Of a stretch of 64,000 nucleotides of DNA, positions 1-64,000 are shown piece by piece. Under the pieces are notes generated by a model that was not told where the DNA came from, did not search any database, and saw only the letters and a list, made by a program, of their open reading frames with translations. The DNA lies in contig WIXG01000038.1 in the NCBI GenBank assembly GCA_009869945.1, forward strand, positions 1 through 64,000. The letters are read 5' to 3'. Each line of letters begins with the position of its first letter. The stretch's first letter is position 1. The position numbers and the translations under genes were made by a program. Origin of the DNA: Mesaphorura yosii (Eukaryota; Arthropoda; Collembola; Poduromorpha; Tullbergiidae).

Positions 1-2479
<2,479 letters not shown>

Positions 2480-2940
2480 ACGAAGACAGCGAATTGTGAC
2501 GGCGACGGGTGACGAGCCTGCCGTCTAAAAATAACTCATGGTCATGGCTCGACTGCGGAGGAGCGCCTACGCCGAAGCCCGCCTGAACCTCAGCATGATT
2601 TTGTGCGGACGAGCGAGTAGGCCGAATTCCAGCAATTTTGCATTTGCATACAAACCACGTCTTCCAAAGACTTTTTAGTATTTCGATACTTATTAATCGT
2701 ACTCAGCATTTATATAATTAACTTCGAATTTCTCGAAGTTTTTTTTAGAATCAGGAACGCTTGCGTATCGCGTATGCTTTTGTGTGTCGATTATGGAATA
2801 TGGAACTGTTATGCACTTTGGTCTCAAAGCTTTTCATAGATTCTCAGGGATTTTTAGCCGTTTCTTTAGCGTAAGAATTTGCGTCAGACGAATAATTGTC
2901 TCCAACTGAATTTGTTGAATAAACACTAAACTGCTTGGAA
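2480..2940 (+). other. 3' UTR of the zinc-finger gene with poly(A) signal
   Basis: Non-coding sequence follows the TAG stop at 2477-2479. A canonical AATAAA hexamer is at 2918-2923, and cleavage is expected some 10-30 nt after it. No competing hexamer was noticed closer to the stop. Confidence 0.7.
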
Positions 2941-5415
2941 GCATAGCATGAAGAATGAGTCAAAATTACATGTGGGACTCGATGAGGATGGCATAATCAA
3001 GATGTACTTTCGACGCGATGCATTTTTCTCGGCTACAGGATACAGAAAATGAACAAGAGCTCGTGCTCAGTGCTCGTCAGCCGGCTGTGCGATGCGACGC
3101 GAGTGTGTGTTTTGTCTCACTTTCGTCACCGGTCGCTCATTGACTGACTACGTTTTCATTGTTGTTTCGGGTCCTTCTTTCATCTACACCACGAACCTCT
3201 GCAAGACGTTGCGGTGCTTGCCGTGTGTCTTTTGCTGCTTTTCTCCTGCTGGCAGGGCTTGGCATGGCTTGCCTCGGGACGAGAAGCGAGAGCTCAAGAT
3301 GCAAGAAACCGGAACCGTACTCGCAGCGGTGCAGTCAGTCGTGGTTGACTCACCACTGAGAGCAGAGCAGACGAACTCGACTGACTGCCAACGACACGCA
3401 GGAGTTCCTTTCCGGCGAGAAGTGCCATGTGCGGTGTGGTACGAATTTTGTTTTTCGTGAGAATACTGGCTTGTGAACGTGAACAGTAAACTGCCCGTCT
3501 TGCACCGTGTCGTGTCCGCTCATTAGCCCCGATTGTTGCCGTACAAAGCGAAGATACGAAACTAAAACTCACCTCAAGTCCAAGTTCCAAGCTCATCCTG
3601 CAGTGCGCGTGCTCTATTGAGTGTTGACCATCTTGTCGCATCTCATCTGACAAGAATTGCCTCGAATTTGTCGTTAGTGTGAGCTGTTCCAGGAAATGGC
3701 CGAGTGATCCTTCCACACGAACTCGTCCCACGCTTCGGGAAATTCTCGAGTAGTTCCTGCTTCCTTTACCATGACTCAGACTCCCCCGTGAAAAGATCAG
3801 ATGCGGTGTTGATGTGGTCCCGGGAAAAACCCAGGTGAATAATGCGAGCCGGGCAATGGAAGAACGAACAACCTGGAATGAGCTGCTGTGTGCGTGCATC
3901 CTGAATTTCAATGAAGGAGACTGGAATTGGAAGATCGGGCAGCCGAGAGACGAATAAACAATAACATTTCTCATTACAAATACAAACACAAACACACTGC
4001 TCACTCACTCGTCTCTCGTCTGAGATCATGTAATCGTCATCGCCAGTCGCGTTTTATAATTCGAGTGTCATTTTTGATGCCTTTGCCTTTGCATTACTGC
4101 AGTGGCATCGGCATCGTTCATTTGTCGTGTCGTGATTCCACGTCCGAATTAAAATCGTGACGAGTGCATTTAAGTACGCCAACCGACCAAGATTTAGATT
4201 AAGCAGGAAACTGCCCTGGAGAAAGTAAAGTGCTTTTAACACGCTTTAGCATTTGGTATCTGTATTTGCATGAGGATTAAAATACAAAGACTCGCCTGAC
4301 ACTTTGTATCGTCGTCTTGTTGCAACGTGCAACTGGAAGCCAGTGCAGTGCAGTGCAAGTGCAACTTTTTCTCTCTTCCGGATCATTACATTGATTTCCC
4401 ATGTGAGTTCGACGCTCAATGCGACCAGTAAATTCCTGGATGCGAGGTATTTACACATTTAAATGCTTGCCTGCACGCATGCGATGCCCTTGCCTCTGGT
4501 TTTAAAACTCTTCCATGCTGGAGCTCACTTAATTTTTATTGCAATTGCAAGCGCGCAGTTGGAGTCGGGCCAACGGCTTCGAAGGCATTATACGTGGCTT
4601 CAAGTCTGCTTATTTATCCAATTCCATATGCCCATTTATGTACGTATTACAAAATAGAATTTATAAGTTGGAATTGGAGTCCCAGGATTCTTTCTCATTC
4701 TCATTTACACGTGGACTTGCCAATCAAATTACGCATCATGCGTATGTCGTATCTGCATCATGCTTCAATTGTGTACAATTTGCAATTATTTTCGACTGAA
4801 AGGAGCATTGACAAGTGGCGCGACAATTATGCCATCAAATTTTGTGTACGCGGACGCGATGGACGGCAGAACGCCTGCCTGCCTGTGCGGATAACCGAAT
4901 AATGTGAATATGATTACCATAATAAAAGTTACACAGTTTCTAGATGCACTTGATTTATTCTGAGCTTGTTGCATGGTTTGACTTGTGAGGCAAGTCTTGA
5001 CATCGAAGTGCATCTTCACACTCTGTTTTGTTGTCCCTATCTACAAATACTAAATTCTCGTACATTATTTATTGTGCCGTGCCATGCCGTGCAATGAAAA
5101 CACACAAACTCAATTTGAGACGCAAATAAATTAATCTTGATAGCGAGAACGAAGATGAAAACGAGAACGGTCTCGTCTTTTCGACTTTCTGAACGCGAAC
5201 GCGTCATTCTCACTTCGCTACATCGCGATAAGTGCACGAGCGCCGCAGTCGTTGTCGCTTTCTTCTAGAGTATGCGTACGCATACGCATGTGAAATGAAT
5301 CTAGAAAACTTGACAAGTGTTCGTGTACGAACGCATAATTGTAATTGTGTAATACTATAAGCTATAAGTTCCATATGAAAAATCGGAGCGCGCGTACGAG
5401 TGATTGTGATTTGAG
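2941..5415. other. Intergenic stretch / possible 5' flank of the navigator gene
   Basis: No supported gene. At 3092-3460 (+, ATG start) and 3294-4004 (-, GTG start) two overlapping frames stay open for 122 and 236 codons. Neither gives a recognisable domain, so I do not call them as genes. CpG words look frequent around 3020-3560, which could suit a promoter or untranslated first exon of the downstream gene, but this is only a suggestion. A GTGCAGTGCAGTGC run lies near 4342. A perfect 16-bp palindrome sits at 5270-5285. Confidence 0.4.
5270..5285. repeat. Perfect 16-bp palindrome
   Basis: The sequence GTATGCGTACGCATAC is its own reverse complement. It lies 130 nt before the candidate first exon at 5416. 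It could be a dimeric protein-binding site or chance. A related palindrome, GCATACGTATGC, is at 16199-16210. Confidence 0.6.
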
Positions 5416-5508
5416 ATGTCTTTCCTGAAAATGTTCTCCTTTAAAGGAAGAAATTTGAGGGCAGGGAAGTCGCAGGCAAAGGCGAAGATGAGCTTGAATT
5501 CCAGAAAG
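5416..5508 (+). CDS. sick: Candidate alternative first exon of navigator gene (31 codons)
   Basis: The ATG at 5416 opens a short basic N-terminus (begins MSFLKMFSFKGRNLR, ends MSLNSRK). It reaches AAG|GTAAAG at 5508/5509 after exactly 31 codons, phase 0, as required to join the CH exon at 45069 (next residues IYTDW). Without splicing, the frame would run only 17 more codons to a stop. No homologue is known to me. Short in-frame ATG-to-donor stretches arise by chance, so this is a candidate only. Confidence 0.3.
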
Positions 5509-8500
5509 GTAAAGTCGGAAGCACCGCGACGCACCGAGCCGCTGCAAGTGAAATGGCAATGACATTTTTGTAAATAAAGCTAAGGTTAAGAAGGTTTTCT
5601 TTACAATTTCGTTCTAGAGACACGACACCAAAGACCGGTTTTACGCTGCTGCTGCGCGTCTTCAGCTCTAAAAATAGCGTGGAGAGCGCAGCGTAGATAA
5701 TTCGAGCAATGAAAGACGAGTAAACTTCTCGATTACACATTTTGCATTTAAGCCGTGTCACAGAAGACAGAAGACGCGACTTATGCAATTCCTTTGCAAC
5801 AAAGTTTCTGCCATTACCGCTTTCGCTTTGGACGTGTTTATTTTTGGATATTTCGGAGTATTCGGAGTGTTCCTGTCGGCTCATAGTCTGGATTCTCTTT
5901 CTGCTGCAGTTATGTTGTGCGTATTTTGAACGTTTTCCAATGAGCACTGCAGTCGGGTCCTAAAAATAAGGTGTTGTGCCCGTAAATGAGTGTGACTGTA
6001 AAAGAAACGCAGCACAACATAGAGCACTCACTTTCAGTTTCTTCGAAGAATGCGCCCGTCGTCCGTTTATTTGGGAAGTACTCCAAGTTCAGGAAGTGAA
6101 TTTTGCATTCTGCTGCCTGTGATTGGAAATGGATAAATCGTCTTTCGTCTGTTTTATTTGCTCGGCAATTTGCATCGTAAACAACCGGCTGCAAACTTGA
6201 AGAGAAGACTTCGTCTCAATCCCGACGCGGCTCATTGCATGAGGAAGATGATCCACTCGCCGCACTGCCGAGTTCTTGAGTTGAGTGCTGTCCAACTCCC
6301 GTTAAGAGCTGGGTTTTCCTTCTCCTGCCTGTCTGTTTCATGACATGATGGTTTAATTATTGTTGCTGGCTGTTGTTGTGCGGGTCCGACAATTATTAGT
6401 ATGCCAGATGTGAGCCTGTTGTTATCGAGCCCGAGTCTATGACCTATCTCGCGCAGTAATTTATGGGTGTAATTTAACCCAACATTGGCATTTACCGGCC
6501 ACGTCTGAAAGGCTATTTGCCATATACAATTTGCAATTTACAAGTTTGGTCAAGCATTTGATCGCAAAATGCTCGCAGTCATGTCATGCCAAATGCCATG
6601 AAGCAGCAAGTAATTGATTTCAAGTTATGCTGCAAATAATAAACTTCACGTCCACGCATACCACAACACAAAACACAAAAGACAGGCCCAAATTGGTTTC
6701 ATTTACTCGTGTGCTTGCTTGGTTGTACTTGAAGGGTTACACGCTACCTTTGCTGTGCGAATTTGTGAATGCTGAGCCGAGCAGACGAGGAATTCAAAAG
6801 TCTATTTCAAATCACCTCGAACTGAGGCGCTGTGAAAAGTTCAGTTGTTTTCGGTCGACTTATTGCTCTCCTTAACTTTTGCCAATAAGTATAATCCGTC
6901 AGTTAGTCTCCTTAAGATTGCCAGTATTGTCCACAGACTCACAAAAGCCAATCTTTCTCTCTTCCACGGAAAATGACCTTCTCAAGCATCTAGCTAGCAA
7001 TGACAAGTTGATGTGGAAGTTTATGGAAAGGGCTGGACTTGTATTAGACTGCTCAAAGCATTATAGAATTGAAAGGCAGAAGTCTAAGGAGGCTGAGAAT
7101 AGCAAGTCAGTTCGCCCAGCCGAGCGAAGCTTCGGAGAGTGGGAAAAAGACAAAATGTGGTCAAGATGGCGAAATGCAAGTTATTGACGAGGAGAAGGAG
7201 AAAATAATGTAGTCACATCAATGTAATTAAATTGCGGATGTCTACGATCGATTACGATACGGTATCAAGGAATAAACTACACAACTCACAAGCCCGAAAT
7301 GGTTCTATTTGCTTGCGCGCTTTGCTCGCTGCTTGTCTACATACAGGTATTTTGAAGAGTAAATTACACGGTGCCATTGCTGCACGAAGTCGAACACGCA
7401 AGGAATGCGAAAGTCTTATTGCTTTCTGTCAAATTTTGCAAACAGTCCGATTGTCATTGATTTATATTTCGCAAAGCCAATCTACCAGCTCTCATGACCA
7501 ATTAATGCTCTTGTGTAGTCGGCGATGCAGTTGCAACGAAATGCAGTGTAATTAATCACGTTGTGCATGTGAAAAGACAATTGTCAGGCTGGCGCCCAAG
7601 TTCTGTGCGTAGCGCCGGAGCTGGTTCACGTTCACTATATGGAATTCATATCCATAGAAATATTATTGATTTCGCATACAATCCCAAAGCAGACCAGACC
7701 AGACGTGACTATTATTTGTACTAATGGGTCGGTTGTCTCACTTTTTAATGTATATTTAAGCAATCGTCGGAGCTCAACGCAACCCACCAACTCAACTAAG
7801 TCAATATTTGCTACTTAAGGAGTCAAGCCAATGTGTAGAAAAATGCGTAGCGCGTTTTTCGGTACTCAACAGATTGCCGACACAAACGAGCCACCCAGAA
7901 AGAGCGACCAAAAGAAATTTGAAATCGTAAAATGGTCGTCGTGACGGTGATCCTGAATTAAAGTTGTACAAAATTCAAAGCAGCAGGATTACAAAACCTG
8001 ACTTTCGTCGTCTCCTTTCGCGACACCTTATCTTTCGCAAGTCATTCACGAAAGCTTGAAAGCATGAAAAGTTGCAGGTTCTCGTGCCTTCCACGAACAC
8101 ACGACGCGAACTCATTTACTGTAAAGCATAAATCAATCATCAATTTTGTTGTGGTCCTTACTGTTTAACGTGGAAGTCACGCACGGCAGGCAAGCCAGCA
8201 GATTTGAAAAGTGCGATTTGCGCTTTGCAAAATTCAAAAACTATTTTAATATGTGCAAGCTTCAATGCTCATTGCGTGTTCCAGAAAGTCATCGTATATA
8301 TTTTGCCTTCTGCGTGAATGTGACGAGACACGAGAATTGGGAAATATATCGCATTTCATATTTCTGGCGCGACGCGAGACGCACTGATCGGAAATGTCTC
8401 ATTCGAGTTCGAATGAGTTGGCGACGGTGACAGCGACAGCAACGGCAACAGCAGGGCAGAGCTGCAGAAAATGCACGTAGTTTGTTTTCTTCGTGACAGG

Positions 8501-11500
8501 AAGATGGGGAAAAACAATTATTGGAATATACGATATGATTATTGTTGAAGTGCGTACACCTAAGTGTTGCGTATTTTGCTGTACTCTGAACTGAGCAGGC
8601 ACGCACGCGGCACGCAATTACGGCCCGGGTCGATTTTATTCACTGCTCTGCGCTGAACTGGTCGATTATACCATTACCCATCATGCATTAGAACAAGGGA
8701 AGTCTAATTGCCATTTGCTATCTTGTTCTACGATTGTTACCTTGTCTTCGTCAAAAATTACGAATTGGGAGCATAACAATAAATTAAATACAAGTTCCAG
8801 ATGCATATCACAATCACAATCGCTATAATAATATTGATTCTGTAACTCTCTTGATTATACGTCTGTCAGCGCAATTTTGTTTAAACAATTCTGAGCTAAT
8901 TTCCTGAGGCAAACGATGTAATGGGACAGGTAGCGCGCGCCGAAATATACGCAAATCAATGATTGCTCTACTCTGATGTGATATCTGCTCTTTGCGTTGT
9001 CCTTCATTTTCAAACAGCTGACCTTCGTCTCTTGCCAGAAATTGAAGACCTCAAGAATAAGTGGCAGTAATTGGCCCGGCCCGAGTAGTTTCGTTCCGGT
9101 ACGGTGGAGGCTCCCGTTTACATTACAAGTCATACAGAATCACATTGCACAGATATTAAAGTAGCAGGCAGGCAGGCGACTCTGACAATGAAGTTTGAAA
9201 TCACAATTCACAATACTGGACTCTTGACAATAGTCTTGCGTCGCGAAAGAGTTTTGACAACGTTCGTCTTTTCGCGTGCAAAATACGACGCGGAATCGCT
9301 GAACAATGCAACAATGCCTGCAAAATGCAGAAAGGAAACGTGTCATGTGCCTGGATGTCTTGGGCGGGCAGAGGATTCGCACTTTGCGCGTTCGGGTAGC
9401 GGAAACTGAATTTCATTGCGTCATTTAATTGCCAGCTGTTCATTTGTCTCGCTCTTTGGTCGGCCGTTCCACTCAAGCCTGCTCAGAGCTCAGCTTTGCT
9501 TTAGCGAGTAGCCCAGCGATTTATGCAACTACGCGAATGACGAATCTGAAGTTCACGCTCCCGGCGCTTTGGCTTTGGAGCCTGTTTATGGCGGTTGTTG
9601 AAATGAGACGTATCCGCTTACTTAAGCACCACTAAATCTTTCATAAACCATTTTAGTAGTAATTTCGTTGGCAGTTGAAAGCTCGCGAATTGACATTTGA
9701 GTTTACGTTTACGATGAGCTCCTAAAACGTAAAATAATTCTGCTGATCTTGAGAACGTCTTCTCTTCGTGCATTATGCTCGTACTCTGGAAAGGCATTAA
9801 AATGCGAATGTCTTTTACAAGCCTTGCCTTTACTGCTTGCTCCTTCTTCTTCTCAGCCATTTCATTCCGTTTCCATTCATTAAATTTCATATTCACATGA
9901 AATAAATGTCACTGCATTTTTCTGACCTTCCCGCATCAAGAATTTACGCACTTCCAGAAGTACTCTCAGAAAAATTCTGAATTTCACATCGCAAATCACA
10001 AATATGATTTGCCGTGTCTGCATGTGACTTGCTGAGCAAATGTCGCCCAGCGTAAATCATCTTTGGAATGTGAGTCAAACAATTTCTCGTAAGGTAAAAA
10101 CCACAAATATTTTAAGGCGTACAAGCATACAAGAGCGCAAGGGAAGAATTTTGTCCATAAATTATTCGGGGGCTTTAAATCACTGTGACCTCATCATTTT
10201 ACTCTGACTTTGTGCACACAATAATCTCCGAACCCTGGAATTCCATATGCAAACACCGAGTCTTTCGGCCGGCCGGCCGGCCTGGCTGGCTCGTAATTTG
10301 TATTTTACGCATGAAACACGCACGCACTTTACGAGCTTCGCACGCATGCGTACCTTGAGATGCATCTTAATGCAATGCGATGCATTAAAAGTACTTCACT
10401 TACACAGACATTACTTTAATCAATGAATATTTGTGTCTTGTGCACGATAAACACGTAAAGTGACTCAAATTATGCCGCTCAGAATATTCAGAGCGGAGAG
10501 CACGCCCAAAAGTTGCACGGAGACGAGCATTTACATTGTTCTCGAAATCGAAATAAGACTCGAAGATTCAGGCTTAAATAAATCTTCGTACTGCAGAGCC
10601 CTGAGCACTTTAGGCGAAGATCCTTGAATGAATGATGAGTTGACCTTTTTAACAGGCGTGCTTTTTAAAAGGTGTTTGTACGCTGGCTGTTGGACGTCTG
10701 CCTGTGGCAAGACAGACTACAGACTTCTTCACACTGTGCATACATCAAATTATCATTATTATCTTGTTTGGTGTCTTCCTCATTAATAAATTATTATTGT
10801 TCTCATTCGCAGTCGCGTTCGAGACTGAGATTTATTGTTTCTCGACTCAATTATTAGCTCATGCTCAGAATCTTGCTCCATTGTTCCCCAGCACAATTAC
10901 TCTCCTTTCTGCTACAACAGTCTAATTTCTGAAATATTGAATCGAGTGTCTCGCGACTTTTCCTAAACTTTAATCTGATGACCTTCCATTTCACGTACAC
11001 TCCTTCGCTTTCTGATCTCAACGAGACAAGAAAATCGTGCCGGAATCAAAAATAGCAGCAGCAGCAACGAGAAAGCATTGATTTGGCTGTTGGCAATTCG
11101 CGAAGACGAAGAAGGCAGGCAGGAATTCCGGCAGGCAGGTTCAGGCCTAGTTTACGAATGAGATTAATGTGCATACTTGATAAATGATGATGAGGTGCTG
11201 GTGTGAGGAGTAACTTAGATTTGGTGTCGTGGTGTTGCTGGAGAAAAATTACAAACTGCATTACAACTCATTTTTCTAGCCTTCTTGTCTCTTCACGTGC
11301 TTGGCCGTCGTTTCTGTTTGTTTTTGGTTCTTTTATTTTTGTAGGTTTAGGTTTAAAGTTTCCGATGTGTCTGGAACACGCCGGGACAGGAAGACGCTGA
11401 CTCCGAATGGCAAAGGCAAAGACCTGATGAGAAGTACAGACAAAAATATGCTCAACAAATGGACTGGTTGTACTTCACGCTCACAAACTGCTTTCGTGCT

Positions 11501-13844
11501 TTGCTGGTGTTGGGGCTCACATTCCTCGTAAAGAGGCTTCTCCGATCTGAAACTAGTTTGGTTGCTTTGCTTTCTGCTGTCCGTCTGGTCTGAGTTTATG
11601 CTCTCATCATTCGTAGGTTCGTGCGGTGCGGCGCGATACCTGGACCTCATTCCATTCCCTCGCTTACGCCCTGCTCTGATCTTCGAACCAAAATATTCAA
11701 CATTCGTTGCGGCATTGAGAAGTTTGCGTACTGTGGTTTATGGCCCGGGATGTCAATTCTCAACCAAAATTTACATGGCATAGCCAATTTCACGACGCGT
11801 CGAAAGAAAACTGGTCGTTTCACGATCGCACGGTCGTTCTTGACAATTTGTTTGCACGATGGTGAGATGCATTGAAGCAATTTGTGTGCGGACGTGCCCA
11901 GAATGAAATTCGGTTTTATTATTACCTCACATTCGCATATTCACTCCTTCCCAGCCAAAGTCAAAGTCACAAGCTGTTGCTTGATACCAACTGGATTATA
12001 GTTCAGGAGTCCAAACGGTTTCTTTTTAGTGTCGTACGGGTGCTGTGCAGTACTTGAGGTTTATTATTAAGTTCATTCGTACGCAGGAATATCTTGAGTC
12101 TCTCACGCTCGCGCTCACACTCTTGCTCATCTGCTCACGACCGAAAATTGGAATTTAGGAACTCTTTGTATCGTGACATCTTTGTAGATCGGAAGATACG
12201 ACACCGAAAACGAAACCCACCTCGCCAGCCAGCACGGCTTTTAGCTTGGCTGTGCTTAGCTTGGCCCACATTTCTGTTCGGGTGCACTATTCCTCACTTT
12301 ATCGTGATAAAACGGCCCCTTAATTGATTCCACACTGTGCTATGGGCACTTTTCTTTAAACTCTCAGGACGCTTAAGCATAAATTGTGTGATACCCCGAT
12401 ATTGTAGCACTCCAATTCAGTTTCCATCAACTCTGCTGGAGTCACGGCTCGCGACTCCAGCTTTTTCTTTCCTGCTGCAATAACAACTGCATTTCATGCA
12501 CCTTGAATGCACCGCAGCAGGCAACAGCAACAAAAAATCAATGCCCGAACAGCTTAAGTGCAACTGAAACTGCAGCGGGCAGGCTGAAAACCGAATTTCG
12601 GTGTGTGGTTCAATTTAATGAACTCATAAATGTCACAAGGGGAGAAAGGACCTTTACTTTATATTATAATGGATAGACGAGGGTCACGCCATGAAAACAA
12701 AATAGCGGGCATGAATATTATGCCTCGGCCACGCATCTTTCCCGACCGCAGCACAAGAAGATAGAAGTCCAGTCATTTCCTTATTTCCCTGCTTTCCGCT
12801 TCGGATTGTAAGGTTCGTCCATTGATGCTGCTTGCTGCTCGCTACTCGCTACCTTATTAATGACAATGGCCACCCATGTTCAGAGGTCACATAAACGAAG
12901 AGGCTGCCAGAAAGTGTGGAGGCGCAATTCTTGTTGTGGATTAACCTTTGCTATTTGCTCCTGTCTCAAATGTCGGCGTTTTTCCAATTATTCTCACTCT
13001 CGACTCGTGACTGCTGAAAGCCGACGCCGGCAGAAAGTATTTGCCGTTTGCCATTTGCACACTTTCGCACTGCACGCGACAAATTAGCTGCGTTTAAGGC
13101 AGGCAGGTGCCCTGCGAAGCGAAAAACTCGGAATTCACGATGTCATTAGCACATATTCTCGAATTCTCGTTTCGGTTTCTTATATAAACGCTCAGAACGG
13201 AATTACGGCATCTCTAAGCATTATGACCAGTGGACAATGCCGAGTAGAGAAAGCCGAGCCCGCAAATTATGTCGGCAATATTCTGTATTAAAGACCGACC
13301 TTCTTTGTTCTCGCTGCTATCGCTATCATTACTCGCATGGCATTGAGATTATTGTCATTATCCCTTGTAATATGTCAACGAAATAGCAGGCACTTCAGAA
13401 CACTTCACCGCACCGTGCCGGACAATGCATTAACTACTTCTGCTTGCGCGTTATGACCGCCCGGGACTCGCGTTTCGCGTCGCATGATTCATTTCCTACT
13501 CGTTTCGGATAGTCACGCGTTCTTTTTATTGACCTTTGATGATGCTGTTTCCTTGTAATGTTTACGGGAAACTGTAAGGAACTTCTCCCCAAATGATTTT
13601 CTACCAGCACGTGGAGCGAAATTGTCGCCCGCCCGTGTTTGCAACGAAGCAGCAAAACTGTAAGCTATTTCCGAGCAAGTTGGAAAATTGCAGACGATTT
13701 CGATCTTTGACCTTTTCACTTTTCTTGCAATTTTGCGCATTTGCCATTTTCATTGTCCATTAGATTGCCAGACCAGGTCAGCCGATGAATACTAAACATA
13801 TTCATCATCACGCAATGCGCTAATGACGTCTAATTCTATTTCAG
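5509..13844. other. Intergenic or intronic sequence, no supported gene
   Basis: No recognisable protein domain. One + frame is open from 6627 to 7187 with a single internal stop at 6873-6875; its translation matches nothing I know. A weak first-exon candidate is 10040-10093: 18 codons from an ATG with a purine at -3, ending AAG|GTAAAA in phase 0. GGCC is repeated four times at 10267-10282. A TATATAAA box lies at 13181-13188. Otherwise only short words such as GGCAGGCAGG are seen. Confidence 0.4.
13181..13188 (+). promoter_or_regulatory. Possible TATA box upstream of first exon 13845-13962
   Basis: TATATAAA in an otherwise unremarkable context. The coding exon at 13900 seems to have a splice acceptor at 13844/13845, so it should be preceded by an untranslated exon. 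Transcription starting about 30 nt after this box and splicing from a GTAAGG or GTAAGC near 13576 or 13660 would provide one. This is inference from position only. Confidence 0.25.
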
Positions 13845-13962
13845 AGCCTGAAAATGAGAATCGGTCACTGCGGAATCGTCTGATAACCGGGAATTGAAAA
13901 TGGCTTCAACCGTCGATCGGAATTCCTCGCCCAGAAAGTACTCGGCCCAGGAAACTATTCAG
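13845..13962 (+). CDS. sick: Alternative first coding exon of navigator gene (21 codons, with 5' UTR)
   Basis: Coding starts at the ATG at 13900 (context AAAATGG) and gives MASTVDRNSSPRKYSAQETIQ minus its last residue, ending CAG|GTAAGC at 13962/13963 in phase 0. Joined to 45069 this reads ...AQETIQ then IYTDWANHYLE, closely resembling the short N-termini of vertebrate NAV2 isoforms in layout. A pyrimidine-rich acceptor, TAATTCTATTTCAG, ends at 13844, so the exon is probably preceded by an untranslated exon. A nine-codon upstream ORF (13854-13883) precedes the main ATG and could lower translation. It is the best short first-exon candidate because both splice sites and the start context are good. 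Confidence 0.6.
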
Positions 13963-16900
13963 GTAAGCAATCTGATTTGAATTCTTTGGTCCAGAGCATT
14001 CTTTATAAATGCTAACGAGTTCTGGTGGGATTCAAAGCCGGAGTCGTAATCGAATCGAATTCCCTTGCGCTGCGCTACGTCTTGCCGCAAGTGAAGATGT
14101 GAATAACAAGTTAATCCAATGAGTTATTGGACTCCTGCTGCTCGCCGCAGCGGAGAAATTGTCATTACTGAGCTTAGGTGTATTTTGCATTCCATCGTAT
14201 TGCGTTGCTGAGATTAGGCACAGCAAACCGTGGTGGTCTCTTAAAATCGAGTCGAGTTGGAACGGAACTGTAAAACTTGCAGGCAACATAAATAAAATAT
14301 TATGGGAAATATTTAGTGACCAAATAAGGCGAATATTTTTATACGAGACCTCCACACATGTGACGGTGTAAAATTTGTGCGCGTCTGAGCCGCATGAACC
14401 GTGATAATGATAACGACTAACGACAATGCTTGATGCAGCTGAGTGCTCGCTCAAACGTCGTAAATAAGCCAATGCAAAGCTAAGCTAGAGTCAAGTCAAG
14501 AAAGTCTTTCAGGTAATTTCTCTCGTGCATGTGTATTTCTTTTCAATTCAATAATGCCTGCCTGGCCTGACTTCGAGAAGTCTCTGAAAAGGTTAAAAAG
14601 TAAAGGGGAATTGCATTTTTCGTGCTGGGCTTCAAAAGGAAATAATATTTATGGAGCTGAGACTGCAGCAAAGAAAAAGAAGCGTCCGCAGTCCAGAAGC
14701 AAAGGTTTATCTCCAGAGGCCAAGCGACGTCGTAGTCGTAAGTCAAAGAGCATCTTTTCATCCGCGTCTCTCTCGAGTGTCTCGAGCGCGGGGCTGAGAA
14801 CATTGATATTGGCCGGCGTCCTTTTCATTCTCAGAGACTTGAGTACATGTATTTCTATTATTGTCAAATGTAGCATAGCAAACAGATTTATTGTGAAATT
14901 ATTAGAGGCAGTGCAATCGCAATGCAATGCAACTGCAGGGAAGTATTTTATTCTTGAATCTTTCTATAGATTTTAATATCGGACGGGTGCTAAAAATTCT
15001 TTAACTGTCTATGCATCTTCTCATTGCATCCGTGCATTAGTCATCATTCAATTTATGTCTGTGTCTGCGCTACTTGCGAAAAGACTTCTGGGCAACAAAA
15101 AGATTGTCTCGTCCACTCTGTCTCGCCTTGCCACTGCAATTCCTTATCGTCACCCTCAAAAAGCGCAGTTCGCGGTTCCAAATCCTTCAACATTACATTG
15201 CCTAGCTCGTTGCTCTCATTATTCATCCTTCGTCCGCTCATTTCTGGCACAAACCCATTAAAGTGAGAAGAATAATCTGCAAGAGAAAAGAAAGAAGGGG
15301 ATGCTCCGTGAAAGAACACAGTAACATTTATGAATGGGTCTGCTATTCTGTTTTCACCCTCAGCAGCCCAGCAGCAGCAGCTTTCATTCATTCCGATGCA
15401 TTTCTCCTTTCAAGACCAGTGTGAGTCAGTCGCATCTCGCATTAATTTTGATATTAAGCCACGGCGAATGCTGCACTGCAATCTGTGTGATGACGAGTTT
15501 TTGGGGTTGTTGCGTTCAGGAGACTTGCCAAGTCAAGAAATACGCTCTCCTATTAAAAATCGTCTTCGTCATCACCCTCATTCCAACTCTGATCTGGGAC
15601 AGCAATATTTCGAAGGAGGGCCTTACGCGTGTAAGCGTGTAATACATCGGATGACGAGGCATTGCGCTGTATTGTTGTATATTGTGTCGTGTCTTTTTGG
15701 TGTAGCAGTATTAAATCGCATTCTGGTACGGGTCGCTGTTGCTGTTGCTGTTGCTCCTCATTCTTAATGTTATTAAAACTATACAACACTTTCCTGCATT
15801 TTCCCTTCCGTTCGATCTTAACTACCCTTCATTCAAAGTCGGGCGTCGCGTCGGAACTTTCTCTTGGGGGTGATCTGGCCTGGCCGTCTTTTTTAAATTG
15901 TCTTGGAGGAGACGCTGCTGCTGTTGCTGTTGCTGCATAAACTTAACAATGGGCAAGTGCTTGACTCATTCAAATAGCAGCACTTGAGTCGGTGACACCA
16001 CCTGACTAAAGCACAGTGACGTTCATTTAATCTGCGTCTTTTCACTGTCGTGCAATTATTTGGAGCCAGAAATTCTTGTTCTGTGGCTGTGTTTCTGTGT
16101 TTTGCATCAACGGTAAGCAACCTGCTAACGGCCTGGGAAAGTGTAATTTGAGAACCCGGGTTGATTTACAACCTTGATTGCTAGTCTTGTAAGCGTACGC
16201 ATACGTATGCAGTGATAATTAATGCATCAGACTTTCTGCTCTCCATTGAGGCAATTAATCACTCGTGCAACGCAAATGCATTGAAGTAGTGTACGGCTGA
16301 ATGGAATTGGAGCGGAGTGAAAGTGAAAAGGTGTAAATTACAACCAAGCAAACAGGCCAAGTCGGGCGAAACGCGAAACCCTGCTCTTTTGGATCTCCAG
16401 CAGAGAAAATTAAAAGAAAGTTAGTTGCAAGAAAAGTTGCTCTAATTTATTTCGCTACCTGTGCGTGCAGTACAGTGCAGTGCAAAGTTAGAAAAGTTGC
16501 AAGTTTGTTGTTCAGCACGAACAATTAAAAATGAGTCGCATAAATTTTGTTTAAATGACTTTAGAATGCACTACGTGCAACGAGTGAAAAACGAGAGAAA
16601 GTGGCAACCAAGGTGAAGGTTACATTGTGATAGTGTAATATAAAAGTAATTTTCTCTCTCGGTAGCGGCAACGAAAGAAGCACGAAGTCTTTGTCTTTTA
16701 TGCATTTTGTTTGCCAACTGCGAGATCGCTGTATTCCGTCTTGAGTGTATAATAACAATAGATTGCTCGCACCTCGCAGACAGTTTTTGGCTAAACTTCA
16801 AGAAGCCCAAATGTAACAACCACAACGGCACTTGGCTTTTATACGCGAAAAAGTATGCAGCATGCTAGGATTTTTGAATGATTTCGATACATTCTTTGCG

Positions 16901-17571
16901 CGCGTAATTCGCCTTCCGCTTTTTCATGACTCAAAAGTTTTACCAAGAAGCCAGGACGGAGTTGAAATTTGATTTGAGTTACTTTGGGAAAGTTGCCGCT
17001 GCTGCTGCCTTTTTCCAACTCATTTCCTTTGGAGATCGGCGGCTGAATTTTTATTTCTTACGTATGGCGGCGAAGAAGTCGACAGGAAACAACAGCGATA
17101 AACAATCTTCAATTCAAGTGGAAGTGGAAACGGACACATAAGACGATCTTCAACTTGGCAGCATGAAAACACAAACTTGAACTTGAACTTACAGTTGCCA
17201 TTGCATTTTAAACGTAGCAATAAGTTCCATGATTACATGAGAGAACAGCGAAAGGAAGTTCGAATCTGTTTTGGAGAATAAAAATCAAATAAATAAATGT
17301 CAAAAGTTTCTCGTATTTTCGCTGGAAATGAAAATATTGTGGGCGCGGATGTATTTTCGAATTTTCATCTTCGCTGTGGAGCGTGTAACTTCCGCTTTTG
17401 ATTTGATGCTGCGTTGCTGAAAGACGGGCATGCACTTCTTTAACTGCTGAGCGAATATATTTTGGAGCTGGTGCCTTCTTAATGAAGATGGACAGACAAG
17501 AGTAAAAGTACGAAATAATTTTATTACGGCGAGAATTGTGAACTGTGAATTAGGCGGCGTGAGCAGAAGCA
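13963..17571. other. Intron of navigator gene, with one weak exon candidate
   Basis: No supported independent gene. Trinucleotide-like runs of GCTGTT occur at 15736-15755 and 15914-15937. A palindrome is at 16199-16210. A GTAAGC donor-like site at 16111 follows sequence without an ATG and might end an untranslated exon. The exon candidate at 14651-14737 is listed separately. Confidence 0.4.
14651..14737 (+). CDS. sick: Candidate alternative first exon of navigator gene (29 codons)
   Basis: The ATG at 14651 opens a basic peptide (begins MELRLQQRKRSVRSPEAK, ends DVVV). It meets a perfect GTAAGT donor at 14738 after exactly 29 codons, so it could join the CH exon at 45069 in frame. A second frame through the same bases is Lys/Arg-rich over a longer span but meets this donor in phase 1, so it does not fit. 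Evidence is limited to start, donor and phase. Confidence 0.3.
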
Positions 17572-19230
17572 ATGGACATGTTGAATGAGTCGCAGTCGCA
17601 CGTGAAAGACGATGAAAGCACCAGCAAAGAGAGCAGTAATTTGAAGAAAAGTGTTTTTCCCGTTGTCGGTGAGGAGCCGCCAAGAAATTTATGCGATTTG
17701 AAGAAACGATTGTTGTTGAGTCGTAACAGGATTTACGCAGCTTCTCAGACACAACAACTGCCCTCAAATGGCTACGGCAGTTATAAAACAGAGGAAGAGC
17801 TGCCCGATACGACTAGAAATAATGCAATTACAACGCGTGCACGTGCGGGAAGATATTCTCCTACTTCCCGTCCAAGAATTACCTGTTACGGTTTCTCTCC
17901 AAAGACGCATCTCACCGACACGACACGAACTCTGCTTGAGCGTGGTGGCCGATACTCCGTTACCGTTAACGGCGGCAGTAAATTAATTGCCGTTGCTCCG
18001 GATTGTCCAGCAAGAAGAATGGGAAATATTTTACCCAAACAACTACACCGCGCTCCGGCTCCGCCTGCGAAGAAGACGAGGTTCAAACCTTCGCCTGCAC
18101 CTTCGCGCAGAGACGCACAGATCGCAAAAGTAGCGCCTCAGGCTCAGGCGGCGCCGATAAATTCAAGCACGCCATCACTGGGTCCGAAAGCCACGTTTAG
18201 CCACTCCAAGAAGCCCCTCGCCCAAAAATGGCCTGAGCCCAGCAATGAGCGAATTCCCCAAAGTGCAGATGCAGAGAAATCGGTTGGAAAAAGTTTTTCT
18301 CAATGTCAAATTAGGAATAAACCCAAGTGTCAAGAAACGGAGAAAACTTTGAGCATTTCTCCCGCCGTAATTGAAAGTGACAAGAATGAGACGACGGAAG
18401 AGTCGGACGCGGAAGAAGACGTCGAAATGGGAAGCGGGCTCGGATGGAATCAAGACGTTAATGCCCGTGCCTGCGATGCTGTGACTCGACTTCGACTCTT
18501 GACGCTGCACGCCTTGAATTGCGATGCGCAAGGCAAGACGAGTTTCGCATTCGTTACGGCAAGATTGGATAAAGAACGAGAAAATGACGCGAGCCTTGAT
18601 TCCCAAGCCGATGCCGGTCGCGGCGAATATGACAAACAAGAAGATGAAGAACCTGACGAAACTTTTAACGATATGAGTGGCTGCGAAAACAGTGCAGCAG
18701 AATTCTCTGGATTGATGTCGTCTCCGTCTTGCACTTTGCGAAAGCAGTGGGAGAATGCAGCAGCAGAAAAAGATTTATGCACGCGCATCATCTCTCCGAC
18801 GAATCTTCCCATTCACAGTCCGCTGTCGCTACTGAACGCAGGCACTGACAAGTCTGTAATGTCCTGTCACGAGGAAATGTCTTGTTTTCCCATTTGCTCA
18901 TCTTTCACTGCTGCTGTTGCTGTGAAAGCGAATGACTCGGCTAATTCTGCTACTGCTTCCTCTCTTCTTCATCCGCCGAACGTTGCTCGCACTGCTCCAA
19001 GTGAGCAATTAGAAGATGAGAACCTTCAAGTGCAAATAACGCCGGGTATTTTTGCTTCAAAAAACGACGAATTTCTACGGCCGCCACATAAAAACGTGCC
19101 ACCGCGGCCAACGTCGCCGTCTTCCACATTTTCTGACCACGACAGCCAAACTCAATCGCCCCTGCATTTATTAAAGCCCCCTGTGTTTCTGCTTCTCAAC
19201 GAGAAAGGTTTCCAGGTTCCTTTCACAAAG
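17572..19230 (+). CDS. sick: Long alternative first exon of navigator gene (553 codons, disordered N-terminus)
   Basis: This is by far the longest open frame in the window. It starts at the ATG at 17572 (context GCAATGG; a second ATG follows two codons later) and ends at AAG|GTAAGC, 19230/19231, in phase 0, so it can join the CH exon at 45069. The frame runs only about 30 codons past the donor before a stop. The protein begins MDMLNESQSHVKDDESTSKE. It is rich in Ser, Pro, Ala and charged residues. It has a basic Pro-rich segment (APAPPAKKTRFKPSPAPSRR), an acidic stretch (TTEESDAEEDVEMG), and PPRPTSPSS near the end, possibly an SH3-type or phospho-site. No folded domain is recognised. Vertebrate NAV2/NAV3 also have long disordered N-termini before the CH domain, but I see no residue-level similarity. 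An independent single-exon gene is less likely, because the strong donor sits just before the stop. Confidence 0.85.
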
Positions 19231-22200
19231 GTAAGCCGATCTTGTGTAAAAAAAAAGCTAAAAAGGCAGCAGCACTTTGTGCTTATCGTCAATCGTAATT
19301 CAAGCGTCAAGCGTCAAAGTTGACTGAAAACCAAGCATTAGAGATTCGAACTGAATCAGGCAGGCAATAAATTGGCTTTCTCAAGCCCAAATGCCTGTGG
19401 CTGTGAAGACAAAAGTTTGTTGCGTCTGTAAGGAGTTCATATTTCTATTGCAGAAGAATTTCTATTACATTTAGACAATTTTCCAGTCCATCACACCTTT
19501 CACGGTCGCAGCCGCCGCCGCAAGTTGAGGACGGTAATGGGTCCGGTCTCTTTTACGTGAGTGGTTCAATGCAACGCGGTGAATGTCTCGGGAGGCAGTC
19601 TAGATATCGTCACCATTCATTATTTATACAATACAAACAAAGCATGGTTGAAAACAATGCAGTACAATGCCTCGCCACGTTTTCAGCACTGTTTTACTAT
19701 TGCTTTACACAAATCGCGTTCATTTGGGTGGAATTTAAATTTTTCACACGAGAGTTCTCACTAAAACATATTTAAAGTCATAAGCACATGTGAAACGAAG
19801 ACGCAGAGGGCGAAAGCCAAGATTGTTGATCTATAAAAAGACTTCCTTTGCTTTGCCTAGCAAGTTTTTCAATTTCAATCCATAATTTTCTGGGATGCAC
19901 TTCGCGTTTCACGTTTCGCCGGAGTGAAGGTCGGTCGGTCGTTACGTTGTTGCACCCGCAATAAAAAAATTCCGCTCATACCCGGCTCTCATCTTCTCTG
20001 CTCTTCGTTTGCTCATTATGCTCGAGCTGTTGTCTTGACTCGACCATATTTTCTGATTCCGTATTTTCCTCACGGAGTCAAACGACGAGAGAAAAAAAAA
20101 CTTTCTCCTTCTCCTTTCACTTGCATCGGGCATGGCGAAAAGGAAAAGGAAACCCATTGCAAGGACTCACCGTACGTGTGTTTCGCTTGTGTTAAAAGTT
20201 CACGTGCTTCACGTTTCGGATGGCCCTGCTCTGAGTGAATGAGAATCGTAAACTGCACAGAAAGTGCATCGCCACACATTTGCGCTTGCAGTTGCATTGC
20301 AATGCAGAAGAATTCCATACGAGTGCGGAGACAGAGAGCATCAGCATCGGAAACAGTTACACAGCATCACAGCATCGCCGTTTCCACTTCCAATGATTTT
20401 CACTCTCGTGACTCGCTCGCCTTCGCGTTTGTTCGCTCTTTGAAGGAGTAAATGCAAAAGGTTTTGGTCCCCTTAAGCCATTCATCTTGTGATTCATTCT
20501 CACTATTTTGATGGGTCAGAACGGAGCATTCGTAATTCCTTGGTATCCCTACTGCTCACATGCTAAGCCATTTCAGCTTGTCTGCCTTGCCTGTGAAATG
20601 AAAGCACCGAACACGTATGCCGAGTTTGCTTTTATTCGTGTGTGTTCCCAAAGGATCCGCTCTGAATGACATTCCGTATATTTTCATTCATTTGAATTAA
20701 AAAGAATTATTACTTACTCGCGAGAGGATCGTGTTGACTTAACAAAGTCGCCCAAAGCATTGTTGCATTGCTGCTGCGTAATGGTGTTAAAATAGTAATT
20801 ACATTTGAGTTCAATCTACTCAACGGGATAATTATACTTAAAATTAGAATCAAATTGGAATTAGGTTCGGCATGCCTCAAATGCTTTATTTTCTCACCGA
20901 CGGTAGGAAAATGGCTGTTGGCTCCCTTATGTAATGCGATTCTTAAGATTACAGGTCAATGCAATATTTATGAGGGAAACTGAAGGTTGGTCTTTTTGTT
21001 TTCTTTAATGGCATTACAAAATGCTAGTGCGAATGCGAGCGCGAGCATTTGTCATTTGTCAATTTATATCGAATTAGGAAAGAACGAGTCAGAGAAATGG
21101 CGAATTAGGAATCAATTGAATGAATTGCTTTTGCAGGGGTGGAGGAGCGAGCAAGATCAAGTGCATCGTGTGCAAGAGAAGGTATGATTCACAATTCACA
21201 TCTGCCAGGTCGCTGTGCGTTGCCGCTCTGCAAAACTGCATTCAAACTTTCGTCTTTTCTCCGGCGCACCGGCTTGTTTTCCTAACTGCAGTGCAAACGC
21301 AGACTGCAATTTATGTTTTAAATAAACTAACATGCGCGCACACGTACGCTGTTTGTGTTTTGCGGCATTTGCGACCCGAGTCCCATGTGGAAAGTCGAAT
21401 TTCGGAAAATGACACCATGCGATGCAATTTCATGCATCGTTGAACACCAATATGCAGTACAGGACTGCAAGTGCAGTCAGCTCACAAGTCGCGTCATACT
21501 CATGACATCGAATATTCCGCAGACTAATTGGAAACACAGACGACAAGGCGCGTTAGACTTGAGAGCAGCATTCTAGAGAGATGCACCTTTGATGAAAGAT
21601 CGGCTTGAGCAGCAGCAGTAGTCGAGTCTCGAGTGCTTCTCCTGCTGCGAGCTAATTTTGTAGTTTGCGGGCTGGTGTAGGCCTCACACTTCAATGCATG
21701 CTTGCCAGAGTGATCCAAGTCGTAATATCGGATTTCTCGGCCCACACCCACTACAATTTGAATTATGCATTCAACCCATTCGTTCTTTATTGTGGCGAGT
21801 CAATCCTTGGCTAATTTCCTACGCTAGCACTTGAGCTTACTCTCTCCCTTGGGAGCTATCATTTAACCTCTCCAATTTCAAATAATGGCATTTAATACGG
21901 AGATTGTGGTTAGTTAGTACAGGAAGCGATGGAAATCAATCCATGTACAATTCGCACCGTATTTACGCCAAGCACCAGTACCAGTAATGAAAACGAATTC
22001 GCGATTCGCTGCTCGTTTGTTGCTCTTGAAAGATGAGCGGTGTAATTAAGTTGAGATGTAATGAACTTGTCTTTCATCTTGATGCCTCTTTTCTTCAGCC
22101 TTTCTTTCCTTTGAGTGTTCACCGGCAGATGAGGAGAAGAATAAGAGAGTCATGTTGGGAAAGCCAGCTTTCTTCCTGTACACACTAAATTGTGTTTTGT

Positions 22201-25200
22201 GTACTTTGCTTCCTTTTACGTTTATCCCAAAAGATAATGGCTTACTTCTCTCGTTCATACGTTGCACAGTACGTTCGTGCATTTGATGCCAAAATTAGAG
22301 CCCTGAGAAGAATAATGCAGAAACATAATGTATTATTTGCAGAAACGCGCCGAGCGGGAGCGAGCGCAATATTTCAGAGAAAGCACGATAAAAAGAAGAA
22401 AAGCTTGTTTGGTCTATTAGCTTGTAAAGACTCATTTACAAAGCTGCTTCTTTGAGCGTTTGAGCATTTCATGTATCAACACTTCCCCGTCGGCATGCAG
22501 CCACAGCCACGTACGTCAACGCTCCATGCCCGCTTCGTTCGCTGCTGCTTTCTCTTTTATCTTTTCAATTAGTTAACGTCAAAGACAATTTTTTACGCTG
22601 ATATGAAATAATTAAAAGAAAGTACAAAGACGAACCACCGCCAGATTTCCATTCTGTACTGCACTGCGCTTCAATTTTATTGAATTAACATGTTTGAATT
22701 TTTAAAGACGAAAGAGTCTCTTGGTCGGCTTTTCTCCTTCCGGGTAATTTTCCAGCGGCGAAAGGTCACTCCGAGAAACAGCAAGTCTGTGTTTCCCTGT
22801 CTCCCAAGAGTCTTATAAATACCGTTGATGTTGAGACGAGGACGAGAGACGAGAAATTCTTTTCACTGCATTCCATGCGGGCACTAATCAGCATCGGCAC
22901 TGAACGTGAATTTGCTCACGCCAAGTTGTGCTTGTGGTAGTGATCCATGAATGACAGTTGCCGAGCAAAAGAGTCGAGGTGCGAGGTGGGCAAGGCTTTG
23001 TAATGGCCAGGACGTCTTGATTACACACTCTGTGGTAATTTACTTTCGATTTAACAAGCCCGGTCGTAAATAAGAAGGGAAATAAATCCCGAGTTGTTGA
23101 GCAGTAATTCCACTCGGCGGGGCCTTCCAATCGCCTTTCACACTGAAACTTCAATTCGTTGAGATTAAGCAAAGCAAGAATGCGCTGTCTATTTTATTGT
23201 GGCCGTGGTGTTAATCCAAGACCTGCGAACTTTACTGCTTTGAGTGCAATTTCTTGAATTTATGAGATCGCCCTCTGAAAAAAAGAAAGCTGTAGACGGA
23301 ATTTAGCCGGGATCCAAATTATAGAATGCAAGCGAACAAACGTAAGCTTCGAGTCATTTCAAGAGTGGACAACGGCAACAACACAAAAGAGACAAAATCA
23401 AACGAGTAAACAAACAAGAGCAACCAAGGAAATAAAATTGAAAATGATGAAAAAGGGATTTCATTTCTCGACGTTTTCTATGTGCCTCGAAGATTGAAGA
23501 TTGGCTGTCACCATAGAATTCTTTTAAAGCCGTCAAGACCACACAGGTTCGGCGGCTTGTTCTTTTATTATTTCCTCCAAAATGAGGCGGGCTACCTTTC
23601 CCTTGTGGTGCGGTGAGCTGACCAATTTTGCAGCCGCGCACTCGAGTGAAAGAACGACTGCGGAAGCCCAGACAGTATTGACGTTGTATGGCAAATAAGA
23701 TTTGAGAGACAACAGGAAGAGTTCATTTAATCGGTTGACCACTGACCGACCACAAAGCAATGAAGGCAATGCACAATACGCAACAACAACAAAACCTGTA
23801 ATACTTGTGTTTTTCATGCACGCACAGTTCAGTAGTGGTCAGAATTTAGGGACATGAAAAGAGAAAAGAGAAAGCAAAGGCAGAAGAGGTAAGAGAGCTG
23901 AGGAATACAAAAGAAGGCAAAACCACACAAGCTCGCGGCTTTCTTGCAGTCGAGAGGTACATTTTTGATAAATGAACCGCGTGCACCCACTGCACCACAC
24001 CGAGTTTAACACAAAAGATTTCCGGTGGTTAAGAAAGAACGAACAAGTTCACTAATCTGAGTTTTGACAACACAAAATTAATCAACGAGACTCGACGGAA
24101 GGTAAAAGCAAAGCAAACCTGGCTTCGCTCTGGTATGACTGGACTGCACTGTTAATTTAAAAATAAACAATTCCAGGCACGGCGTAGTGCAGCGAATTTT
24201 TACGAGCTTTTCATATTCGCTATTCGCATAACTCTGCTTGTTCAACACTTTCACATTTCCTATACTCGGCCATAAAACCTACTGCCGGCCAGGCCAGGCG
24301 AATTCATGCTTTTCAAGTACTCAAGCATGCAGGCTAACATGAATTTAGTTGTAAAAATTTCTTGCACAATTTTATAGCCTCTGCTCGTGCTCGACTCATT
24401 TGCTCTTGTTCGTAGCTTGTTTACAGGAAATTAGAAGTTTGACATGGCGTGGCGTGCGCACTTCGGTGCGCTGGACTCGTAAAAAACGGACTACAAGCAT
24501 GTCATTCTCATAAGCTATATATGCACATTTCATGCTAGCAAAGCAAATGCGTTGCGGGCCGGAAGATGAAAATTTAATGCTGCTTTAATTGGACTCGCAG
24601 TTTCACGACAAGGTTCTAATTTACACTTGGAAATTTGCAATGCAACATTGTGAGCAAGAATCAAGAACGCGTATTTTACCGATAAATGTTTATGCGTACA
24701 AAGTCATAAAGACGAAAACAACCCTTATCTCGTTTTGCACAAATGTTAGCAGCTTGTTTCCTATTTCTTCTGCTTGCCTGCGCCAGGCTTTACTCAACTA
24801 TTCGCCTTTGCTCGTTTGCATTCGGTTCATCGTAGACTTCAACGCTTTGCAAATAAGCAAGCAAAATTCAATGTTTATAGTAGTCGAGTCATCCTAAGAC
24901 TTACAGCACCATTTCTTAATATGTAACTGATTGAGACATGTGAATCATTTCCATATTAGTCTCGAGATTACCCCCGTGCGCGTGCCGATGCCACTCGACA
25001 CGAAGGGAATTACTAAAATATCAGATCTGCGCACATTAGTCACCAAAACATAAACGAGGAATTGCGACAGGACTTGTATATTAATATTTTTGATTACTTT
25101 GCCATCGCCTTTGCCCTTGCAATGATGAGAATCACGACAGATCAACCCCTCAACTGCACTTGAACGGAGTACACATTTTTCAACTCATCATCACGTAATA

Positions 25201-25960
25201 ACTGCATGAAGACAAACAACGAATCGCATCGCATTGCATCGCCCTTCACACTCGAAGAGCAAACAGCAAAAAGATGAGTCAAAGCATGTTTCTGCCTAGG
25301 AACCAAGCTCGTCAACGAAATCTGAATAGAAAACGAGGCGCGACGGGTGAAAGAGTGAAGGCCGGCACTGATTGACACTGGCACAAGTGTTCAGCCACAT
25401 TTCTGCAATTTGCCCCCTGTTTATTCCCGTCTTTGTAATTCGTCATCGCGCCCGTGCCTTCTTCCCGCGTGTTGGAGCATAAAATCATCCAATTTCTCAC
25501 TTTGAGTCACACTCAACAAACTTTTGATATGTCATTCAGTTGGGCAGGAAAGCAAGGCGAACGATGATGATATAATCGTGATTCGTGATCCCATCTCGAG
25601 CTTTTTAGTCTTGTAAATTGTGATTCAGAGAGAGACAGCGATAACTGTCACCCCACATTTCGATCTGATGATCTGCTTATATTTCCATTCCACTCCAGAA
25701 TTGAAGGGAGTTTGATGCAGTGCAGTGCAGTTAATAAATGCAGAAGCCGTCATCGTCTCGTGACGTCTTTCGTTCTGTGCTGTTATTTCTTGTGTGCTAT
25801 CGCAAAAATAGTGATATAGAATGGATGGAATTAAACGCTGGAATACGCCGCATTAAAGCTTTAACTACCTGTACTTTTATATTACCTGAACTGACCCTCG
25901 TACAAATTAACGAACTGTAATAGGTATTCGAATCCAACCGATAATTAAGGATGCAGCTAA
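19231..25960. other. Intron of navigator gene
   Basis: No supported gene on either strand. A possible 45-nt in-phase exon at 21137-21181 is listed separately. TATAAATA at 22814-22821 is TATA-like but has no associated exon. Remaining open frames are short and match nothing. Confidence 0.45.
21137..21181 (+). CDS. sick: Possible 45-nt cassette exon or 3' end of a first exon
   Basis: The segment is bounded by TTTTGCAG and AAG|GTATGA. It is exactly 15 codons (GWRSEQDQVHRVQEK), phase 0 at both ends, so it could sit between an upstream first exon and the CH exon. The same frame is open upstream to an ATG at 21008, so it might instead be a 58-codon first exon ending at 21181. The donor is only moderate. 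Confidence 0.22.
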
Positions 25961-26769
25961 TTACTTACGTGCAATATACTCGTATACGCAATTACTTGAT
26001 TGACAAACCATGAAGTGGTTGAAGATATCAAATATACTGCCCTCTGCACTGCCCTCCTCGTTTTCATCCGATTGCGAAACAACGCGTTGCTCTTTCTCGT
26101 CCTCTGAGTGGGCATCTTGCTCAGTAGGGCTCTCCTGCTTGTCATCCGGTGGAAGCTGATTTTCTTCCATAGGGGGGTTTTTCTGTGAGAAGAATTGAAG
26201 CTGAGGAAAGGTAGCCAATTTCTCTGGAGCTTCTTGTTTCACACGTTTAAGGATCGAATTGTATATTCCTTGTCGTCTTGTCTCCAACATTGAGATGGAA
26301 AACCAGTCTTCCATATTGGGAAGTGGTAGCACAAACGAATAAATAGGATTTTTGAAAAATGCTTCCACATAGTGCAAAAGAAATATTTTACAATCACTTG
26401 AATTTGGTTGGAGTGGTACAGTCAGCTGATACCCTGGAAAGGTATGCACATCAAAGACTCATTGTCTTTTCTTTTCCTGTCAAAATAGTCAGAATTTTAC
26501 AAATTGAGGATCTACAACCTGGTCTAGAAATCCTATTGGCAAATACCTGGTATTCCATGTCCAGGTGCTCTCGTAAATTCTTGTGAACGAGAGCTGATAT
26601 TGGAGTTATTTTATTTAGTCCATGAAATGGGCCATGGCACTGGGACGAGCAAAAAATTATGAACGAGTTCATCGCAACGCAATGTAAATGTTCGTGTCCA
26701 GGCCTGGCAACTATTAGTCATTTTGAAGAGATATATATTTTCGGAAAAATATGAAGAAATACACATTTT
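25961..26769 (-). pseudogene. SENP6/7-type SUMO protease (Ulp1, peptidase C48) C-terminal fragment, decayed
   Basis: Family role: cysteine proteases that cut SUMO or SUMO chains in the nucleus. Read on the - strand, it gives ISSYFSENIYLF, then WTR and FLLVPV (26769 to 26638), typical of the segment before the catalytic His. A frameshift follows, then NLREHLDMEYQ. A 121-nt GT-AG intron (26546-26426) leads to LTVPLQPNSSDCKIFLLHYV, carrying the oxyanion Gln (26408-26410) and the nucleophile Cys (26390-26392). Downstream NPIYSF and WF-X12-IYNSILKRV match the SENP6/7 tail, then an acidic low-complexity end. The open part runs to a stop at 25961, or to a GTAAGT donor at 25968. The His-Trp motif and catalytic Asp are not visible, and frame is broken near 26638. 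Because an intron-like gap remains, it is not a simple processed copy. It lies antisense inside the navigator intron. Confidence 0.65.
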
Positions 26770-29700
26770 CGGTGGCCGGTCTTCATTCCTGACAGAGTAA
26801 ATCCTGACATGGTGTGGGTTTCTTGAATCAATAAGGCAGACGACACTCACGAGAATCTCACTAAGAGATTCATTAGGGCACTAATAATTTTATTGGTTCG
26901 GCGCCGATTGTCGAGCATCAGGCTGGAGCTTCCATGTCATTACCGAGAAAGCCCGAGCAAGCCTGCCTGCTTGCTTGCCCACTCGACATTATTTTGCGGT
27001 AATATTTTCTTATTTCTGTGCCTTGGGTTGCTCCCTCACCATTCTCTGAGGATGATGAGTGGCGAGTTTGGAGGGAGAAAAGTGATGCATCATTCTTGAA
27101 GAATGCCTGGCGTAAGAGTAAGCGTATGGCGTTAATTACACTTTGTAAATGGGAAATTGCAACTGCCAAGAAATATTAGACGCATACATGCGGTGGTGGC
27201 AGCGGCAAATAAAGAAGAAGAAAGGAAAGGCCGAAGAGGTACTCTCTTCTGCTTGCTTTTCTCAATGAAATCATACATCGCATTTCGTGGCTGTGGCTCA
27301 GCATACAAGTAATTTCGGGTTGAAATGAACAGACCTCATAACCTAATAAAGAGGGTGTTACATTGCATTCCCTCTTTCTCCTGAGCCCTCTTACTCTATT
27401 GATCATAACATGAAATTATTTTGTGTCAAGAAGAACGAGCACGAGTCTTTGCTCCTTTGCATACAGAGCAGCTTCCAATAAACCGACACGAAACGGAGTT
27501 CGTCGTTCGCAGGTCTTGAAGGGATTTCCCGTGAAATTTTTGAACCCTTCCTTTCCTCATTTTACTTTCTCCCCTTGCGAAAAGCGTGGCGTAGCGCATT
27601 AGCACTTAGCAGTGCAAGCACTTGGTAATGGTAATAATACTTTTGATAACCAACAAAACAAAATACGGCCGCCGCTTCGCGTGTCGCGTTGTGCGAAGCC
27701 ATTCAACGATTCTGCTCTTTCTTTGATATAAACTTGTAATTCCGACTTAATCTCCTCTGACACCTCCAGCTCGCCCGCCTGAGCCCATTTATGAGGGTGT
27801 AAATCAGTGTAGTAATTATTACACGTTTCAAATCCCTCGAAAGAATAAATTTATTCAAGTACGCGTGACTGTGTCTCTTTCTCTTGCTGCAATTCCGTAT
27901 TTTATTTCTTACGCATTTATGTCATTATGCTTATTAAAAGCATTCCAGCGTGCCTCTCGATTCTAAATTTTCAGAGGACGAATTGGACACGCTTGAATCT
28001 GAAATTGGAATTTTGGCGTCAAGAAATGCGTTGTGCTGCTTTATTGGATATAAACGGCTGCAGTCTATGGAATATGAACTTAACAGTCCTTCCCAACAAG
28101 GAAAAACATCAAGGAAGCTATAATGGCAAAGCGCAGCATTTTGACCGACCCATTTCGAACTTATCTTCGATCTTAGCGAGGAAAGAGACAGGCAGGGAAG
28201 CTTAAGTGGTTAAATTCACGGCCACGGCCGCGGCGGTCACTGCAATTCATAAAATTCTTGCAGTCCATTCTTCCCAATTTTATGAACTGGGTTTATGAGC
28301 TGAGATAAGGTTGGCATTTGAGATCCACGCCCGCACTCGAAGGAGAAGGAAAACAAAGTCATAAAGGGAAGGGATCATCCTCACGTAATGATGTATTTGC
28401 TGCACTTTGTCATACTTAGCAAGACAATAAGTTGCTGTCCCTTCGTAATCCTTATTAGTCACAGTCACAGGCCAAATCTCAGTGGTTGCAGTTCAATTCT
28501 TCGTTCTGGGTCTTCGGAGCAATCGTGAATTGCGAGGTGAAAGTATGGAAAACGTCAAAAGACGCGGGATTTAAGCGGAAGTGGAAACTGAGATCGATCT
28601 GCAAACAATAACAATCGCTATCTTCATTCCTTCATAACATTTTTGTGTACTCACTGCACTTTTACACAAGGACGTGTGCCGGCGACGACGAAAGGTTCAG
28701 AGTCCCAGCAAAAACCGTCGCCTTCGTAGCAGCAGCGAAAAACCGACGATTCAAGCTCCAGGCTGTCTGGTTTCAGTCTGAATTTGTGCATTCGCAGTCT
28801 GTGCAGTGCAATTCTCTACGCTGCGTGCATTCGCGAGGCGAGGCGCGAGTGAGACTTAAGCCAGGCTGGTAGCTCTTAGAAACGACCAGTTTCACTCGAC
28901 GCGTCTTGCAGTGTACAACTTTTATTACGACAAACTTTTGTGCCGTGCGGTATTAATCCTTCCACGACGCATTCCAGAATTATGTAAGATACGTAGACTT
29001 CGACTGACTACCTTCTCGATTTTCGACTGCCACTTACAGCATGCGTGTGAGTGTGAGTGGTGTGATTAAAGGCTTTGACGACGTGGCGTTACTAATATAT
29101 CGACACGCTACACGCATTTTACTCACGTGCGAGTGCGAGTGTTTCCGTGTGGTATGAGATTTCTAATAAAAGCCAATGCGCCCGCGCCCCTTCAATTATA
29201 ACAATAAGTTCGTGCTGCGTCTGCCGTCTTGCGGTCTAATCCCTTTCACGAATTTCACCAGTGCGAGTGCAGACTGACTGAATGACTGGCCGCCGTCCTG
29301 TCAGTAATCCGAAGTCCTAATTAGTTGCGGTCGCCCTCACAATCTGAAAAGTATTGAATCAAGTTCTTAACCGCACGGTTATGCGTAAACGTACGCACGG
29401 TTACTTGTGCCTTCCACGTCAAAGTGAGACTGAATATTCGCAAGGCAAACTTTTATTGAAATTGATCACGACAGCTACAAAAAAGCGACAGCATTCTATA
29501 TTTTTGCAGGTCTTTGTACATGTTTGAATGAGAAGTGCGACAAATTTGCAAATCTCTTCTGCACTGCCATGCCAAAATACTCTTCTGCCTCAAGTCAAAA
29601 AGGGGTCAGCAATCAACGGTAAAAATTATCAAACTGTGAGATAACGTACGTAAACGTACCCTTGTCTCAAGAATCTGACAAATATTTAAGCTTTAAGCAA

Positions 29701-32122
29701 GTCAAAATTGCGTTCAAGTGAAGAGTCAATACACTGGAAGTCCATTTCGTCCTTAATGGAGTGTCTTCGCGCGACCGGCGCGACGACCCTTCGCGACGTA
29801 TTCAACAACAATGAACAGTGCCCAATGTCAAAAGACTGAAAACTTAAACTCGGGAAGGATGAGACATTTTTGCGTTTGAGATCTGTGAACGTGATATGAA
29901 GGACGGAAGAACGATGTTATGACATCGCATCAGCTAATACTAATAGGACGAATAGGGCTGGGCTTTGTGTTTCCTCGGTGGTCTTTTATCATCATTTATT
30001 CTGTTGCATTTTTCTGTCGCTCCTCCGCGTATTTCTGTGTAGTTCATCTCCTTAAGACGCCGTGACTTCCGTAAATCAAACGGACGCTGTGCGGTCGGAG
30101 AAGTCAGGCAAGGTCGTAGTAGTGCACCATCCGAGAGATAAGAAAATGGAAGTGTTTGCGTTTGGCTTTGGCTCGACCAGAAAGGCTCCTGCTTCCTGAA
30201 ATGTGAAATTCTGAGAAAAGGCACGCCAACGCAACGCAACGGTACGAGTTTTAAGGAAAACACATGCGGCAGGAAAGACGAAGCGCAAGGCGAGACACGG
30301 CGAAGGCAATAAATAATGCAACTTTTGATGAAAAGAAGGCATCACTTCGAATTCTAGCTGGTTTGACGGGGCCTCTTCTTCTGCTCTGTGCAAATAAGAT
30401 TACAAGCAACGTACAAGTCATTTCTTGACACCTTAAAATATATGAAATACGAGGCTGGAGTTTGAAAGGCGCGAAGCCGAGATCGAGGCCGTGGCTGGAT
30501 TTCGTGGATTAAATCTTTTTACGTTGTTACTACTTTTTCTCATGCAAAATTTATCACCTCCGCATCGCCACACGATGCAAGCCTTTCCTGGGGTAAAAAT
30601 GTGTTCGAAATTGCACGGGCATGAATGACATTTACGCTTGAATTCCACGTATTTCCAGCTAACTCATTATCTCAATTATTTGCATAACGTGAAAGAAGCA
30701 TTCGGCATTCAGACCTCGCGAGATTAAGTCAGGCCACATTGTTACTGTTACGCAACAATCGCAGGCTGCATTTCAAGGTGTATAATTCCTCGCATCTCAT
30801 AAACAGATTCAGAATTTGTAATCCACATTGTACATTACTTTGAACTGAGAAGAAACGTACAGAGAAACATTTTTTATTCACAAATTTTGTCTTTTTAATG
30901 AAGCTGGACAGATACACAATCGCCAGCAAGCATTCACAGGCGTTTGAGGACGAAGTGTCGTAAACCCAAGAATAAAATGCACCTTGTTACTGTAACACGA
31001 TACTCCGTGTGATGTATAATGAATTAATTTGGATACACGTGCATGTAAATGGATTAATTTAAAGCATGTTTTCTTTTTCTTGCTCTCTGCTCAATTTTCT
31101 ACGTCTTTCTACTAAAAGAACGTCAACTTTAGTTAAAAGAAAATGTAATTCGAACCTTGCGAATGAACAAATAGAGTTGCGATACATGATCCGGTTTATT
31201 CCAGCTAAATTCACTGCACATATTTGTATGCACCCAGAAAGAAGGGCCAGAGCAAGAAAGGAATGATTTGTTCGACCCTCTTGAAAATAACGCATTAAAA
31301 ACTCGTTAAGGAAAATATGTAATAATAACTTTTCAAGTGGACGAAGAGCAGCAGGAAACTTGAGCACGATGATTAAATTATTACTGTCGATTGGTGATTC
31401 TCGGGTAATGAGGAAGCAGAGCGTTGAAAGATGAGGCGAGAGCTCCTTCGTCAATCCTGCAAAGGATTTCACAACGTTGACATTTCACTTAAGAAGTTTT
31501 TCCCGTGCCCGTGCCTGAAATTAGTCAGCCGAGTTCTTCAATGAGTTTCGAGAAGGGGGCAGAATTTTTAAATGCCATGTGCCGCCCCGTGCTGAGCGTT
31601 TATTAATTGAGCTACGAAACGTATTCCCAAAGTTTGCATTCCAACTCCTGAGCAGCTCCAAGCTGAAGCAGCTCGAAGTGAAGTCAGCACGAAATTTCAG
31701 CTATCATTTTTAATTTGACGCACATTTTCTGGATACGCTACTTAAAGGAAACAAAGTGCAAAAGCCTTTCCTCATTACTCGCTCGTAAAACGCCATTCAC
31801 CGTACGCGAGAGTTTAGAAAGCCGAGTGAAGAGTTCCTGTTCTTGAATGAATAACTAAAATTTCATGCCGGCGACGATACCGTTTTCCTTAATCGCCCAT
31901 TTCCATTTCCTTTTACTTCCGCCGTAATCTCAGAGAAGCCATTGCTGGTGAGGTTATGAGTAATTTTACACCCGCTTCACAATTCACGGGCTTTACTAAC
32001 CCGGAAGTCGTGTCTCGCGCGTTTATTAACTCGCTTGTGTTTTCCTATCAACTCAGCCGGCTAGAAGAAAGCAAAGCAAATGTTTAATTGTCGTCGCTTA
32101 AGTCGTCACGGTGCGAACGAGA
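26770..32122. other. Intron of navigator gene
   Basis: No supported gene. The rest of the SENP6/7-like gene, expected on the - strand just above 26770, was not found. A direct repeat of CGCACGGTTA occurs at 29372-29381 and 29394-29403. A GC-rich imperfect palindrome lies near 29767-29788. Nothing else stands out. Confidence 0.45.
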
Positions 32123-32509
32123 ATGGATGTAAAGACGAAAGTTTTCGGCATTAACATGAAACCGTGCCACACGACGATTCCAACGCGCCTTACCACCACA
32201 CATTTGATACATCAGCAGCATCCACATCGCAACACAAAACTGAACGGGAGCAGCAGAAATCATCTTCTGACTAATTCAACGTCGAATATTTGCACCAACG
32301 CCAGTTCACCGTGTGTCAGTTCACCTGGAATGCAGTCCGGTGCACTTCATAACAGCAACAGCAACATCATTGAAATTGGACTTAATTCAAGCACGCATTA
32401 CGCACACTCATTCTTGAGCAGCAACAGTAATTGCAGTAATCGCTGCGAGTCGGGTGCAGGCACATTTCTCTGGAACTGTGAACGAAATGGTTATGGCCGG
32501 CCTAAAAGA
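32123..32509 (+). CDS. sick: Alternative first exon of navigator gene (129 codons, Asn/Ser/His-rich)
   Basis: The ATG at 32123 (context GAGAATGG) gives MDVKTKVFGINMKPCHTTIP at the N-terminus and runs 129 codons. It ends RPKR at AGA|GTAAGT, 32509/32510, in phase 0, so it can join the CH exon at 45069 to read RPKR-IYTDW. The body is rich in Asn, Ser, His and Thr, with repeated NSNS and SNS tracts, and is predicted disordered. A stop occurs within six codons past the donor. The donor matches the consensus exactly, and the frame is longer than its surroundings. No homology is recognised for the body; assignment rests on donor, phase, position and strand. Confidence 0.78.
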
Positions 32510-35500
32510 GTAAGTAGAAAACGATAAGGCGCCAAGACCACGATAATACGCTCAAAGTATCGCAATTATTATTACACTTCCGCCATTGCCATTGCTATTA
32601 CTTTACTGTAGAGCGGCATAGAAGTATGTAATAACCGGCTTCTCCGAAACTTGTCCACGCTTTACCAGGCCGGGTTTCTTTCGATTGTCCTTCCCGCACT
32701 TTGATTATTTCTTCCTCACCTCCGAAATTGATGAGGAGGCTCGATTCGAAGAGACCAAGCTGATTTTCGAAAATTTCAGGCTGCGGCACAATTTTAATAA
32801 AATTCCCCGAGCCTGCAAGTAAATAATGTTGCATTATGCATGTTTATGCACTTTTACGACGCCAAAGACTCTTTTGCAGAATAGTGAATATAAAATGCAA
32901 ATGAATGCGAGGCCGACAAGCCAATCTGCATGAGCATGTGCTTTAAACTTTTCCTACGCTTACGCGACGCGTATTTTTACGTTTTCACTTTTCTCTTTAT
33001 CTTTCCATCTGCTTGTGAGTGCGTGCGTGGAGTTGTCACCCGTGTAGCACGTACATTCTTTGCGTTGCTGCATGCTACATTTTTGAGGTAAGAAAGGGTG
33101 AATAATTTTGCACCGTGTCTTTTTAAACTGTAAAGTCTTCTTTTCCCCCCGCCTTGGCGGTGTGTATAATGGATGTTTACGGCGGCGGCGGCGGTGTATG
33201 TTACCCTGGCTTGGCTTAGTGAAAAGTGGGGAGAGCCAGCCGCCGAGCCAAAGTAACAAGTTGAAATAAAAGTGAAATATTGCGCGCCGAGAAGGCATTG
33301 CGATGCAAAGGTGAGCAAGGCAAGGAAGCAAGGACGCTCGACGGGCTGAAGGGAAAATTAAACTTTACTATTGCAAAACTTTCTGCGTGCTTGCTCTTTC
33401 CGTTTCCGGGTTGCCGCTGTTGCTTTTATTCTATGCAATGCAATAATGCGTACGGTAGACCTACATGGTGGGAGGGAATAAAAATGCACGGCAGACGTGA
33501 TATTTGACGGTGGCGACTCACAGTGCATTGAAAAACGAAAAGCTGAGGTGTAAATACGTACAAATGCATCCGTGCTTCACCGGAATTCAAGTGCGAGTTT
33601 ACGCAAAGTTCGCACGAGAGAAACAACAGTGAATACGAATGCGAGTGCGGCCGTCGAGTGCGAGTCGACGATTGAAAGCGAACGTGAAAGACAAATAAAA
33701 CTGTATCTGACGAGGGTGATGCTTGACTCTGTGTTTTTTCCAGTGCGCTTTCTCGTTTAATTGCGAATTTCCACTCGATTGAAATCAGAGTGTGCTTTTA
33801 TACTTGATTAGTACTCGATCTGTACAGCGTACAGCATCTTCCTTGACTTTGGCCGGAGAAAGTACTTGAACTCGAACCGAGCATGCTGGCTTTGTACGTA
33901 TTTTAAATTGTGCTGAGGTACCGTGCTGCTTTTTTTTTTTACTGATTTCTGTGATCAGCCTCGTACAAATGCGGAAGTGGGAAGCAGAAAAGAGACAGCA
34001 ACAGAATACAGAATTCAGGCCCACCTTTAATCAGATTGCATGAACTCTGTGGGGCTCAAAAAGGCAAGACACACGATGTTGGAAGCAATATGGCATGGCA
34101 TGGAGAGAGAATAAAAGAGTGAGACTGTAAAAGTAAATGACACTTGCCCGGCAGCGAAAATAAAATAAAAGAAGCTCCGAGAATGGAAACGAGCTGTTGT
34201 TTTTGTTGCAATTGCCAAATGCAATAAATGCGATACGACCCAGCAACAGGAACACAAGCACTGAGCATTGCAACAGCTCGGGCAGGAGTGCATTGAATAC
34301 GATACGATAATGGCAATGCCACGTTTCCTTAATCGGACGACGAAAGGAGAAAACGAACTCCACTGCCAAGTTTTTCACAGTCGGGCTCTGAAAGCGCAGT
34401 GCAAAAAGGAGAAAGAGAACCAGTTTCCAATTGCAATGTATACGCGAGTAGCGCACTTGCGTTGTTTTTGTCGATGTCGATGTTGATGTTGACAGTAATG
34501 GACCGACAAGCTGATGATGATCCGAGCAGGTTTTATTCGAGCTTACGGTTACGCGTACACGTTACGCACTCTGCTTGACAAAAACATACGCATCGGATGG
34601 ATTATTCCCCACTACTCCGCACCGCTGACTGCTGAGTCCTTGGCTTCAGGGAAAGTTTCCTCTTCGTACTTTCCCCAGGCCAGGGAGAAGTATTAAAATG
34701 CGTTGCTGCATTTGCAGTTTACGTTTGCTGCGTTTTGCACCTTGTTTACGAGTACAGCTTGTTCGAGCTCCCAAGTCGAATTCAGCTCGATTTCACAAAG
34801 CTCTTGCAATCCCCGTACGCAAGTAATTTGAAGAATGCGCTCATGTTCAGTTCACAGATTTGTGACTGAGCACAGACTAAATCCTTTTGTATATCAGTCT
34901 GAATATTTCAAAACATTTCAGGTAGTACTGCCCTTTCTGGCCTTTTTCTTATTGAGTTCGACTTCCAATTCCAGCACGAAGCAACATTTGTACAAGTTTA
35001 CGTCGGTTTATCAGTTTTTGTATCGCAGTACGCATTACCCTGGAACTGTCATTCATTTCATATTTCTCAAGAAAAATATCACACGACTTCATTCCTTTGC
35101 TATGAGTTCGAAAAAGGCTTAATGGTTGGAATTGCGTAACTCTTTCTTGCAAATAAAGAGGACAAGAGGAAACAATTTATTGGACACTTTAAAATGCTAT
35201 GCTTAAAATGCTTTAAAATGTTATTGTTGTATGATTAACTTGTGCAATGTTATTGCAGTCGACTCAACTTAACTCCTTCCTTTCCTTTCCTTTCTCACAA
35301 TAACCGTTGGAGGCAATAAATCGCATGCATTATTTACCTGTCTCTTCTACTGCTTGCTGCAACTGCATTCCTGGAACACAAGAAGGTCGGTCGTCTTTGC
35401 ATAATGCATAATGCACATTCCCATGAACTTGCACGTAGCAGGCAGAAGCGTTATCGTTATCATAGAACAAGTATTTTTATTGCGCCTGTAACATGAATGC

Positions 35501-38500
35501 AATCGTTTGCCCGGCTTTATAGCTTCTTGCAACGCAATGCAAAGCAACGCGAGCGAATAGAAGAAATGGTTACGTATGGCAGCTCAAGTCGTAAATCTTT
35601 GCAGTTGGTAGTTACTTGAAAGGATGCGCATTGAATTACTTACGTTGCATTGCTGCAACCCTGTGAGAGTGACTGTTTTCCAATGTCATTCAAATCTACA
35701 ATCAATACGGACAAAATACGCATTACGGAAATGACATAATCTGCCACTTTTTCAATTATGAAAAAGCAATGCAGAGATAGCAGCGAAGAAACGAAAACAA
35801 ATTGCCTCATCAATGATTTATGGGCAAACTGCAATTGCAATGTAATTTGTGAAATTGCTGAATCCTTTGTAAGAATTTTTATGGCCACGCCACGCTGCGC
35901 CGTTTTGTGGCTTGGCCTGTGAGCGTCTTAATCTCGGAATGCATTCCACTGGCTTGACATTAATGATATTCAAGCAATCTCTGACAAAGTGTTGTTGAAT
36001 TCTTGCAACGACTCGCATTCCAGCAAGCAAAACACATGCGAATGAGTCGAGTGTGATTCCAATGTTAATTCAGGACGACGTGCACAAGTTAGAACGTTAA
36101 GCTAACAAGGTTAGAAGAGTTCTGAGTCATCCTCCTCTTGCTTGCATTGTTGCATTGCCTTTGAGAGCTCTCACTGCAACGAAAACAAGCTCAAAGAAAA
36201 GTAAATCGTAGCACAGCGGGAATGCAGCGTCGCTGGCGGGGAGAAAGTCCGAAGCTAATAAGAAAGCGAAAGCAGAGCAGAGAGGGGATGATAGACGAAG
36301 ATAACAAGATGGAAAATCTAATTTTGAAAATTCGGATGAAATGGATAATTTTTTGAAGAGGACCGACGCGACCAACTTTCTCCTCAAGTGCCTTTGCTTC
36401 ACGTAGGCACTAGTATCATTTCTTCATTTCGAATTCATCCGGCGCGCCGTGTCACGAATTTACTTTTCGAGTCGCGAGAAAATGCTGCAGGATAGGCAAA
36501 TGGCTAATAATCATCTGAGCTGCTGTGACGCTGTGAGTAAGCCTCCAAGTGAAGCCAATTTGTTGATATTTGGAAATATGAAGCATCTAAACGCCGCCGC
36601 AGAGCTGAGAGATCAGAGTGTCTGAGTGATGATTATCTTTGAAGGAAAGCAACACTAAACTCAAACGAGAAACGAGTTTCAGAGGCCTTCAGGCAGGCAG
36701 ACTCTGCCGTGTTTATGCCGGTGGCCGAATGAATTAATTTCACTTACAATTCAAGGGAAGCCTTCTCTTCGAAATATCATGTTTATGCGATGCACGGTGC
36801 AGAATACAACTTTCTTTGAAGAAAATGTAAATTTCCTTGGCACAAAGAAAGAGAAAGCTGGAAAGTGGAACTGCAATGCAGAGCAGACAGCAGACACGGC
36901 TCGGCAGATTTCGGTACATCCAGGAGCTGTTCTTGCTCTTCCAGGTTCCACGCCTGCTCTTCTGGAACCGCGTTGCAAGTTGTAAACTTGAACTTGAATA
37001 AATTTCTGCTCCTCTGCTCTCTTGCACAGCACGTAGAAGTAATTCTTACACTTAAATCTTGTTTTCTGCAAACAATATTTGAGACTCACCGAGCGCACCG
37101 TAATTTAATGAAATTTCCTTCGGGCAATGCGCTGCCGTAAAAAATGCAAGAAAAGCTCGACGAAGAAATGTGCGGCAAATTTCTAAATATTAAGACAGAC
37201 TGGAAGCCACAGAAAGAGCGTTCCATTTTAACTCAGGCTCTCAACGGCTGGAAAAATCACACAAAGTTGAACGAACAAGTTATTAAGGAGCAGTATGTCA
37301 TTATATTTAAGTAATACGGACAATGACTGCGCTTTCTTTTCCATTGAGTCCAGAACCGACCACTGTCGGTGGTGGTGGAAGTGGAAAGCAAGGACAGTAC
37401 AGTACACAAAAAGAAGCAAAGCGCAGCACAGCGTGGTTGGGTCAAAATATTTCATTAACCTTCCGCTGTGTCTATCGACTACTTCTTTCCCCAAGAAGAA
37501 ACATCACTGCTGCTGTTCCTGCTGCTGCTGCGGGTTGTTGAGGTTGAAATGCATGACACGTCATCTTATGTCATCATCATAACCCAATTGGACAAATACT
37601 ACAATAGACGTTGGACAACACTGTCGTCGGGGGAGAAAATAATTTCTTTTCCGCTTTCCTCTTTCCTCTGCAATATTTTTGTAGTTCTATTTCTAGTATA
37701 CGCGGACTTTAATACGAAGCTATCAAACGATATTTGCGCAAGTTTAAATAATTGTGGATTTTTCAAGATTAAATAACGCGTTTGGGAGTGTATTCCAGCT
37801 AAATTTTTCCCGTTAGCTGATGAAATCCGAAATCGAGTCCGAGTCTTGGTGCGAATACAAAATTGGGTGAAGAGAAGACGAGAAAAACGTGGCATTTGTT
37901 TGTATAAAGGGAGAGGGCACAGAGGAAAAAGCGAGATTTCTTTTTCCTTTGACAAATTAATGAAACTTTTAATGTCTTACATTTCATTGCGTCACTACGC
38001 ACTGGGAAAGTCTGAAAAGGTAGACAATTTGATATCATTGCAGTACGCACCCAGTTTTAAGGAGAGAAACAGAAATCTGGCGGTTGTGAACGTGAAACTG
38101 AGAGGCTGAACAGGGAAAAAGACATTCGTACAATGTAAACAAGAGTAATATGAAAAACAGAAAAACTCGCTAGTCGCTTTCTTTTCTTGTGTGTGATTCC
38201 GACTCGGTGAGCGGTGAATTGTAGCGACATTTGTCTGCAAAATTCAAAGGGAGACAGCCTTCAGGCTCGCGCCGCTGCATTTCCCCAAATAATGTGCAAT
38301 ATTCATGAATGCAGCTACAATGCGACGAGTCAGAACGTGGGAGTCGACTTTACTTTGAGTCATTCAATCCACAAAGAATATAATGACTGCATAAAACTGC
38401 TGGAGACAGATTTTTTCCGCTCCTATTCTGGGATTCAATGAACTCATGAATCTTAAAATTTCTTTGCTAATCTCGCCTGCCTGATTTATGGCGAGAAATT

Positions 38501-41500
38501 TATTGCGCACAACTAATGAGCAAAGATTAGCGTTTGTCATGCACGCAGCAACGCCCAACACCGAGTTACGTAATTCAGTCTCAGCTGAGTTTATGTGTTT
38601 GTGAATTCAGCGACGACCCCCGATGCACTTCCACCGTTTCCTTTTACTGTTGTGCTACTGCTTTCGACTGACAAGGAAGGAAGTACGCTATTCTGCCGGA
38701 TCGAGATGTCAGTGTGGTTCGTGTTACTCGAGCGACTTGCTAAATTCTCCTGAGATTTCGCATAACTTCTCCCTGCTCTTGTGCTTTGTGTCTTGGTTTT
38801 ATTTCTGTTAAGTTGGCTGATTGACTCTGCCGTCACGTATATTTTTTGCGTGTGCGTTTTTCTCCCTTTCTTTCTGCGTTGTGAGTTGGGCGTTGTGTAA
38901 CCAAGAAGGATCCGCAAACTCCGTGACCATGGCGCTGGTGCTCCATGCCACGAGAATTGAAGTGTAGCGTGGAGACGAGACAGACGAGAATCAGAGAATG
39001 CATGCATAGAATATAATTACATTTTGAGATCAGATTTATTGCCATTCGCATGGCGGAATGACTTATCCACTCTGCCATGCCATTGCATTGCTCGCGGTAT
39101 CAATTACTTACTTTAAATAATGACTTGCAGAGATTCGGAAAGTGTAACTTAATGCGTCCACATTTTTCACTGAAGAAAGATCGTCGTGCCGTGGCTCCGA
39201 TCGTTAATGCTTTATGCCTGGCCTGGCCTGGACTGGCCTGGCCCGTACTGCCGTACTTGTAACGAATTTGCTAGCCGTTTCAATCTTTTGTTCGGCATAA
39301 AAATAACATTTGTAAATTGGCATTCTTCGTTGCCGTCGGAGAAAGTGAGCTTCGATCTCGTACTTTATCCTCCCTCTAAATTATTGAAAATGTCGACCTG
39401 CCTCCGATTTGATTCCGATTGTGATGCACTTTCATTTTCCTCCGTGAGATTTAAATTGATGATTCAGTCTTTCCTCAGCGCTTCGTCTCTCCCCTTCGCC
39501 TGCTCCGCGATCGTCTCCGTTCAGTTGAAGAAAATGTTGTTATAGGATTTTCCATGTCTCGCTCCTATCCAATTTACAAAGTCAGTGCGTTACAAGGCTT
39601 AAAATGTGAAGAGAAGAGAGATGAAGCAGGAAATCGTGCACTTCTCCGTCTTGACTAGGCAAAACTTGGCTGAAATCTTAATCTTCGGACATTTGTAGAA
39701 TGTGCCCAGCTTTCCGCAGCGATTGGCGTCACTCGATCAACAAAATTCGACATTGCACCTGGAATTTACTCAGATTTTCATGAATTCGGTGGAAAACTGC
39801 ACAGGAAAAGGAGACATATGCCTTCGTGTAGGGATTAAAAAGTTTTACGTGAAGTTGTGAACAACAGGCTGTACTCATATGAATTATGTTCACTTTCGCG
39901 GTATGTTCATAGCTCATAACGGGGAAATTATCAAACTGAGGGTGGAGGGCAAACCACGATTTATATGCATGCATGGTCTCAGAATTCACTCACTCTTTAC
40001 CCCGCGGAAGTATCCGAGCAAGGGAGTGAAAGTGGAATATAATCACACGATTTGCATATTATACGAGCCGTAGTTTGCTTTGCGGTTCGACCAAGGTCAA
40101 GCAGTGCATTTGCAGAAGGATTGTGGAATTACTGCCTATTGTTCTCTTGCCGTTCTCTGAGCTCGAGCACATTTCAAAATTAATTTCGACTCAACCTGAC
40201 TAATGAATATTTAATCAATTCCGACGCTCGTACACATATCGAGACGAACTGCCATGCCATGCCACCCATCCAGCGTGCAATTATTCTGTCCTCATATTTC
40301 TTTCTTTCTACCTTCCGCTCACCCCTGCGACTTGCCGTTGCTACTGTCGGATGGTTTATGATTGTTGCGTGTACGCAATCAATTACGAAGTCTGAAATGT
40401 CAACATACCAATTCAAGAAGTAATGGATGGCGGGGAAGGACGCAACATTGTACTTTTGTTGCCAAAATAAAGGGCAGAGTAAAAGTTCGCTTCCGCCGGT
40501 GTAAAAACGTGCATGCAATAATTGCTTCATAAAATTTTTCATGGCGTAGCTGGCAGAAGAGGTTTCATTTGCACCTTCCTCGCCGTCTAATCAATCACTG
40601 CGCTGTCTTAATTTTTGTGCGAGGAAAAAACAATGCATCATGCCGTCTGCGTCTGCGAAAGTGGGCGAAATAGACAATCATTCAAAATCCAAAAATCCCG
40701 CGCAGGCTGCAGGCTGAATTGAAAACCGTAAGCTGTCACGCTAATCACACAAAGCAAAGTTTCTGATTTTATCAAACCACCCTACCGCTAATTAAAGTGG
40801 CCAGACTCCACATCTTCCTAAAATACAGTGCGAAATACGCGGGTCTCATCTTGTAAGACTAGAAAACAGTTCCCAAGGTTCATCGTCGTATTAAAATTCT
40901 TGTTCCGCTGTTGCAAGTCCACGTGGCTCGTTGCTCGTGGTTCATGAAAGCCGTACGCCACGCCAGGATAATCCTCTTGAGCATTTCTCTTTCTTGTTGT
41001 TATGCAGTTGAGGTTTTTGCTAGTTAAAATCCTCGCCAGTCCAAACTCTTAATTTCACAACGTTGTGAATAGCTGCATGAGTCGGATGGTGTTCTGAAAT
41101 TCAGGAACAGTTGCATGGCTGACTGCAAGTTCAGATTGCATTCCCAGCCTGCACTGCACTGCACGTGCACTTGGAATTGCATACAAACAGCGAAACAACA
41201 TCTGCATTGCTGCAGCTTGCCTCGCACCGCGAAATTAAAATTCTAATACTGCACACATTTTGAGATTTTGAGGCACCGAAACTCCCAGAATTCAAGCCCT
41301 TATGCTCTCGATCACTTTGTAAACAACAAAACACAGAGTTGTGGTAGATTTACACTTTACACTTTTTGGTAGACGCAGACGGATTACAGATTGTACAATC
41401 TGTACAATTTACAATTATAACTTGGTCCAAGAAACGTCTCAAAATTGAACCGAGGGCCGAGGGGGCGTTTTTTATTGCGGTTGCGTCTGAATTTTCAGGA

Positions 41501-43588
41501 AAGTCCAAGAAATTGAGGCTGGAAATTAGAATTTAGCAGTGGTTACATGAATATAATTTAAAGGTCAGTTTGGGAATGAAATGGAAATATGCGTGTTTGT
41601 AGTAAAATGAGGAAAGGAGCTGCGCTTAAGAGCACCGAATTCTAATACGAATTAACCTAAGCGCATTATCCATCAGGAAGTTTATGAACCGGAAAAATAA
41701 ATGTCTGAGAGTGAAAGATTGAATTCACGAGTTCAGAAATACGAAATACGAGCTGTGCCGCGCTGCTCGCAAAGTCACGCATCTTGGAACGAATTTTATG
41801 CGATACCCTGAGTCGCTGCTCGCATTACACGTTACGAGTGCAGAACAACATCAGACGTAGAAACACAATGATCATCTCAATCTGATTATTCGTGTAGTGC
41901 CCACCATTCCGAAATGATCGTGAAATGGTTATTGAGTGTAATAGAGTGGATTCATCGCTATTTGTCAAAGAGTGTCTTCTGCACTTCGAAGGCATTGTCT
42001 CTACGCTGCTGCTGCTGCTAATAAAGCGCTTACGCTCAGGAATGTGCTGAGAATTACGGTGAGGGACGGAACTCCGCCGCGTGCGGCGTACGAGCGAGCA
42101 GGAAGCCGGAAGCAGGCAAAGAATTCTGCGGAGCAGAGCAGAGCAGATGAGATTTGTTCTTTCTTTAAGCAATGACAATATATAAATTTTGAAGATAATC
42201 TTCTAAATGGGTGAAAAAAGTCATTTACTTTTGTGTTTCATTGGTTTTCTTTCTCCTGCTCACATTCTTTTATATTTTTATTATATTTCTCCCAATTGGA
42301 TTCATGCAATGAGTTCATGAGCGGAAAACTTACTCCCATTGAGAAGCGCACTGCGTTGCGTTGCATGCCCCATTGCGTCTTGCGTCCCCTTCTCGTATTG
42401 TGTCTTCCCATTTCCAGCTCAATATTTTGTTGCTTAATGAATTGTTTCATTCCTCGTGAGCGTAAACGTAAACGCGGGCTCGTGCAGTAACAAAAGAGGG
42501 CAAATGCGAGCGGGGAGCAAATTTCAAAAATCGAGGACCACTTCACGTTGGTGCCATGACAAATTCATCGACGATTGTCAACGATTCGATAATTGGATGT
42601 ATGCTGGTTACAATAGCAGCGAAGCGCATGCAGAATTTTAAAAATTGCACGCCAAAACTTACGATTTTCCAAAAATAACAGCTCTTGTGAGGCTACCGTC
42701 AAATTAGGAATTACCATTTTGATAAATGCTTTGACAAGTTTAACCCATTTTGTAGCGTTTACTTTCCTTGCGAAGGATTTTAACGACGAGACGTCGTGAC
42801 ACGCGACTGTCGCAAGGTTCAGTAATTTATTAGTTATTTTAATAATTACTGCTTTCTTTGACTTGGGACGTCATCCACTGCTGAAAACGTGCATATAAAT
42901 ATTTTCCAGGGATGTGCTCGTGTTCAGGTCCATTCACAGACAAGTCGACGGGTCTTCCTGCCCTACCGTCGTTGCCTGAAGCTCGTTCCGGGCTGAATTT
43001 GAAGACCCTCGACTCGTGTAATTTTTTAAACACGATACCGACCGAGAATGTGTGTTTTTGAAATTACTGTGACGTTTCACATAACCATTCAGACTCCGGT
43101 GCATGTGTTCCACATTCTGCAGTGTAGTTCTCGTAACTCGTCACTGAGCATCTGAATTATAAATATACAACGCGCACTCATAACTTGCCTTGCCTTGCTG
43201 CTGAGCTGCCGCTCATGTGCCCGGTGCAGCGGAACAGGAATCCAGGGAAGTGAGCTTGGCATATTTATTATAATCTTCTGGTTTTCGGTCTTTGATCTGG
43301 AGCTGCTATATTTACATTTAGCGCATTCACAGGGGACAAGATGGTCCTAGTTTTACGCATACGAAGTGCGTGCGTGTTATCTTCATCTTTCTTTCAGCAA
43401 TTTTTGGCTTCTACTTCTAGAATAGAAACTTTAAGCCTAATCTGGTAAAAATGTTACTTTGAGCCAGGCACGAAGACAGTGCATGGTTGGGTTTGAATCC
43501 GACAGGTTCAGAAAAAGCCGAAGACGGAATCGCTCTTAACTAGATTTTCAAGTATAAGTGAATTTGTAATTAAGAACACGTGTACGAT
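32510..43588. other. Intron of navigator gene, with weak first-exon candidates
   Basis: No independent gene is supported. Short repeats: CGG-type run at 33180-33194, ten T at 33931-33940, CCTTT runs near 35278, GCCTG-type repeats at 39216-39243, CTG run near 42006-42020. A very weak first-exon candidate is 34835-34921 (29 codons, phase 0, poor donor GTAGTA). A slightly better one at 36482-36532 is listed separately. Confidence 0.4.
36482..36532 (+). CDS. sick: Weak candidate first exon of navigator gene (17 codons)
   Basis: The ATG at 36482 (context GAGAAAATG, good) gives MLQDRQMANNHLSCCDA. It ends at GCT|GTGAGT, 36532/36533, in phase 0. It would join the CH exon in frame. The stretch is short enough to be chance. 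Confidence 0.2.
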
Positions 43589-43720
43589 ATGACGTGCATT
43601 CGGGTCAGATACTCGACATCTGACAGTATCGAAGAATACGTCAGTGCAGGTGCGAGTGCAGGCGTAATCTGCAGTTCAACTCTTCCAAAGGATTACAGCG
43701 TGCAGAAGACGATCGTCGAG
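43589..43720 (+). CDS. sick: Probable proximal alternative first exon of navigator gene (44 codons)
   Basis: The ATG at 43589 gives a peptide starting MTCIRVRYSTSDSIEEYVSA and ending YSVQKTIVE. It stops at GAG|GTAAAA, 43720/43721, after exactly 44 codons, phase 0. Joined to 45069 it would read KTIVE-IYTDWANH. It is the first-exon candidate closest to the CH exon, with an intron of only 1348 nt. An E-box-like CACGTG lies at 43578-43583, just upstream. The frame runs only eight codons past the donor. The composition, with mixed charged and polar residues and no low-complexity tracts, looks protein-like. Confidence 0.45.
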
Positions 43721-45068
43721 GTAAAAAATGCACGCATCATTTTATGAGAAAATAATTCAATGTTCCTTGGGTGTCGTTCATGCTTTCCATTTCCATTTAC
43801 GCTGCTTTACGCATGTGCGCTGTGTGCACTTTACTGTTGATATTCACGCACGCGCATTATTCTTTCACGACCCTATCTGCACTCCGAATCTGAAACTGGG
43901 CATACAAACAAAAGGGACATAATTCATGAGTAATGTTTCTCACTTCATTATCTTGCTCAAATGCTCGCTGTATTCCATCGAAGCTGGTTCTATCTCTCAG
44001 TTTCCGTGATGATAATCATGACTTTCATGACTCTGCAAGAGACAAAATCAAAACAATGCAATGAGAATTATCCACAATAAAAGTATCCCGTATAAATCAT
44101 GCACTCATGTTGACAGACTCATTGTTGTAATCTCAGTCAACAATCTCTTACATAGTGCAATGCAGACTGCATCTGTTGTCATAACTTTTAACAATAACAT
44201 TGTAGCCTGCCTTTTACGTCTCTTTTGTTTCAAATTCTAAATGGAATGGAATGGAATTACGAGTACGCACAGAACTGAGATTCAGATTAAGCTGTTTGGC
44301 GTGTAGGCATGCACAAAGTACATATTTTACTAGTCGAGAGTAAAAAACATAAAGCACAAAACATAATTCGATGAAATTATGCTTTGTTTGTAAATGTTAT
44401 CTTTCAGAACATTTCAAACCGCAGCAATGCAATGCAATGCCAGTTGCAAGTGTTTGTCGCTTGAAAGATTACTTTATTCGCTCTTTCTTATTCATTTCGC
44501 TCCAATTTGAATTAAACATGAGCTCGGCTCAGACTCTGGTACGCGTTCGGATGAACCGCGCTTTTGCCATGAATGTGTGGAGACGAGAGAAACAGCCGCT
44601 GAGTTATTAAGGGCTGTCGTCTTAAAATACAGCTGTTGATGCAATGGCATGGCGATTGGCGATTGACTCCGATCAACACTTGAAGTGCAGTCAAGCCTCA
44701 GTCGCGTAGAACGCTGAAAGATTTGTAACCAGACGAAATTTCGCATTCACGCCGTAGTATGCCGTCTATGTATGTAATTGACAAGGACAGAATCCACATG
44801 GCCACACGGCGCTCTTCCTGCCAATGCCAAAATCTTAATTGCGCTCTCAACAAATTTAAAACCACTTTGATAAAGTGGCTGCTGTCTTTTCCCGGACCAG
44901 GAAGTCAAAGCTAAGAAAGGCACCCAGCCCTGGCTATGAATAAAGATAAGGTATCAGCATTTATTATAAAAATGCGACTAAAAATTTAAAAGGTTATTAA
45001 AGCGATCCAGAAGAGTTTTATTCTGACGTTTCCAGCGTCTGATCACTGTTTTTTCTTTTTCTTTGCAG
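43721..45068. other. Intron before the CH-domain exon
   Basis: No gene is seen. It ends in a strong pyrimidine tract (TTTTTTCTTTTTCTTTGCAG) directly before 45069. GCAATGCAATGCAATGC occurs near 44424. Confidence 0.6.
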
Positions 45069-45186
45069 ATCTATACGGACTGGGCCAATCACTACTTGGA
45101 AAAGGCGAGATGCAAGCGCCACATTCAGGATTTGCAAGTGGACGTGACGGACGGCATCATTTTGGCCGATGTTGTCGAATCTGTCA
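45069..45186 (+). CDS. sick: Navigator/sickie exon: CH domain part 1
   Basis: This is the first exon shared by all CH-containing forms. It translates to IYTDWANHYLEKARCKRHI followed by QDLQVDVTDGIILADVVESV, which I recognise as the start of the neuron navigator CH domain (vertebrate NAV2/NAV3 read IYTDWANHYLAKSGHKRLI). The family links microtubule plus ends and actin, and acts in axon outgrowth and cell migration. The acceptor TTTGCAG is preceded by a long pyrimidine tract; the exon begins in phase 0 and ends in phase 1 at GTCA|GTAAGT. A phase-0 acceptor inside the mature sequence at exactly this residue is also where vertebrate NAV isoforms diverge, which explains why many first exons can feed it. 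Confidence 0.95.
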
Positions 45187-46526
45187 GTAAGTTCATAACT
45201 CAGCTCTCCTTTAAGCCGTACAACGATTTCCCGTATCCCGTATGTGTTTCTCAACGCGCCCGCGTCCTTCCAAAAATGGAGATACAGCGATTTTTCTAGC
45301 TTGTATTCCCTTGAATGAATGTATTCGTGACAGGTTATCAAATTAAATGATGAATTTTGAACCACAACCACGCACTGCTTGCTGGTTGCTTGCACCTTTG
45401 ATATTCAATTATGCTAACAGCAATTTCTACTATGGACAAAAATAGCTTTAGACCAAATAAAAGGCTGGTCCTCCTTTTGTCCTTGCTGTTTTATTCTCAT
45501 CCGTGAAAATTGAAAACAGGCTTCCCTGCCTTCAAAAACTCATTTTCATTATTGTTATTAAATCCAGTCAATTACATAATTGCGACATTTTTGAAACGAC
45601 AAAGGCGTGCATTTTTAGCTTGCCTTGCCTGTTCATACTTTTCACAAAGCCTCCTGGCTCAATGTCAAGTGCGATAGTTCAAGAACACGAATTGTAGTCG
45701 CAATGTCAGTGGCAGTTGGAAACGACTGACTGAGACTAAGCGATTAATCCCCAAGAAGAAAGTCTGAATCGTTTCTCTGGAGAATCGTTTTCTTGAGACT
45801 TCACGAAGAAGAAGCGCCCAGACGGCCAAAAATGGCCAGCTAAACTTTTCTTGCCCGTTACGTTGAGGCTCTGAGAGGTATTTCTGATCGCGCAATTCGA
45901 TTTCTCGAGTAGTCTTAAGTCATAACTGCAATGCAATGCACAAATTCAATGTAGTTCTTTCAGTTTCAGCTCATCAGTCACACTCACATTCGATCGCATT
46001 GCATTCATTCCCCTCAGTGTGCTTTTCTTAAGCAAGCCAGATGAGTATTGAGTATCCACGGAAGTAAAGAGAAGGAAGTGAATCTGAGGATATGACAACG
46101 TATTAGTCCGAATGAATGAGCCCAATCATTCATGTCTACCCCTGGCCCTGGCTTCCAATGAAAGAGAAAGTGAACGACTAAAGCCGGTTTAAGAAGGCAG
46201 ACCGTTCACTCGAGCATCGTTATAGTCTGCTAATACGCAGAACGTGGGCGTTCGAAAGCCAGCCGTAGCCAGAAAACATGTTCGTGATGCACTTTTTTTA
46301 TCATTTAAGTAACGGTCACAGCGAGCCAAACTTTGTCGAAAAGCCCACCGTTCGTGGCTGAAGTTTCAATCGCAGGCTTTACCGATGATTCTTTCCCTTA
46401 ATTAAGAGATTAAATGTGTCAGGAAGAGAAAAACGAACTCCTCTGTAGGACCATCCCGTCGTTTTTCTGTTTTAGCAAAATTCCTCATACAAATAATTAC
46501 AATAAATTAATCCTTTTCTCTAACAG
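45187..46526. other. Intron within the CH domain
   Basis: 1340 nt, GTAAGT to CTCTAACAG. Nothing coding was found; GCAATGCAATGCA words occur near 45931. Confidence 0.7.
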
Positions 46527-46579
46527 CTAACCAGAAGGTGCCGGACTTGTCCAGGAAGCCAAAGAATGCCTCGCAAATG
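46527..46579 (+). CDS. sick: Navigator/sickie exon: CH domain part 2 (53 nt)
   Basis: A small exon entered in phase 1 and left in phase 0. With the last base of the previous exon it reads TNQKVPDLSRKPKNASQM and ends ATG|GTAAGA. The vertebrate counterpart reads ANEKIEDINGCPKNRSQM, so length and the PKN-x-SQM end agree exactly. It is too short for routine ORF calling but is fixed by homology and by both splice sites. Confidence 0.93.
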
Positions 46580-49500
46580 GTAAGAAAGGTTTTTTTTTCT
46601 AATTTCCATGGCGCAGATTTAGATCATTTGCTTGAAATTGAACAAAATCGTTTTCTATGGCTGTCGATTTTATGTCGACTCTAATTTTCTGTGCTTTACG
46701 TTGCGATGCGCGAAATTGTAGATTAAATTATTGCGCTGCGCCGTTGAGTTTGTCTTCAAGTTCATAGCGCCGAGCGCGCACTTTCCTCTCAAACTCACGC
46801 GCTCACGCTGTCATTCAAAGGAGATTTTCTATTTATTTGTAGAATTCGACGAAACCTCTGGTTCCGGTTCACTTTGTTTTTGTTCCAAATTTAGACTTTT
46901 AACCAGAAACACACATCGCAGCGAAGCCGCCGCATCCCTTTGTGGGTGCGTTAATGCCCGCTACGCTGCGTCCCTCTCCGCGTGCAATTGAAGGGGGTAG
47001 GACTGACCCATGACTCAGAACCTCGCGTTTGCGCACACGTGAGTACTCCAACCGACGAAGATTTCTGCGCCTGCCTGCATGGAATTGTGGTTCTTATTAT
47101 GACGAAGCGAAGGAAGAAACGAAAACGGAGTTTCATGTCACGTGCGCCTTTGACATGACTTACTTTGTAGACAGGATACTTTGTATAAAGATAAACATTA
47201 TAAAGTTATTCGCTCCGATCTTAACGTTGGTCCATTAAACTGAAAAAATAAATACTACGCGGAAGGCGTGCATAAGCGCAAGGGAAGATTGCACAACTGA
47301 AACGCACGCCAGGCAATTTTGTCTTCGTGCGACTTGCAGAATTGGAATTCATGAGAAATGCTCGTCGTTCGTGCATTTGAATTGATCTCGTTCATTTGCG
47401 ATCTTCACAATTTTGACTGATGGAATCTCCCAAGTATTAATAAACTCTTCCCATTTCAGAGTACAGATGAATGGGAGTCTTTTACTAATGTGCAAGGATT
47501 CTTCGTATTTTTGACACATAAACTATACTTGACAAACATAGACTTGACGCATTTTCTGTTAGGACAAAAACACTCTGTTGCATTTTCTAAGAAATAATGA
47601 TGATCACACCGCTCGTTCCCTGGCCTCAGACTCTTCCTTGCATTTTCTTCGTTCTGTCCGCATTTGGATTCGGCATGCAGCGCAGTGCACAAGAAGAGCA
47701 AAAGCAAAGTCATGTCCCACTCTCGAGAAACCTTTTACGTGCTGACTCCGTGACTTCGACTTCTTTCTGTCAAACATAAACTTCCTTATGTCTTCTCATG
47801 TTGTCTTTAACTCCTAATTTAACAACATTGACTTTAACCCTTCTACAAGACAACCAGCAAATAGCGTCGCTGGAAATAACCTTTTATCTAGTAACGAGTA
47901 ACGATACTCTACTCTTTTGTTGCTCTCATGAATAACTCCTCATCAAAGACAAAAGTAGCCTCAGCTGCGACCGTAGTGATACAGCGCATCTATGATTGCT
48001 ATTGCGTCATATCACAGCAGTAAAAGATCTCACGAGCCACTCTCTGACTGCCATTGAGTGGCATTGCGTGAAGTGGCAACTCAACTGCATTCGTCATTCG
48101 TTGTTTATGTCTCATCTCACCAGCATCGAGACGTGACGCGAGACTGTCATACTTTGTTTTGTCGTGTCCGTGAGTTCAGCATTCATTCTAGTGCTCTTTT
48201 GCGTTCCGTAACCTTCACGATCAATTTTTGTTAATCTCGACTGACTTTTGTGTCCACATTTATTGTGTGATCTGTTCGTGCGTGATTAACCCCTCTTCCG
48301 CTGGCCACTTGAAACTTGGAAACGTGGCTCCTTTCAAACACGCGGGCGCGACTGACCGGCTGCTGCTGTACATTCGAGTTGATCGAATTTGTGGTTTTTG
48401 TGTGGTGGCGGCGACCGATTCAGCGGAAATTAAATTCTGAAGTGAATTCTGAAAATGAAAACCTGTGCTGTGCTTTGAATGGCAGTCGGTCAATCTGCAA
48501 TTCTGGCTGTTATTATGCAAGAGAATGTTGTGATCGTCCAGAGACATGACGCTACTTGAAAATCTCAATTTACGCGACGTGAGGAAAAATTTTTGTGCTT
48601 TACCTTTTCGGAGGTAAGCTGAGACGAGATTTTGGCAGCATAGTACCTTCTTTCTCTCAATATTTTCATTGATTTTGATTTGTTCTGCGCTAGTCCAAAT
48701 ATGCAATTTAAAACTTGTCCAAGATAATTGCCATCAGCCCCTCCGCCCGTCGCGTAGGCCGTAATGATAGACTGCATGGAGAAACTTGAATAGTACTCTC
48801 GACTCTCCTGGCCTGGCCTGGCCAAGTATTACAACAATTGTCGTTGTCTCCGGTCGCATGCTGAAACTAAAATCCTGAAAGGTGTAAATGGGACACTGCT
48901 GCGTGTGGTTTCTGTTTGCTGACAGCCTCATTTGTATGTACAGTTGTAGCTTGACATTATTGTTATTACGAGCACGCATTGTAAATTTTAAACGCCTTCG
49001 CTTTATGAATACTGCGCGTTGTGGAGAATGGGAGTTCGGCATCGACTTGAGGGTAACAGTCGAACCACGCCACGTCATGCTAGACTCCTTGGAATTGTGC
49101 ACTAAAGTTATGTTTGCTTGTTTCCGAGAAATTTCGCTACCGCTACGACAACGTTAATTAAGATGCCCATTCTTCGTGTCAGTCAGAGTATTCTTTGAGT
49201 CTCCATTATGATGGTTGTGATAATATTATTTTATTGTCTTCATGAGCGTGAGCGTGAGCACTCTCGTGCAAAAAGCAACATGCATCATGCATTCCCTCTT
49301 AAACTCCTGCACATGAAATGAATATTAATTGGCGACTTTTAGCACCCAAAGAAGCACTTTGACGCGGCATGGCATATCATGGTGTCTTAAGCAGACGAGA
49401 CAAGCAGCAAAAATACGCTTGACACGCAGAAATTTGCCCACTTGAGTACTTTCAAAGGTGGGAACTGAAATTCGTGAATTGGGTGATTCTAACCGAAATC

Positions 49501-52500
49501 GTTTAGCATCCTTGACATGAGGATCAAATATCTTCGTAGCAGTAGCAAACAGTCTTCTGACTCTCAAAACTCAAATGCTGTACATGTCATCCAGCCACGC
49601 AGCGAAATGACAAATGGAGAAAAGGTTAACCATGACACTTGACTAATTTCATCACACTGCGAAATACAGAAGGAAACTTGAAGATGAAGATTTCCGGTTC
49701 AGAGCAAAGGATTCCAGCCAGCGTGTACGAATTCCCAGTTGCTCAGATACAAACACCCTTTCCTTTGTCCTTCGAATTGGGATTTGGCTGTATATTTTTT
49801 ATTCTTAATCTTCGTCTTTTACATGTAATTCTTAACCTAACCTGTTTCCCTGCCCTGCACCATTTCGAGCTCGTTATCCGATGACTTTACAGCAATTTTT
49901 GGTCCTCCATTCTTCATTTCTTAATTTTTCCTTAATCTAGATACATGCTGGCACGACAAATACAATTCCCAAATCGAACAATGACAGATTTTTCGAGATC
50001 ACAATGGATTTTCATATTTCCATCTGAGCACCTGAACTCCATTGCGGGTTCCCTTCGATTCCAAGTTTGAACTTATTCCTAGTCTTTCCTTTCCCTTTTC
50101 TCGCCTTGGCTTGGAATGACTTTCATAATTTCTCAACAAGGATTTCAGTTTCAGTTTCAACGGTTAAAGTACAATAGCGCAGCATCTTCTTCTCATCTTT
50201 TCTGTATTAAGTTAGTATTTTCGACTGGCACTGATACACTTTGTAATGTGGAGGCCGAAGCAAAGCCCCGGTTGCGCAACTGAACAATTAAGCTTACTTT
50301 TTTAACCCTGGATTTCCATTTCGCAAGTATTTCAGGCCACGAGGAAATAGTTTTGCCATTGCCGTTTTCAAGGTTCGTTTGTCATATTGTGGAGTGCGCG
50401 TAAAGTGAGGATTTTATTTTTGCACTTTATTTGCGATTTGCAAGGAAACGCACACAAGCGAAGGAAACTTTACAAGCGGCTCCGGCTCCGCCTCGTGTTA
50501 GTGCAAGTACCTGAATTCAGTAATTTTGGTTCTCATTGTTGAACCAAATTACTAAACATGAACGCTACGCTACGCTATCACGCAAAGTTGCTCTTTCTCT
50601 CTGCACTAGGTTTCAGGTGAACTAATGAATGAGTCGCCTACCCGACGTGACGTGACATGACAGCATCCTTTGTTGAATGAAGTACCATTTGACTTATTAA
50701 CAATGCGAGTACAAACGGCAAAAACACAAAGTGAGCGAGCGCTTCTGCGTCTGTGCTTCTTTGGGCCAGGCCGTCTATCTTTCTTTCATTGCGAACGCGC
50801 CTACCGGTTGTAATGTGTTTTAACGTCAAGCTTTCCGCTTTTAAAAAATAGCATGGCATATACACCTCAAACGGAGTTACACTAGTTACAAGATTCCGTT
50901 TACGCCGTTTACTAATGACTCCAATTAACTAATGCGCTATTTGACTCCAGCAATGCCTCAAATGTAATGAATAGACAAAATTCAACTACGATTGAACTTG
51001 AAATGCATTCTTTCGACTAAGTCATTGTATCGCATGCCTGCAATGCGATGCGATGCGGAATCGTCGGAATGCATGGATTACATTTCTAAATGGCATCTCC
51101 ACCTTCGAATTCGAAGTCGAATCTCGGCATGATATTTTTGACTTGACATGACACGCTTACAAGTACGAGTATTTAAGATTACATGACTCAGAAATGCGAG
51201 GAATGCATTTTTTGAACGAGTACATTCATTCCAAATGCATGCATAAATTATGCTATTTTCTACAAACCTAAACCAAGCTTTGAATAGAATAAAGACTCGA
51301 CGACGTTAAACACTTGCCAATGCAAATGTGTACTCGCACTTGTAATTACTCATTAAACAAACATTGACTTGACGCGAAGCATGTGAAAACTTTGCTGAAG
51401 CAGAGCCAAATTTATTCGTCGAGCACTCCGAAATAACTACCTGGCATTATCACTTCGAAGCTCAGGTTTCACGTTTCAACCACGGCCAGAACAGAAAAGT
51501 GGCATTGGAAAACTCAGTAGCGAGTAATTTCATTCATAGTCTTCGGCTATACTCTATTAGTAGTAGCACCTTGCATGAACCTTCGACGAAAGTGAAGTTT
51601 GCTTTATTTATGCATGCGCATAGTCATAACTAAATAACGATTGCTAAAAATGCTCAAATTCATACTAGCTATTGTATTTTGCTCATTTTATTACTGGGAA
51701 TGCGTTACAAACGTGCACCGCACGCAAACAAAACAGTCAAATGCTAAATTGAACCCATCCAACGACCAAAGCCCGCAAACCACACACGAATATGAATTAT
51801 GGGTTAAACGACTTGTGCAAAAATAAATATACTGCACAACGAGAGCATTCGCGTTTGTACTTTCGAATTGCGATTCCGTGACGATATTTTCACGGCAGTT
51901 GAGAAAACTTTGTGGATATGTCTGCGTTAAATCCCATGAAATTCGTGCTCTGTTCTGCCGCCGTCAACTCTTTCATCTTAATTTCATACTTGTAAAATTT
52001 TATTACTCATTACTCATATTCTTGAACCAATCACTTCCATTTCCAGTCCATCACATCGACTTAAATGCACGGCACAACATCGAGCAAAAGCCAGTGCAAG
52101 TACAACAATTTGATTGTAGATCGCTCGTGCTTCATAGGTATTATTGCAGGCTCACTGCTGCGCCGCGTTGAACTGCGATGCGCATGTGGGAATCTGTACT
52201 CAAAAACTGTTGCTATTAACTTAATAATAGTAATATGCAATAGCAGAAAAAGTAAGCTCGCATTATTCATTTAAACACTACGCCGTTCCTCATACAAAAT
52301 GCAGACTCAGTCATTCAATCTCTCAGCCATCGTCACCAGCCACTTCAATCTCATTCGTAACTAAGCCGGCGAGGTGGTTGTGATTTGCAAGTGAATCCTG
52401 AAATTGTGTCTGCAATTTCGCATTTCGCAATCAACATAATTACGGCACGCGTTGCGTTAACGTTTGCGAGATTTGCAACGATCGCAATGACGGCCGGTGA

Positions 52501-53031
52501 ATGATGATAATTACGGATAATTTTTTGTCATCAACGAATGGACCAGTGAAGCAAAAAGCAAAATGCGTGCAGAATCTGCAAGCATTAGTGCAGTTGCGAA
52601 TTTCAAACAGTGAATACAGAATAGAATAGAGAATACCAGAATGGGATGAGGATTAAATACAATACGGATAATGAGTTCAGTGGCGTAGTTGTAGCGACAG
52701 CGTCAGCAATTCGCAAATTCACATGTGTCGTTGGTCATTTGTCCTCGCTTAAGAGAACGTTTTATGCAACTGTGACATTGCCTGCTGTCTTGGTATTTAT
52801 CAAGTCAACTGTGAATTTACGTGCGTCATGACAGGCGCTGCGCTGTGATGTGATGTTGTGAAACCTGTAACGAATCTGCAAACACACCGTGAATAAGTAA
52901 CCTATATAAAAGATCAGCGCAAATTAAGGTTAAAGAGTGAGACAAAAGTTTAGTCGCCTTCGACGGCACGGCTGCCGCCGCTTGACCAATTAACTTGACA
53001 TAATTTCTTTGTATTGTGCTCTATTTTGCAG
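46580..53031. other. Intron within the CH domain
   Basis: 6.45 kb. No exon or gene is supported. A CCTGG-type repeat is at 48807-48823. A good TATA-like box, TATATAAA at 52903-52910, lies 120 nt before the next exon. Several short open frames on both strands match nothing. Confidence 0.5.
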
Positions 53032-53303
53032 TTCGACAATATTCAGTCCTGCCTCGTGTTTCTGTCCAGTCTTGGCGTAGCGCTGGATGGAATTACAGCG
53101 CGTGACATCCGTGATGGCCACCTGAAGTCGATCCTCAGCCTCTTCTTCCAGCTGTCTCGGTACAAGCAGCAACAGAAGCAACAAGATCGCGATCGACACA
53201 ATCTGATGAAACAATCAACCGAGATGCAATCGCAATCATGTGGGATTGGTGCGAGGGGCAACGGTGCCGTACCGACGGGACGTCATGCACAAGAAACGTC
53301 CAA
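53032..53303 (+). CDS. sick: Navigator/sickie exon: CH domain part 3 and Gln-rich linker
   Basis: Phase 0 entry after ATTTTGCAG. It reads FDNIQSCLVFLSSLGVALDG, then ITARDIRDGHLKSILSLFFQ and LSRYKQQQK. This matches the end of the navigator CH domain (vertebrate IENIDACLNFLA ... LSAEEIRNGNLKAILGLFFS LSRYKQQQ). It is followed by a Gln/Arg/His-rich linker. The exon leaves in phase 2 at TCCAA|GTAAGA. An in-frame stop lies directly in the donor, so splicing is needed. The N-terminal CH fold of about 105 residues is complete once the three exons are joined. Confidence 0.95.
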
Positions 53304-56245
53304 GTAAGAATTCTGTTCTTTCAATACGCAGGCAAAATTCTTGTTTCGTACTGAAAAATTACAAGACAACGACAACAAACGAACCGTGGCCAGGCCTGTA
53401 AATTTGCAAAATCTCGGCTACAGATGCGAGTCATAAAACACTCATGCCGGCTAATCTAGTAAATAATCCTCGCAGGCCACGGCCACAAAGGCGTCGTCAC
53501 AAGCAAGAAACGACGCCGTGCTATGCTCCAGTTTCGATGCGACCTTGCGATCGCGATCCCACTCAAATAATGTGTATCAATTCAAATCCTCGTCCGTGTC
53601 CATGAAAATTGAGAAGCTGTTTCACGAGGCACACGCGAACGTTAGACGACCTCTGCTGCGGAGAGGATGAAAAGCGTCCAAGATTCTTGACTCAAACGAT
53701 ACAGTCTTTGTTTGGCGACTACGACAAACCTCTACAGCTTTGTAAAAGAGGGAGCTCCACATGCCACACGAGTCTTTGTGCTTCTACTTTGCTTCATTGA
53801 TCCAGGGCTACTTGGGATTTGTGAATCCACAATCTACATTTACATTGATCAAAATGATACTTGAAACCGACATGAATTGCAGTTTCAGTCATTCACTAAT
53901 TGAGGCGAGGCGTGAGTGAACACCTGAAAGAAAAAATCATTTCAATTCAGCCATAGTCCGTCGAATTCTTGTTCTGTTACATAATTAATGCATAATGCAC
54001 TTTCACTCTCCCCGCAAAAGTACTCGCACAGCAGAACAGTGCATTGGCCAAGCAAGCGGTAACCTCTCCCTCTCATTGCACCAGAGCGATAGCCATGACA
54101 TACCTGACATGACTCGCTGTGGAAAGCAGCGAGAATACAACATTTTTAACGACATCAGATTTCAATTTCATAATATTATTGTACTGGAAATAGAAAAGCC
54201 TGCAAAGCGGTGCGTAAATAGTAAATATAAAAACCTTTCCATCTCCATCCATCCATCAAGACAACAATGCAAGGGGAAATGAAAGAAGCCGACGAAGTAA
54301 ACCGGCAAAGAAGAAATTCACGTACGGATTCGGATTAGCACACCGCACAATCGAAACACGTTTCCAAGTTATTGAATTAAAAATGTTCACGGAAAATGTT
54401 TCCTTACGCACAATATTAATAAACCAAAATTGCTATTACGCTCGTTCACCTGTCGATCCTAGAGCCTAAATCATACGCAAGTACTCAACGAACACATAAA
54501 TCCCACTAAGTCGAGATGCTTAGAATTCAAGGCATGTACTTTGTATTTGTAGTCGTAGTGCGCTTGTTATTATTGTTCCAACAATGCACGGCTCAAGTTC
54601 AAGTGCGTTTGTCTTCCGTCCGCGTCCACCCGATTGACATTTAGTATCCTTCATTTCACCCTGTCATTAGTCGTGTATCGTAATAATATTTACACACAAA
54701 AGAAATTTCTTCCTGTCATCTTCGTCTTCACCACGCATTTGTATTGTGATTCGTTCAACCATTCGCATTCTGCAGCCCACATTGCAGCGACTGCATGCAG
54801 ACCAGTAAAAATATTTTATGTGACACACAATTTTTCAATATTAATTCCGGACTCCATCGCTTCATGTCTCTTGTCTTTGATATTCGAGACGCACACAGAA
54901 TAAAATGTGTACACATGCGGACAAAGTCGCAAATTCCCAGGCGCCTAACGTGAAAGTGCTGAAAGGATTATTCCAGTACGAATGAGCTGATGAGGAATCA
55001 AATACTTGTGGGATTCTTTGTAAATTAATACGATTATCTGAATATTTGCAATTGCATCGAATCCCCGACCCGACCATCCGGTCGACTCGTATCAAGTCTG
55101 AAGTTCTGGCGATGAGAATGGGAGCTTCGACAAGTTCGAAAACAAGCGAACAACCGAAGTAAAACGGCGGCAGGTTGGCCAGCTTCTGGGGAAATGATAC
55201 GCCAGGCTAAAAAATTCCAAACTCGTCAGCCCTCAAAAGGTGCCCGTCCTACAGAATTCACATTTATTATTTTACTTTTACCGTGCAGATAAAACAAATA
55301 AATTTTTATGCATACTATTAATTTTTGAGTGGACACACGAGCAAAATTCAAAAGCTGCTAACTGCTTCGCTGCAGTGGAGTCCACCATTCTTCCTCTGAA
55401 CACGAACAAGAGCGCGATAACTGCCGGCTTTATTGTTTATTTTACGATTATGAATTGACACAATGCACAACGCCGACGCATTCCAACATCGTAAAAGCGG
55501 AAATTAATTCTACGCTTGTTCGTATCTTATCAGAAGGCGCATTTATACACATAAACCGACTAATTCACGTCTTATTTGTGAATGAATTTATTATTTTTGG
55601 GATACATTATGAACTTTGATCATGATCATAGTTGTGACCACTGAAAATGCTTTCGTTGCTGAGAATGTTGAGCACGCCATTCAAGTTGTCAGCTTTTATT
55701 ACAACGTCATAACTACGACTGTACGGCAGGGAAAAAGTCGTCATTTCTCTCCAGAGCGTAGTTTCCCATGCGAATGCAATGCGCGATGATTGAGAGACAT
55801 GTCTCGTTTTGGTGGAGTGTATTTGTAAGATTAGAATCACTGAAATACGATCCCGAGTCATGTATTCCCATTATCCCATACGCAAAAGGAATGTTACATG
55901 TTGGGGTGTAAATTCATTCCAGCAGGCAGCAGCGACATATAAAGATTTTTCTGGGGTCTTGCGAGCAAGAGATCATGGTCAAGCCAAAGCCAAGTTAAAG
56001 AAACATTGACTTCAAGTCTGTGCTCAATATGCCATATTACATAATGGTATATTTTCAGCTTTTGCTTTTGCCTTTGCTTCAAGAGTAAGATGACAGGATG
56101 AAGGGTTCGTTCGTTGCATGCTTGAACGTAAATGTAAATCATAATTCATAATTCTTCTCGTCCAAGCCACAGTCACAGCCACAAGAAAGTTATGACAAGT
56201 TCTTTAAAGATTTTAAATTCATGCGATCTTTTCGTTGGTGTGCAG
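53304..56245. other. Intron of navigator gene
   Basis: 2942 nt. No gene is seen. A short perfect inverted repeat, GGCGTCGT at 53490-53497 and ACGACGCC at 53510-53517 with a 12-nt loop, is the only structure noticed. Confidence 0.6.
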
Positions 56246-56472
56246 GTTGCCGTTCTTATTTGGAAAACACGGCGGAAGTACGAGCATTCCTTTGCCGGCA
56301 ACTTCGACGTCTGCTGGCCCGACCGTCAACAACCCATCAGCGACCGCGGCCGGTAACAAACGGATCAATCTGGACAGGATCAACGCGGCCAAGTCGTCGC
56401 ATCCGCATCACCTCAGCGTACCTGCAGTTGGAAACGGTGGATCACATCTTTATTCTGGCGTGCCAAACGGAG
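56246..56472 (+). CDS. sick: Navigator/sickie exon: Ser/Pro/Asn-rich linker after the CH domain
   Basis: Acceptor GTGTGCAG, donor GGAG|GTAAGC. Entered in phase 2, it completes a Lys codon and reads LPFLFGKHGGSTSIPLPATS, with NKRINLDRINAAKSSHPHHL further on, ending SGVPNG. It leaves in phase 1. Navigators have a long disordered Ser/Pro-rich region after the CH domain, and this fits by composition and position. The frame has no stop across the exon and agrees in phase with the previous exon, which is the main evidence. The following common exon is outside the window or unrecognised. Confidence 0.82.
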
Positions 56473-57596
56473 GTAAGCAACGCATAAATCAGCATGTATA
56501 GCAGACTGTAAAGACGAGAAACACAACGCAGCTCATTCATCATATCACACATCTCTTAAATTAATCAGCCACTGACTGGCACTGGTGATTGGCACATCGA
56601 TGAATAAATTGCTCTCAACTAGGGTTAAGTAGGGTCATTCGCCGGTCGCGGCTGTATTACATTTTTTACTTTCGCAGTCGTAAAGCAGTTTAACATCACA
56701 AGCTATTAAAAGATTTCTGATCCATGCAATCTTTTACGACCGTAATTAACTCAAGGTTGCAGCTGATTAAAATGAAGTGGAGTCGTGGCGAATACTTAAA
56801 TGAATGCAATTAACCAGTTCCGTCTTTCTTCGTGCCACGAACGTTGCTGTTGCTGTTGTCGTTATTTCACTGTGATTTTATTTTTCGCGGTTCTTATTCT
56901 GCATTCGCTGAGGCTGAAACTTGAAATGAGTGCTGAAAGCGGTAAGCAAATCGAAAGCACATCTTGCATTTGAATTTCTGAAGCTGGAATGCATTGATCG
57001 TAGACGCATTGATCGGATCGCATCCAACACGACTGTCGCGACTTGACATTATTGTCATTGCAAGAGATTGGATTTTCTCTTTCTTGCTTCTCACATAATA
57101 GAGTTTAATTTTAAAGTTGACTTTGTTGTCCTTTCGTACGTGAGCAGGAATCAAAGTCTCATCCTCCTCAGACATGTGTAATGCGTGAATAATAACGAGA
57201 CAAAGAGGAATGATCATCTTCGATGGCGACAGTGTCAGGCGTCAAATAGAGAGTGTGTGCGTGTTCAATATTGCATATGCAAAATGCCGTTGTCGCGCCG
57301 TTTGACGCACTTTGAACTCATGAAACTTTCATGGAGCCGTAAGCAAGCGACAGCGACTTGGCGTCGGCATTGTCGGCTTTCTCGAGTGCGTCATTGCAAA
57401 TCGCAACTAATTCGAAGTAGAATAAGTTTTCGTGCAGATTGCGGACGCGTTTATTTGTTTTATTAGCACATCTTATGTGCTTATGGATTCGCCATTCTCT
57501 GTCTGTGTTTCCCTTTAAATGGTTTGACTTTTGGCTCGCAGCGGTGACGATATTAACCTGTTCGATGTCGAACAGTACGCGATGGCGCTGCGAAGC
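56473..57596. other. Intron of navigator gene
   Basis: No supported exon. A tiny ATG-to-donor stretch at 56926-56941 (five codons, GCG|GTAAGC, phase 1) is phase-compatible but far too short to call. A good acceptor-like site (GGCTCGCAG, ending 57541) lies just before the tandem repeat. Confidence 0.45.
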
Positions 57597-57925
57597 CATC
57601 GACAATTGGTCTAGTGTATATGGCGCTGCAACTTTGGCGAAATATCGACGAAGTCCAAGTAATCATTGGTAAGTGCGAAATCATTGACAATTGATCGAGT
57701 GTACCGAGCGAGTGACTTCATTGGGGAAATATCTAAGGATTCCAATTAACGCTGCCAAGTCAACGTCAACTGATCCAATATGGTTAGCCCTGCGACTTGA
57801 TTGAAGAGAGATGCACGGATCCTATTGAACGCTGTCAAGTCCTCGACAATTGGTCTGGTTTGTTTAGCGCTGTGACTTGATTGAAGAGATATGTACGCGC
57901 TTTATCCAACACCGCCTACCCATAC
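57597..57925 (+). repeat. Diverged tandem repeat, four units of about 80-85 bp
   Basis: Units begin near 57601, 57686, 57766 and 57845. Shared words include GACAATTGGTCT (units 1 and 4) with the variant GACAATTGATCG (unit 2), then GCGCTG, GACTTGATTGAAGAGA (units 3 and 4), and an end like AACGCTGTCAAGTC. Some repeat-like sequence extends left of 57597 (GCGCTGCGAAGCCATC). Units differ by many substitutions and small indels, so the array is old. Confidence 0.7.
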
Positions 57926-60900
57926 ACAAGGATCTTGTCCAAGTTTTAAGTGGTGCTATTTGTCATTCGATCATTCCGCCATAGGTCTAACCTTTTGATC
58001 CCCTCCCTACTATAATGCACGCAGCACTAGTGTGCTTCGAGCAGAGGGCGAATACAACTCAAATCCTCAGCCCAACGTCGGAGTGCTTAATTTAAAGTGA
58101 AGGTGATTTTAAATTTTTTGTATGGATTATGATCGGAGAAATATAGAGGTTCAACCCCTTCTGTAACCCCCTTAAAATTTACTCCGCTACATCTATCCTC
58201 TATTTGACAGACCATCTACAAAATGTGGCAATTTTCAGTCACGTAGTTTGAAATGTGCTTTCGTTCTCATTACTTTGTAATGATTATTCCATATACGGAA
58301 CTCACAACTCACGTGAATGCACTGGCGGCATGATTTTCACAGAATTTGGTGGTGAATTATGACCGCTTTCTGTTTCTCGTATTAAAATGAGCCAAACCTG
58401 AAAGGGTTGTGTTTATTCTTCCGATGAAAGCCACGAAATGCTAAATACAATGCTTCAGAGCGACGGACGCTACATTGCTCATTATCTTAATGGATATTTC
58501 AAAATAAAGACTTTATGACTTTATGAACAGACGGGTTCACAAAATGCGACGATTTTACTGCCATTCCCATTACCAATTTTGGAGGCGAGTCTGTCTGCAA
58601 GTCTGCACAAAAAATCACTGCGAACCATTAATTGGGTTTCTTAATTAAGTGTACACAGAAATGCGCTTTCAATAAATAGGAAGTAAAATGCCAAATAAGG
58701 AGGCGGGCAATCAAAGTTATGTATACGAGTAATATGCATCGCGATCTTCTGAATTCGCACTAGTTTTTTAAAGCAAAATGTTTGAGACATGTATGTAGAT
58801 TAAGGCATATTTTTCTGCGATTTTCTTCGGTAATTCTGGCTACTTATTTGGTTAAATATTAGTTAAGATGTTGTACATTAATGCACAAGTTTCGTAATTT
58901 TCCATCATATTTCTGAGTTTTTCCTTGTCTCAATGTCCAACTTTGTATACACTTCCGTAATGTGTGTGTTCTACTTTTCTGCATTTGTGCCTCTCACTAT
59001 TTATGAATATTCGTGTCAACATCGACCGTTGTACTGACTTATGTTCTTGACTCACTTTATTTTTGACTACCAAACTAGCGGCGGGTTTGATCTCGGGCAG
59101 GGGGCCGCGTTGACAATCGAAGTCTGATTGAAGTTGGAATGGGATTCTGAAGTGACAGGCTATATGGGATTTGTTGGGAAATCGCCATCGCGTGATTTAC
59201 TAAAGCACACGTTGGCATGATTTCGCAAATAAATCCAACGTAACCATTATTGAGGCGAAATTACCACTGTGTACTATTTTGGGATACTTAAATGACGCCA
59301 TGCAAATGAAGTGTGTGGCAGTGTGTCCCATTATGCCGCGATCCTCGCTTTAAAAAAGAGATTGCACCTTTCAAGCCATTTCGTGTTTCTTTACGTTTTT
59401 CCAGAGTACGAACACTCTTGTCCAGCTTCATGTCTGTCTTTACAATTACGATGATAAGATTCTGTGCAGCCTCGGTTCGAAGCCATTTCATTTTTGTGAC
59501 TTACTCTAACAAATGCACTCTGTCCTCAAACAATCAATCAACCCCGTACACCTCTTTGCCTTTATAAAAGGATGTAAACACAACATTTTTACCCGTGCAA
59601 CAGTGCTATTTATTTAATTTATGCAGGCGTAATAACTCACGAATTTCTTACATAAGCAACTTGTCTTCTGTATTTCGGGGCTCTTGTAATTCTGCTCTCA
59701 TTGCGTTCAGTTCACTTTGCGTTCTCAATAAATCTTAGTCAAAGTTAGTTGTCCAATCGTTGTCTCAAGTCTCAAATTCTGTCCTTAATTGCCGTGCTTT
59801 GTTGTGTATCACACCTTACATCATTCTTACATCTCCGCCTTGCATCCCACATCACGTCATCTCAAAGTGCCCTGATTCATTGAGTTCGTCAGTTGTTCCC
59901 TTCGTACGTATTCAATGTTGGTGAGGAAGCCATCTCATTTGTACCTCGGCGTATTCACAAGAACAACACGTTTTTATCAATTCTTCATGATTTCGTCATA
60001 TAGCTTCATAAAGCAAAGGAATGCGAAGGCTTGAAAAGATTTTGAAGCTCTTGCTCTTGCGCTCAAGACTGTTTTTTTTTTGCTTTCTTAATACGCTTTT
60101 TCGAATTTCTTCTTCCTTTCTTTGCGTAAGTCTGCTTGCAGCTTGTTTTCATTCCACTTCCGAATTGAAAGTCTGCGATAGTGATTGCAGTCATTGTGAA
60201 CGCTAAAGCGGGACGATAGACGATGAAGTTTCCTATGCAAAACACTTGAACTTGAATTGAAGAATGCACATCCATTCAAACAGAGTGCAAGCTTGCACAT
60301 TCTAAATTGCATTTCAAATTGCAGTCTTTTATATTTTGACTCAAATGGGAAAATAATTTCTCCTCTCCAAGAGCAACTGCAACTGCAATGGGCATAAAAT
60401 GAATGCATTTTCTTGGATGCAGGACAAGAAAAGCGTAGTATCGAAGAAAGTTAGCGCTGGCGTAGGGCACGAGCGATTTAAATTTCTAACACATTCCGCT
60501 CTCGCTTTGCTCAGCCCGGCACAGTATGAGCGAAATGCGAAGGACAAGTTTATATCAAAACTTTCCGACAGCAAACGCTTCCAAACGCTTAGTACGAGAG
60601 GCCGCGAAGAAACAAGAAACGGCTTCAAGTGAAAATGAACAAGAAGCAGTTAATGAGCAATTCAGTAGAAAGTTCAGTTCGGTGCTGTGAACTTGATTCT
60701 TGATTGAAGGAACAACGACAAACTAAAACTACAAAACTTGTATCGTAATTTACATTCGTAATAGTCCCAAGCTGTAACGGCTGCGATGCTTTTAATATGC
60801 TGGTAATTCAATTCTTTATTGTATCAGAGTTGTTTTCATTTTTCTGCGAGAAACAAGAAGAATGAATCACAATCACTTCCTCGCTTCCCGGGAAATGGCT

Positions 60901-63204
60901 AGTGTAGCATACAAATTCCGCAAGCCGTTAATTTACGACCACCATGCATGCTTTGCAAGCAGCAGAGACGGAATCATAAACATTATGGAGCGAGTGAGAA
61001 CTATTTCACTGGCTCATCGTTCCGCATAACCTTTTTAGCATTCTAACTCGGGCATTCCGCTGAAAACTTTATGAGATTAAAGTCTTGCGGTTTGCAGTTC
61101 GGGTTGGAATTGGAAGTGGCAGCCGTGATGTGAATGTGACTCGTCAATGCGTACGTAGTGCCCGAGATGAGATTATCTGTAAATTAATTTAAACCATGAA
61201 TAGAATTATTGACTTAATCTCTTCACCAAACTTCCTACACGCACTTGTTTGTTTTGCGTGTAATTAAATGCTGGAGTGTAAGTACAGCACTTCGAGAAAA
61301 TGATGTTTGTTGTTGGGTTGTTTATTTCGGAATCGAGTAATGCTTAAACTGGCCGCCAACACGAAGAATCCAGAATTCCGAGGAAGAGGAAATCAATCTT
61401 GTACTGTGCGACTGATAAGAAATGCAGTCACTCAAAGGCAAAGCGAAAGAGGAAGTACGTGCAGCCGGAACCACATCCCGGCAACACGAGCAAAGCAACA
61501 ATCATGACCAGGCGTTTGCTGGTGTAAAATTAGAATAACGCATGTTCGCCTTTCTTTTCGGTGAAATCCACATCTACGCAACATGCGTAACGCGTAATGC
61601 GTACAGCACTGCACTTTCTATTGCCTTTTCTCTCTACAAAACTGGAATTGCACCCGGTTTCTCCAGAGAGTTTGAAGTTGGCTGTCGTTTGAGGAAGTTC
61701 AAGTTTAGTGTGCGTGTGCTTCGAGTGAGCATTGAGAATTTCAACGTCGGGTGGGAAGTAGAAAGTAGAAATTGTTGCACAAGTGTCGCCGGTACAAGCA
61801 AACTTTGTTGATACTTTTTATATGTATGTGCAAATTTTATGTTTGTTCATCAGAGACGACAATTCACTAGACTTTCCCGGACTGTGCTGCGCTGTGGAAG
61901 AGAAAGTTTGTTAGGAAACATTTGTCTTTTGTTTTTATTTTCTGTTTTTACATCGGAATTTGTCATTTTTCTTGTTCCTGTGTTTTGTGCCTTCTCGGTT
62001 CAGGACACGCGGGTGCAGAACATTTTTCTCGTTTCGATACCCTCGATCATCCTGTAAATACTTACACACTTGAATGCCGTGCCGTGCCGTCCCTGTAGTC
62101 GTCTCCATTCTAAATCATTTGTCAATCTTGGCACTGCACCATTTAACCGGCCCGGCCGTCTAAAGTAATGTCTGAATGTCTCTCTCCCAGCCGTCAGTGC
62201 GTGCGTCTTTGCGTGTGATGCAGGGCATTGCGATTATGGGTGGTTTTGTTGAGTGAACAATGCAATGCAAACACGATTGCAAGTGCAAGTGTGTCTTTTG
62301 TAAGAAAATTGCATTTTTATAATGTCGTGTCCAATTTTCTCTGTCTCCCCTCTCGGCCACGGCTCTAGCACGTGTTGTCGCTGTTGTGGCACTTTCCCTT
62401 TAATTCGCTTCTCATGCCCGGGATTATTGGCTGCGCACGATCGGTCTGTCAAGCGTTTTCTTGTGCTGTAACGAGTTTAGATAAATTTTCCCACAATTGT
62501 TCAGTGGAAACGACATTTTTGCCTATCGTATGAAAACATGGTACGCTTTCGGGCGACTGATTAATGAAGTTCTGAAATGCAAACCGTCTTAATTAGGCAT
62601 TCATGTCCAAGTCTTGTTAGCACTTGTTGAAATATTTTACTACGAGTTTCGAAGAAATTGATCATTTAGCCGAATTATTTTGCCCGAGCCGCCGGCCGAG
62701 ACGGAACGTGTTTGAATGAACACACTTCGCCTTTCACACCCACTCAACTGCACATACCAACTTCGTAAAGCAGAGGCGCACCTGCAAGAGAAAGAGAGAG
62801 ACATTAGCCAATTATTTAGTCTGATGAAAGGCGCGAGCAGGGGCACGGGAATTTGTTTCGTGCGGAAATGGAATTATAATTACCAACTGCCTCGTCGGTT
62901 TGTGCACCAAAGCAGCTACAGCAGAGAAAGTCTAATTAGTAAGATAAACGCGTTTTCTCTTTAAGTAGTCTACCTGGGCAAGTTTATAATGCGATGACAT
63001 GCTTAATCAGCCACTGTGCCAAGTGGTTTTGTCAAACAAATTAATTTACCAACCGCCGGATCTTTGCACTTCGTTCTTAGTTCTTCTTCACTGCTTCTAC
63101 TTCCACATTGTTTTTCGCTTCGGCTGCGTTTGTGTACACTCCTGCATTAAAACAGTGAAAGTGAAAGGTGACCGGACCCTTCTTTGGTTTCGCCTGTGAG
63201 CAAC
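57926..63204. other. Intron of navigator gene
   Basis: No supported gene on either strand. 58100-59050 seems more AT-rich than its surroundings. TTTATAAAAG at 59571-59580 is TATA-like, and ten T occur at 60072-60081. No transposon ends or long repeats were recognised. Confidence 0.45.
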
Positions 63205-63391
63205 ATGTTTTGCGTGAAACTTTTCTCACCGAGCGCACGAAGATCAACGAGGGCTCCGTCTGCTGCTGCGGCTGCTTGTGGTGATGACAGTCCCCGAAAT
63301 CATAAAAATGTGAGCTCTTCTTCATCTTCCAACAACAACCGTGGCAGTGGTCGTCCAACCACCAGAAGCGAGAGCTGGGAAGAAGCATGGG
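63205..63391 (+). CDS. sick: Probable internal-promoter first exon of navigator gene (isoform without CH domain)
   Basis: The ATG at 63205 (context CAACATG, good for arthropods) gives MFCVKLFSPSARRSTRAPSA, an Ala run, then a Ser/Asn-rich stretch (SSSSSSNNNRGSGRPTTRSE) and WEEAWG. The frame ends at GGG|GTAAAC, 63391/63392, in phase 1. That is the same phase as the end of exon 56246-56472, so both could join the same next exon. The segment cannot be an internal exon using the AG just before it (63199-63200), because the frame entered from 56472 meets a stop within a few codons. An independent start is therefore the simplest reading. A protein from this start would lack the CH domain but keep the downstream region. 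The donor is only moderate. Confidence 0.5.
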
Positions 63392-64000
63392 GTAAACTTG
63401 AAATATTACATTACGAAATATCAACAGTATCTTGTAGTATAGAAACGACCGGGCTTAATTTAACAACGTGAACGGTGAATATTACATGAGGCATGGCACT
63501 CTGGTCTTGCTGCTGCTGCTTCGAGAATTCCGCGTCCGTACAACATGTGTAAAGCATTACGCCCAATAATTTATATTCATGCATTTTGTAGAGTCGAGAG
63601 TGCACTTGAGAAAATAAATACGATGGCCTTATCTTGTCACTGGCCGTGCATCCCAGCGCAGCAGCACGTTGCAGTTTGCCGGCTGCCACGCTCTGATGGT
63701 GCAATATGCCACTGCGCTGCAAAAACCACCAGAACAGGCAATTTAGGGCTTATTTATCCGTATCGTAAGCTATTCATTGTGAACCACACGGATATTTTGA
63801 CCGTGGAGTCAGATTTACACGTTTCTTTTACTGGATGGTCAGTTAAGAAGCGGCTGCATGATTTTATGGTAAAATGGTCAATTTATTGCGGTAGAAAGAC
63901 AAGAAGAATTGCACAAATGCGTTAAATGCATCTGCAACTCGGTTCAAGCAGTGCGGTAGGATTCTTTCGTTGCATAGTGCACGAATCTGCATCTGTGCAT
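63392..64000. other. Intron of navigator gene to window edge
   Basis: A + frame of 126 codons (63545-63925) and a - frame of 103 codons (63411-63722) are open, but neither has a recognisable domain or good splice sites. I treat both as chance. The gene continues past the window. Confidence 0.45.

Follow-up and report, generated by a model that had tools for sequence, protein, structure and literature searches.

The navigator is a nerve-guidance gene, known in the fly as sickie. The window analyzed here (the whole stretch of 64,000 nucleotides from Mesaphorura yosii) appears to hold the 5′ half of such a gene (NAV/sickie/UNC-53), which would begin at approximately 13.8 kb of the contig and reach 107 kb or beyond. 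The question raised by this locus is whether a single CH exon is fed by several alternative first coding exons; the results presented below suggest that this is probably the case.

Navigator identity of the locus and the CH acceptor

The CH domain, which is of an actin-binding type, is encoded by three exons:

45069..45186, plus strand: CH exon 1, IYTDWANHYLEKARCKRHIQDLQVDVTDGIILADVVESV; begins in phase 0 and finishes in phase 1; on its own matches the human NAV2 structure 2YRN with E 6.6e-12
46527..46579, plus strand: CH exon 2, ending in NQKVPDLSRKPKNASQM; the spliced product aligns without gaps to 2YRN
53032..53304 (3′ end approximate), plus strand: CH exon 3 and the subsequent linker, FDNIQSCL...LSRYKQQQKQQ...

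In a PDB search with the three exons spliced, 107 residues, from IYTDW on, were aligned without gaps to the CH structure of human NAV2 (2YRN; E 1.8e-38). The second-best match was an alpha-actinin-like protein (E 1.8e-9), and the Pfam CH model matched the spliced domain with E 8.9e-15. Since the domain is split over exons, the CH exons were not among the matches in a family search of the unspliced genome. On the same contig, positions 105840–107155 match a NAV3 AAA region (best E 1.3e-50), and a NAV-type AAA lid (AAA_lid_NAV1, PF25408) was identified with E 3.4e-43. With its single N-terminal CH domain and C-terminal AAA+ region, the locus is a real neuron navigator; it was the only one seen in the assembly. 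The acceptor of CH exon 1 consists of CAG directly before position 45069, preceded by pyrimidines at 16/16 positions of the scored stretch.

Navigators connect guidance cues with the cytoskeleton, and it is mostly outside the folded domains that their isoforms vary; UNC-53 of C. elegans belongs to the same family and has CH, coiled-coil and AAA+ domains (PMC9877351). In navigators, two coiled coils precede the AAA+ domain.

Four candidate leaders

Upstream of the CH exons, four candidate leaders were recognized:

13845..13962, plus strand: T1, candidate exon comprising 5′ UTR and first coding part (ATG at 13900; 21 codons, MASTVDRNSSPRKYSAQETIQ; donor CAG/GTAAGC)
17572..19230, plus strand: T2, candidate first coding exon of 553 codons, rich in Ser/Ala/Pro (donor AAG/GTAAGC)
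32123..32509, plus strand: T3, candidate first coding exon of 129 codons, rich in Ser/Asn/Thr/His, the least certain of the four (donor AGA/GTAAGT)
43589..43720, plus strand: T4, candidate first coding exon of 44 codons, C-terminus LPKDYSVQKTIVE (weak donor GAG/GTAAAA)

An earlier note on this DNA had described four ATG-started open stretches on one strand, each running up to a GT donor that falls between two codons, and all of its coordinates proved exact. All four stop in phase 0, with a GTAA donor directly following, and each, as had also been claimed, can be joined to the CH exon at 45069 without a frame change, phase 0 being found on both sides of the junction. This agreement does not constitute independent evidence, because phase 0 was a criterion by which the stretches had been selected. 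The proposal of a navigator locus, with first-coding-exon candidates that match the CH exon in phase, is supported.

Each leader ATG is the first in-frame ATG past an in-frame stop located 12–45 nt upstream. Matches of the donors to MAG/GTAAGT amount to 8/9 (T1 and T2), 7/9 (T3) and 6/9 (T4). Acceptor-like sites occur upstream of the stretches at 13900, 32123 and 43589, so these may be second exons; the possible acceptor of T1, ending at 13844, is weak (10/16 pyrimidines, under the threshold of the acceptor scan).

In its own genome T2 matched only itself, and it gave no relative in collections of viral contigs and genome contigs, no PDB or NCBIfam match at E ≤ 1 and no significant Pfam relative. 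The faint Pfam/NCBIfam rows that T2, T3 and T4 produced (E 0.11 to 1.1), among them a retroviral-protease row for T4 at E 0.17, were all far below the cut-off and were dismissed as noise. The surrounding DNA was also scanned, and one exon was located on the strand opposite to the navigator:

25961..26458, minus strand: SENP7-like protease exon

Since T1 and T2 lie beyond the SENP7-like gene, the latter must be nested in a navigator intron if either leader is used. A plus-strand scan of three frames of 19231–32122 and 32510–45068 gave no Pfam row at E ≤ 0.05, but it was insensitive, the real SENP7-like exon having reached only E 0.031 in the same form of scan on the other strand. The gene scan of 13963–17571 covered two frames.

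Open-frame length, composition and a common YSxQxTI cap

Open-frame length was compared with 100 dinucleotide shuffles of region 13845–45068, in which stretches with GT[AG]AG or GTAA[GA] donors were counted. For GT[AG]AG donors, the shuffles contained on average 4.78 stretches of at least 21 codons and 1.45 of at least 44 codons, and none of at least 129 (longest, 117); for GTAA[GA] donors the means were 5.51 and 1.50, and at least 129 codons were reached in 2/100 shuffles (longest, 147). The real DNA contains, on the plus and minus strands respectively, 11 and 4 (GT[AG]AG) or 10 and 11 (GTAA[GA]) stretches of at least 21 codons, and 5 and 1 or 6 and 4 of at least 44 codons. The 553 codons of T2 exceed all 100 shuffles. 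By length alone, T2 is thus far beyond chance, while T1 and T4 are no longer than chance gives. The length of T3 gives it moderate support against the shuffles but is marginal overall, weakened by a real-DNA control (124 kb, both strands, GT[AG]AG donors) in which other stretches of at least 129 codons were found on the minus strand at 112077–112553, 3573–3974 and 3354–3974; a further one (81230–81823, plus strand) falls within a long navigator frame.

The per-codon synonymous score of T2 (−0.080, compared to a null mean of −0.099) is close to that of non-coding DNA. The scores of T3 were not significant (null fractions 0.26 and 0.11) and those of T1 were borderline (0.06 and 0.03); T4 alone stood out, its score being reached by 1.5% of null stretches (0.015). 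Codon usage was rejected as a coding test, being too weak in this genome to separate even a 553-codon frame.

The tails had been described as disordered or basic, a characterization that does not hold for the set: only T3 is clearly basic (net charge +8, compared to +1, −1 and −1 for the remaining three), T4 lies on the ordered side of the charge-hydropathy score (−0.231) and T2 is borderline (−0.017).

Nor do the four tails “differ completely”, as the note had stated. In T1 as in T4, the tail closes with YSxQxTI immediately ahead of the junction (ungapped BLOSUM62 score, 34), and the distances of this cap from the phase-0 donor agree within one residue. The likeness was spotted post hoc, and the control rate is about 1 in 10,000 tail pairs. 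A score of at least 34 was reached by 25/200,000 random control pairs, with overlapping and related tails kept in, and by 24 of the 302,609 non-overlapping pairs (779 tails). By our reading, 17 of these 24 represent related kinase loci, which leaves 7, or ~2e-5 per pair. When T1 and T4 were each compared with 788 tails of the pool, none reached 34. Among the five shared residues, S, T and I are specified by different codons in the two leaders, and Y and Q by identical ones. Because the motif is rare in the controls and three of its five residues are differently encoded, T1 and T4 are probably translated.

Proposed alternative first exons and rival readings

We propose that the one phase-0 acceptor (45068/45069) receives any of several alternative first coding exons, which are probably under the control of separate promoters. 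The product would be one CH-linker-AAA+ protein with differing N-terminal leaders; tissue-specific use of the junctions, and some effect on cytoskeletal targeting, may follow. T1 and T4 would provide short leaders that place the related YSxQxTI cap directly ahead of the first CH helix, T2 would add a long low-complexity extension comparable to the one by which isoform J of fly Sickie is lengthened at its N-terminus, and T3 may contribute a shorter extension of basic character. We regard T4 as very likely to be a used navigator leader, T1 as only slightly less so and T2 as a probable one; for T3 this is doubtful.

These two leaders would be best read as the outcome of an old duplication of the ancestral first coding exon; alternatively, a single constraint may act on both exons. 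A tentative extension of this reading is that the duplicated copies lie 30 kb apart and that the cap extends the first CH helix, T2 (and T3) being capless. If true, promoter choice would switch, in addition to a disordered tail, the N-terminal border of the CH domain itself, and tune binding of actin or a partner.

It is an evenly balanced matter whether only T1 and T4, perhaps with T2, are navigator exons, T3 being a chance frame in repeat-rich intron DNA. The non-significant codon scores of T3, the AGC/AAC repeats within it and the similar open stretches on the minus strand of the contig are consistent with a chance frame, but its length is reached in 0/100 (GT[AG]AG) and 2/100 (GTAA[GA]) shuffles, its donor matches at 7/9 positions and its ATG stands 7 codons past a stop. 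T2 (and T3) could also be separate same-strand genes within the intron, outside the navigator. We consider this unlikely: T2 does lack a significant Pfam, NCBIfam or PDB relative linking it to the navigator, and the interval already contains the SENP7-like fragment, but the insensitive plus-strand scan revealed no such gene at its Pfam threshold, T2 finishes in the phase of the navigator acceptor, and fly Sickie isoform J is likewise longer than B at the N-terminus.

Even less likely is a navigator whose sole start is T4, located 1.35 kb ahead of the CH exon, with T1–T3 unrelated to it. T4 is the nearest of the tails and has the best codon-score fraction, and the SENP7-like gene would become a plain neighbor; however, the same C-terminal cap recurs in T1, at a distance of 31 kb to the CH exon, and T2 is too long for chance. 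The order of the stretches on one strand would suit successive exons of one long leader, but a stop precedes each ATG without an intervening listed acceptor-like site, so they are not readable in series, which makes this arrangement highly improbable.

The preferred reading, alternative first exons, can be compared with human NAV2. In 2YRN, which represents NAV2 isoform 4, the residues just before IYTDW read VIHGLEDQKR (taken as native residues, not tag), and these differ from those of NAV3 and canonical NAV2, which fits the earlier claim that NAV2 and NAV3 diverge at this point. The alignment of 2YRN to the CH domain (134.7 bits without a leader) gains one residue only with T4 (136.4 bits) and ten poorly matching residues with T1 (139.2 bits), the query lengths being different. 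T2 alone gave no PDB match at E ≤ 1.

Alternative navigator N-termini are probably real at this locus, and such isoform variation has already been published in fly and human. In the fly, Sickie isoforms B (2,197 aa) and J (2,707 aa) have the CH, CC and AAA+ domains in common, but the N-terminus of J is 510 residues longer, and a disordered region forms part of the added sequence (PMC9877351). Here T2 would contribute 553 codons, and there are up to four candidate leaders. A literature search found no paper on sickie isoforms with a transcription start site. Alternate promoter usage is known for human NAV2 (PMC9985553); exon 16 skipping in NAV2 and Nav2 regulation are treated in PMC9065059 and PMC11452682, respectively.

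Cleanly readable leaders, two of them with a common cap, would make this locus a simple place to test for an influence of promoter choice on the CH domain. If an annotation took the closest ATG as the start, as much as 30 kb of the navigator would be lost and the nested protease gene would be mistaken for a neighbor.

A 605-codon frame farther along the contig (88980–90794) was also weighed as an extra first exon; when its final 394 bases were scanned for GT[AG]A, TGC/GTGAAG at 90773 was the only site. Two SRIP strings were seen in this frame; navigator SxIP motifs sit in disordered linkers.

Identity and extent of the navigator gene

The assembly comprises 93 Mb in 1127 contigs. Five exact TTAGG units in a row were matched 40 times (overlaps counted; 0 for the reversed-pattern control), and such arrays would be compatible with an arthropod. 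In C38, the 347-kb contig that opens with the window, positions 45069–45188 and 53032–53211 were the two best of seven matches of a NAV3 CH query, and all four matches of a NAV3 AAA query fell within 105840–107155. A middle CH exon was located at 46527–46579. The three joined CH exons aligned with human NAV2 (2YRN) over 107 residues, ungapped, from IYTDW on (E 1.8e-38), and the AAA part matched AAA_lid_NAV1. Together, these matches identify a single navigator gene on the plus strand, extending to at least 107 kb. Its CH exons are absent from the 34 matches listed in a Pfam CH search of the genome because they are split.

Past the window and inside this gene, C38:88980–90794 (+) contains a 605-codon open frame with two SRIP strings, whose first ATG lies 39 nt past the frame opening. 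Possible readings are a linker exon or, for an isoform lacking the CH domain, another first exon.

Candidate leaders and the shared end of T1 and T4

The earlier note suggests that at least four alternative first exons feed one phase-0 CH exon. When the sequence was re-read, the positions and open frames of these four stretches proved exactly as claimed.

Candidate leaders and CH exons (plus strand). Donor: match to MAG/GTAAGT. Null: fractions of null stretches scoring as high (codon score, then synonymous score).
T1, 13900–13962, ATG-started leader, 21 codons; donor 8/9; null 0.062, 0.033
T2, 17572–19230, ATG-started leader, 553 codons; donor 8/9; null (stretches of 60 codons) 0.139, 0.415
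T3, 32123–32509, ATG-started leader, 129 codons; donor 7/9; null (stretches of 60 codons) 0.263, 0.109
T4, 43589–43720, ATG-started leader, 44 codons; donor 6/9; null 0.015, 0.015
CH exon 1, 45069–45186, phase-0 start; null 0.002, 0.049
CH exon 3 with following linker, 53032 to about 53304; null 0.0003, 0.003 (itself part of the training set)

An in-frame stop lies 12–45 nt upstream of each leader ATG, with no other in-frame ATG in between, and the acceptor at 45068 has 16/16 pyrimidines in the scored stretch. Acceptor-like sites precede T3 (32056, 31933) and T4 (43420, 43397); none was found within the 400 bases scanned upstream of T2. A possible acceptor of the T1 exon at 13844 (10/16 pyrimidines) was read by eye and is missing from the acceptor scan before T1, which gave 13763, 13607 and 13512. 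Since an exon from 13844 or 13763 would contain the in-frame stop at 13855, the T1 exon is only possible as the first coding exon, and is perhaps not the first exon of the transcript. Its 5′ UTR part includes an upstream ORF of 9 codons, ATG to TGA (13854–13883, by eye).

The C-terminal ends of T1 (PRKYSAQETIQ) and T4 (LPKDYSVQKTIVE) share a YSxQxTI cap just before the predicted junction with the CH exon. Their ungapped end score, for a likeness spotted post hoc, is 34, compared to 4–12 for the remaining five tail pairs. Neither T1 nor T4 reached this score with any control tail (0/788 each). It was obtained by 25/200,000 random control-tail pairs (overlapping and related tails included). When 779 control tails were paired without overlap, 24 of the 302,609 pairs reached it; 17 of these were judged to come from related kinase loci, leaving 7. 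The codons of the cap differ between T1 and T4 for S, T and I, and are identical for Y and Q. A loosened pattern, run over a six-frame translation of 114 kb of C38, gave two matches beyond T1 and T4, neither of them followed by a GTAA donor in the adjoining bases inspected. The shared end is the best evidence that T1 and T4 are both translated and joined to the same exon, in which case the gene would extend back to 13.9 kb.

Variable leaders ahead of a constant navigator CH domain are already known: for Sickie, PMC9877351 describes an isoform B of 2,197 aa and an isoform J of 2,707 aa, the latter with extra N-terminal sequence including a disordered region and the same major domains, and in the solved NAV2 isoform 4 VIHGLEDQKR precedes IYTDW. 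No description of a cap common to two leaders was found in the literature searched (the motif itself was not a search term), and this feature may be new. With the mechanism known in the family, the duplicated cap is one testable detail.

Length and codon usage

Open ATG-to-donor stretches were counted in 100 dinucleotide shuffles of 13845–45068. The means were 4.78 stretches of at least 21 codons and 1.45 of at least 44 for GT[AG]AG donors, and 5.51 and 1.50 for GTAA[GA]. In the real sequence, the counts for GT[AG]AG are 11 and 5 on the plus strand and 4 and 1 on the minus strand; for GTAA[GA] they are 10 and 6 (plus) and 11 and 4 (minus). A length of 129 codons was reached in 0/100 (GT[AG]AG) and 2/100 (GTAA[GA]) shuffles, the longest stretches being 117 and 147 codons. 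Both strands of 124 kb of C38 yielded further GT[AG]AG stretches of at least 129 codons: three on the minus strand, two of them sharing one frame, and one inside a long navigator frame. Length therefore backs T2 strongly, T3 weakly, and T1 and T4 not at all.

The codon table contrasted 19,530 bases of CH, kinase and navigator matches, in 33 stop-free stretches, with the window's non-coding DNA, and separated the two poorly. It gave no support for T2 or T3, which was counted as a result against them. Overall, the observation of the earlier note holds, and its interpretation has partial support.

A 99-codon ATG-started frame absent from the earlier note (15334–15630, +) ends in phase 0 at GTAAGC. 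Stretches of at least 80 codons occurred in 21/100 shuffles, so it may be due to chance. Its match to Pfam Orexin (E 0.0097) stays at 16.3 bits, under the cut-off of 22.6.

Neighboring genes and intron content

T2 has one match in the genome, T2 itself. A Pfam scan of the three plus-strand frames of 19231–32122 and 32510–45068 gave no rows at E ≤ 0.05; in the same form even the SENP7-like exon described below reached only E 0.031. This insensitive scan would therefore overlook short exons and any gene that lacks known domains.

The minus strand carries a SENP7-like protease exon (25961–26458; SENP7 3EAY, E 7.8e-13). Its Pfam Peptidase_C48 match (E 0.0024; 18.2 bits) lies under the cut-off of 20.7, with E 0.023 in the genome search. 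The exon corresponds to the C-terminal catalytic part and retains SSDC, followed by K (G in human SENP7). If T1 or T2 is real, this SUMO-protease exon would be nested in a navigator intron. A further exon was guessed by eye within 26611–26880 (−). Upstream of the navigator gene, 434–2189 (+) contains C2H2 zinc-finger coding stretches (Pfam zf-C2H2).
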